40,856 nucleotides of DNA from Giesbergeria sp. (lineage in GTDB: Bacteria; Pseudomonadota; Gammaproteobacteria; Burkholderiales; Burkholderiaceae_C). A program made the position numbers and the translations under genes. Below, one piece after another: positions 1 to 40,856 of this stretch. How positions within the stretch are numbered: position 1 is the stretch's first letter; each line of letters opens with the position of its first letter. The stretch is taken from assembly GCA_023150295.1 (NCBI GenBank), contig JAKLLE010000030.1, positions 1-40,856 of the forward strand, given 5' to 3'. The notes under the pieces are model-generated. The model worked only from the letters and a program-made list of their open reading frames with translations, was not told the DNA's origin and did not search any database.

Positions 1-132
1 AGGGTAGTATTCATGGGCGGGCACCAAGTTCAGACTTCGATACCCTGATCTTCCAGCCTTTTGGGCGGTGCCCGCAACTTTTTTTGCGCCTCACGCAGAG
101 GCAAATTCGGCTGGGTTGAGGAATTCTGCAAG
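1..132. mobile_element. Candidate end of an insertion-sequence-like element (left edge)
   Basis: No recognisable gene lies here. Read on the minus strand, positions 121-138 are GAGGGACTTGCAGAATTC. Positions 40719-40736 read outward on the plus strand give GAGGGACTTGCAAAATTC, a 17/18 match. Both copies start at the inner boundary and run out of the window, as expected if two copies of one element flank it. A plus-strand reading frame is open from position 3 to a stop at 117-119, just before the repeat, and a terminator-like hairpin lies at 17-84. No transposase can be identified, and a match this short could arise by chance in 40 kb, so this is inference. Confidence 0.3.
17..84 (+). terminator. 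Possible rho-independent terminator
   Basis: GCGGGCACC (17-25) and its exact complement GGTGCCCGC (67-75) form a 9-bp GC-rich stem, followed by AA and seven T residues (78-84). The loop of about 41 nt is long for a terminator. It would serve a plus-strand gene entering from the left of the window. Confidence 0.35.
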
Positions 133-139
133 TCCCTCT

Positions 140-154
140 GAAAAGTGACTTTTC
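140..154. repeat. Short perfect inverted repeat after the CBS gene
   Basis: GAAAAGT and ACTTTTC are separated by one base, 6 bp beyond the stop of the minus-strand CBS gene. It could act as a weak transcript-end hairpin for the four-gene operon, but no T-tract follows it on the minus strand. Confidence 0.3.
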
Positions 155-160
155 CAGATG

Positions 161-601
161 CTATCCCAAGGCGTCGTTCACCTGGTCGTTGAATTCGGCC
201 AGGCTCACGGCGTCGCCAATCTCGCGGGGCAGGGCGTCGCGCACCGAGAAAACGCCCAGGATCTTGTTCGCCGGGGTGACGATGGGCAGGTGGCGAAAGC
301 CGCGCTCGATCATGATGAGCACGGCTTCGGAGACTTTGGTGTGGGGCTCCACACAGTGCGGGTTGGGCGTCATCACCTCGGATGTCAGGGTGGTCTGGGG
401 GTTGAGGGCCTTGGCCAGGACGCGCGTCATCAGGTCGCGCTCGGTCAGGATGCCAAGCAACACGCCAGCGCTGTCCAGGATCAGCACGCTGCCGCAGTTG
501 GCGCGGGTCATCACACAGGCAGCTTCCCAGACGCTGGCCTGGGGCCCCAGGCTCACGACGTGGCGCTGGGAGAGGGACTGAAAGACGGTGCGTTCGGCCA
601 T
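161..601 (-). CDS. Tandem CBS-domain protein
   Basis: This 146-residue protein is almost entirely two CBS domains. The first covers roughly residues 10-70, with the typical segment GVLLGILTERDL. The second covers roughly 75-135, ending GVFSVRDAL. Paired CBS domains usually bind adenine nucleotides and act as energy sensors, either free or attached to enzymes. A longer in-frame ORF reaches 703, but the ATG at 601 is preferred because AGGAG lies just upstream and the protein then begins next to the first CBS domain. It is the last gene of the oxidoreductase operon, 31 nt after the beta-subunit stop. Adenylate-dependent control of that enzyme is a reasonable guess but is inference from position only. 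Confidence 0.87.
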   Translation of the reverse strand: MAERTVFQSLSQRHVVSLGPQASVWEAACVMTRANCGSVLILDSAGVLLGILTERDLMTRVLAKALNPQTTLTSEVMTPNPHCVEPHTKVSEAVLIMIERGFRHLPIVTPANKILGVFSVRDALPREIGDAVSLAEFNDQVNDALG

Positions 602-632
602 GGGGTACTCCTGGTGCAACAAACCGCAGGGG

Positions 633-1688
633 TCAGCGAAGGGACGCGTTGATCTTCTCCAGCGCCTTGGCGCCGGGACACAGTTGCTGAGCGCCCAGGG
701 CATTGAGCGGTGTGTCGCTGGTGTTGAGCGACAGGTGCAGGTCTGTGGCTACGGGGTCCAAATACAGCAGTCCGGTAAGGACTTCGCCGCGCGCATGGTG
801 GGCATTCATGTAGCTCAGCGCGGCATAGCGGTCGGTGGGGTCGTAGTCGGCATGCAGCTTGCGCAGGCGCAGCACGCTGCCGTCGTGCTGCTGCACGTCG
901 ATGGCCTCGCCGGGCGCGTACTGGGCGGTGATTTCGCTGTGCTGCGGCATGAAGTCGATGCGGCTCACGGCTTCGTTGTGCTGGCGCACGTAGTCGTAGC
1001 TCTTGGTGCTGCCCGCGTGGTTGTTGAAGGTCACGCAGGGGCTGATCACATCGATGAACGCCGCGCCGCCGTGACCTATGGCCCCCTTGATGAGGGGCAC
1101 CAGTTGTTCCTTGTCGCCGGAGAAGCTGCGCGCCACGTAAGTGGCTCCCAGCTGCAGCGCCAGGCCCACCAGATCCACCGGGCTGTCGTTGTTGATGACG
1201 CCCTTCTTGCTGCGCGATCCGCGGTCGGCCGTGGCGGAAAACTGGCCTTTGGTCAGACCGTAGACGCCGTTGTTCTCGACGATGTAGGCCATGTTCACGC
1301 CGCGCCGCATGGCATTGGCAAACTGCCCCAGGCCGATGGAGGCCGAATCGCCGTCGCCCGACACGCCCAGGTAGAGCAGGTCGCGGTTGGCCAGGTTGGC
1401 GCCCGTCAGCACCGAGGGCATGCGTCCGTGCACGGTGTTGAAGCCGTGCGAGGCGCCAAGGAAGTAGTCCGGCGTCTTGGAGCTGCAGCCGATGCCCGAG
1501 AGCTTGGCCACGCGGTGCGGCTCGATGTCGAGCTCCCAGCAGGCCTGGATGATGGCGGCTGAGATGGAGTCGTGCCCGCAGCCCGCGCACAGCGTGGAGA
1601 TGCGGCCCTCGTAGTCGCGCCGTGTGTAGCCGACCTTGTTCTTGGTCAGCGTGGGGTGGTGCAGCCGGGGTTTGGCCAGGTAGGTCAT
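633..1688 (-). CDS. korB: 2-oxoacid:acceptor oxidoreductase, TPP-binding beta subunit
   Basis: This 351-residue protein is the thiamine-diphosphate subunit of a 2-oxoacid (2-oxoglutarate or pyruvate type) oxidoreductase, which decarboxylates a 2-oxoacid to the acyl-CoA and passes out two low-potential electrons. The TPP/Mg site is seen as GDGD (residues 111-114) followed by the ENN segment (about 138-140). Cysteines at 34 and 37 (CAGCGH), 68 (GIGC) and 218 (SPC) fit the ligands of the family's [4Fe-4S] cluster. The ATG overlaps the stop of the alpha subunit as ATGA. Substrate choice cannot be read from sequence. The symbol is by analogy with 2-oxoglutarate enzymes. Confidence 0.88.
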   Translation of the reverse strand: MTYLAKPRLHHPTLTKNKVGYTRRDYEGRISTLCAGCGHDSISAAIIQACWELDIEPHRVAKLSGIGCSSKTPDYFLGASHGFNTVHGRMPSVLTGANLANRDLLYLGVSGDGDSASIGLGQFANAMRRGVNMAYIVENNGVYGLTKGQFSATADRGSRSKKGVINNDSPVDLVGLALQLGATYVARSFSGDKEQLVPLIKGAIGHGGAAFIDVISPCVTFNNHAGSTKSYDYVRQHNEAVSRIDFMPQHSEITAQYAPGEAIDVQQHDGSVLRLRKLHADYDPTDRYAALSYMNAHHARGEVLTGLLYLDPVATDLHLSLNTSDTPLNALGAQQLCPGAKALEKINASLR

Positions 1689-3517
1689 GCGGCCTCCTTG
1701 AGCGATGGCTGTGCGCCTTGCAGATGCTTCTGGATGGCCTGGGCAATGAAACGCGCGGTGATGGGGGTGCCGTCGTAGTGCAACACCTTGACAAGGCGTG
1801 CCGGGTCCACCTGCAGCTCGTTGACCAGCAGGGCGTGCATCTGGGCATCGCGGTTCTGTTCCACCACGAACACCTGTTCATGGGCGGCGATGAACTGCTC
1901 CACCACCTCGGGGAAGGGGAAGGCGCGCAGGCGCATAGCGTCCAGATGGACCCCTTCAGCCTCCAGCACGTCCAGTGCTTCCTGCATGGCCGGGCTGGTG
2001 GAGCCGAAATAGATGACGCCCACTGCCGTTGGTCGCGCCGCCGCTCGCAGCACCGGCTGGGGCACCAGGTCGGCCGCCGTGCGGAATTTGCGCAGCAGGC
2101 GCTCCATGTTGTAGATGTAGTCGGGCCCGCGCTCGGAGTAGCGGGCGTAGGGGTCGCGTGTGGTGCCGCGCGTGAAGAAGCTGCCCTTGGTGGGGTGCGT
2201 GCCCGGGTAGGTGCGCCAGGGAATGCCGTCGCCGTCCACGTCCTTGTAGCGGCCGAAATCCTTGCCAGCTTCCAGTTCCTCGGCTGTCATGACCTTGCCC
2301 CGATCGTACTGTCGCGCATCGTCCCAGGCGAACGGCTTGCACAGGCGCTGGTTCATGCCGATGTCCAGATCCGTCATCACGAAGATGGGCGTCTGCAGCC
2401 GGTCTGCCAGCTCGAGTGCGGCGGCGGCATGCTCGAAGCACTCGTGCGGGTCTTCGGGCAGTAGCAGCACGTGCTTGGTGTCGCCGTGCGAGGCGTAGGC
2501 GCAGGCCAGCAGGTCGGACTGTTGGGTGCGCGTGGGCATGCCGGTGGATGGCCCGCCGCGTTGCACATTGATGATGGTGACCGGGATCTCGGCAAAGTAG
2601 GCCAGTCCGATGAACTCCGTCATCAGCGAAATGCCGGGGCCGGAGGTGGCCGTGAAAGCGCGCGCGCCATTCCAGCCCGCGCCCACCACCATGCCGATGG
2701 AAGCCAGCTCGTCCTCGGCCTGGACGATGGCGACGTTGCTGCGCCCGGTCTCCGGGTCCACGCGGAACTTGTCGCAGTATTTCTGGAAGGCCTCGGGCAC
2801 CGAAGACGATGGCGTGATCGGGTACCAGGCCGCCACGGTGGCACCGCCGTACACGCAGCCCAGCGCGGCGGCGCTGTTGCCGTCGGTGAAGATGCGGTCG
2901 CCCACCTGGTCGGCGCGCTGCACGCGGATGCCCAGCGGCGCCTGCAGGTGCTGGCGCGCGTAGTCGCGCCCCAGGTGCAGGGCGCGCACGTTGGAGTCCA
3001 GCAACATTTCCTTGCCCCGGTACTGTTCGGCAAAGAGCTTTTCGAAGACTTCGGCCTCCACGTCGAGTAGCACCGACAGCGCGCCCACGTAGATGATGTT
3101 CTTGAACAGCTGGCGCTGGCGGGGCTCGGCGTAGGTGTTGTTGCTGATCTCGGTCAGCGGCATGCCGATGACCTCGATGTCGGGGCGGAACTTTGCGGCA
3201 GGGATGGGCCGCGTGCTGTCGTAGAACAGGTAGCCACCGGGCGTGATCTCGGCCACATCGGCGTCCCAGGTCTGTGGGTTCATGGCCACCATCATGTCCA
3301 CGCCGCCGCGCCGCCCCAGGTAGCCCTTTTCGCACACCCGGGCCTCGTACCAGGTGGGCATGCCCTGAATGTTGCTCGGGAAGATGTTGCGTGGGCTCAC
3401 CGGCACGCCCATGCGCAAGATAGCCTTGGCGAACAGCTCGTTGGCCGAGGCTGAGCCCGAGCCGTTGACGTTGGCGAACTTGATGACAAAGTCGTTGATG
3501 GCTTCGATGCGCTTCAT
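1685..3517 (-). CDS. korA: 2-oxoacid:acceptor oxidoreductase, fused gamma-alpha subunit
   Basis: This 610-residue protein joins the two remaining catalytic domains. Residues 1 to about 195 form the gamma (CoA/transacylase-side) domain, beginning EAINDFVIKF and containing GMPTWYEARV. Residues from about 205 onward form the alpha domain, with the pyrimidine-binding motif YPITPSSS at 232 and the segment TSGPGISLMTEF. The gamma-alpha order is the usual arrangement in two-subunit KOR enzymes. The ATG at 3517 overlaps the stop of the upstream FAD subunit (ATGA), and the stop overlaps the beta-subunit start, so the three subunits are translationally coupled. An upstream in-frame extension of the ORF is out-of-frame shadow of the FAD gene. 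Confidence 0.88.
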   Translation of the reverse strand: MKRIEAINDFVIKFANVNGSGSASANELFAKAILRMGVPVSPRNIFPSNIQGMPTWYEARVCEKGYLGRRGGVDMMVAMNPQTWDADVAEITPGGYLFYDSTRPIPAAKFRPDIEVIGMPLTEISNNTYAEPRQRQLFKNIIYVGALSVLLDVEAEVFEKLFAEQYRGKEMLLDSNVRALHLGRDYARQHLQAPLGIRVQRADQVGDRIFTDGNSAAALGCVYGGATVAAWYPITPSSSVPEAFQKYCDKFRVDPETGRSNVAIVQAEDELASIGMVVGAGWNGARAFTATSGPGISLMTEFIGLAYFAEIPVTIINVQRGGPSTGMPTRTQQSDLLACAYASHGDTKHVLLLPEDPHECFEHAAAALELADRLQTPIFVMTDLDIGMNQRLCKPFAWDDARQYDRGKVMTAEELEAGKDFGRYKDVDGDGIPWRTYPGTHPTKGSFFTRGTTRDPYARYSERGPDYIYNMERLLRKFRTAADLVPQPVLRAAARPTAVGVIYFGSTSPAMQEALDVLEAEGVHLDAMRLRAFPFPEVVEQFIAAHEQVFVVEQNRDAQMHALLVNELQVDPARLVKVLHYDGTPITARFIAQAIQKHLQGAQPSLKEAA

Positions 3518-5364
3518 GCGGCCTCCGGCATGCGTGGGGTGGCGCGGGTGTCCCGGCACATCGGCCCGGCCTGCGTGGTGTCGAGCCGGAACTTCTGCAT
3601 GTCCCAGGCGCCGGTGGGGCAGCGTTCGGCGCACAGCCCGCAGTGCAGGCAGACGTCTTCGTCCTTGACCATCACGCGCCCGGTCTTGAGCGGCGCCGAC
3701 ACCATCAGGTCTTGCGCCAGGTTGCGTGCCGGGGCCTTGAGGCGGCTGCGCAGATCGGCCTCTTCGCCATTTTTGGTAAAGGTGATGCAGTCCATCGGGC
3801 AGATGTCGGCGCAGGCATCGCATTCGATGCAGGTGGCGCGGTTGAACACGGTCTGCACGTCGCAGTTCAGGCAGCGGCTGGCCTCCTTGAAGGCGGTGGC
3901 GGCGTCGAAGCCGAGTTCGACTTCGACCCGGATGCTGGCCAGTGCCACATCGGCCTGTGCCCACGGTACCTTGAAGCGCGTGTCGTTGGACACATCGTTG
4001 TCGTAGCTCCACTCATGGATGCCCATCTTGGTGGACAGCAGGTGGGTGTGCGGCGCATGGCGCTGGCGCACATCCTCGCCGTGCAGAAAGCGGTCAATCG
4101 ACACCGCCGCCTCGTGCCCCTGGGCCACGGCAGTGATGATGTTCTTGGGGCCGTAGGCCGCGTCGCCGCCGAAGAACACCCGGGGCAGCGTGGACTGGAA
4201 CGTTCCTTCGGTCAGTTGCGGCAGTCCCCAGCGGTCGAAGGCAATTCCCAGGTCAGGCTCGATCCAGGGGAAGGCGTTTTCCTGGCCCACGGCGATCAGC
4301 ACCACGTCGCAGGGCACCAGCACCTCCGGTTCACCCGTGGGAACCAGGCTGCGGCGGCCTTGTGTGTCGTACTCCGCGCGGACGACCTCGAAGGTCATGC
4401 CCGTGAGCTTGCCGTTGGTGTGCTCGAAGGTCTTGGGCACGTGGAAGTTCAGGATCGGGATGCCCTCATGCAAGGCATCCTCTTTTTCCCAGGGCGAGGC
4501 CTTCATCTCGTCAAAGCCGCTGCGCACAATGACCTTGACGTCGGTGCCGCCCAGGCGCCGTGCCGAGCGGCAGCAGTCCATGGCCGTGTTGCCGCCGCCG
4601 AGCACGATCACGCGCGGCGCGATCTGTGTGATGTGCCCGAAGGACACCGAGGCCAGCCAGTCGATGCCGATGTGGATGTAGTCGCCGATCTCGCGCCTCC
4701 CGGGAATGTCCAGGTCGCGCCCGCGCGGTGCGCCGCTGCCCACGAACACGGCGTCGTAGCCTTGTGCGAGCAGGGCACGCAGCGAATCCACGCGCTGGCT
4801 GCTCTGGAACCGTACGCCCATGTCGAGGATGTAGCCGGTCTCCTCGTCGATCACCGACTCGGGCAGCCGAAAGCGCGGAATCTGGCTGCGGATGAAGCCG
4901 CCCGCCTTGGCCTCGCCATCGAACACCGTGATCTCGTAGCCCAGCGGTGCCAGGTCGCGTGCCACCGTCAGGGAGGAGGGGCCGGCGCCCACGCAGGCCA
5001 CGCGCTTGCCATTGGGCGGCGCGATGGTGGGCATGCGCAGTTTCACGCCGGACTTGTGGTCAGCCGCCACGCGCTTGAGGCGGCAGATGGCGACGGGCTC
5101 GGGGTGTGCGCCATTGCTTTCTTCCACCCGACCGCGCCGACAAGCGGGCTCGCAGGGACGGTCGCAGGTGCGGCCCAGCACGCCGGGGAACACGTTGGAC
5201 ACCCAATTGACCATGTAGGCGTCGTCGTAACGGCCCTGGCCGATGAGCCGGATGTACTCCGGGACCGGGGTGTGCGCGGGACAGGCCCACTGGCAATCGA
5301 CGACTTTGTGAAAGTAGTCCGGGTGGGCGGTGTGGGTAGGCTGCAAGGCAATCTCCATGTCCAC
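3514..5364 (-). CDS. GltD-like FAD/NAD(P) oxidoreductase with C-terminal 2x[4Fe-4S] ferredoxin domain
   Basis: This protein of about 616 residues is the probable electron-transfer subunit of the oxidoreductase. The N-terminus carries the GltD-type Fe-S cysteines (C24, C28 in CQWAC; C67, C71, C75). The FAD fold starts at VGAGPSS (about 125) and the NAD(P) fold at VLGGGNTAMD (about 254). A bacterial ferredoxin domain follows, with CIECDACADICP (about 512) and CLHCGLCAERCP (about 572). As I recall, an NADP-linked 2-oxoglutarate oxidoreductase with a FAD-containing third subunit is known from Azoarcus/Thauera, and these gene sizes fit that plan. The furthest start is GTG at 5364; ATG at 5358 is equally possible, and neither has a strong ribosome site. 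It is the first gene of the operon. Confidence 0.88.
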   Translation of the reverse strand: MDMEIALQPTHTAHPDYFHKVVDCQWACPAHTPVPEYIRLIGQGRYDDAYMVNWVSNVFPGVLGRTCDRPCEPACRRGRVEESNGAHPEPVAICRLKRVAADHKSGVKLRMPTIAPPNGKRVACVGAGPSSLTVARDLAPLGYEITVFDGEAKAGGFIRSQIPRFRLPESVIDEETGYILDMGVRFQSSQRVDSLRALLAQGYDAVFVGSGAPRGRDLDIPGRREIGDYIHIGIDWLASVSFGHITQIAPRVIVLGGGNTAMDCCRSARRLGGTDVKVIVRSGFDEMKASPWEKEDALHEGIPILNFHVPKTFEHTNGKLTGMTFEVVRAEYDTQGRRSLVPTGEPEVLVPCDVVLIAVGQENAFPWIEPDLGIAFDRWGLPQLTEGTFQSTLPRVFFGGDAAYGPKNIITAVAQGHEAAVSIDRFLHGEDVRQRHAPHTHLLSTKMGIHEWSYDNDVSNDTRFKVPWAQADVALASIRVEVELGFDAATAFKEASRCLNCDVQTVFNRATCIECDACADICPMDCITFTKNGEEADLRSRLKAPARNLAQDLMVSAPLKTGRVMVKDEDVCLHCGLCAERCPTGAWDMQKFRLDTTQAGPMCRDTRATPRMPEAA

Positions 5365-5367
5365 GGG

Positions 5368-5388
5368 CCTGCGCCACGGTGGCGCAGG
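5368..5388. promoter_or_regulatory. Perfect 10-bp palindrome at the start of the oxidoreductase operon
   Basis: The arm CCTGCGCCAC (5368-5377) is followed by one base and its exact complement (5379-5388), only 4-10 bp upstream of the first gene's start. As DNA it is a candidate operator. As RNA it would bury the ribosome-binding region. Which, if either, cannot be decided from sequence. Confidence 0.45.
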
Positions 5389-5483
5389 ATGCCAAAGTCT
5401 AGGCTTGGCGGCGGGTCAGTGGCCTTCGGGTAAATCCCTGGGTGGCTGGCACGCAAGGGCGTAGGCTTTGATGCGGATCAGTG

Positions 5484-5525
5484 AACCCCCATGTGGGCGT
5501 CTGGTGCGCGCACCAGATGGGGGTT
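5484..5525. repeat. Nested inverted repeats in the divergent intergenic region
   Basis: An inner 16-bp self-complementary stretch (CTGGTGCG/CGCACCAG, 5501-5516) sits between AACCCCCAT (5484-5492) and its complement ATGGGGGTT (5517-5525), with 8 unpaired bases on the left side. It lies between the minus-strand oxidoreductase operon and the plus-strand sensor-kinase operon and could be an operator or a leader structure. The rest of 5389-5624 shows no gene. Confidence 0.45.
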
Positions 5526-5547
5526 GGCAAGGGATACCGCCCGTGCT

Positions 5548-5576
5548 TTTCCCATGACGCAAGGCGCGCGTATCAT
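5548..5576 (+). promoter_or_regulatory. Possible sigma-70 promoter for the sensor-kinase operon
   Basis: TATCAT at 5571-5576 is a good -10 box, 17 bp after a poor -35 (TTTCCC, 5548-5553). It lies about 50 bp upstream of the kinase ATG. The weak -35 suggests an activator if it is real. Confidence 0.3.
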
Positions 5577-5624
5577 GTCCTGGAGCAACTGCGGACGCCG
5601 CGCGCCCGCTGGGAGGTTCGTTCC

Positions 5625-8174
5625 ATGGCGTTTCTACGCGGGGCCAGTAGAGTGAGGATCGTCTGCCTGGGCGCAGTGCGTGCAGCGCTGGCGTGCCTGG
5701 GCTTGTGCCTGCTGCTGTCACCGGCTTGGGGCGCTGAAAAACTGCGCGTGGGCGTGTACCAGAACAGCCCCAAGGTGGCCTTTGCCGACGGCAAGGCAGA
5801 GGGCATTTTTGTCGATCTGCTGCAAGGCGTGGCGCAGCAGGAGGGCTGGGAGCTGGAGTTCGTGCCCGGCACCTGGGCCGAGGGTCTGCAGCGCTTGGAC
5901 CGGGGCGAGATCGACCTTATGCCCGACGTGGCCCGCACCCCCGAGCGCGAGGGGCGCTACGCCTTCCACGAGGAGCCCGTGCTGTCGAGCTGGAACCAGG
6001 TGTACACGCGCAAGGGCAGCCCGATCCGCTCCATTCTGGACATGCAGGGCCAGCGGGTGGCCGTGCTCGCGGGTTCGGTGCAGGAGCGCCAGCTGGACGA
6101 CATGGCGCGCAGCTTCAGCCTGCAGGTGCAATGGGTGAGCCGGCCCGACTACGACACCGCCTTTGATGCCGTGGTCCAAGGGCAGGCCGATGCGGTGGTC
6201 ACCAACCGCTTTTATGGCGTTCGCAACGCGGCGCGCTATGGGTTGCAGGACACGGCCATCATCTTCAGCCCCTCGCAGTTGTTCTTTGCTGCACCGCTGC
6301 GCAGCGACCCTGCGGTGCTCAAGGCGCTGGACCGCCACCTGCGCGTTTACAAGCAGGATTCTGGCTCGCTCTACTACCGCTCCTTGCGGCGTTGGGCGGT
6401 CGATGAGGTGCGCACCGCCACGCCCTCCTGGCTGGCGCCCGTGGGTTCGGCCGCTGGCGCCCTGCTGCTGGCCAGCGTGGTGGGCCTGTGGGTGCTGCGC
6501 AGGCAGGTGGCGGCGCGCACCGCGCAACTGCGCCAGAGCAACGACGATATCCAGACCCTGGCCACCGACAACGCCCGGCTGTACGAGCAGGCGCAGGCCT
6601 ATGCCGTGGGGCTGGAGGCGCGCGTGCAGGAGCGCACGGCCGAATTGGCTGCGCTGGGGGCGTTCCTCCAGGCCATCATCGACCATATCCCCAACCCCAT
6701 CTTCTACAAAGGGCCGGACTTGCGGTTTCGTGGCTGCAACGCGGCTTACGAAGAGGCCTTTGGCGTGCGGCGTGGTGTGTTTGTGGGCAAGACCGTGCTG
6801 GAGCTTGACTACCTGCCGCTGGCGGATCGGCAGGCCTACCAGGCCGAGGATGCGCGCGTGCTGGCCGAGGCCAGCCGCGTCACCCGCGAGGCCACCATCC
6901 CGTTTGCCGACGGCAGACCGCACCAGACCCTGTACGCCGTGAGCGGCTTTCGGGATGCCGATGGCCTGCCCCTGGGCCTGGTGGGCGTGATCGTGGACAT
7001 CACCCCGATCCGCGAGGCGCAGGCGGCGCTCAAGGCCGCGCACGACGAGCAGGAGGCGATTTTTCAGGCGGTGCACTCGGGCATTGCCCTGTTGCAGGAT
7101 CGCGTGGTGCGCCGCTGCAACGGCAAGCTGGAAGAGATGATGGGCTACGCACCGGGGGAGCTGCTGGGCAAGGACACCCGTGATCTTTACACCAGCGACG
7201 AGGCTTACCAGCGGGCAGGGGCCATCATCGAGTCGCTGGTGGGGCAGGGTGCCACGCACCAGCGCGAGGAACAGATGCGGCGCAAGGATGGCAGCCTGGT
7301 CTGGTGTCGCATTCATGTGCGTGCACTCGATCCGGCCGATCTCTCGCGCGGGCTGGTGGGCGTGATGGAGGACGTCATCGCCGAACGTGCCGCCAAGGAA
7401 GCCATGCGCCAGGCCAAGGAAGCGGCCGAGGCGGCAGACCGTATCAAGTCGGCCTTTCTGGCCACCATGAGCCATGAGTTGCGCACGCCGCTCAACTCCA
7501 TCATCGGATTCACCGGCATCATTCTGCAGGGGCTTGCGGGCCCGCTGACGCCCGAGCAAAGCAAGCAACTGGGCATGGTGCGCGACAGCTCCCGCCACCT
7601 GCTGGCCCTGATCAACGATGTGCTCGACATTTCCAAGATCGAAGCGGGGGAGCTCAAGGTGTCGTGCGAGCCCTTTGATCTGCTGCGATCGGTGCGCAAG
7701 GTGCTGGACATCGTGCGACCACTGGCCGACAAGAAACAATTGCAACTCCAGGCCGAGCTGCCAGAGGATGTAGGCTTCATGGCCAGTGACGCGCGGCGGG
7801 TGGAGCAGGTGCTGCTGAACCTGCTGAGCAACGCCATCAAGTTCACCGAAACGGGGCAGGTGGCATTGCGTGTGTCCTGTTTTGACGAACCAGCGGCAGC
7901 GGGTGCAGGTGCGCTTCCCATGGTGCGCCTGGATGTGAGCGACACCGGTATGGGCATCCGCGAGGAAGACATGGCGCGCCTGTTCATGCCCTTCCACCAG
8001 ATTGACTCCGCGCTGTCGCGCAAACACGATGGCACCGGGCTGGGCCTGGCCATCTGCCGTCGACTGACCGAGCTGATGGGTGGGCGCGTGGAGGTGAGCA
8101 GCTCCTGGGGTCAGGGCAGCACCTTCAGCATCGTGCTGCCCATGCAAGCGCCAGCGCAGGGAGACACCGCATGA
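5625..8174 (+). CDS. Membrane sensor histidine kinase with periplasmic SBP_bac_3 sensor and two PAS domains
   Basis: This 849-residue protein has a signal sequence or first membrane segment (1 to about 37, ending AWGA), a type-3 solute-binding domain (about 38-265, beginning EKLRVGVYQNSP), a membrane helix (about 273-293), a coiled linker, two PAS domains (about 345-470 and 475-595), HisKA with the phospho-acceptor H617 in SHELRTPLN, and a HATPase domain with N box (LLNLLSNAIKF), DTGMGI and GTGLGLAICRRL. The sensor half resembles BvgS/EvgS, but there is no attached receiver or Hpt domain. The two receiver proteins downstream, overlapping by 4 and 1 nt, probably take the phosphate. The ATG at 5625 is chosen because GGGAGG lies upstream and the signal sequence then follows directly. 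The ligand is unknown; family sensors bind amino acids or similar small solutes. Confidence 0.88.
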   Translation: MAFLRGASRVRIVCLGAVRAALACLGLCLLLSPAWGAEKLRVGVYQNSPKVAFADGKAEGIFVDLLQGVAQQEGWELEFVPGTWAEGLQRLDRGEIDLMPDVARTPEREGRYAFHEEPVLSSWNQVYTRKGSPIRSILDMQGQRVAVLAGSVQERQLDDMARSFSLQVQWVSRPDYDTAFDAVVQGQADAVVTNRFYGVRNAARYGLQDTAIIFSPSQLFFAAPLRSDPAVLKALDRHLRVYKQDSGSLYYRSLRRWAVDEVRTATPSWLAPVGSAAGALLLASVVGLWVLRRQVAARTAQLRQSNDDIQTLATDNARLYEQAQAYAVGLEARVQERTAELAALGAFLQAIIDHIPNPIFYKGPDLRFRGCNAAYEEAFGVRRGVFVGKTVLELDYLPLADRQAYQAEDARVLAEASRVTREATIPFADGRPHQTLYAVSGFRDADGLPLGLVGVIVDITPIREAQAALKAAHDEQEAIFQAVHSGIALLQDRVVRRCNGKLEEMMGYAPGELLGKDTRDLYTSDEAYQRAGAIIESLVGQGATHQREEQMRRKDGSLVWCRIHVRALDPADLSRGLVGVMEDVIAERAAKEAMRQAKEAAEAADRIKSAFLATMSHELRTPLNSIIGFTGIILQGLAGPLTPEQSKQLGMVRDSSRHLLALINDVLDISKIEAGELKVSCEPFDLLRSVRKVLDIVRPLADKKQLQLQAELPEDVGFMASDARRVEQVLLNLLSNAIKFTETGQVALRVSCFDEPAAAGAGALPMVRLDVSDTGMGIREEDMARLFMPFHQIDSALSRKHDGTGLGLAICRRLTELMGGRVEVSSSWGQGSTFSIVLPMQAPAQGDTA

Positions 8175-8545
8175 ACCGTCGCATTCTGATGATCGAGGAC
8201 AACCCGCAGAACCGCTACCTGGCGGGTTTTCTGCTGGAAGCCAGTGGCTGGGAGATGGTCCATGCCGAAGACGGGCCCAGCGGTCTGGAGCTGGCGCGCA
8301 CGGTCGATCCGGTGCTGATCCTGCTGGACATCCAGCTCCCTGGTATGGATGGCTATGCGGTGGCCCAGGCCCTGCGCGCCGAACCGGGCAGTGCAGGCGT
8401 TCCCATTGTGGCCGTCACCTCCTATGCGATGGCTGGGGATCGCGAGCGCTGCCTGGCCGCAGGGTGTGACGGCTACATCGAAAAGCCCATCGACCCACAG
8501 ACCTTTGTGGCCCTGGTCGAGCGCTTTGTACCGGAGGCCGGGTAA
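8171..8545 (+). CDS. Stand-alone response-regulator receiver protein
   Basis: This 124-residue protein is one complete receiver domain with no output. The acidic pocket is in MIEDN, the phospho-acceptor is D53 in [11 protein letters not shown], the switch Thr/Ser is in VTSYA (about 83-84), and the conserved lysine is K105 in EKP. Its start overlaps the kinase stop (ATGA), and its stop overlaps the next start (TAATG), so the three are co-translated. Single-domain receivers like this (CheY/DivK/Spo0F type) work through protein contacts or as phosphate relays or sinks. Here it may compete with, or relay to, the receiver of the next protein. Confidence 0.88.
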
Positions 8546-11274
8546 TGCGCGTGCTGGTCGTGGACGATCGGGAAGACAACCGCTACCTGCTGTGCCAGTT
8601 GCTGCGTGGTCATGGCTACGCGGTGCAAGAGGCAGACCAAGGCGCGCAGGCCCTGGAGCTGGCGCGTGCGCAGCCCCCTGACCTGGTGGTCAGCGACCTG
8701 CTGATGCCTGTGATGGACGGCTATACCCTGCTGCGCCATTGGAAGGCCGATGAAACGCTGTGCCAGGTTCCTTTCATTGTCTACACCGCCACCTACACCG
8801 AACCCAAGGACGAACAACTCGCACTGGACATGGGGGCCGATGCTTTCGTCGTCAAACCCGCAGAACCGGATGTTTTCATGCTGCGCGTGCAGGCCGTCAT
8901 GGACGCTGCGCGCCAGCGCCAGTTGGCACCGCGTGCGCCCACGCTGCCCGAGTCGGACATGCTCAGCATGTACAACGCCGTGCTCGTGCGCAAGCTGGAG
9001 CAGCGCAGCCTGGAGCTGGAGCAGCGCCTGTGCGAGCTGGACGCCGCGCATCAGCGCATCGTGCGGCTCAACCACCTGTATGCCGCACTGAGCGACACCA
9101 ACCAGGCCATCGTGCACTGCAGCGACCGTGACACGCTGTTCAACGCGCTGTGCCGCATTGCCGTAGAGCGTGGCGGCCTGCGCATGGCCTGGGTCGGTCT
9201 GGTGGACGAGACCACCGGTGAGGTGAAGCCCGTGGCGCGCTGTGGCGAAGAACCGGCCTGGCTGGGTCGCTTGGCGCCGCTGAGGATGCGGGGGGTATCG
9301 CGCACGCTGGCGGAGTGGTCGCTGGCACGCGGGGAGCCCTATGTCTGCAACGACCTGCTGGCCGACCCGGCGCTGGCGCCGCTGTACGAGGACTACCGCC
9401 ACCACGGTTTTGCGGCGGGTGCCTGCCACCCGTTGCGCATCGACGGGCGCATTGTCGGCAGCCTGGCGCTGTATGCCGCCGAGCGGGATTTTTTCGATCA
9501 CGAACTGAACCACCTGGTGCAGGAGATGGTCACTGATGTGTGCTTTGCCCTGAGCAACTTCGACAAGGAAGCGGGGCGAAGAGCTGCAGAGGAGGCCAAC
9601 CGGCTCAGCAGCAGCGCAGTGCAGGCATCGGCCAACGGGATCATGCTGCTGTCACGCAAGGCGGGTGCCTTGGTGCTGGAGTATGTGAATCCGGCGTTCG
9701 AACGCATCACCGGCTACAGCGCGTCTGAAGTGCTGGGCCTTGGGCCTGAGTTTCTGCTGCCAAGTGATGAGGCCCAGCCGGGCGTGCCTGAACTCTCGGC
9801 CGCAATCCGCGAACGGGGCGAGGCCCAGGTGGTACTGTGCAATCACCGCAAGGACGGCACCTTGTTCTGGTGCGACCTTTCCCTGGCGCCGGTGCGCGAC
9901 GGTACCGGGCAGGTGACGCATTTCGTGGGCATCCTCAACGACATCACCGACCGCAAACGCTACGAAGAGCAGCTGGAGCGCCAGAACAACCTTGACGAGC
10001 TCACCGGCCTGGCCAACCGCAACCGGCTCAAGGAGCGTACCGACCTGGCCGTGGCGCTGGCGCACAAGCAGCATGGCAATGTGGCCTTGCTGTACCTGGA
10101 TCTGGACAACTTCAAGCGCATCAATGACAGCCTGGGCCACGCCAGTGGCGACGCATTGCTGCGTGCCGTCGCCGGGCGTATTGCCGCGCAACTGCGCGAT
10201 TGCGACACGGCCGCGCGCATGGGGGGCGATGATTTCGTCATCGTGCTGCCCGACCTGGCCGACGCCCAGCAAGCCGCCATGGTGGCCCACCGCATCCTGC
10301 AAGACATTGCCCGGCCGCTGCAACTGCAGGAGCACGAGCTGACGCTCTCGGCCAGCATCGGTCTCAGCCTGTTTCCGCAGGACGGTGCCAACTACGACAC
10401 CTTGCTGCGCAATGCCGACGCCGCCATGTACCGCGCCAAGGAGTCGGGGCGCAACACCTTGTGCTTTTACACCGCTGACCTCAATACCCAGGCACTGCAG
10501 AAGCTGGAACTCGAAGCCCGCCTGCGCCGTGCGCTGGAGCGAGGCGAGCTGCGCCTGCACTACCAGCCGCTGATGCATCTGACCACCCAGGCAGTCAACG
10601 ATGTGGAGGCGCTGGTGCGCTGGCAGACGCAGGACGGCAAGCTGGTGTCACCGTCAGAGTTCATCCCATTGGCCGAAGAAACGGGGCTTATTGTTCCCAT
10701 CGGGCAATGGGTTCTGGAGACCGCCTGCCAGCAGGTGCGCCAGTGGCAGGCCCAAGGGCTGGAACTGCGCGTGGCGGTCAACCTGTCGGCGCGCCAGTTC
10801 CAGGACGAGGGATTGGTCGATAGCGTGCGCCAGGCGCTGCGCCAGGCAGGCCTGGGGGGGCGCCAGCTCAAACTGGAAATCACGGAGAGCGTGGTTATGC
10901 ACAACGCCGAGCGGGCAAGCCAAACCCTGGCAGAGCTCAAGGCGCTGGGCGTGGGTGTGGCGGTGGATGACTTCGGCACCGGGTATTCCTCACTGGCCTA
11001 CCTGCGGCGCTTTCCGATCGACCAGCTCAAGATCGACCGCTCGTTTGTACAGGACGCGACGGTGCACCCTGACAGTGCAGCCATCGTGCACAGCATCATC
11101 GGGCTGGCGCGCAACCTTCGCATGCAGACGGTGGCCGAAGGGGTGGAAACGGAGGAGCAGCGCGCGTTTTTGCAGGCTGCCGGTTGTGATCTGATGCAGG
11201 GCTACCTGTTCAGCAGGCCCTTGCCCGCGCAGGAGCTTTACGGCAAGCTCATGCAGTCCCGGCAGGGCTTGTGA
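8545..11274 (+). CDS. REC-GAF-PAS-GGDEF-EAL cyclic-di-GMP protein
   Basis: This 909-residue response regulator has c-di-GMP output. The receiver is at 1-120 with phospho-acceptor D51 (VVSDLLMP), GAF at about 170-330, PAS at about 345-470, GGDEF at about 480-640 and EAL at about 655-900. The cyclase signature GGDDF (560-564) is intact and has an RxxD inhibitory-site motif (RDCD) five residues before it. The phosphodiesterase signature EAL (688-690) and DDFGTGYSS are also intact, so both activities are possible. GGAGG lies upstream of the ATG. Net direction cannot be predicted. Phosphorylation by the adjacent kinase is inference from the operon. The 3' end overlaps the convergent hoxW gene by 26 nt. 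Confidence 0.9.
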
Positions 11275-11752
11275 GCGCTGCGCATCCTGCGCACGCCAGC
11301 TGCTCGCTCACCCACGCCTGCGCCAGACGGTGTGCTTGATCCAGGTGTTGCTGGGCCTGGAGACTCAGGCCTTCGCCCAGGCCAAAGGCTGCGCCTTCGA
11401 TGGCCAGCATCCATGCCGGTGGAGCGGTGCCCTGCAGCGCCAGCGCCAGGCCCAGCAGGGTGCGTGCGTCCAGCGCGTGGCTGGCAGGCGCCGGGCGCTC
11501 TGGACAGGGCTGCAGGCTGGACAGCTGCGCGCCCTGCACTACGCCGGGCCGTGCGGCATCGACCAGCAGCACGGCGCTGCGGCCCTGCAGGTCCAGTGTG
11601 TGCTCCACCTGGAGCTGAAAATCGCACAGCAATTCCACCTGGCCGCCCGCGTCCCATCCGTCGGCTTGCAGGCGCTCCAGCAGCAGGGGGCCGAGGGCGT
11701 CGTCCCCCCGGCTGGGGTTGCCTACCGCCAAGACGAGCAGCGGTGCGCTCAT
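11249..11752 (-). CDS. hoxW: Hydrogenase maturation protease (HoxW type)
   Basis: This 167-residue protein of the HycI/HyaD/HoxW endopeptidase family starts [18 protein letters not shown], the typical N-terminal metal-binding and recognition segment. Later conserved stretches are [13 protein letters not shown] and [10 protein letters not shown]. These proteases trim the C-terminal tail of the large hydrogenase subunit after nickel insertion. The ATG overlaps the hoxH stop (ATGA), and the ORF extension upstream to 12028 lies inside hoxH, so the start at 11752 is firm. Its substrate is most likely the HoxH next door. Confidence 0.88.
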
Positions 11753-13248
11753 GTGCGGCTGTCTTTGCGTTCGATGCGTCCATCGCCATGGCGCAGAACG
11801 CTGTCGCGCACCTGGCCTGCAGCGTCCACCAGCTGCACCTGCAGCGGCATGCTGCCCAGGGCATGCGTGGCGCAGCTCAGGCAGGGGTCGTAGGCACGCA
11901 CGGCCACTTCCATGCGATTGAGCAGGCCCTCGGTGATGCTGCGGCCATCGAAGTATTCCTGAGCCACCGCGCGCACCGAGGCGTTCATGGCATGGTTGTT
12001 GTGCGTGGTGCTGACGATCAGGTTGCACCAGCGGATCAGGTCGTCGTCACCGATCTCGTAATGGTGAATCAGCGTTCCGCGCGGCGCTTCGATCACGCCC
12101 ACACCGGGGCGGTGTGTGGGCCTTTCGGCGGGCAGTGGAGCGGTGAGCGGGCCGCCCAGCAAAGCCTCGTCCTGCAGCAGCTCGGCGATCACCTCCATGG
12201 CGTGCAGCATCTCGATCATGCGTGCCCAGTGGTAGGCCAGCGTGCCCTGCACCGGCCCGTGTGCGACAAAGCGCTGGCGCTGTGCCTCGGCGCGCGGGCT
12301 GGGGATGTGGCTGCAGTTGTTCACCCGCGCCAGCGGACCCACGCGGTACCAACCGGCCTCGCGCCCTTGGGCGCGCAGGTAGGGGAACTTCATGTAGGTC
12401 CAGGGCTCGACGGCTTCTTCGATCAGATCCAGGTAGTTGTGCACTGGCACGCCATCGTGCAGCAGCGTGCCCTGGGCGTCGCGCACGCGCAGGGGGCCGT
12501 CATACAGCTCCATTGCGCCTCCTGGCCCCACCAACGACATCCAGCCCGAACGGATGGCGCCAAAGTGCCCGTACAGCCCGGGCGCTTGGGCGTGCAACGT
12601 GGCCGCCAGCTCCACGGCCTGCTCGCACCAATCCAGCATCTGCGGCACCTGTGCGGTCAGTGCATCGCGCTCCTCGCGCGTGGGTTGGCGGTTCACGCCA
12701 CCAGGCACCGAACCGGTGCCGTGCACGCGCTTGCCGCTGGTCAAACGGATCACCTCCTGACCAAATTTGCGCAGCAACACGCCCTGGCGCGCAATGTCGG
12801 GGTGCGCTGCGGCCACGCCCAGGATGTTGCGCTGCGTGGCCTCGCTGTCAAAGCCCAGTAGCAGGTCGGGCGAGGACAGGTGGAAGAAATGCAGCGCATG
12901 GGACTGCATGACCTGTCCGTAGTGCATGAGCCGACGCACCACCTCGGCCGTGCGCGGAACGCTGTGGATGCCCAGGGCTTGGTCCAGCGCCTTGCTGGCG
13001 GCCAGATGGTGCGACACGGGGCAGATGCCGCACAGGCGCTGCACCATCACCGGCACTTCCCAGTAGGGGCGCCCCACGATGAACGCCTCGAAGCCGCGGA
13101 ACTCCACGATGTGCAGTCGTGCCTGCTCCACACGGCCTTGGGCGTCCAGCAGCAGTGTGATCTTGCCGTGCCCTTCCACGCGCGAAACGGGATCGATCAC
13201 CACGCGGCGCGGTGCAGTGCTGGGGGTGGGTGGGGTGGTTGCGGACAT
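11749..13248 (-). CDS. hoxH: NAD-reducing [NiFe] hydrogenase large subunit
   Basis: This 499-residue catalytic subunit has the [NiFe] ligand cysteines in the N-terminal motif RLCGICPVSH (C73, C76) and the C-terminal motif DPCLSCATH (C456, C459). About 37 residues follow the last histidine and would be removed by the maturation protease. The sequence and gene order place it with bidirectional NAD-linked hydrogenases (group 3d) rather than membrane uptake enzymes. The ATG overlaps the hoxY stop (TGATG). No hyp genes for Ni-Fe(CN)2CO assembly are present, so they must be elsewhere in the genome. Confidence 0.93.
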   Translation of the reverse strand: MSATTPPTPSTAPRRVVIDPVSRVEGHGKITLLLDAQGRVEQARLHIVEFRGFEAFIVGRPYWEVPVMVQRLCGICPVSHHLAASKALDQALGIHSVPRTAEVVRRLMHYGQVMQSHALHFFHLSSPDLLLGFDSEATQRNILGVAAAHPDIARQGVLLRKFGQEVIRLTSGKRVHGTGSVPGGVNRQPTREERDALTAQVPQMLDWCEQAVELAATLHAQAPGLYGHFGAIRSGWMSLVGPGGAMELYDGPLRVRDAQGTLLHDGVPVHNYLDLIEEAVEPWTYMKFPYLRAQGREAGWYRVGPLARVNNCSHIPSPRAEAQRQRFVAHGPVQGTLAYHWARMIEMLHAMEVIAELLQDEALLGGPLTAPLPAERPTHRPGVGVIEAPRGTLIHHYEIGDDDLIRWCNLIVSTTHNNHAMNASVRAVAQEYFDGRSITEGLLNRMEVAVRAYDPCLSCATHALGSMPLQVQLVDAAGQVRDSVLRHGDGRIERKDSRT

Positions 13249-13823
13249 CAGTCGTAGCGGATCAATGCGGAGTCGGCCTGCGGTCTGTGGCCTTGCACCA
13301 CGGCGTGCAGGAAATCCCAGATCAACTCGGCGCTGGGTGGGCAGCCGGGCAGAAAGTGATCGATGTGCACCACTTCGTGCAGCGGGTGCACGCGTGCCAG
13401 CGGCAGGGGCAGCTCGGGGTCGTTGGGAATGGCGCTGCCGGGCGCCAGGCCGGGTCGGTTGTTTGCGTACACCTCGGTCATCAGCGTTCCTACGTCCAAC
13501 CCGTTGCGCAGCGCAGGCAGGCCGCCGTTGATGGCGCAGGCCCCCACGGCCACCAGCAGCGTGCACTGGGCGCGGAAGGCGCGCAGCACCTCCACGTTCT
13601 CGGCGTTGCACAGGCCGCCTTCGATCAGGCCCACGTCGCAGGGGCCGCAGCGCTTGATGTCGGTGAGCGGCGATCGGTCCAACTGCACATGGCCCGCCAG
13701 GGTGAACAGGCGCTCGTCGATGTCCAGCAGCGACATGTGGCAACCAAAGCACCCGGCCAGCGACACGGTGGCCACACGCAGCGGGCGGCCTGCAGGGGAT
13801 GGGGAGGGCTCAGGTGGGACCAT
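13248..13823 (-). CDS. hoxY: NAD-reducing [NiFe] hydrogenase small subunit
   Basis: This 191-residue protein is the short HoxY type, which carries only the proximal [4Fe-4S] cluster. Candidate ligands are C25 and C28 (CFGCHMS), C96 (VGACAINGG) and C161 (PGCPP). No Tat signal precedes the domain, matching a cytoplasmic enzyme. The ATG at 13823 lies 14 nt inside hoxU. The ORF reaches 14048 but that part is in the shadow of hoxU. It pairs with HoxH as the hydrogen-activating half of the complex. Confidence 0.92.
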   Translation of the reverse strand: MVPPEPSPSPAGRPLRVATVSLAGCFGCHMSLLDIDERLFTLAGHVQLDRSPLTDIKRCGPCDVGLIEGGLCNAENVEVLRAFRAQCTLLVAVGACAINGGLPALRNGLDVGTLMTEVYANNRPGLAPGSAIPNDPELPLPLARVHPLHEVVHIDHFLPGCPPSAELIWDFLHAVVQGHRPQADSALIRYD

Positions 13824-14520
13824 GGTCGGCGTCCTGGGGCAAGGGCGGTGGCGGTGTGGTGTCGCAGTTGCGCTGGCCAATGGGGATGGCAAAGCCGCGC
13901 CGCTTGGGCAGCAGCGCGCCCACCGGGCAGATGTGGGCAGCGTGGTCGTCTGCCTGCAGCGCACTAGCGCCCAGGCGACCGTCGGGGGCGTTGACCAGCA
14001 GTTGCGTGTGCGCGCCGTAGCCGCCGATGGCGAACACGTCCTTGCCATCGAGCTCGCGGCTGGCGCGCAGGCACAGTTTGCACAGGATGCAGCGGTTGTG
14101 GTCCAGCCACAGGTCGGGGTGGCTGGCGTCCACCGGGCGCTGGGGCATCAGCAAGTCGTGGCGCATGTCGGCCATGCCCAGGGCGTAGGCGGTGGATTGC
14201 AGCTCGCAGTTGCCGCTTTTTTCGCAGCCGGGGCAGTAGTGGTTGCCCTCGACAAACAGCATTTGTGTGAGCTGGCGTCGCAGGGTGGTGAGCTCGGGCG
14301 TGTGGTTGTGCACCTCCAGTCCCTCGCTGGCGCGCGTGGAGCAGGCGGCGGTCATGCGCCCATCGACCTGCACCGTGCACAGGCGGCAGGCGCCGCTGGG
14401 CGCCAGTTGCGGGTGCCAGCACAGGTGTGGCACCTGGTGGCCTGCGCGGGTGGCGGCGGCCATGAGCGTGTCGCCGTCTTCAAACGGCACGGGGGCTCCG
14501 TCCAGGAAAAACTGCTTCAT
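13810..14520 (-). CDS. hoxU: NAD-reducing hydrogenase electron-transfer subunit HoxU
   Basis: This 236-residue protein is homologous to the N-terminal part of complex I NuoG. It has an N-terminal plant-type [2Fe-2S] domain (C34, C45, C48, C60), a His-Cys3 [4Fe-4S] site (H94, C96, C99, C105 in HYCPGCEKSGNCE) and a further [4Fe-4S] site (C144, C147, C150, C198). It wires electrons between HoxY and the flavin in HoxF. Its start overlaps the hoxF stop (ATGA), and its last 14 nt overlap hoxY. Confidence 0.92.
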   Translation of the reverse strand: MKQFFLDGAPVPFEDGDTLMAAATRAGHQVPHLCWHPQLAPSGACRLCTVQVDGRMTAACSTRASEGLEVHNHTPELTTLRRQLTQMLFVEGNHYCPGCEKSGNCELQSTAYALGMADMRHDLLMPQRPVDASHPDLWLDHNRCILCKLCLRASRELDGKDVFAIGGYGAHTQLLVNAPDGRLGASALQADDHAAHICPVGALLPKRRGFAIPIGQRNCDTTPPPPLPQDADHGPT

Positions 14521-16322
14521 TCCAGCGTATCCAAATGGGCTTGTGCGTCATTGCGGCCCGTGGCGCGGCGTGCGGGGGCGAGTTCGGCGTCCAGGTCGAA
14601 ACCGGGCACCAGGTGGGCCTGCGGGCTGCGCGTGGCAAAGGCGGGGCCAAAGCGCTGCAGTGTGTCGCGCAGCGTATGGGTGGCCGTGGCGCCCAGACCG
14701 CAGTGGGTGGTGCCGTGCATCAGTTGTTCCAGCGCATGCAGCTCCTGCAGGTCCCATGGGGAACCGTGGCCCAGGGCGAGCTTGTCCATGCGGCGCAGAA
14801 CCAGTTGCGTGCCCACGCGGCAGGGGGTGCAAAAGCCGCAGCTCTCATGGGCAAAAAACTGGGCAAAGTGGTGCGCCACCTCAAACATATCGCGCTGTGC
14901 GCCAAACACCATGAAGGCGCCCGCTGTCGGCACATCTTCAAAGCCCAGCCGGCGCTTGAACTCGGGCGCGGCCAGGCAGGTGCCCGAGGGGCCGCCCACC
15001 TGCACCGCCTGCGGCTCATGTGCCCCGCAGTCGTGCAGCACCTGCGCCACGCTCACGCCCAGCGGGTATTCGTACACGCCGGGCCGGGCGCAGTCGCCGC
15101 TCACCGAGTGGAGCTTGGTGCCCGTGCTCTGGGCGGTGCCACGGCCCTTCCACCAGGCGCTGCCCTGCAGGGCGATGTGTGCAGCGGCGCAAAAGGTCTC
15201 CACGTTGTTCACGCAGGTGGGCTGGCCCAGGTAACCCTGTTCCACCGGAAATGGCGGACGGATGCGCGGGGTGCCGCGCTTGCCTTCGAGCGACTCGATC
15301 AGCGCGCTTTCCTCGCCGCACACGTAGGCACCGCCCCCGACATGGATGTCGATGTCGAAGTCAAAGCCCTCGATGCCCAGGATGCGCGGACCCAGCAGAC
15401 CATATTTGCGGCGGCGCGCCAGCACGGCCCGCAGCGAAGGCAGCAGGTAGCGGTATTCGCCGCGCAGGTACAGAAATCCCGTACGCGCTCCCAGCACGCG
15501 GGCGGCCACGGTCATGCCTTCAAACACGGTATCGGCCTGGCGGCTGAGCAGCACGCGGTCCTTGAAGGTGCCGGGCTCGCCCTCGTCGGCGTTGCACACC
15601 ACCACGCGGGTGTGGCCGGGGGCGAGCGGTGCATCGCGGCAGGCCTGCCATTTGCGCGCCGTGGGAAAGCCCGCACCGCCCCGCCCGCGCAGGTTGGATG
15701 CGGCCAGCTCGTCCAGGGTGGCCTGCGCGCCGCGCCCCAGCACGGCACGCAGGGCGCTGCCTTCCATCACCGGGCTGCCCAGCAAAACGTCGGCGCGGCG
15801 GACGCGGTCTTCCACCTGCATCCACTCTTCGGGCCAGGCGTTGGGGGGGGCTTGGGCCAAGATGCGTTGGGCCAGTTCTTGAACGCGGGCGCCGTCCATG
15901 CGGGTGAGCACCTGCTGCTGGTTCAGCAGCAGCGCCGGGCCCTGGTCGCCCAGGCCGGTGCAGGAGGTGTAGCCCACGCTGGCCAGGGCGTCTGGCGCAG
16001 CGGGGGCGCCCGCCTGCACGCCCAGGGCGCTGCACAGTTGCTTGGCCAGGGTGCGGCTGCCCTGCATGCGGTCGGTGGTGTTGTCGCTCCACAGCAGGTG
16101 GTAGCGGCCCACGGGTTGTAAGTGGAAGAAACGGTAAAAGCTGGCCACCCCGCGCACGGTGGCGCTGCCCAGGCCCACGCCCTGGGCCACCTGCTCCAGC
16201 ACGGGTGTGGGCAGCCAGTGTGTGTGTTCCTGCACTTCGCGCAGGATCTGCACCAGCCGGTGGGCCTGGCCTGCGTGCCTGTGCAGCACCTGGGCCACGG
16301 TGTCTTGCATCGATCGATCCAT
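14517..16322 (-). CDS. hoxF: NAD-reducing hydrogenase diaphorase subunit HoxF
   Basis: This 601-residue protein is a NuoE-NuoF fusion that oxidises or reduces NAD. The FMN and NAD sites are clear: GRGGAGFPTARKW (about 213), NADEGEPGTFKDR (about 244) and GAYVCGEESALIESLEG. The [4Fe-4S] ligands are C495, C498, C501 (ESCGFCTPC) and C541. The N-terminal NuoE-like domain (1 to about 150) keeps only one of the usual cluster cysteines (C121). The first pair is absent (WSDNTTDRM, about 78-86), so its [2Fe-2S] cluster is doubtful. The ORF opens upstream with a TTG at 16370, but ATG at 16322, preceded by AAGG, fits the family's length better; ATG at 16310 is an alternative. It is the first gene of the hox operon. 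Confidence 0.9.
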   Translation of the reverse strand: MDRSMQDTVAQVLHRHAGQAHRLVQILREVQEHTHWLPTPVLEQVAQGVGLGSATVRGVASFYRFFHLQPVGRYHLLWSDNTTDRMQGSRTLAKQLCSALGVQAGAPAAPDALASVGYTSCTGLGDQGPALLLNQQQVLTRMDGARVQELAQRILAQAPPNAWPEEWMQVEDRVRRADVLLGSPVMEGSALRAVLGRGAQATLDELAASNLRGRGGAGFPTARKWQACRDAPLAPGHTRVVVCNADEGEPGTFKDRVLLSRQADTVFEGMTVAARVLGARTGFLYLRGEYRYLLPSLRAVLARRRKYGLLGPRILGIEGFDFDIDIHVGGGAYVCGEESALIESLEGKRGTPRIRPPFPVEQGYLGQPTCVNNVETFCAAAHIALQGSAWWKGRGTAQSTGTKLHSVSGDCARPGVYEYPLGVSVAQVLHDCGAHEPQAVQVGGPSGTCLAAPEFKRRLGFEDVPTAGAFMVFGAQRDMFEVAHHFAQFFAHESCGFCTPCRVGTQLVLRRMDKLALGHGSPWDLQELHALEQLMHGTTHCGLGATATHTLRDTLQRFGPAFATRSPQAHLVPGFDLDAELAPARRATGRNDAQAHLDTLE

Positions 16323-16465
16323 GGGGCCTTTGCGTGGGACTCTGCTGGAAACGGGGGTCGCCTGCGCCAATGCACGGCAGGCGTGCCTGCGCAGTTCCAG
16401 TGTAGCGCCCGGCCCTGCCTGCGGCTTCGCACGGATGGCGCCTTGCCTTATCCTCGGGGCACTTT
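16323..16465. promoter_or_regulatory. Divergent intergenic region between hoxF and rlmL
   Basis: This 143-bp gap must hold the hox promoter (minus) and the rlmL promoter (plus). An inverted repeat GCAGGC-GT-GCCTGC lies at 16377-16390. On the minus strand TACACT is a possible -10 box. I searched for the -24/-12 pattern of sigma-54 promoters, used by some hydrogenase operons, and found none that is convincing. Confidence 0.35.
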
Positions 16466-17755
16466 ATGAATGCACTGCAAATTTTTCTGCCCTGCGCCGC
16501 TGGCGTCGAGGGTTTTCTGGCCGACGAGGCACACCGCGCCACCGGCCTGGCGGGCAACGACCTGCTCACCGGGCGCGGCGGCGTGTTGCTGCGCGCTTCC
16601 TGGCGCGATGCGCTGCTGCTCAATCTACACAGCCGCCTGGCCCAGCGCGTGCTGGTGCAACTGGCGCTTCGGCCCTACCGCAGCGAAAACGACCTGTACG
16701 AACTGGCCAGCAGCGTGGCCTGGGAAATCTGGTTCACCCCGCGCCAGAGCTTCAAGGTCGAGGTCACGGCCCAGCACAGTCCGCTCAAGAGCCTGAACTT
16801 CGCCGCCCTGCGCGTGAAGGACGCGGTGGCTGACCGCTTCCGCGCCAAAAGCGGCGTGCGCCCCGACGTCAACACCCAGTGGCCCGATGTGCGTATCCAC
16901 CTGCACCTGACCACCGACGAAGCCACGGTCTATATCGACACCTCGGGCGAGCCGCTGTTCAAGCGCGGCTGGCGCGAGGACAAGGGCGATGCGCCGCTCA
17001 AGGAAACACTGGCTGCCGCCATGATCGCTGCCAGCGGCTGGGACCCGCATGGCGAGGACCCCGTGCCGCTGTACGACCCCTGCTGTGGCAGCGGCACGGT
17101 GGTCATCGAGGCGGCGCAAATCGCCTGCCGCATTGCGCCTGGCCTGCGTCGGCGCTTTGCCTTCGAAAAGCTCCTGCCCTACCAGGCCCATGTCTGGAAT
17201 GCTATAAAAAATGAAGCTACCAGCGCAATACAGGCAAGCCCTGTAAGCATATTTGGCAGTGATGTTTCGCACCGTATGGTCGATTTTGCCCAGCGCAACG
17301 CCGAGCGCGCCGGTGTGGCCCAGGCCGTGCAACTGCGCGGCGGCGACGCGCTGCAGCGCATGCCGCCTTGCGACTCCCCGGGCCTGATGCTGCTGAACCC
17401 CCCCTATGGCGAGCGCATTGCCGCCGCCGGTACCGCGGGGCAAAACGCCAGCGAGCGCGCCACCCTGCGCGCCCAGGGCGCCGCCCAGGGCCGCGAGACG
17501 GCCCACACCGACGACGGCGGCGAGTTCTTCAGCCAATTGGCCGCGCACTGGAAGAAGCATTACACCGGCTGGTCGGCCTGGATGCTCACGCCCGACCTCA
17601 AGCTGCCCGGCAAGATGCGCCTGAAAGAGTCGCGCCGCGTACCGCTGTGGAACGGCCCCATCGAATGCCGCTTGTTCCGCTTCGACCTGGTGCGAGGCTC
17701 GGCGCGCGCGCGGCCCCAGGGCAGCGCAGCGGAGCCCAGCGATGGCGGCACCTGA
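16466..17755 (+). CDS. rlmL: RlmL-type 23S rRNA (guanine-N2) methyltransferase
   Basis: This 429-residue protein begins with a THUMP-type RNA-binding region (about 1-155) and continues with a Rossmann methyltransferase domain: motif I region DPCCGSGTVVIEAA (about 208) and catalytic motif IV NPPYGER (about 311). It matches the N-terminal half of E. coli RlmL (m2G2445) and lacks the fused RlmK half. Two insertions stand out. One is a copy of the dispersed palindrome, coding for NAIKNEATSAIQASPVS between motif I and the next strand. The other is a polar low-complexity loop of about 35 residues straight after motif IV. The exact rRNA target is by homology only. Confidence 0.83.
   Translation: MNALQIFLPCAAGVEGFLADEAHRATGLAGNDLLTGRGGVLLRASWRDALLLNLHSRLAQRVLVQLALRPYRSENDLYELASSVAWEIWFTPRQSFKVEVTAQHSPLKSLNFAALRVKDAVADRFRAKSGVRPDVNTQWPDVRIHLHLTTDEATVYIDTSGEPLFKRGWREDKGDAPLKETLAAAMIAASGWDPHGEDPVPLYDPCCGSGTVVIEAAQIACRIAPGLRRRFAFEKLLPYQAHVWNAIKNEATSAIQASPVSIFGSDVSHRMVDFAQRNAERAGVAQAVQLRGGDALQRMPPCDSPGLMLLNPPYGERIAAAGTAGQNASERATLRAQGAAQGRETAHTDDGGEFFSQLAAHWKKHYTGWSAWMLTPDLKLPGKMRLKESRRVPLWNGPIECRLFRFDLVRGSARARPQGSAAEPSDGGT
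17200..17258 (+). repeat. Dispersed palindromic element, copy A (inside rlmL)
   Basis: The segment runs GCTATAAAAAATGAAGC, then ACCAGCGC, a spacer and AAGCCCTGT, then a TTTGGC end. It is visibly richer in A/T than the surrounding gene and matches copies at 20611, 23474, 31213 and 37850. It is read in frame and adds about 18 residues to RlmL. Confidence 0.6.
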
Positions 17756-18188
17756 GCCCGGCAGCGCGGCGACCCGCGCGCTGGTGCTGGACACCAACAT
17801 CGTGCTCGACCTGCTGGTCTTTGCCGATGCCGCTGTGCAACCCCTCAAGCCCCTGCTGGCCAGCGGCGCCCTGCGCTGGATTGCCGCACCCGCCATGCGC
17901 GTGGAGCTGGAGCGTGTGCTGGGCTACCCGCAGATCGCGCCGCGCTTGGCGTACTACGGCCTCAGCCCGGCGCAGGTGCTCCAGGCTTTTGATGCGCAGA
18001 CCCATACCGAGGCGCCCGCACCGCGCGCCAGCGCCGTGTGCAAGGACCCGGACGACCAGCAGTTCATCGACCTGGCCGTGCAGTACCGCGCGATCCTGCT
18101 GAGCAAGGACCAGGCGGTACTGCGCCTGCGCAAGCGGTTGATGGCGCTGGGGGTGGAGGCCATGCCCAGCCTGCAGACCATGGGCTGA
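17742..18188 (+). CDS. PIN-domain protein (putative VapC-like ribonuclease)
   Basis: This 148-residue protein has a PIN fold of the PF13470 kind: D17 in LVLDTNIVLD, E55, then the acidic cluster KDPDDQQFID (102-110) and D123 in LLSKDQAV. These supply the usual metal-binding acidic residues of a small ribonuclease. Many relatives are annotated as toxin components, but no antitoxin gene is adjacent. It starts 14 nt inside the rlmL stop region, suggesting translational coupling to an rRNA methyltransferase. Whether it acts as a toxin or as an RNA-processing enzyme is open. Confidence 0.83.
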   Translation: MAAPEPGSAATRALVLDTNIVLDLLVFADAAVQPLKPLLASGALRWIAAPAMRVELERVLGYPQIAPRLAYYGLSPAQVLQAFDAQTHTEAPAPRASAVCKDPDDQQFIDLAVQYRAILLSKDQAVLRLRKRLMALGVEAMPSLQTMG

Positions 18189-18197
18189 GGCGGCGCC

Positions 18198-18860
18198 TCA
18201 GTCAAACCCCCGCATCTCCCCCCAGGCCTCGAACGGATCGCGCTCGCTGCGCCATTGGTTGATGGCTGCGCCCTCGTCGGGCCAGCCCAGCGCCAGACCG
18301 GCAAACAGCAGGCGCTCGGGTGGCAGGCCCAGAAATGCGCGCACGGGTTGGGAGCGGAACGCCCAATACTCCTGCGCACAGGTGCCCAGGCCTTGCTCGG
18401 TGGCCAGCAGCATCACGGTCTGCAGGTAGATGCCCAGATCGGCCCATTGCGGTGGGCCCATGCGCCGGTCCATGCTGATGAAAACCCCCACGGGGGCGCC
18501 AAAGAACTCAGCGTTCTTCTGCATCTGATGCAGGCGCGCCACCCGCTCTTCCCGTGGAATGCCGATGGCGGCGTAGAGCTGCTCGGCATTGCGCCAGCGT
18601 CGCGTGCGGTAGGGCTCCCACAGGTCGGGCGGATAGACGGCGTACTCGGGCTCTTCCTGCATGGGCGCGGTGGCCACCAGCTGCAGCAACTGCGCCAGCG
18701 GCTCGCCCGTTAGCGCGTGCACATGCCAGGGCTGCAGGTTGCCGCCGGATGCTGCGCGAGCGGCCTGTTCCAGAATGCTGCGCACCATGGCAGCCGGGGG
18801 TGGTTCGGGCTTGAAGGCGCGCACCGAGTGGCGCTGGCGTACGGCGTCGGAAACGTTCAT
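18198..18860 (-). CDS. FMN-dependent nitroreductase family protein
   Basis: This 220-residue protein begins VSDAVRQRHSVRAFKPEP, the classic nitroreductase N-terminus contacting FMN phosphate, followed by ARAASGGNLQPWHV and, late, LATEQGLGTCAQ, also typical. Members use NAD(P)H to reduce nitro compounds, quinones or enones; the natural substrate is unknown. The ATG overlaps the stop of the kinase-fold gene (ATGA), so the two form a unit. It converges with the PIN gene, only 9 bp away. Confidence 0.88.
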   Translation of the reverse strand: MNVSDAVRQRHSVRAFKPEPPPAAMVRSILEQAARAASGGNLQPWHVHALTGEPLAQLLQLVATAPMQEEPEYAVYPPDLWEPYRTRRWRNAEQLYAAIGIPREERVARLHQMQKNAEFFGAPVGVFISMDRRMGPPQWADLGIYLQTVMLLATEQGLGTCAQEYWAFRSQPVRAFLGLPPERLLFAGLALGWPDEGAAINQWRSERDPFEAWGEMRGFD

Positions 18861-19693
18861 GGTGTCGCAGCGGCGTGGGGGGAAGTAGTCAGCAGATCGC
18901 AGGCGGCGCGGGCGCGCTGCAGGTCGCGCCCCCAGCGCCGGTCTTGCGGCAGGTGGCGCAGCCACGACAGGCGCGTGGCCGTGGTGGTCAGAAGGGCGCC
19001 CAGTGCGGCGGGCTGCTCGGCCAGCCAGTGCGCCCAGACTGCGCGCGCTTCGGGCAATGCCCCGGCCTCGCGCAGATACAGTGCCGTGGAATGCACATAG
19101 CACAGCGCATCGCGCGCCTGGCACAGCGCCAGCGGCAGGCTGGCCAGGGGGTCGTCTTCGAAGTCGATGAAGCCCAGCACACCGTCGGGGCAGCGCACCA
19201 GGTTCCGGGCAAAAGCCTGGCTCAGGCAGGCGCCGCGCGTATGCACGGCCTGCAGCGCGGCCAGCCCTTCTTGCCATAGGGCCAGCGTGGCCTGCGGGCC
19301 TGCGGCGCTGGCGGCCTGCATTTCGCCATCAAACGACGGGGTGGCCTCGCCGGGGCGGCCCAGGTGGCGCAGCAGCAGGCCCTCTGGCTGCTGGGCCAGC
19401 ACCTCGGGCACGCGCAGGCCCAGGGTGGCCAGGCTTTGCAGGCGCCGTGCCTCGGTGGCAATGGCGGCGGTGCCACCCAGGTTGGGCACGGGGCGCAGCA
19501 CCTGCAGCCGGGTCAGCCAGGCCAGCAGCCCCAGCACGCGGTAGCGCGCCATGCCGTGGCGCGGGCCCGCCTTCTTGAGCCAGACCTGCTCCGGCCCCAG
19601 GCGGTAACTGGCCACGTTGGGGGCCTGCAACGCACACTGGGTGCGCAGGAAGGCTGCGTAGTCGGGCGGGGAGGGGGCGGCGGTCAGAGTCAT
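18857..19693 (-). CDS. Protein-kinase-fold protein (Bud32/lipopolysaccharide-kinase-like)
   Basis: This 278-residue protein appears to belong to the small prokaryotic kinase-like families. LRHLG (about 108-112) could be the hinge, FARNLVRCPDGVLGFIDFEDD (about 158) looks like the catalytic loop plus the DFG-equivalent IDFED, and KK near residue 40 may supply the ATP lysine. The catalytic Asp before RN is not obvious (the segment reads CLSQAFARN), so activity is uncertain. Substrate is unknown. The ATG at 19693 leaves no upstream alternative. It is translationally coupled to the nitroreductase downstream. Confidence 0.6.
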   Translation of the reverse strand: MTLTAAPSPPDYAAFLRTQCALQAPNVASYRLGPEQVWLKKAGPRHGMARYRVLGLLAWLTRLQVLRPVPNLGGTAAIATEARRLQSLATLGLRVPEVLAQQPEGLLLRHLGRPGEATPSFDGEMQAASAAGPQATLALWQEGLAALQAVHTRGACLSQAFARNLVRCPDGVLGFIDFEDDPLASLPLALCQARDALCYVHSTALYLREAGALPEARAVWAHWLAEQPAALGALLTTTATRLSWLRHLPQDRRWGRDLQRARAACDLLTTSPHAAATP

Positions 19694-19790
19694 CGGTGCG
19701 TGGGTGGGCGGCTACACTTGCCGCCGTGCGCATGCCGCACCCCGCGGCTTTGCATCCGGCAGCGCCCCGGGCATCATAAAGTGCACCGCG

Positions 19791-20606
19791 ATGAACGCTG
19801 AATCCTCCGCCCACACCCCGGCCCTGGGCCCCGACGAGCTGGACGAGCTCGACACCCTGCTCGACGACCTGCGCACGCGCGCTGAAGAAATCCCCCAATG
19901 GGAGTTCTGCGACGGCTTTCTGGCAGCGCTGGCCTGTATGCGCCGCCCCGTGCCGGTGGCTGAGTTTCTGCCCATGCTGCTGGGCGACGGCCTGCCGCTG
20001 CAGGTGGCCGAGGGCGAACCCCTGCCCGTCCTGGAGGCGTTTGCCGACGCTGCGCAGCAAGCCCGTTTACTGGAGCTGTGGACGCGCCGCTGGGACGAGG
20101 TGCAGCGCCAGCTCGATGCGCAGGTGCAAAGCCTGGACGAAGACGAGGCCTACGCCCCCGAAGCCATGGACATGCGCGGCGCCATCGCCAGCCTGCCCGA
20201 GGCCGAGCGCGCCGAAATGCAGGGCCAGGAGATCCCCTCGTTCGGCCAGATCTGGGCGCTGGGTTTCATGTTTGCCGTGGAAAACTGGCCCGAGGAATGG
20301 GCCGCACCGCGCGACAAGGAAGCCGCACAGTGGCTGGACGACGCGATGGAGTACATCGTCGCGCTGACCGAGGACGACACCGGCAAGCCCGAAGTCTGCA
20401 TGTACAGCGACGACGGCCCCCCCAGCACCAGCAAGGCGCGCGTGGAGGCGTTGGGCGAGGCCATCTGGGCGGTGTATGACCTGCGCCAGCTCTGGCGCAG
20501 CCTGGGCCCGCACCAGGAGCCCGTGGTCAAGACGGCCGAGCCCGGCCGCAACGATCCCTGCTGGTGCGGCAGCGGCAAGAAGTTCAAGAAGTGCCACGGG
20601 GCTTGA
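19791..20606 (+). CDS. UPF0149 (YecA/YgfB) family protein with C-terminal SEC-C zinc motif
   Basis: This 271-residue acidic protein has a YgfB/YecA-type helical domain over most of its length (DFLAAL-like segment CDGFLAALACMRRPV near 45). It ends in a SEC-C motif, RNDPCWCGSGKKFKKCHG, with zinc ligands C257, C259, C268 and H269, as at the tail of SecA. YecA of E. coli is a ribosome- and SecA-related SEC-C protein; the role here is inferred only. The ATG at 19791 is chosen because the longer ORF start (19704) runs through the probable promoter; CATAAAGT lies 8-15 bp before the ATG. Confidence 0.8.
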   Translation: MNAESSAHTPALGPDELDELDTLLDDLRTRAEEIPQWEFCDGFLAALACMRRPVPVAEFLPMLLGDGLPLQVAEGEPLPVLEAFADAAQQARLLELWTRRWDEVQRQLDAQVQSLDEDEAYAPEAMDMRGAIASLPEAERAEMQGQEIPSFGQIWALGFMFAVENWPEEWAAPRDKEAAQWLDDAMEYIVALTEDDTGKPEVCMYSDDGPPSTSKARVEALGEAIWAVYDLRQLWRSLGPHQEPVVKTAEPGRNDPCWCGSGKKFKKCHGA

Positions 20607-20610
20607 GCGA

Positions 20611-20674
20611 TTGCTCCTGAAATGTGAGCTATTGGCGTTTGCTGGACGGGCGATTTGGGCTGTTATCAGCCCAA
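20611..20674 (+). repeat. Dispersed palindromic element, degenerate copy E, with an 8-bp hairpin
   Basis: Just after the SEC-C gene stop, the run AGCTATTGGCGTTTGCTGGA with GGGCGATTTGGGC resembles the other copies of the element. The right part forms a perfect hairpin, TTGGGCTG (20655-20662), loop TTAT, CAGCCCAA (20667-20674). It lacks a T-tract, so termination is uncertain. The remaining gap to 20772 shows no gene. Confidence 0.45.
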
Positions 20675-20772
20675 GACCACACGACTTGGTGGTGGCGCAG
20701 TAAGATGCAGGCGCGCGGTTCCTCACAGGGAATCGCAGGCGGTTGATTGCATTCTTCACTGTCGAGGTCACC

Positions 20773-21795
20773 ATGCGCCGTACTCCAGCAGTCCCCGGCA
20801 AGCGCCGCTCTTTTCTCGCAGTGGCGGGTGGGGGTGTTTGGGCCTTGCTCGCCCTCATCCACGGCGCTGCAAACGCGGCGCAAGAGAAGAAGATCACGCG
20901 CATTGGCGTCACCAAGATCGTCGGGCACGCCGCACTGGACGCGGCCGAGCGCGGCTTTGAGGTGGCCCTGGCCAGTGCAGGCTTCAAGGAAGGCGTCAAC
21001 GTCGTTTACGACCGGCAGAACGCACAGGGGGACATGGCACGCGCAGAAGCCATTGCGCGCCAGTTCGTCACCGACCGGGTGGATCTGATCCACACCATCG
21101 CCACACCCACCACGCAAGCCGTGCTCAAGACCCGCACCGACATTCCGGTGGTGTTTTCCGGCATCACAGACCCGATCCAGGCCGGTATCGTCCCGCGCGG
21201 CAGCGTATCGGGGAGCAAGACGGGCAACAACGTCACCGGCGTGAGCGACCCCTGGCCCGTGCGCCTGCAACTGGAAACCTATGCCAAGTTTGTGCCCCAG
21301 GCCAGGAAGTGGGGCACCATCTACAACCCGGCCGAGGCCAATTCGGTGTCGTACGTGCAGACCATGCGCGAGGCGGCCAAATCGCTCGGGTTGGAGTTGA
21401 TCGAGGCCACGGCCACCAACGCTGCCGAGGTCGAGCTGGCCGCCAAGTCCCTGGTGGGCAAGGTGCACGCGATCAACATCACTTCCGACAACACCTCTGT
21501 GGCCCATTTCGCGGTGATCGCCCGGATGTGCAACCAACACCAGATCCCGCTCTTTGCGGGCGATGTGGACAGCGTTCCCAAGGGGGCCATCGCGGCCTAT
21601 GGCATGGATTACTTTCTGGTCGGCTACTCTGCCGGAAAGAAGGCGGCGCTGGTACTCAAGGGCGTCAAGCCGGGCGACATTCCCTGGGGCCCGGTAGAGA
21701 AGTTCAGCCTGGTGGTCAACCCCAGTGCAGCACAACTGCAGGGCGTGCGCATCAGCGACGAGTTGCGCAAACGTGCCGACAAGGTACTGGACTGA
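20773..21795 (+). CDS. Periplasmic substrate-binding protein, ABC_sub_bind family, with Tat-like signal
   Basis: This 340-residue protein of the PF04392 solute-binding family (TrpX/YtfQ-like folds) starts after a twin-arginine-like signal (KRRSFLAVAG, R11-R12, hydrophobic stretch, then GAANA-AQ). Typical segments are KITRIGVTKIVGH at the mature start, TPTTQAVLKTRTDIPVVFSGITDP and YNPAEANSVSY. The ATG at 20773 has GAGG upstream; a TTG ten codons earlier is less likely. No permease or ATPase gene follows. The next gene, 9 nt on, is a membrane diguanylate cyclase, so this protein may be a ligand sensor for it. The ligand is unknown. Confidence 0.87.
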   Translation: MRRTPAVPGKRRSFLAVAGGGVWALLALIHGAANAAQEKKITRIGVTKIVGHAALDAAERGFEVALASAGFKEGVNVVYDRQNAQGDMARAEAIARQFVTDRVDLIHTIATPTTQAVLKTRTDIPVVFSGITDPIQAGIVPRGSVSGSKTGNNVTGVSDPWPVRLQLETYAKFVPQARKWGTIYNPAEANSVSYVQTMREAAKSLGLELIEATATNAAEVELAAKSLVGKVHAINITSDNTSVAHFAVIARMCNQHQIPLFAGDVDSVPKGAIAAYGMDYFLVGYSAGKKAALVLKGVKPGDIPWGPVEKFSLVVNPSAAQLQGVRISDELRKRADKVLD

Positions 21796-21804
21796 GCTGC
21801 CCCC

Positions 21805-23016
21805 ATGCGCGCCTTCAGGAGCCTGTACTTTGCCATTTGCGTGCTGGTGCTGAGCACGGGCGTTGGCCTGTACGTGGACCTGAAGAACCATGCCCTGCAG
21901 GAGCGTTACCTCGCCATCAGCACTGGGCTGGAGCGCATGTTGCGGCTCAATCACCAACTCAACAGCATGGTGACCCTGTCCGTACTGGAGCAAAACACGC
22001 TGCGCACGGCCAGCTACGACACCGTTGGATCAGAGTTGTCAGACACCTTCCGGACCGTGGAGAGGCTCACCCAGGAGCTGAACCTGTCCGCTGAAATGTC
22101 CGATTTGCGCAGCGAGTACACCAAACTGCAGGTGGTGGAAGAGCAGGCGTTGCGGCTGATGCGCCAAGACCGTTGGCAGGAGGCGCGCCGCCTGCTGTTC
22201 GACGACGAATACCTGCTGTCCAAGAAGATCTACGAAATCAACAGCGAAACGGTGGTTGGCGCCTTGACCGGTGAGCTGGCGGCCAACAATGCGCGGCTGG
22301 AGCACATTCGCTCCCTTTCGTTGGCGGTCTGGGTGGGCGCCATCGTCCTGCTGCTGTGGATCGGCACCCTGTTTTCAAGGCGCCTGCACGCAGAGGCCAC
22401 GGAGCAGGCGCACCTGCGCGAGATCATCAGCGCCGCCAACCGAGACCTGGAGGAGAAGGTGCGCCTGCGCACCCTGGAGCTGGAGGCTGCCAACCGCAAG
22501 CTGGAAGACCTGAGCAGCACCGACGCGCTGACCGGCCTGGCCAACCGAAGGCGTTTTGACACCGTCTGGGAGCTGGAGTGGCAGCGCGCATTGCGCCAAG
22601 GGTTTGCGCTGGCGGTGGCCATGATCGACGTGGATCATTTCAAGGACTACAACGACCACTATGGCCACCAGGCGGGCGACGATTGCCTGCGGCGGCTGGC
22701 GCAGGTACTGGCGGCTGCCTCACAGCGCTCGGGAGAGCTGGCGGCGCGGTATGGGGGCGAGGAATTCGTGATCGTCCTGCCTGCAGTGAACGCCGAGGAT
22801 GCAATGGCCAACGCCGAGCGCATTCGAAGCGCGGTGCAGGCCTTGAACATCGTCAATGCCGTGGACATCCCTGCCGGCATGCTGACCGTGAGCATCGGCG
22901 TGGCCTGCCGCGTTCCCACGGCCCATGACAGCCCCGCCAGTTTGCTGCGTGCGGCCGATGCCGCGCTCTACGAGGCCAAGCACCAGGGCAGAAACCGGGT
23001 GTGCTTCGCCGCGTGA
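21805..23016 (+). CDS. Membrane-bound GGDEF diguanylate cyclase
   Basis: This 403-residue protein has one membrane helix at about 5-25, a helical periplasmic sensor region (about 26-170), a second helix at about 172-195 (VWVGAIVLLLWIGTLF), a coiled coil (about 200-240) and a C-terminal GGDEF domain with intact GGEEF (317-321). The usual RxxD inhibitory site is RSGE, so product inhibition may be weak. It makes c-di-GMP from GTP at the inner membrane. The periplasmic part has no recognised binding fold, which would suit signalling through the partner solute-binding protein encoded 9 nt upstream. No strong ribosome site precedes the ATG, consistent with coupling. Confidence 0.9.
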   Translation: MRAFRSLYFAICVLVLSTGVGLYVDLKNHALQERYLAISTGLERMLRLNHQLNSMVTLSVLEQNTLRTASYDTVGSELSDTFRTVERLTQELNLSAEMSDLRSEYTKLQVVEEQALRLMRQDRWQEARRLLFDDEYLLSKKIYEINSETVVGALTGELAANNARLEHIRSLSLAVWVGAIVLLLWIGTLFSRRLHAEATEQAHLREIISAANRDLEEKVRLRTLELEAANRKLEDLSSTDALTGLANRRRFDTVWELEWQRALRQGFALAVAMIDVDHFKDYNDHYGHQAGDDCLRRLAQVLAAASQRSGELAARYGGEEFVIVLPAVNAEDAMANAERIRSAVQALNIVNAVDIPAGMLTVSIGVACRVPTAHDSPASLLRAADAALYEAKHQGRNRVCFAA

Positions 23017-23023
23017 GCAGAAT

Positions 23024-23563
23024 TCAATCGCGCAACAGCGCCTGCAATTGCCCCAGCGCCCGCCGCACCGTGGCGGCGCGCACGGCGGCGCGGTCGCCAG
23101 CGAACTGGCAGCGCTCGCTGTGCGTGTGCCCGTTCACATGCCAGGCCAGCCAGACGGTGCCCACGGGCTTGTCGGCGCTGCCGCCCGTGGGGCCGGCCAC
23201 GCCGGTGACGGCCACGCTGGCCTGGGCGTGTGAGCGCGCAATGGCGCCCTCGGCCATGGCGCAGGCCACGGGTTCGCTCACGGCGCCATGCTGCGCGATC
23301 AGCGCGGCGGGCACGCCCAGCAGTTCGGTCTTGGCGGCGTTGGAGTAGGTCACAAAGCCGCGCTCGAACCATTGGCTCGACCCCGCCAGGTCGGTGCAGG
23401 CGGCGGCGATCATGCCGCCCGTGCAGCTCTCGGCCGTGGCCAGCATCTGGCCGCGCGCCAGCAGGCGGGTAGAAATATCAATCAAAATGGCCTCTGGCGC
23501 TTTACCATCAAGCGCCAGCAGCTCCTGATTTGATAGCAACTGTGGTGCGGCAGGCTGGCTCAC
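23024..23563 (-). CDS. pncC: Nicotinamide-nucleotide amidohydrolase (CinA C-terminal domain type)
   Basis: This 179-residue enzyme deamidates nicotinamide mononucleotide in pyridine-nucleotide salvage. Family signatures are ATAESCTGGMIAAACTDLAG, then FVTYSNAAKTELLGV, then AVTGVAGPTGG and KPVGTVWLAW. The start is taken as GTG at 23563: it overlaps the pgpA stop as GTGA and has GGAGG five bases upstream. The ORF's first GTG at 23575 lacks a ribosome site. The N-terminal stretch (about LLSNQELLALDGKAPEAILI) is encoded by a copy of the dispersed palindrome, ahead of the enzyme core. Confidence 0.9.
   Translation of the reverse strand: MSQPAAPQLLSNQELLALDGKAPEAILIDISTRLLARGQMLATAESCTGGMIAAACTDLAGSSQWFERGFVTYSNAAKTELLGVPAALIAQHGAVSEPVACAMAEGAIARSHAQASVAVTGVAGPTGGSADKPVGTVWLAWHVNGHTHSERCQFAGDRAAVRAATVRRALGQLQALLRD
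23474..23541 (-). repeat. Dispersed palindromic element, copy B (inside pncC)
   Basis: This is the best-preserved copy. CTGGCGCTT (23494-23502), a 7-nt loop and AAGCGCCAG (23510-23518) give a perfect 9-bp stem, flanked by ATCAATCAAAATGG on one side and TGATTTGATAGC on the other. It codes, in frame, for the N-terminal extension of PncC. Confidence 0.65.
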
Positions 23564-24072
23564 CAGAACCTCCACAGCGCAATCACCAGCAGCGTGCAGA
23601 AGGCGGCCACGAAGTCGTCGAACAGAATGCCCCAGCCGCCGCGCCAGCCAAAGCCCTTGAACAGGCTGTCGGCCCAGGCCACGGGGCCGGGCTTGGCGGC
23701 GTCAAAAAAGCGAAACAGCGCAAAGGCCGCGAACTGCCCCCAAAACCCCATGGGCATGGCCAGCCACAGCACCAGCCAGAAAGCCACCACCTCATCCCAG
23801 ACGATGGCGCCGGGGTCGGCCACGCCCATGTGGCGTGCGGTCACGGTGCAGGCCCACCAGCCGCCCAGGGTGCTGAAGGCGATGAGCAGGCCCATCTGCA
23901 AGGGGGAGGCAAACCAGGCCTGCAACACCAAAAAGGCCAGCCAGGCCCACAGCGTGCCCACCGTGCCCGGCGCCTTGGGCGAGAGGCCTGCGCCAAAGCC
24001 CAGGGCGATGCAGTGGGCCGGGTGGGCGAGCAGGAAGCGCGGGCCAGGGCGCAGCGAGGGAATGGCGCTCAT
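23560..24072 (-). CDS. pgpA: Phosphatidylglycerophosphatase A
   Basis: This 170-residue inner-membrane enzyme dephosphorylates phosphatidylglycerol phosphate in phospholipid synthesis. Family motifs are GFGAGLSPKAPGTVGTLWAW near the N-terminus, PGAIVWDEVVAFW in the middle and DAAKPGPVAWADSLFKGFGWRGGWGILFDDFVAA at the end, with about four hydrophobic segments between. The ATG at 24072 has GAAGG upstream; the longer ORF (to 24192) has no family similarity and enters the neighbouring gene. It overlaps pncC by 4 nt. It is usually found beside thiL, which here lies 7 kb away. Confidence 0.92.
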   Translation of the reverse strand: MSAIPSLRPGPRFLLAHPAHCIALGFGAGLSPKAPGTVGTLWAWLAFLVLQAWFASPLQMGLLIAFSTLGGWWACTVTARHMGVADPGAIVWDEVVAFWLVLWLAMPMGFWGQFAAFALFRFFDAAKPGPVAWADSLFKGFGWRGGWGILFDDFVAAFCTLLVIALWRFW

Positions 24073-24133
24073 TGGACTACCTTCGTGCTTCGCACTGCGG
24101 TGCGAGCTTGCTTGGGAGCGGCCCGGCGCGCGC

Positions 24134-25795
24134 TCATGGACGCTCCTGCAACTGGATGTCCTTGGGATAGCGCACCCAGTGCTCGGCGGCAAAGCTGGCG
24201 CTGGCGCCTGCGCCCAGGTTTTGGCGCCAGGCGATGGTGCCGGGGGTGCCGTTCCAGGCCAGTTCGGCGGGCTGGGGGGTGTAGCGCGATTCGACCTCGA
24301 TCTTCTCGTTGCGCGAAACAGGCGCCGCGTGCAGCACCTGCAGGTCGATGGCGGACTTGTGGCGGTTCTCGACCTGGTAGCTGCGCCGCGTTTGGCGCTC
24401 GGTGCGCGCGCCGGTCAGGCCGGTGCTGCCGGTCATTTGCTGTGGGGCTTCAGCGCGCACCTGCACCAGCTCGTCGCGCCCGAACGAGAGGCTGGTGCGT
24501 GGCCCTTCGCCCGGTGCGGTGGATGGTAGTGCCGCAAAGTCCAGGCGACCGGTGCCCACGTAGGCGCCGTCGCGGTACAGGCCCACGCTGCCCGCGGGCC
24601 ACACGCCGGGGGGCGGGGCCATGTCGGCCACCAGGTAGGCGGCCTCTTCCACGCCAGGCGCGGCGCGCACCAGCAGGCGCGCCGGCGCCTGGTGGGTGCC
24701 CAGCGCCAGGGTGATGCGCTGGCCGTTGGACGGCACGGAAATGCGCTGGGGCACCGCAAATTCGGTGGCAAAGCCCTTGTCCACGGTGCTCACCTCGAAG
24801 CTGGGCATGTCCTCGGCCTGGCGGCGTTCCATGGCCTTGGGTGCGGGGGCGGCGGGAGCAGGAGCCATGGCCGCCATGGGCATGGCGGCGGCTGGTGGGG
24901 GTGGCGGTGCCACGTCCAGAGTCCACGGCCGGGGCAAGCGCCCCTGCGTGGCGCGCTGCGGTTGGCCGGTGGAGAGCAGCAGCTGCACGTTGCTCCAGTC
25001 TTCGCCACTGTTCTGGGCCACCAAGGCCAGGCGCTCGATCTGCACGCTGGCCTTGGTTGTGTCCAGCGTGGCGCGGTAGCTGGGTTGCCAGCCGGGGCCG
25101 CGCACCTGGTAGTTCAGGCGCAGTTCGCCGTCGCGTTCGGCGGCCAGGTTCACGGTGACCGACACCACGCGCGTGCGCTGGCTGGCCACGCGCTCGCGCT
25201 CGGCCAGCAGGGGTTTGAGGGACAGTTCCAGCGCTTCCTGCCTGCGCTGCAACTGGTGGCTGCGTGCCTTGGTGTCCTGGCCGGTCTTGCGCAGCACGTC
25301 GGCGGTGCTGCCAATTTGCGCTGGGGGTGGGGAGGCGGTGCGGGCGGCAGGCGTGCCATCGTCGGCCGCAGGGCCTGCCGCCACGGATTTGAGGTACTGG
25401 TCCACCAACTGCAGGCCACCCGCCTCGGCCTTGAGGGCAGCGATCTGGTCTTCCAGCTCGCGGATGCGGCCGTCCAGCGGGCTGGCGCAGGCCGTGGCCA
25501 CATCGCGATCCTCGGTCAGCACATGGAATTCGCCCACGCGCACGCCACTGTCGGCCTGGATCTGCAGGCTTTGCGTGTCCAGCGATGCGGGCAGGCAGGC
25601 GATGGTGAGGCTGCGGGCACCTGCGGCCACCTTGGCCACGCGCTCCACGGCCGCCACGCCGGGGTACACCGTCACGCGGGCAATACGCGACACGGCGTCC
25701 TGGGCCAGTGCGCCTGTGCTGCACAGCAGCAGTGCGGCGCAGGCCCAGAGGTTCAGAGGAAAGCGGGCTTGCGAAGGGGCAGCGGGCAGGGGCAC
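24134..25795 (-). CDS. MuiA-like DUF4139 secreted protein
   Basis: This 553-residue protein has a signal peptide (hydrophobic core LWACAALLLCSTGALA), an N-terminal DUF4140-type region (RIARVTVYPGVAAVERVAKV), coiled coils (about 105-130 and 165-205) and a long C-terminal DUF4139 region (LNYQVRGPGWQPSYRATLD, then YLVADM, RRSYQVENRHKSAIDLQV). A Pro/Ala/Met-rich linker breaks the DUF4139 part near 275-310. The family name comes from a mucoidy-inhibitor gene; biochemical function is unknown. The GTG start at 25795 is supported by AGGAG eight bases upstream and by the signal peptide. It lies in a minus-strand group with the glycine-zipper and BI-1 genes upstream and pgpA downstream. Confidence 0.83.
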   Translation of the reverse strand: MPLPAAPSQARFPLNLWACAALLLCSTGALAQDAVSRIARVTVYPGVAAVERVAKVAAGARSLTIACLPASLDTQSLQIQADSGVRVGEFHVLTEDRDVATACASPLDGRIRELEDQIAALKAEAGGLQLVDQYLKSVAAGPAADDGTPAARTASPPPAQIGSTADVLRKTGQDTKARSHQLQRRQEALELSLKPLLAERERVASQRTRVVSVTVNLAAERDGELRLNYQVRGPGWQPSYRATLDTTKASVQIERLALVAQNSGEDWSNVQLLLSTGQPQRATQGRLPRPWTLDVAPPPPPAAAMPMAAMAPAPAAPAPKAMERRQAEDMPSFEVSTVDKGFATEFAVPQRISVPSNGQRITLALGTHQAPARLLVRAAPGVEEAAYLVADMAPPPGVWPAGSVGLYRDGAYVGTGRLDFAALPSTAPGEGPRTSLSFGRDELVQVRAEAPQQMTGSTGLTGARTERQTRRSYQVENRHKSAIDLQVLHAAPVSRNEKIEVESRYTPQPAELAWNGTPGTIAWRQNLGAGASASFAAEHWVRYPKDIQLQERP

Positions 25796-25818
25796 GGCGG
25801 GGTTCTCCTATGCGAAAT

Positions 25819-25841
25819 CGGCAGTGCGTGGCGCACTGCCG
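25819..25841 (-). other. Perfect 10-bp hairpin between two co-directional genes
   Basis: CGGCAGTGCG (25819-25828), loop TGG, and its exact complement (25832-25841) sit in the 74-nt gap before the MuiA-like gene. Only ATTTCG follows on the minus strand, so it is not a classical terminator. It may partly terminate transcription or protect an mRNA end, setting the ratio of the two products. Confidence 0.5.
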
Positions 25842-25869
25842 GCCATGCTAGCACCCGCCAGCCCTGGCT

Positions 25870-26331
25870 TTACTGCGCCGCAGCGCGTGCGGCGGCTGCC
25901 TTGGCCTTGGCTTCGTCGGCCTTGCGTTGCAGCTCCTGGGCTTCCTTTTCGGCGGCCTGGGCTTCGGCTTCCTTCTTGGCCTTGGCATCCTTGTCGCTGG
26001 CACTGCCTGCCAAGGCATTGCCCGCCATGGTGCCCGCGACAGCGCCTACGGCGGCGGCGCCCATGGTGCCCATCATGCTGGGTCCGCGTGTGGCCGGTGC
26101 TGCCGCTGCAGCGGGCGCAGGGGCCGCTGCTGCCGCTGGCGCTGCTGGTGCCGCAGGGGCCTGGGGTGCTGCTGGGGGCGTAGGCTTCGCCGGGGCCTTG
26201 CCAATGCTGGAGGGTGGGATGCTGCGCGCGCCACCACCCAGGCGCTTGGCATGGGCCGTGGTGGGCAACACGAACGCGGCCATGCTCAGGGCGATGACGG
26301 CGGCAGCGGTACGAGAGATGGAAGTGGTCAT
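25870..26331 (-). CDS. Secreted Ala/Pro-rich glycine-zipper protein of unknown function
   Basis: I do not recognise a named family. This 153-residue protein shows a signal peptide (SRTAAAVIALSMAAFVLPTTAHA), an Ala/Pro-rich stretch (about 47-80), a glycine-zipper-like helix (MMGTMGAAAVGAVAGTMAGNALAG, about 86-109) and a charged, alanine-rich coiled-coil tail rich in Lys/Glu (about 113-153). The layout suggests an envelope protein that inserts in or lines a membrane. The ATG at 26331 is preferred to the TTG at 26349 because AAGGA lies nine bases upstream. It is 27 nt after the BI-1 gene and upstream of the MuiA-like gene, probably in one transcript. Confidence 0.7.
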   Translation of the reverse strand: MTTSISRTAAAVIALSMAAFVLPTTAHAKRLGGGARSIPPSSIGKAPAKPTPPAAPQAPAAPAAPAAAAAPAPAAAAAPATRGPSMMGTMGAAAVGAVAGTMAGNALAGSASDKDAKAKKEAEAQAAEKEAQELQRKADEAKAKAAAARAAAQ

Positions 26332-26358
26332 GGCAAACAATCCTTGCAAAGGGGGCGA

Positions 26359-27036
26359 TCAGTCGTTGCCGCCCAGGCCAAACAGGCTCAGCAGGCTGGT
26401 GAACAGGTTGAACAGCGAAACGAACAAGCCCACCGTGGCGAGCACGTAGTTGGTTTCACCGCCGTTGACGATGCAGCTGGTCTCGAACAGGATCAGACCG
26501 GCCGACAACAGAGCCACCATGGCCGACACCGCCAGACCCAGCGCGGGCATCTGGAAGAACATGGCCGCCAGCCCGGCGAGGATGGCAATCACCATGCCCG
26601 CGAACAGAAAACCGCCCATGAAGCTGAAGTCACGGCGCGTGGCCAGCACCCAGCCCGACAGCGCCAGGAAGGTGGCACCGGTGGCGCCCAGCGCCATGGC
26701 AATGGTCTGTGCGCCGCCAGGCAGGGCCAGTTGCGCCGCCAGCACCGGGCCCAGCGTGTAGCCCATGAAGCCGGTCAGGGCGAACACACCGCCCACGGCC
26801 CAACCGCTGTTCTGCTTTTTGTGGATGAAGAACAGCAGGCCGAAGTAGCCCGCCAGCGTGAGCAGCAGGCCCGGATGCGGCAGGCGCAGTGCCGCCGACA
26901 GGCTGGCCACGGCGGCGCTGAACAGCAGCGTGAGCGACAGCAGCGCATACGTGTTGCGCAGCACCCGGTGCGTGCCCAGGGTGGCGGCGATGCCGGTGTG
27001 TGCAGCACCGGAGCGGTAGAGCGAGGGTGAGTTCAT
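26359..27036 (-). CDS. Bax inhibitor-1 (YccA/YbhL-like) family membrane protein
   Basis: This 225-residue protein has about seven hydrophobic helices and the BI-1 pattern: N-terminal VLRNTYALLSLTLLFSA, mid FMGYTLGPVLA, late LSAGLILFETSCIVNGGETNYVLATVGLFVSLFNLFTSLLSLFG. Bacterial members are inner-membrane proteins linked to FtsH (YccA) or to ion leak. The function here is by homology. The ATG at 27036 has GGAG upstream, and the ORF extension beyond it is the AT-rich promoter region. It is transcribed away from the LysR-type gene. Confidence 0.9.
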   Translation of the reverse strand: MNSPSLYRSGAAHTGIAATLGTHRVLRNTYALLSLTLLFSAAVASLSAALRLPHPGLLLTLAGYFGLLFFIHKKQNSGWAVGGVFALTGFMGYTLGPVLAAQLALPGGAQTIAMALGATGATFLALSGWVLATRRDFSFMGGFLFAGMVIAILAGLAAMFFQMPALGLAVSAMVALLSAGLILFETSCIVNGGETNYVLATVGLFVSLFNLFTSLLSLFGLGGND

Positions 27037-27140
27037 GGTGTGGTCTCCAGTGGAAAAAAAATAGGTGCTCCAAAGGTAGGGGAACTGATGCTTAGAAAAA
27101 AGCAGAAGAAATAAGAAATTGATTCCTGTAATATCTGAAT
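27037..27140. promoter_or_regulatory. AT-rich divergent promoter region between BI-1 and NhaR-type genes
   Basis: This is the most AT-rich stretch in the window. On the plus strand TAATAT (near 27128) is a good -10 candidate only a few bases before the regulator's ATG. No Shine-Dalgarno sequence is seen there, so that transcript may be leaderless or have a very short leader. LysR-type proteins usually control such divergent regions, but I could not single out one T-N11-A operator. Confidence 0.4.
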
Positions 27141-28031
27141 ATGAGCATTCCATTCAACTACCGGCACCTGTATTACTTCTGGATGGTGGCCAAGGAAGGC
27201 AGCATGTCCCACGCGGCGGCGCGGCTGGACATGGCCGTGCAGACCGTGAGCGCCCAGGTGCGTGAACTGGAGCGCGACCTGGGCTGCCAGTTGCTGCGGC
27301 CCGCAGGCCGGGGCCTGGCGCTGACCGAAGCCGGCGTGGCAGCGCTGCGCCAGGCGGAGCAGATCTTTCAGCTGGGCGAGGCCTTGCCCGAGCTGGTGCG
27401 CGCCCAGGCGCAGCAACCCGCCGTGCGCCTGGTGGTGGGCATTGCCGATGGTCTGCCCAAGTTGGAAGTGCAGCGCCTGTTGCGCCCGGTGCTGGCGGTT
27501 CCGGGCCTGCGCCTGGTGTGCCACGAAGGCGAAATGGCCGAGTTGCTCGCCGACCTGGCGCTGCACCGGCTGGATGTGGTGCTGGCCGACCACCCCGCGC
27601 CCTTGCGTCCGCACCTGCGGGTGCACAACCACCCGCTGGGCCGCTCGGCCATGGGCTGGTACGCGGCGCCGCAGTGGTGGGAGCAGGCCGCGCAGGGCTT
27701 CCCGGCCTCGCTGCAGGAGGTGCCGGTGCTGCTGCCCACACAGCACGCCATCGTGCGCGGCCAGATCGACCAATGGCTGGCCCAGCAGGGCCTGCGCCCG
27801 CGCGTGGTGGGTGAGTTCGAGGACAACGCCTTGTTGGAGGCCTTTGGGGGCACGGGGCTGGGGGTGTTTCCTGGCGCGGTGGCAGCGCAGACCGAGCTGG
27901 AGCGGCGCATCCAGGTGCGCCTGCTGGGTGCGTGCGAGGGGGTGGAGGAGCAGTACTACGCCATCAGCACCGAGCGGCGCGTGGCGCACCCGTTGGTGCA
28001 GCAGTTGCTGGGCCGCGCTGCTGCGGGGTGA
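27141..28031 (+). CDS. nhaR: LysR-family regulator, NhaR type
   Basis: This 296-residue protein has an N-terminal winged helix-turn-helix (FNYRHLYYFWMVAKEGSMSHAAARLDMAVQTVSAQVRELE, residues 5-44), the form that marks the NhaR subgroup. A LysR substrate-binding domain follows (about 95-290). E. coli NhaR activates the sodium/proton antiporter gene nhaA in response to Na+. No nhaA is nearby here, but a CPA2 antiporter lies 6 kb away. The immediate divergent target may be the BI-1 gene. The symbol is by similarity only. Confidence 0.85.
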   Translation: MSIPFNYRHLYYFWMVAKEGSMSHAAARLDMAVQTVSAQVRELERDLGCQLLRPAGRGLALTEAGVAALRQAEQIFQLGEALPELVRAQAQQPAVRLVVGIADGLPKLEVQRLLRPVLAVPGLRLVCHEGEMAELLADLALHRLDVVLADHPAPLRPHLRVHNHPLGRSAMGWYAAPQWWEQAAQGFPASLQEVPVLLPTQHAIVRGQIDQWLAQQGLRPRVVGEFEDNALLEAFGGTGLGVFPGAVAAQTELERRIQVRLLGACEGVEEQYYAISTERRVAHPLVQQLLGRAAAG

Positions 28032-28039
28032 GCCAGGCG

Positions 28040-28068
28040 TTGACCGCCCGGCCCGCTCGCCCGATACT
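28040..28068 (+). promoter_or_regulatory. Sigma-70-like promoter for the SBP-cyclase-SBP operon
   Basis: TTGACC (28040-28045), a 17-bp spacer and GATACT (28063-28068) lie just after the regulator gene. A start about 7 bp later would give a leader of roughly 20-25 nt to the ATG at 28100. It implies the sensory operon can be transcribed apart from the LysR gene. Confidence 0.5.
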
Positions 28069-28099
28069 GAGAACAGCGCCTCTGCACCCCCACCACGCC

Positions 28100-28882
28100 A
28101 TGAATGAACCGTCCGTCCGCCCGCCTACGCGCTTGCGCAGGGGTTGGCTCTGTGGGTTGCTGGGCCTGTGCATGCTGGCCATCCCTGGTGCGCGTGCGGC
28201 CGAGCCGGTGCGGGTGCTGACGGAAGAGTTTCCCCCCTACAACTACACCGAGCATGGGCGAATCACAGGTTTGGGCACGGAGCTGGTCGAGGCGGTGCTC
28301 CAGCACCTGGGGCTGCAAGGGCAGTTTCAGTCCATGCCCTGGGCGCGGGCCTATGAGACTGCCAAAGGGACGCCGGGGGTATTGTTGTATTCCATCCTGC
28401 GCACCCCGGAGCGGGAGAAGCACTTCAAGTGGGTGGGCTTGATCGCCCATGCCGACTACCATCTGTTCGCGCTGGCGGGTCGGGAGGTGCGCCTGGCGTC
28501 GCTGGAGGATGCCAAGCGCTGGCAGATTGGTACCGTGCAGCAATCGGTGGGCGAGCAGTTTCTGCTGACCCAGGGCTTCCTCAAGGGGCAGAACCTCCAG
28601 TCTGGCGTGCGCAACGAGGCCAATTTCGAAAAACTCCAGCAAGGGCGCATCGACCTGTGGATCATGAACCGATCCTCAGCGCAGCACCTGGTGCGCCAGG
28701 CGGGGCTCGATCCGCAGCAGACCCTGGCCTCTGCGCTGCACATTCCTGAACTCAGCGGCAAGGGCTACTACATGGCTTTTGGTGCCCAGACCCCCAATGC
28801 CCAGGTTGACCAGTTCCGCAAGGGGCTGGAGGCGATCCGGCGCAACGGCACGGCTCATCGGCTGGAGCGCAAATGGCAATGA
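28100..28882 (+). CDS. Periplasmic solute-binding protein (SBP_bac_3 type), first of a sensory operon
   Basis: This 260-residue protein has a signal peptide (LCGLLGLCMLAIPGARA-AEP) and a type-3 solute-binding domain: VRVLTEEFPPYNYTEHGRITGLGTELVEAVL, then SMPWARAYE, then YSILRTPEREKHFKWVG. This is the subgroup often found without transporter genes. The ATG at 28100 is the only start giving a signal peptide; the ORF upstream (to 27932) is shadow. The stop overlaps the next gene by 10 nt. No ABC permease or ATPase is present. It could report an external ligand to the cyclase downstream. The ligand is unknown. Confidence 0.87.
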   Translation: MNEPSVRPPTRLRRGWLCGLLGLCMLAIPGARAAEPVRVLTEEFPPYNYTEHGRITGLGTELVEAVLQHLGLQGQFQSMPWARAYETAKGTPGVLLYSILRTPEREKHFKWVGLIAHADYHLFALAGREVRLASLEDAKRWQIGTVQQSVGEQFLLTQGFLKGQNLQSGVRNEANFEKLQQGRIDLWIMNRSSAQHLVRQAGLDPQQTLASALHIPELSGKGYYMAFGAQTPNAQVDQFRKGLEAIRRNGTAHRLERKWQ

Positions 28883-30271
28883 ACCCCGCGTCCCCGCAGA
28901 TGACCCGCCTGGGTTCGCAGGCCTCGGGCCAGACCGCAGCGCGTCGGTCTGTGGGGCTGCGCCTGGCCTGGGCCACGGTGGCGTTTTGCGCGGTCTATAT
29001 CGCGTTCAGCGTGGCCGTCTTCTCCTGGATGGCCTGGAGGGATGCGCGCGCGCATGGAAGCCGAGCTGGCCCAGATGGAGCAGGCCTATGCCACCACGCT
29101 GGCCAAGGCCATCTGGGAGCTGGACCGCGAATCATTGCAGAACCATGTGGACAGTGCGGCCGGCGTTCCGTCGGTAGGCCGGGTCGCGGTCAACGTGGGC
29201 CTGGCCAGTCAGGCGCCAGAAGTGCTGGAGTTCCGCCGCGAGGGGTGGATGGCGCCAGGTTGGGCGCCATCGCGCACGCTGGCGCTCGCGTACGAGCCCT
29301 ACCCCGGAGGGAAGCAATCGGTGGGGGCTTTGCACCTGCAAGGGGATGAGCAGGTTTTGTGGCAGCGCCTGCGCGGGGAGCTTGCCTCCATTGTGGTGGC
29401 GCAGTTGCTGCAGTCGCTGTTGCTGGCGGGGCTGGTCATGGGGATTTTCAACCGCATGGTGACCGTGCACATCCGTCGCATTGCCCAGCATCTGTCACGA
29501 CTGCGCCCGGATACTCTGAACGTTCCCCTGCAACTGCAGCGCACCGGCCGCAGCCACGACGAACTGAGCGATCTGGTGGAGGGGGTCAACCAGTTGCAGG
29601 GCAGCCTGTCCAACTACCTGGAGCAACAACAGCGCTACGAAAAAGAGCTGGCCGACCACCGCGACCGACTGGCCCAAATGGTCGATGCCCGCACCATCGA
29701 GCTTCAGGAAGCCAACGCCCGACTGCAAGGGCTGGCGCGCACCGATGCGCTGACAGGGCTGCCCAACCGGCGGTCTTTCGACGAGGTGCAGGCCAATGAA
29801 ATCCGCCGCGCCCGGCGCAACCAGGAGCCCTTGGCGTGCATGATCGCCGACATCGACGATTTCAAGGCCTACAACGACCATTACGGGCATGCCATGGGCG
29901 ACCACTGCCTGTGTGCCGTGGCGCACACGCTGCGTGCCAGCCTGGGCCGGGCGGGCGACTTGGTCGCCCGCTTGGGCGGTGAGGAGTTTTCCGTGCTGCT
30001 CCCTGGCGCAGAAGTAGCTGCTGCCTGCCTGATGGCTGAGCGCCTGCGCCAGGCCGTGGCTGGCTGTGGCATCGAGCACGCCCACTCTCAGGCGGCCTCC
30101 GTGGTCACCATCAGCATTGGGCTGACCGTGATGGAGCCAGGCAGCAACGCAGATTTCGAAACCCTGTACCAGCAGGCGGATGCAGCACTCTACCGAGCCA
30201 AGGCCATGGGCCGCAACCGGGTGGAATGCCACGTGCCCCCTTCCTTTCCAACCCCAGGAGCAGTGCCATGA
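28873..30271 (+). pseudogene. Membrane diguanylate cyclase (GGDEF) split by a frameshift in a GC repeat
   Basis: The N-terminus (ATG 28873 or 28879, GGAG upstream) encodes one membrane helix (LRLAWATVAFCAVYIAFSVAVFSW) and runs to WRDARAH. The rest, periplasmic sensor, second helix (about LASIVVAQLLQSLLLAGLVMGIF), HAMP-like linker, coiled coil and GGDEF domain with intact GGEEF and RxxD site (RAGD), is in the next frame, open from ATG 29042 to 30271 (409 codons). The switch falls in a run of five GC units at 29044-29053; one extra GC would join the frames as RDARARMEAEL. The cause may be a true mutation, slippage-based switching or a sequencing error. The 409-residue part alone lacks the first helix. 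The stop overlaps the next SBP gene (ATGA). Confidence 0.8.
29044..29053 (+). repeat. Five-unit GC dinucleotide run at the cyclase frameshift
   Basis: (GC)5 lies exactly where the two frames of the cyclase meet. Gain of one unit, or loss of one base, restores a single frame, so length change by polymerase slippage could switch the gene on and off. Confidence 0.7.
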
Positions 30272-30990
30272 AGAACCTGATGTTCGGTGTTTGCTTGGCT
30301 GCCAGCCTGCCCATTGGGGCACAAACCATTCAGGCAGTCACCGAGGACGCGCCGCCCTACACCTATGTGGAGCAGGGTAAGGTCGTGGGGCCGGTGACCG
30401 AGGTGGTGGAACAGTCGTTGCAGCGCGCGGGCTTCAAGGACTATCGGGTGAGCCTGTATCCCTGGGCGCGCGCCTACGACCTGGCGCAGAAGCAGCCCCA
30501 TGTGCTGATTTTCCTGATTGCCCGCACCCCGGCGCGCGAAGCCCAGTTCCACTGGACGGGCGAGATCATGAAGATCGAATACCACCTGTACCGCTGGCGC
30601 GGCCGGTCGGTGGAGGTGCCGCAATTGGACGCCGCGCGCGCCTACAGCATTGGCGTCATGCGTGACGATGTGCGCCAGCAGTACCTGCAGTCCAAGGGCT
30701 TCACCAAGTTGGTGGTGTCGGCGCAGCCGCTGGACAACTTCCGCAAGCTGGTGAACGGGCAGGTGGATCTGGTGCCGTTGACGGCCGCAGAGGTTCCTTC
30801 TCTGTGCAAGGAGGCAGCGGTGGACTGTGCGCAACTGGAGCGCGTGCTCACGCTGCACGAAGCCTCCACCGGCCTGTACATGGCCTACAGCCGCCCGACG
30901 CCGCCCGAGGTGGTCGAGCGCACGCGCAAGGCCTTCGAGCAGCTCCAGGCCGAAGGCACGGTCAAACGCTTGCTGGCCAAACTGCCTTGA
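30268..30990 (+). CDS. Periplasmic solute-binding protein (SBP_bac_3 type), second of the sensory operon
   Basis: This 240-residue protein has a short signal peptide (MKNLMFGVCLAASLPIGAQ) and a type-3 solute-binding domain: IQAVTEDAPPYTYVEQGKVVGPVTEVVEQSL, SLYPWARAYDLA, IFLIARTPAREAQFHWTG. It is clearly related to the first SBP of the operon (same PWARAY and RTP.RE.F.W.G pattern) but diverged, so it is probably an old duplicate with a different ligand. AGGAG lies seven bases before the ATG, and the start overlaps the cyclase stop. It has no transporter partner. The pair brackets the cyclase gene. Confidence 0.87.
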   Translation: MKNLMFGVCLAASLPIGAQTIQAVTEDAPPYTYVEQGKVVGPVTEVVEQSLQRAGFKDYRVSLYPWARAYDLAQKQPHVLIFLIARTPAREAQFHWTGEIMKIEYHLYRWRGRSVEVPQLDAARAYSIGVMRDDVRQQYLQSKGFTKLVVSAQPLDNFRKLVNGQVDLVPLTAAEVPSLCKEAAVDCAQLERVLTLHEASTGLYMAYSRPTPPEVVERTRKAFEQLQAEGTVKRLLAKLP

Positions 30991-31002
30991 CGACGGCTGG
31001 CT

Positions 31003-31986
31003 TCAGCCGAAATGGTCGAAGGACGCGTAACGCTGCGCATCCAGCGCCTGGCCCTGGGCATCCACCAGGCGCAGCCCCGGTTCGGCCTCTATGCGCCCGA
31101 TGCGCGTGACCGACGTGCCGCTGGTCTGCGCCGCCTGAGCCACGGCAGAGCGCAGCGCGGCCGGGGCGGTGAAAAGCAGTTCGTAGTCGTCGCCCCCGGC
31201 CAGTGCGCACTGCAATAGCAATTCTGAGTCAAATTGGCACTTGGCGCTTTCTGGATGGGCGCCAGCAGCTATCAAATTAATAGCAGTTGAGGCATCCACC
31301 GTGGCCCCCACGTCCGATGCGCGCAGCACATGTCCCAGGTCGCCCAGCAGCCCGTCGCTCACGTCGATGGCGCTGCTGGCAATGCCGCGCAGCGCCAGGC
31401 CCAGGGCCACGCGTGGTGTGGGCTGCTCCAGCCGCTGTTGTGCGCCCTGCAGCAGGGCCTGGGGCAGGCGAAGGCGGCCCAGCAGCGCCTCCAGCGCCAG
31501 CCGGGCATCGCCCAGGTGGCCGCTCACGTAAAGGTCGTCGCCCGCACGCGCGCCGCTGCGCAGCAGCGCCTGGCCGGGCGGCACCTCGCCAAACACGGTG
31601 ACACACAGGTTCAGCGGCCCGCGCGTGGTGTCGCCGCCCACCAGCGGGCATTGGTGCGCGTCGGCCAGTTGCAGCAGGCCCTGTGCAAAGGCCTGCAGCC
31701 AGGTTTCGCTGGCCTCGGGCAGGGCCAGCGCCAGGGTGAAGCCACGCGGCCGGGCGCCGCAGGCCGCCAGGTCCGAGAGGTTGACCGCCAGCGCCTTGTG
31801 GCCCAGGCGCTGGGGGTCGGTGCCAGCAAAAAAATGCCGCCCTTCGACCAGCATGTCGCTGGAGATGGCCCATTGCATGCCGGGCGTGGGCTGCAGCAGC
31901 GCGCAGTCGTCGCCCACACCCAGCGCCACGCCGGGAGCGGTGGCGGGCCGTGTGAAGAAGCGGCGGATCAGGTCGAATTCACCCAT
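31003..31986 (-). CDS. thiL: Thiamine-monophosphate kinase
   Basis: This 327-residue enzyme phosphorylates TMP to TPP with ATP in the last step of thiamine diphosphate synthesis. Family motifs are GVGDDCALLQP, SSDMLVEGRHF, VNLSDLAACGARP, GGDTTRGP, AIDVSDGLLGDLGH and GGDDYELLF. A copy of the dispersed palindrome adds about 25 residues (roughly STAINLIAAGAHPESAKCQF) in a variable loop between the SDGL and GGDDYE motifs. It converges with the SBP gene upstream in the window, 12 bp apart. There is no space for a TPP riboswitch in front of it (32-nt gap). TPP is also the cofactor of the 2-oxoacid oxidoreductase at 633-5364. Confidence 0.93.
   Translation of the reverse strand: MGEFDLIRRFFTRPATAPGVALGVGDDCALLQPTPGMQWAISSDMLVEGRHFFAGTDPQRLGHKALAVNLSDLAACGARPRGFTLALALPEASETWLQAFAQGLLQLADAHQCPLVGGDTTRGPLNLCVTVFGEVPPGQALLRSGARAGDDLYVSGHLGDARLALEALLGRLRLPQALLQGAQQRLEQPTPRVALGLALRGIASSAIDVSDGLLGDLGHVLRASDVGATVDASTAINLIAAGAHPESAKCQFDSELLLQCALAGGDDYELLFTAPAALRSAVAQAAQTSGTSVTRIGRIEAEPGLRLVDAQGQALDAQRYASFDHFG
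31213..31288 (-). repeat. Dispersed palindromic element, copy C (inside thiL)
   Basis: The core TGGCGC (31242-31247), an 11-nt loop and GCGCCA (31259-31264) is flanked by CAATAGCAATT on the left and GCTATCAAATTAATAGC on the right. It is read in frame within thiL. The A/T-rich flanks contrast with the surrounding gene. Confidence 0.65.
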
Positions 31987-32018
31987 GGGTGCGGATTGTG
32001 TGCTGGATTGCGAGGGGC

Positions 32019-33140
32019 TCAGCTTGCTCCCCTAAAGCGCTGCGCCGCCTGGCGGCTGACCTCGGCCAGGAGCTGTTCCTGGCGCTGGCGCTCGCGCAGC
32101 CAGCGGGCGTCGTTCTGGCCCGCCTGTGCCTCGCTGCGCAGCAGGTGCAGCGCAGCGGTGGCGCCGTGGGTGGCGGCGTGTCCGGCAATGCGATCCAGCG
32201 TTTGCACCAGGTGCTCGCGCAGCGGCATGTGCTGGCCCGTGGCCGGGTCCACGTACACCGCGTCCAGCCCGAAGCGGCAGGCCTGGAAGCGGTTGTAGGT
32301 ATAGACGAGGTAGTCGTCCTCTTCGGGCATGAAGGGCTGCTCGGCCAGAAACCAGGAGGCCAGCGATTGCACGAAGCCCGCGAGGGCGGCGGCGCGTTCG
32401 ATGGTCAGCGGCGTGTCGAACACGCGGATCTCGATGGTGCCGTACTCGGGCTTGGGGCGTATGTCCCAGTAAAAATCCTTCATGCTCTTGACCACGCCGG
32501 TGCGCGTCATCTTGTCGAAGAACTGGCCGAAGGCCTCCCAGGTCAGCACAAAGGGCGCGCGGCCCGAGAGCGGGAAGGCAAACACCGAGTTGAGCCGCGC
32601 CGAGTCGAACTGCGTGTCCTGCCCCTGCACAAAGGGGCTGGAGGCCGACAGCGCTATGCAGTGCGGGATGTAGCGGCTCATGCGGTGCAGCATGAGCAGC
32701 GCGGAGTCGGCGTCGGGGCAGCCGATGTGCACATGCTGGCCGAAAATGGTGAACTGCTTGGACAGGTAGCCATACAGCTCGGACAGTTCGCGAAAGCGCG
32801 GCTTGTCGTAGATGCGCCGCTCGTGCCATTGCTGGAACGGGTGCGTGCCACCGCCGACCACGGCGATGTTGAGCTTGTCCGCGCACTTGACCAGCGCATC
32901 GCGGATGGGCATGAGCTGGCCCAGCACCTCGCTGCTGCTGTGGCATACGCCGGTGGAGATTTCGATCATGCTGTTCGTCATCTCGGGCACCACGCTGCCG
33001 GGCAGCGGGATCTTCGCCATGAGCCGCAGCATGTCCTCGGCGTAGGGGGCCAGGTCGTAGTCGTGTGTGTTGACGAGCTGCAGCTCCAGCTCCACGCCCA
33101 GCGTCAGGGGTTCGGAATGGTGGAAGGCCTCAAGAGCCAT
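32019..33140 (-). CDS. YbdK-type carboxylate-amine ligase (glutamate-cysteine ligase 2 family)
   Basis: This 373-residue protein of the GCS2 family has [12 protein letters not shown] at the N-terminus (metal/substrate Glu residues), [18 protein letters not shown] and [10 protein letters not shown], and ends with the usual ERQRQEQLL helix. E. coli YbdK has weak glutamate-cysteine ligase activity; the natural substrate in this clade is unsettled. The ATG at 33140 has a strong AGGAGGAGA site, and the ORF beyond it is shadow of the antiporter. It overlaps the antiporter stop by 11 nt, so the two are co-translated. A link between a thiol-type ligase and a CPA2 (Kef-like) antiporter would be functionally sensible but is inference. 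Confidence 0.88.
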
Positions 33141-34392
33141 GGCTGTCTCCTCCTTGGCGGTTGTGAGCCAGGGCGGCCCACCAGGGCTTGGAACTTTCGC
33201 CCGTGCGGTAGATGGCCACGGTGGCCAGGATGGCGCCCAGCACCTCCATGAGCAAAATGGCTGGCAGGGCCACACCGGCAATCAGGTGGCCGGTGGATGG
33301 CGACGCCATGGCGAACTGCGATGCGATGAGCAGCGCAATGGCCGACATGGGCGTCATCGCCATGCCCACCCACAGCGCCTGGCGCCAGCTTGCGCCGCTG
33401 CCCACGTTGCCCAGGCCCACGCCCACGGCCTTGGCCAGCAGGCGCGCCAGAATCAGGGTCAGCACCACGCCGACCACCGGCGCGCTCCAGTCGGCCTGCG
33501 CCGCCACGGTGGACACCAGCACGAACATCAGCATGGTCAGCATGGACGAGGCGCTGCCCAGCTGCCGCGGCCAGGCCCAGGGGCGCGGGTGCATCTGCTT
33601 GATCAGCATGCCCGCCAGCAGTGCCGCCAGTGGCGCAGAACCGCCCATATGGGCGGCCACCGTGGTGGCCGCCGCCACCAGGGCGAGCAGCAGCATGGAG
33701 GTGTTCTCGCTCGTGGGGCTCATGATGCGCAGTGCCGAGCGCAGCACCAGTGCCAGCACTGCTGCCACGAGGATAGACACGCCCAGCACCACCAGCACGG
33801 GGGACAGCCGGTCCACCAGCGTGACGCTGCTGCGGTTGATGAGCTCGGCATGGGCGCTGCCCAGCGTCAAGGCATATAGAGTGGACAGCGTGGCCAGCAC
33901 GATGGCGCGCTCGGTCACCGGGCCTGCGGCCTGGGTGTCGGCCACCACACGCGTAAGCACGGCGGGCGAGGCCGCCAGGGCCACCAGCGCCAGTGGTGCG
34001 GCGGCGCGTGCGGGAACGTCCAGCCACAGCAGAACCCAGTACACGGCGCAGTAGGTCAGGGCCGACTCGGCAATGCTCTGCACCAGCACCATGGGGTTGT
34101 GGCGGAACCAGCGCAACGGGATGCGGCCCCCGCACTCGAACAGCACGATGGCCATGCCCAGCTCCAGCAGAAACAGGCCGATGCCCTGCAGCGGCCAGAC
34201 CGCGCCGCTGAAGCCTGCCAGCCCGGCTGCCGTGCCCACCAGCGAATAACCCACCACCTTGGGCAGACCGGCATGGCGTTGCAAGAGATAGCCGACGAGG
34301 GCGGCCACCGCCAGCAGCAGCGACCATTGGACCGTGGGCAGCCCGGCCGAGGGGCGCAGCCACTGCGCCCAGAAGGTGAGGATTTCGTTCAT
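33130..34392 (-). CDS. CPA2-family cation/proton antiporter (membrane domain only)
   Basis: This 420-residue protein has about 12 hydrophobic helices in the Na+/H+ exchanger fold of the KefB/C branch: [45 protein letters not shown], and the helix [17 protein letters not shown]. It lacks the cytoplasmic RCK/TrkA-N domain of full Kef proteins, ending about residue 420. It therefore probably acts without nucleotide or glutathione gating, or with a separate partner. The ATG at 34392 is the first of the ORF. The 158-bp gap upstream (34393-34550) shows no gene and no clear promoter. Confidence 0.86.
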
Positions 34393-34550
34393 GGCATTGT
34401 TTCTCCGCGTCGATCGGGGGTGGCCCGGCGGGGGCGGTCAGGCAATGGGCATCGCCGCCTGCGGTGGCAGGGGCGGGCGGTGGCAGGAAACCTTCCCCGA
34501 ATTTACACGCCAAACAGCGTTCGGGGTGTAGGACAGGGGGGGCTTTGGCG

Positions 34551-36542
34551 CTACGCGCGCTGCGGCCAGAAGAAGCTCAGCGGTGCGCTGCGCAGCCGCG
34601 ATCGGATCGCGCGGTAGATGCGCGAGCGATCCACGCCGCTCACGTTCTGCGCCCGCAGTGCCACATGGAAGGCCAGCCAGAAGCTGACAGCCACGTTCAG
34701 CGCGCCCAGCAGGGGCAGGGTCAGTGCGGCCCACCAGAAGGCGGGTGTCTGCAAACCTTGCAGGCCCAGGCTCGCGGTGGCTGCGCCCAGTTGCCCGGAC
34801 GACAGTGTCACGTGCCGCACATCCAGCCCCAGGCCGAAGAAGCCCGCGACCGCAGGCGTCAGCCCCAGCATGAAGCCGAGCGAGATGTTGGCCGCGAAGC
34901 CGGAGATGTTTTCGCGCAGAAAACCTGCCCAGCGCACGGCCCGCTGCGCACCCAGCCAGCGCGTGATGCGCGGGTTGTAGCGCAGGGCAGAGTCCAGGCG
35001 GTGCAGGACGAACCAGTTTTCCGTCCACCCGGCGACGATGCTGGACGCAAACAGCAGCACCCCGGTGAATGCCGCAAACAGCACCGAAGGGCCCAGCAGG
35101 TGCAGCGAGTCGAGCACATGCAGGGCCTTGTCTTCGCTGAGGAAGGGGGCGCCCAGTACATAGGCCAGCCCCAGTGCCAGCAGCAGTGCCGCCGGGTACA
35201 CCACCAGCACGTTGCCCAGCACGGCCGCCACCTGCGAGCGCACCAGGTGCGTGACCTCGTCCACAAAGGACTGCACGGCGCTGTCGGAATCCAGCTCCTT
35301 GAGCTTGGCGGCCATGGCCGGTGCCGTCATGGCGGGCTGCTTGGTGGCCACGGTGAAATGCAACAACTGGATCAGCACAAAGCTCAGGGCATAGTTCACC
35401 CCCGCCAGAAACCCGCCCCAGAAGGCCGACAGCGCCAGCGCATACAAAGCAAACTTGACCAGTGTGGTGAAGGCCATCACCGCGCCGCCCCCGGCGGCCT
35501 GGGCCACCATGGTGCGGTACTCGGCCGGGGTGCGGGTGATGTAGTGCTCGCCGGTCTCGGCGCTGCGCTCGGCCACCTTGGCGGCCAGCAGGGAGGAGTT
35601 GGCGCTCAACAGCGCGCGCAGGCTGCGCCGCTCCTGCCCCACCTTGACGAGTTGCGCCAACAACTGTGCGGCACTCGCGGCCGGGGACGGCGAGAGCACG
35701 CCATCGAGCAGCGCGCGCACGCGCAGGATGCGCTCGCGCAGCTGGCGCACGCGGAACACCAGGCCCACGGAAATGCCGCTGTCGTCGAAATGCTGGTACA
35801 CCGTGGCGGCTGCGGCGCGGCAGGCTTCGAGCCGCTCGCGCAGGCGCTGCGCCGCCTCGTCCAGCCGCTCGGGCGTGCGCAGGCCGTGCAGCACCTCCAC
35901 GCGCAGGCTCTCCACGTCGCGGATCAGCGCGTGGAAGGGCTGCGATTCGCGCGCCTGCTCGCTCATGCGCAGGCGCAGGTCGGGGGCAAAGCCGGTGGAG
36001 AGGATCTGCCCGGCGCAGTAGGTGATGGCGTCCAGCAGTGCGGTCTTCCACTGCAGCCCCTGGTTGTCCGGGCCCGCCAGCAGGCGCACCAGCCGGTTGA
36101 GCTGGGGTTCGGGCACTGCGGCCAGCCACTGGGCGTCAAAGGCCGTGGGCAGCGCCAGGCTGAACAGCTCCGAGGCGTCCAGTGTTTCGGGGCTGCAGGG
36201 CAGCAGCTTGTGGCGCAGGCGCTCGGCGATCTCACTGACCATGGCGTTGCGCGGGGCAAAGCCAAAATCGGCCAGTAAGGTAGTGATGTCCACCGTCTCC
36301 ACCAAGACCTGCCACCAGGCCTGCAGGCGCGATTGCAGTTGCGGGTCGGCGTCCACCGCATCGATAAAGGCCTGCACCCGGTCGAGGGCCGCAGGCACCG
36401 ACGCCTGGTCCCCTCGGACCCAGGCCGTCAGATCCAGCAGCCACAGGTGGCGCTCGGCCAAGCCCGCGCCGGGATCCAGCCGGGCCAGCAGCGGCTCCAG
36501 GTTGCCCGTCGCGGGGGCGGTGGTCAGGAGGGGCGCGCTCAA
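34551..36542 (-). CDS. Gcr-type site-specific recombinase family membrane protein
   Basis: This protein of about 663 residues belongs to PF10136, named after a gonococcal recombinase-like gene. The sequence is a soluble helical N-terminal half (about 1-340) followed by several membrane helices (for example [68 protein letters not shown]). I see no tyrosine- or serine-recombinase catalytic motif, so the recombinase name should not be taken as function. The start is TTG at 36542: GAGGG lies seven bases upstream and it overlaps the apaG stop as TTGA. The ORF beyond that is shadow of apaG. Real role unknown, probably envelope-related. Confidence 0.82.
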
Positions 36543-36949
36543 TGCAAAACCCTCGTGCCCAGTGGGATGCTGGTGGGGCTCGTGCCAGCGGCTTCCAGCA
36601 GGAACAGTGGGATGGAGGCTTCGAACACGTGCCCGTCCTCCCCCACGCAGTGGTAGTGGCCGTGCATGGTGCCGGTGGGCGTGCGCAGCGGGCAACTGCT
36701 GGTGTACTGGAAGGACTCGCCCGGCTGGAGCAGGGGCTGGCGCCCCACCACGCCCAGGCCTTTGACCTCCTGGGTGTGCCCCAGCGCGTCGCTGATGATC
36801 CAGTGCCGAGAGATCAGCTGCGCCGCCACGGCGCCTTGGTTGGTGACCGTGACCGTGTAGGCAAACTGGTAGTCGTCCTGCGCAGGATCGGACTGACTGG
36901 CCAGGTACTCGGGTTGGACTTCAACGTTGAACGCATGCTTGGGTCTCAT
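36539..36949 (-). CDS. apaG: ApaG protein
   Basis: This 136-residue protein covers the whole ApaG domain, an immunoglobulin-like fold: [72 protein letters not shown], then [10 protein letters not shown]. ApaG is linked to Co2+/Mg2+ resistance and to diadenosine polyphosphate metabolism in enterics; its molecular role is unclear. The ATG at 36949 is the family start; the ORF further upstream is the shadow of rpe. It is divergent from rpe with a 30-bp gap and coupled to the downstream membrane gene by a 4-nt overlap. Confidence 0.92.
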
Positions 36950-36979
36950 GTCTCGAATGGTAACTGCGACAATACCGCC

Positions 36980-37660
36980 ATGAGCCCCACCTATCGCATT
37001 GCCCCCTCGATCCTGTCCGCCGACTTTGCCCGCCTGGGCGAGGAAGTGCGCAGCGTCATCGCCGCCGGTGCCGACTGGATCCATTTCGACGTGATGGACA
37101 ACCATTACGTGCCCAACCTGACCTTCGGCCCCATGGTGTGCCAGGCGCTCAAGCCCCATGCCGTCACGCCCGCAGGCCAGGCCGTGCCCATCGACGTGCA
37201 CCTGATGATCCAGCCCGTGGATGCACTGGCCGCCGCCTTTGCCGAGGCCGGGGCCGACTACATCAGCTTCCACCCCGACGCTTCGGGACATGTGCACCGC
37301 AGCATCCAGGCCATCCGCTCCAAGGGCGTCAAGCCCGGGCTGGTGTTCAACCCCGCGCAGCCGCTGGACGTGCTGGACTGGGTGATCGATGACATCGACC
37401 TCATCCTGATCATGAGCGTCAACCCCGGCTTTGGTGGCCAGAGTTTCATCGACTCGGCCCTGCGCAAGATCGAGGCCGTGCGCAAGCGCATCGATGCGTC
37501 GGGCAAGGACATCCGCCTGGAGGTGGATGGCGGCATCAAGCAGGACAACATCCGCCGCGTCGCCGATGCGGGCGCAGACACCTTCGTGGCGGGCAGCGCC
37601 ATCTTCGGCAAGCCCGACTACCGCGGCGTGATCGACGCCATGCGGGCGCAGCTGGCGTGA
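36980..37660 (+). CDS. rpe: Ribulose-phosphate 3-epimerase
   Basis: This 226-residue TIM-barrel enzyme interconverts ribulose-5-phosphate and xylulose-5-phosphate. Family signatures are [53 protein letters not shown] and LEVDGGI, which contain the metal His/Asp and phosphate-binding residues. The ATG at 36980 starts the conserved N-terminus, and the longer ORF is shadow of apaG. Its stop overlaps the gph start (TGATG). In Calvin-cycle autotrophs rpe-gph pairs sit with cbb genes; no cbb gene is in this window. Confidence 0.95.
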
Positions 37661-38352
37661 TGCAAGTCCCCTTGCAAGCGGGGGCGCTGGACGCCACGAT
37701 CATCGACCTTGACGGCACCTTGGTGGACACCCTGGGCGACTTTGCCGAGGCGCTGGGCCGTATGCTGCATGATCTGGCTTTGCCGCCAATTGATGCGGCG
37801 CAGATCGAGCGCATGGTGGGCAAGGGATCGGAGCATTTGCTGCGTTCAGTGCTCAATCATGTGCTGGCGCCCATGGATGAAGCGCGGCGTGCTATCAAAA
37901 TAGAAGCATTGTTTGCGCAGGCCTGGGCCAGCTACCAGGCGCACTACCGCGCCATCAACGGCCAGTGTGCCCAGGTGTACCCCGGTGCGGACCAGGGTTT
38001 GCAGGCGCTGCGTGCGCGTGGCCTGCGCCTGGCCTGTCTGACCAACAAGCCCCATGCCTTTGCGGTGGATTTGTTGCACGCCAAGGGGCTGGCGGGGTAT
38101 TTCGAGCATGTATTCGGCGGCGACAGCTTTGAGCGCAAGAAGCCCGACCCGCTGCCCCTGCGCAAAACCTGCGAGGCCCTGGGCACCCAGCCCGCGCGCA
38201 CCCTGATGGTGGGCGACTCCAGCAACGATGCCCAGGCCGCCCGCGCGGCCGGCTGCCCGGTGGTGCTGGTGACCTATGGCTACAACCACGGCCAGAGCGC
38301 CCGCAGCGTGGATGCGGACGGCTGGGTGGATTCGCTCACGCAGCTGGCGTAG
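37660..38352 (+). CDS. gph: Phosphoglycolate phosphatase
   Basis: This 230-residue HAD-family hydrolase has motif I DLDGTLVDT (nucleophile and acid Asp), motif II in CLTNKPH, the lysine in FERKKPDP, and motif IV GDSSNDAQAA. It removes 2-phosphoglycolate. The ATG at 37660 overlaps the rpe stop by one base; a GTG just before it is less likely. A copy of the dispersed palindrome codes for VLAPMDEARRAIKIEA in the helical cap (about residues 67-82). It converges with the chemoreceptor gene, leaving only 7 bp and no visible terminator. Confidence 0.91.
   Translation: MQVPLQAGALDATIIDLDGTLVDTLGDFAEALGRMLHDLALPPIDAAQIERMVGKGSEHLLRSVLNHVLAPMDEARRAIKIEALFAQAWASYQAHYRAINGQCAQVYPGADQGLQALRARGLRLACLTNKPHAFAVDLLHAKGLAGYFEHVFGGDSFERKKPDPLPLRKTCEALGTQPARTLMVGDSSNDAQAARAAGCPVVLVTYGYNHGQSARSVDADGWVDSLTQLA
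37850..37908 (+). repeat. Dispersed palindromic element, copy D (inside gph)
   Basis: CTGGCGC, TGGATG, GCGCGGC and then GCTATCAAAATAGAAGC follow the order seen in copy C. The arms are partly decayed, so the stem is imperfect. It is read in frame. The peptide AIKIEA matches AIKNEA from copy A. Confidence 0.55.
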
Positions 38353-38359
38353 GTCTCTG

Positions 38360-40012
38360 TCAGGCCGCCAGGCGGCGCTGCGCACCTTGGCCCGGCAGTG
38401 TGGTTGGCGCAGGCGTGGGCGCAGGCGCCGCTGCTTGCTCCATGCGGCTGCGTGCCGCAGCGCTGCTGCCCGTGCCGGTGTGGAATACGGACATGGCCTG
38501 CACCAGTTGGGCGGCTTGGTTGCGCAGGCTGTCTGCGGCGGCAGCGCTTTCCTCGACCAGCGCAGCGTTCTGCTGGGTGGCCTGATCCATTTGCGTGATG
38601 GCTTCGCCCACCTGGGCCACACCCTGGCTTTGCTCGCTGCTGGCGGCGCTGATCTCGCCCATGATGTCGGTCACGCGGCGAATGGCGCCGACCACTTCCT
38701 GCATGGTGGCGCCTGCGCGGTCCACCTGGGCCGAGCCCGCCTCCACGCGTTCGGTGCTGGTGCTGATGAGTTGCTTGATTTCCTTGGCCGCCTCGGCGCT
38801 GCGCCCAGCCAGGCTGCGCACTTCGCTGGCCACCACGGCAAAGCCCCGGCCCTGCTCGCCTGCGCGCGCGGCCTCTACCGCGGCGTTGAGTGCCAGGATG
38901 TTGGTCTGGAAGGCGATGCCATCAATCACGCTGATGATGTCGGCAATCTTGCTGCTGGCTGCGCTGATGCCCTTCATGGTCTGCACCACCTCGGCCACCA
39001 CCTCTCCGCCCTGCTGCGCCACGCTGGAGGCGTTGACCGCCAACTGGTTGGCCTGGCGTGCGTTGTCGGCGTTCTGGCGCACGGTGGAGCCCAGTTGCTC
39101 CATGGAGGCAGAGGTTTGCTCCAGCGCGCTGGCCTGTTGCTCGGTGCGGGCCGACAGGTCGTTGTTGCCCTGGGCGATCTCGTTGCTGGCGGTGGCCACG
39201 CCCTCGGCGTTGCGGCGCACGTCGCACACGATGGATGCGAGCTTGGCCTGCATGTGGGCCAGGGCCTGCAGCAGTTACCCGGTCTCGTCGCGCGCCGTGG
39301 TGGACAGCGGCTGGGTCAGGTCGCCGTCGGCAATTTTTTCGGCGGCGCGCATGCCCTGGCGCAGTGGGGTGACGATGGAGCGCGTCACCAGCCAGGCCAT
39401 CAACGCCCCCAGCACGATGGCCACCAGGGCGCCCGCGCCCAGCAGTGTCTGGCTGGCGCTGGCCATGGTGGCCGTGTCCTGCTGGCTGGCGCTCAACTGG
39501 CTGGCCATGAAGGAGCGCAGCGCGTCCAGCGCCTGCAGGTACTTGTCGGCCAAGGGGCGCAGTTGCTGGTCCACCATGGCGGGAATGGTCGGCTCGCCGC
39601 CACGGTGCAGCTCGCGGATTTCCGTCAGCTTGGTGAGGTAGCTGTCGCGTGCGTTGGCAATGTCGGCCAGCAGGGCCTTGCCGCGGCTGTCCTGCACCAG
39701 TTCCTCGATGCGTTTGACCTTGCCCTCGGTGGCTGTCGCGGTGGCCTTCATCTCGTTGGTGAGCTGCTCCATGTAGGCGGTGTCGATGGCCTTGAGGAAG
39801 GCCTCGGTGCGCACCCAGTTCAGCCGGATGTCGGAGGCCCAGTCTTCGACCAGGGTGCGTTGCTCGATCTCGCGTGTGGCCACGCGTTCGCTGGCATCCT
39901 TGAGCACGCCAATGCGCCATATGCCGCCCATCGCAATCACGGCCGTGATCAACAGGATGACGCCAAAACCCAGGCCCAGGCGGGGGCCGACACGGAGGTT
40001 GCTGAAATTCAT
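38360..40012 (-). pseudogene. Methyl-accepting chemotaxis protein broken by one in-frame stop
   Basis: The gene reads 550 codons in a single frame from ATG 40012, except for a TAA at 39275-39277. Before it come an N-terminal helix (LGLGFGVILLITAVIAMGGIW), a four-helix-bundle periplasmic sensor (about 30-185), a second membrane helix (GALVAIVLGALMAWLVTRSI) and most of a HAMP domain ending ARDETG. After it come [16 protein letters not shown] and a full signalling domain with the CheA/CheW-binding tip [25 protein letters not shown]. Relatives have Gln at the stop position, so CAA to TAA is the likely change. The C-terminal 297 codons from ATG 39253 could still be made as a soluble fragment. A GAGA ribosome-site match lies upstream of the start. 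Confidence 0.85.
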
Positions 40013-40177
40013 GGTGGTCTCGGGAAACGGGGAACGACAGGAGGGAGGGGAGGGCGCAAGGCCCTTGGAGCGCTGGGTCAGGGCGCCTGAAGGCAAGCGT
40101 AGAGCGTGAAGTCTGCGGGCGCTATTCGCGCAATCCTCTAGAAAATGTCTACCAGGCGACACCTGGTGCAGGGGCCA

Positions 40178-40206
40178 ACAAAAAGACCTGCGCGCAGGCA
40201 GGTCTT
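40178..40206 (-). terminator. Rho-independent terminator after the chalcone-isomerase-like gene
   Basis: On the minus strand AAGACCTGC, a 6-nt loop and GCAGGTCTT form a 9-bp stem followed by a T-run (A residues 40180-40184 on the plus strand). It begins about 23 bp after the stop at 40229 and separates this gene from the chemoreceptor. The rest of 40013-40228 has no gene; a small hairpin ACCAGG/CCTGGT lies at 40151-40167. Confidence 0.75.
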
Positions 40207-40228
40207 GGTACGTGGCATGGGCGGGGCA

Positions 40229-40738
40229 TCACTTGACGCCCAACATTGCGTCCTTGAGCTTCCAGTCGGCGGGGTTCTGGCCAAACCAGATCGACATCAA
40301 GGCCTTGTAGAAAGCGGGGTCCTTGAACGGTTCGGACTGCAGCTTGCCCTTGGCCCAGATGCTCAGGCCCTTGGCAGGGTCCCATTCCAGGGCGCACACA
40401 TCGCCAGGGGCAAAGGATTTGTTGGCCGCGAAGATCTCACCCATCTTGATCATTCCCGGAATGATCTTGGACATCTCTGCCTTGCTGGTGTTGTCCTCAA
40501 TGCCCCGGGTGAGCAGCTTGCCGAAGTCGGCCGAGTTGATTTCGCGCAGAAAGGTCATGGTCAGGCGCTTGGGGCCGGGGGCGGCCAGCAGCTCCTCCAG
40601 CGACTTGACGGGTTGCGTGGTGTACAGGTCGCCCACATACACCTTGAACGGGCCCTTGTAGCGTATGCCCGCGCCATTGAGTTGCAGCGTGGTGCCCGCA
40701 ATCGAAATGCTGTCCTCTGAGGGACTTGCAAAATTCAA
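40229..40738 (-). CDS. Chalcone-isomerase-like (PF16036) protein, probably 5'-truncated
   Basis: The conserved part of this bacterial periplasmic family is clear: LQLNGAGIRYKGPFKVYVGDLYTTQPVKSLEELLAAPGPKRLTMTFLREI, TRGIEDNTSKAEMSKIIPGMIKMGEIF, and the end FYKALMSIWFGQNPADWKLKDAMLG. Relatives start with a signal peptide and about 10 more mature residues. Here the only start is a TTG at 40738 with no ribosome site and no signal peptide, and family similarity stops near SEDSISIAG, a few bases from the GAGGGACTTGCA repeat. The simplest reading is that an element inserted at about 40720 removed the 5' end, leaving a non-secreted remnant. Biochemical function of the family is not established. Confidence 0.75.
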   Translation of the reverse strand: MNFASPSEDSISIAGTTLQLNGAGIRYKGPFKVYVGDLYTTQPVKSLEELLAAPGPKRLTMTFLREINSADFGKLLTRGIEDNTSKAEMSKIIPGMIKMGEIFAANKSFAPGDVCALEWDPAKGLSIWAKGKLQSEPFKDPAFYKALMSIWFGQNPADWKLKDAMLGVK

Positions 40739-40792
40739 AACCGCAACATGGCGGAAACACTTCGGTGCTCAATATTTGAGCACTTTGCGGTT
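40739..40792. repeat. Nested inverted repeats at the right edge
   Basis: The outer arms AACCGCAA (40739-40746) and TTGCGGTT (40785-40792) enclose an inner perfect 8-bp palindrome, GTGCTCAA/TTGAGCAC, with a 3-bp centre (40765-40783). It could be an operator or a recombination/terminal structure of the putative element. Confidence 0.5.
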
Positions 40793-40856
40793 GTCAGGAA
40801 GAATGCGCAGCGCTATCGCATCGATTCCCCCGTGGGTGACCCGCAGTGCTCCCTCG
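40748..40856 (+). CDS. Possible partial ORF running off the window
   Basis: From ATG 40748 the frame stays open for 36 codons to the edge, with product beginning MAETLRCSIFEHFAVVRKNA. No ribosome site is evident and no family is recognised. If the right edge is an insertion element, this would be where its transposase could start. Confidence 0.2.
   Translation, partial: MAETLRCSIFEHFAVVRKNAQRYRIDSPVGDPQCSL

Follow-up and report, generated by a model that had tools for sequence, protein, structure and literature searches.

A dispersed 64-bp DNA site, putatively read by a protein, in the genome of a Giesbergeria species and across its family

The 40,856-nucleotide stretch of Giesbergeria sp. 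DNA analyzed here, referred to as the window, carries a palindromic repeat at five places, four of which lie inside conserved protein-coding genes. This raises the question of whether these copies are insertions that supply extra peptide segments to their host proteins, as the first-pass annotation supposed from a parallel with the Rickettsia palindromic elements, or sites which are maintained for some other reason. The observation behind that annotation is partly confirmed by the analysis below, and its interpretation is partly supported.

Layout, copy number and genomic context of the element

All copies of the element share a single layout of 64 nt, in which a left box (AATCAAATnGGCCTC) is combined at fixed spacing with a GC dyad, TRGCGCTTAT-N-AAGCGCYA, and an A/T dyad, AGCTAT-N7-ATAGCA. 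The genome as a whole holds at least 150 copies: a genome scan for more copies than expected by chance returned 179 pattern matches against 23 with the reversed pattern, and a covariance model was matched by 150 of 150 scored candidates. Within the window, a scoring profile (PWM; 77-nt scoring window) trained on 109 own-genome copies, with the two strong window copies left out, yields exactly five sites above 8 bits, spanning 17.4-76.4 bits, and thereby recovers all five places at which the repeat had been noticed; reversed control DNA (2,047,582 bases of loci, overlaps counted repeatedly) gave no match above this threshold. The pncC and thiL copies are strong and the other three degenerate (Table 1), and by the covariance model on its own the 20612 and gph sites fall below significance. 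Orthologues of both these sites nevertheless outscore them, reaching up to 73.9 for the 20612 site, and 34.9 in genome G004 and 27.1 in genome G006 for gph. The five copies have a G+C content of 42-52% and are all single, without tandem units. That they are A/T-richer than their host genes is borne out in thiL, where A or T occupies 67% of the third codon positions within the copy and 17.6% of those in the rest of the gene (28 loci of the genus).

Table 1. Copies of the element in the window and the genes that contain them
Feature	Position	Strand	Support
rlmL-like methyltransferase gene, copy inside	16466-17755	+	Pfam THUMP, UPF0020, RlmL_1st; E. coli RlmL 3v97
Degenerate copy over native rlmL codons (WNAIKNEATSAIQASPVSIFGSD)	17200-17263	-	PWM 40.5; covariance model E 0.0056
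Degenerate intergenic copy, just 3' of gene 19791-20606	20612-20675	-	PWM 22.0; covariance model E 0.47
pncC, copy inside	23024-23575	-	Pfam CinA; PDB relatives
Strong copy, antisense, N-terminal part of pncC	23475-23538	+	PWM 76.4; cmsearch 69.2 bits, E 5.4e-17
thiL, copy inside	31003-31986	-	Pfam AIRS, AIRS_C; PDB ThiL relatives
Strong antisense copy over residues 234-255 of thiL	31222-31285	+	PWM 67.1; cmsearch 68.1 bits
gph-like HAD phosphatase gene, copy inside	37660-38352	+	Pfam HAD families; phosphoglycolate phosphatase relatives
Degenerate copy in gph	37845-37908	+	PWM 17.4; covariance model E 9.2

Pfam and PDB relatives uphold the assignment of four of the five copies to rlmL, pncC, thiL and gph. 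However, this genic majority is peculiar to the window: genic copies number 13 of 111 in the own-genome set (picked by score), 12 of 54 in genome G023 and 6 of 21 in those G023 stretches which were not picked for copies, a share of 12-29%. A count of 21 copies in 139,307 bp puts the density near one per 6.6 kb. Copies most often lie in intergenic DNA or at the 3' ends of genes, and they occur in both orientations relative to transcription. Among copies lying between co-directional genes, 29 have the same and 36 the opposite orientation in the own genome, and 11 each in G023; the six such copies in thiL regions elsewhere in the genus, which are partly orthologous, all run opposite to the genes. 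Convergent gene pairs hold 20 copies and divergent pairs 5 at the own loci (background 37 and 32), with corresponding values of 16 and 3 in G023 (background 61 and 62). On the 3.97-Mb contig of G004, the 149 best copies have a distribution close to that of points placed at random (CV 1.02; P 0.39 for the largest gap), and a Ter-excluded or matS/SlmA-like layout was rejected on this ground.

Inherited sites, letter-level constraint and a copy-free clade

The genic copies hold the same places across the genus members examined and, in the case of thiL and pncC, also across genera. The rlmL copy is found in 6 other copy-bearing genomes of the genus (18.0-36.7 bits) and the pncC copy in 8 other genus genomes (39.7-78.5), the gph copy has orthologous copies in G023, G006 and G004 (21.7-34.9), and the intergenic 20612 copy has counterparts 3' of the orthologous gene in G012, G007, G001 and G006 (41.6-73.9), while none was found at that position in G023, G013 and G004. 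The thiL copy has orthologous copies within the genus and, at scores over 20 bits, in 12 of 29 further genera; for pncC, 7 of the 29 have one over 25 bits. The first-pass annotation had counted shared residues in distant genera as a point against the repeat; such residues do exist in these two genes, owing to the age and inheritance of the copies rather than to the repeat being unreal.

Resampling of synonymous codons indicates that these sites are conserved as DNA. For thiL, none of 300 resamplings reached the observed score at any of the 25 copy-bearing genus loci (z 5.0-8.0; the profile used here comprised 111 copies, the two strong window copies among them), and the same outcome of 0 in 300 was obtained for rlmL in 7 of 7, for gph in 4 of 4 and for pncC in 7 of 8 bearing genomes, the failure of pncC in G001 being due to tblastn having cut away its N-terminus. 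Further, across 25 orthologous copies, which stem from one genus and hence are not independent, the divergence is 4.7% in the motif columns as against 15.7% in the middle columns, 23.7% in the loops and 16% in the flanks. Base pairing does not show a comparable signal: in stem 1 of the own copies 734 of 888 cells are paired (727 after shuffling), and the values are 350 of 480 (shuffled 346) in G023 and 208 of 304 (shuffled 197.5) for the copies in thiL. Only the copies chosen by the covariance model itself exceed this level (219 of 232 against 205), leaving pairing near the shuffled level in three of the four sets. It is hence the sequence, rather than the pairing, that is under conservation.

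In the source organism's family the element is present in 57 of 200 genomes (E <= 1e-5), in keeping with the earlier suspicion that such repeats are common in Comamonadaceae. Across the order it occurs in 6 of 300 genomes, five of which, including the own genome, belong to that family. Within the genus, 23 copy-bearing genomes have 65-149 matches of 150 scored, with G010 being the lowest at 65, whereas G002, G005 and G008 have none at E <= 1e-5. These three constitute a single clade nested in the genus (SH-aLRT 99; enclosing forks 85-94), and their genes present decayed versions of the sites: the thiL motif has degenerated in all three (resampling z 0.1-0.5), rlmL of G005 retains the segment with the motif gone (z 1.8), and gph of G002 gives a z of 0.8. 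The copies are missing as a set from one clade, as if a protein reading them had been lost. Inspection of 432 kb of G002 revealed no substitute motif; the GCTAGA words over-represented in this genome were rejected in that role, being genic in 22 of 23 and 24 of 26 cases (400-kb part) and resembling Leu-Glu codons. Beyond the genus the loss is graded, with intermediate counts of 1-25 matches (top class at least 26). The genome-wide count follows the score of the thiL copy over 29 other genera (Spearman 0.82, kinship not removed), and G089, G070 and other genomes with 0-3 matches retain a thiL remnant (z 4.3-5.9).

Known repeats and competing explanations

The core of the element is already in print, where it stands unexplained: PMC5217627 lists GCTTAT(N)5AAGCG as a potential novel motif of Acidovorax ebreus TPSY, with 114 copies, of which 107 are intergenic and 44 convergent as opposed to 4 divergent. 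The same core, mostly intergenic placement and preference for convergent over divergent pairs are seen here, and in the 829 kb examined all 101 occurrences of this motif fall inside copies of the element. The pertinent section of PMC5217627 gives the core pair only, with no 64-bp element, function, orthologous sites, loss or coding overlay; the Polaromonas motif from the same source, ATAGCT(N)22CAAAAG, has no occurrence in these 829 kb. In the accessible parts of the open-licence literature on repeats of Comamonadaceae, Acidovorax, Polaromonas, Delftia and Rhodoferax, this paper is the only match, and the accessible part of PMC2755013 holds nothing relevant to the element. A further short and mostly intergenic repeat of the Comamonadaceae is BRE, which, in the accessible part of PMC3110155, is also present in Bordetella, measures about 90 bp, is sometimes tandem, reaches at most 29 copies per genome and has 69% G+C in Bordetella. 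On account of its 64-bp length and the lower G+C and single occurrence of the window copies, the element was rejected as a version of BRE.

The parallel with the Rickettsia palindromic elements would make the copies gene insertions that add a tolerated peptide. Those elements are, in the accessible part of PMC10969869, about 150 bp long, as against 64 bp here, nearly half genic and add peptides. The likeness consists in a dispersed repeat with some in-frame genic copies, and the reading frames do stay open through the genic copies, as had been claimed. Additionally, ThiL is 7 residues longer than each of three PDB relatives, Gph exceeds two of its three (2nyv and 2yy6) by about 15 residues, and the N-terminus of PncC is longer than in its PDB relatives, the copy perhaps adding an N-terminal piece. 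However, the 17-25 extra residues per gene that had been described are not recovered. At the rlmL copy there are no added residues, E. coli RlmL (3v97) being itself 4 residues longer at this site, and Gph exceeds its best match (2hsz) by only 4 residues and is equally long in the copy-free G002 (231 as against 230 residues). Of the proposed in-frame insertion, then, the open frames stand, but genic copies are a minority and one of them lies on native codons; no clean 64-nt empty site was found inside any gene. With few added residues, a smaller genic share and no such empty site, the Rickettsia parallel is weakly backed, and an explanation of this type appears quite improbable. An RNA element at transcript 3' ends, such as a hairpin, terminator or mRNA stabilizer, is very improbable. 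The two dyads, the bias towards convergent pairs and the 3' sides of genes, some stem pairs altered on both sides and the excess pairing in the copies chosen by the covariance model are what such an element would present, but the other three sets pair near the shuffled level, the own and G023 copies have no strand preference, and the window has no Rfam match.

A selfish element of the REP or MITE type, spread long ago by a transposase acting in trans and now nearly static, would explain the conserved letters as the needs of the enzyme and the decay as a consequence of its loss. In REP/BIME sequences small palindromic units recur in large numbers at the ends of genes, a placement which the element resembles, and REPs carry a 5' GTAG before the stem; here GYAG adjoins the A/T dyad on its 5' side, with C at the second place in 63% and T in 26% of copies. 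The single layout, the patchy occurrence over genera and the spacers of G002, which are 36-81 nt shorter at 7 orthologous gene pairs (the gene finder's borders agreeing at 5 of 7), favor such an origin. On the other hand, 25 of 27 colinear sites are common to the own genome and G023, a comparison in which a further 14 own copies were one-sided or non-colinear and 70 unmatched in the stretches compared, 13 of the 20 G023 stretches having been picked for strong copies. This comparison yielded no clean new insertion whose terminal inverted repeats or target-site duplication could be inspected. The rlmL copy on native codons also speaks against it, and selection in place at thiL would be unexpected for dead copies. 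Unlike in REP/RAYT systems, sequence is conserved rather than pairing and there is no link with the presence of RAYT: G003 lacks any PF01797 match yet has 146 copies, and G023 has 145 with an IS200-like match only, whereas the copy-free G002, G005 and G008 each have a RAYT-like match. Of 10 Y1-transposase regions (9 RAYT-like, 1 IS200-like) only 2 contain any copy (27.6 and 44.6 bits), below the density expectation; flanking of RAYT genes by the repeat was not borne out in these regions, and RAYT was rejected as the mobilizer. Carriage by phages or plasmids was likewise rejected, with one match in 2.9 million viral contigs, searched with a pattern to which 22 of the 111 own copies conform, and, in queries with a single copy, no match among 50,697 phage records and 4 among 72,556 plasmid records. 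On balance, a mobile origin of this kind is rather unlikely. The DNA uptake sequences of Neisseria and Pasteurellaceae offer another model, in that competent cells favor site-bearing DNA, and biased uptake with recombination writes and keeps the site, genes included. They resemble the element in being letter-level sites that occur on both strands and also in coding sequence, and such a signal would fit the random-like spread in G004, the absence of the whole set from one clade and, as weak evidence given the narrow viral pattern and the single-copy queries, its near-absence from viral contigs, phages and plasmids. However, known uptake signals have short cores of 9-12 bp and are denser, the element being both longer and sparser. 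ComEC is present in the copy-free G002 and G005, so that loss of competence through ComEC is not supported, although a lost receptor would not show in ComEC; in G008 (84% complete) no ComEC match was obtained. The uptake explanation is unlikely, somewhat more so than the mobile one.

A putative DNA-reading system and its implications

Weighing these observations, the best reading, held at even confidence, is that the repeat is a dispersed sequence-specific DNA site of about 64 bp, putatively recognized by a protein. More than 100 copies per genome are held in place by constraint on their DNA letters and inherited in place across the genus, and partly across genera; a putative dedicated DNA-binding protein would read them, its loss probably leaving the copies to decay. 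As a guess, this reader might be a chromosome-associated protein which serves as an anchor or boundary where genes end. Judging from rlmL, such sites can form over codons already present as well as by insertion. Weighing against this reading are the graded loss across genera, with G010 at 65 matches inside the genus, the shorter spacers of G002, which suit inserted elements as well, the six thiL-region copies opposed to their genes, the double-sided changes in some stem pairs and the roughly 15 residues by which Gph exceeds two of its relatives. More tentatively, the copies could be the sites of a family-wide DNA-reading system, either a chromosome-organizing protein or a mark for the uptake of self DNA, which it would write and keep in place even across conserved genes and whose joint decay would follow its loss in one lineage.

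The translated element also surfaces in protein classification. The Pfam family DUF1010 (PF06231) is filed as a protein family of 66 positions, whose first 22-26 positions correspond to the translation of the element. A copy was found at all 20 of the best genomic DUF1010 matches examined, and 36 of 67 matches coincide with the 150 listed copies, in all 36 cases on the same strand. The first third of DUF1010 is hence accounted for as a translated DNA repeat. The element also hints that a cassette gene, located on one plasmid with a resistance gene on either side and matched by similar DNA in 1,810 plasmid records, derives from a chromosome of the source organism's family.

As selection at the DNA level runs through housekeeping genes such as thiL and rlmL, codon-based rate tests in these genes can mislead. 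If the reading as a protein-recognized site is true, a large environmental family would possess its own genome-wide DNA-recognition system, and the copy-free clade would offer a natural setting in which to look for the missing reader.

The repeat and its range

The five sites named in the first-pass annotation are copies of a single repeat of about 64 nt, inasmuch as a profile (a scoring matrix from own-genome copies, in bits) trained without the window copies recovers exactly those five in the window. The genome scan proposed there likewise bore out a dispersed element: across the whole own genome (G000; 3.69 Mb, 142 contigs), with up to three mismatches, the core pattern TGGCGCTT-N7-AAGCGCCA gives 179 matches as against 23 for the backwards pattern, and at least 150 candidates match a covariance model built from 17 aligned copies, including two strong window copies (the best 150 were scored, and every one matches). 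Reversed control DNA yielded no profile match above 8 bits in 2,047,582 bases of fetched loci, with overlaps counted repeatedly and window copies left out of training. In G023, a close copy-bearing relative, seven 20-kb stretches not picked for copies (139,307 bp in all) contain 21 distinct copies scoring above 25 bits, a density near 150 per Mb. The profile of 111 distinct own-genome copies comprises, in this order, a weak A/T-rich left edge, AAAT with GGCCTC, TRGCGCTTAT-N-AAGCGC and AGCTAT-N7-ATAGCA; GCGC, GCT and TAGC are near-invariant, and two loop columns are almost uninformative.

Coordinates of repeat copies and associated features
Feature	Record	Position	Strand	Context
Copy	window	17200-17263	-	rlmL
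Copy	window	20612-20675	-	intergenic
Copy	window	23475-23538	+	pncC
Copy	window	31222-31285	+	thiL
Copy	window	37845-37908	+	gph
Dyad TGGCGC...GCGCCA	window	13430-13447		loop 6 nt; rejected as copy, no profile score >8
Dyad TGGCGC...GCGCCA	window	29250-29269		loop 8 nt; rejected as copy, no profile score >8
DUF1010 cassette gene	L332 (NZ_MZ513635.1)	2897-3187		copy of 56.1 bits
Viral contig copy	L329	1687-1727		46.5 bits
RAYT-like Y1 transposase	L036 (own genome, C78)	2005-2706		example

The suspicion that such repeats are common in the family proved sound: 57 of 200 family genomes, spanning 46 of 141 genera, have matches. An order-wide draw gave 6 of 300, five of them in the same family (own genome included); the sixth, outside it, has a single match and is 89% complete with 6% contamination. 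An Acidovorax defluvii record holds a copy of 100.6 bits. Limited queries matched four plasmid records and no phage record; a single viral contig matched a pattern that fits 22 of the 111 own copies. PMC5217627 gives the same core pair in Acidovorax ebreus, with 114 copies, 5 of them within genes, as a potential novel motif, and all 101 occurrences of its pattern in 829 kb of DNA examined fall inside element copies. A survey of open-licence literature, mostly judged by listings, found no paper that names the 64-bp element or describes how it overlies coding sequence, that it was lost or that it is linked to DUF1010.

Coding copies and the constraint on DNA letters

The in-frame copies had been credited with about 17-25 extra residues each. 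Comparison with solved relatives does not uphold this, showing few or none. RlmL has no added residues: its E. coli counterpart (3v97) exceeds it by 4 at the site, and both proteins have the W, K and EA encoded by the copy's end. The rlmL copy therefore overlies native codons. ThiL has 7 more residues than each of three solved relatives compared, Gph 4 more than its best match 2hsz and about 15 more than 2nyv and 2yy6, and PncC a longer N-terminus. Gph of the copy-free genus genome G002 equals that of the window in length (231 and 230 residues). In the ThiL set, two anchors stand 51 residues apart in most loci, whether or not the DNA signature is present, and 45-49 apart in some loci that lack it.

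Across 28 genus loci, including three copy-free, thiL third codon positions are 67% A/T inside the copy versus 17.6% outside, in line with the A/T-richness noted earlier, and shared residues use identical codons in 73% versus 59% of pairs. Codons were also redrawn synonymously by each gene's own usage, 300 times, and profile scores compared. For thiL, the observed score was never reached in 300 redraws at any of 25 loci from genus genomes that bear copies (z 5.0-8.0); z is 0.1-0.5 in the three copy-free genomes. The same holds in 7/7 bearing genomes for rlmL, 4/4 for gph and 7/8 for pncC, the exception being G001, whose aligned PncC missed its N-terminus. Copy-free genomes gave z 1.8 for rlmL (G005; 17/300 redraws reach the score) and z 0.8 for gph (G002; 58/300). 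Among other genera, z is 3.2-9.2 in thirteen with at least 5 copies and -1.6 to 5.9 in sixteen with fewer, and since the latter reach 5.9, some low-copy genera retain thiL remnants.

Between 25 orthologous copies of the own genome and G023, 33/700 high-information, 102/650 middle and 71/300 low-information cells differ, as do 480/3000 in their ungapped flanks. Stem 1 pairs in 734/888 cells of own copies (727 when shuffled) and, for the thiL site, in 208/304 (197.5 when shuffled); a covariance-model-chosen set gives 219/232 against 205, a choice that itself favours pairing. Thus letters, not base pairing, are conserved.

Inheritance and joint absence from one clade

ThiL orthologues align across the copy site in all 26 genus genomes examined, and the DNA copy is recognisable at 25.8-82.3 bits in 25 loci of copy-bearing genomes; it exceeds 20 bits in 12 of 29 other genera fetched. 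The pncC copy occurs in 8 other genus genomes and exceeds 25 bits in 7/29 other genera, while among those fetched the rlmL and gph copies recur in six and three other genus genomes. The intergenic copy has counterparts in four genomes, with none found in three. Colinear sites of the own genome and G023 both hold a copy in 25 of 27 cases, a figure leaning toward sharing as 13 of 20 fetched G023 stretches were picked for strong copies; of the other two sites, one is 46 nt shorter in G023 and one diverged. The copies are old and inherited.

Among 26 genus genomes surveyed at E <= 1e-5, 23 have 65-149 matches within the best 150 candidates, and G002, G005 and G008 have none; G002 has no profile match above 25 bits in 400 kb. 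(This stretch, C18 1-400000, L309-L328, is 57.9% G+C, and GCTAGA words, which look like Leu-Glu codon pairs, are over-represented inside its genes.) A ThiL tree that leaves out the columns of the copy groups the three as a single clade (SH-aLRT 99) nested in the genus. SH-aLRT at the enclosing forks is 85-94, and copies also abound in the nearest other genera (G043, G049, G111); hence loss in this clade is most likely. The motif has decayed where the protein segment persists in thiL of all three and rlmL of G005. At seven orthologous gene pairs the G002 spacer is 36-81 nt shorter (by the gene finder's borders, five agree, one disagrees and one pair was not re-found), which may reflect insertion in one lineage or deletion in the other. 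In other genera, genome copy count (counted up to 26) correlates with thiL score (Spearman 0.82, n 29, kinship not removed), and there are only two independent pairs with full support.

Gene context, DUF1010 and possible roles

The four genic copies out of five are real in the window but unusual, the genic share elsewhere being 13/111 in the own genome, 12/54 in G023 (copies >35 bits) and 6/21 in its seven unselected stretches. By a simple purpose-written gene finder, 52 of the 111 own copies are intergenic and 46 lie across gene ends, a 3' end being involved in 42 of the 46; in G023, 41/54 are intergenic and 1/54 at a stretch edge. Those 41 separate 22 co-directional, 16 convergent and 3 divergent gene pairs, against a background of 237, 61 and 62 in the same stretches. 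Relative to co-directional genes, 29 own copies run in the same and 36 in the opposite direction (11 and 11 in G023); six in thiL regions of other genus members, partly orthologous, are all opposite. The best 149 copies of a G004 contig are distributed as if at random, and no terminus gap is seen.

Pfam PF06231 (DUF1010) has 67 own-genome matches at E <= 1, only one over cut-off, and weak matches in 11 of 14 control genomes, none over it. The best 20 fetched (own-genome loci L334-L353) all lie on a copy (38.8-91.9 bits), and of all 67 matches 36 fall on one of the best 150 copies (same strand 36/36, same codon phase 34/36); DUF1010 positions 1 to 22-26 are thus translated repeat. On an E. coli plasmid with a class 1 integrase, a copy is also present in the DUF1010 gene between dfrA12 and aadA2, presumably the cassette gene gcuF or orfF; this suggests an origin of the cassette in a chromosome of the family that bears the element. 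Of 72,556 plasmid records, 1,810 hold similar DNA, and in 1,750 the identity is >=95%.

The element may be a DNA uptake mark, or an old, nearly static mobile element. Neither ComEC nor, among genus genomes, RAYT could be linked to the copies, as the presence of neither tracks them. Of 24 genus members searched, 19 have a RAYT-like Y1 transposase, in most cases about 235-270 aa long; it has no linked repeats and looks domesticated. The element's letters are constrained in place, on both strands, mostly in intergenic or gene-end positions, and its copies are jointly absent from one clade. A sequence-specific reader protein would recognise it, and our best guess is that this reader would most likely serve, where genes end, to anchor the chromosome or to set a boundary.
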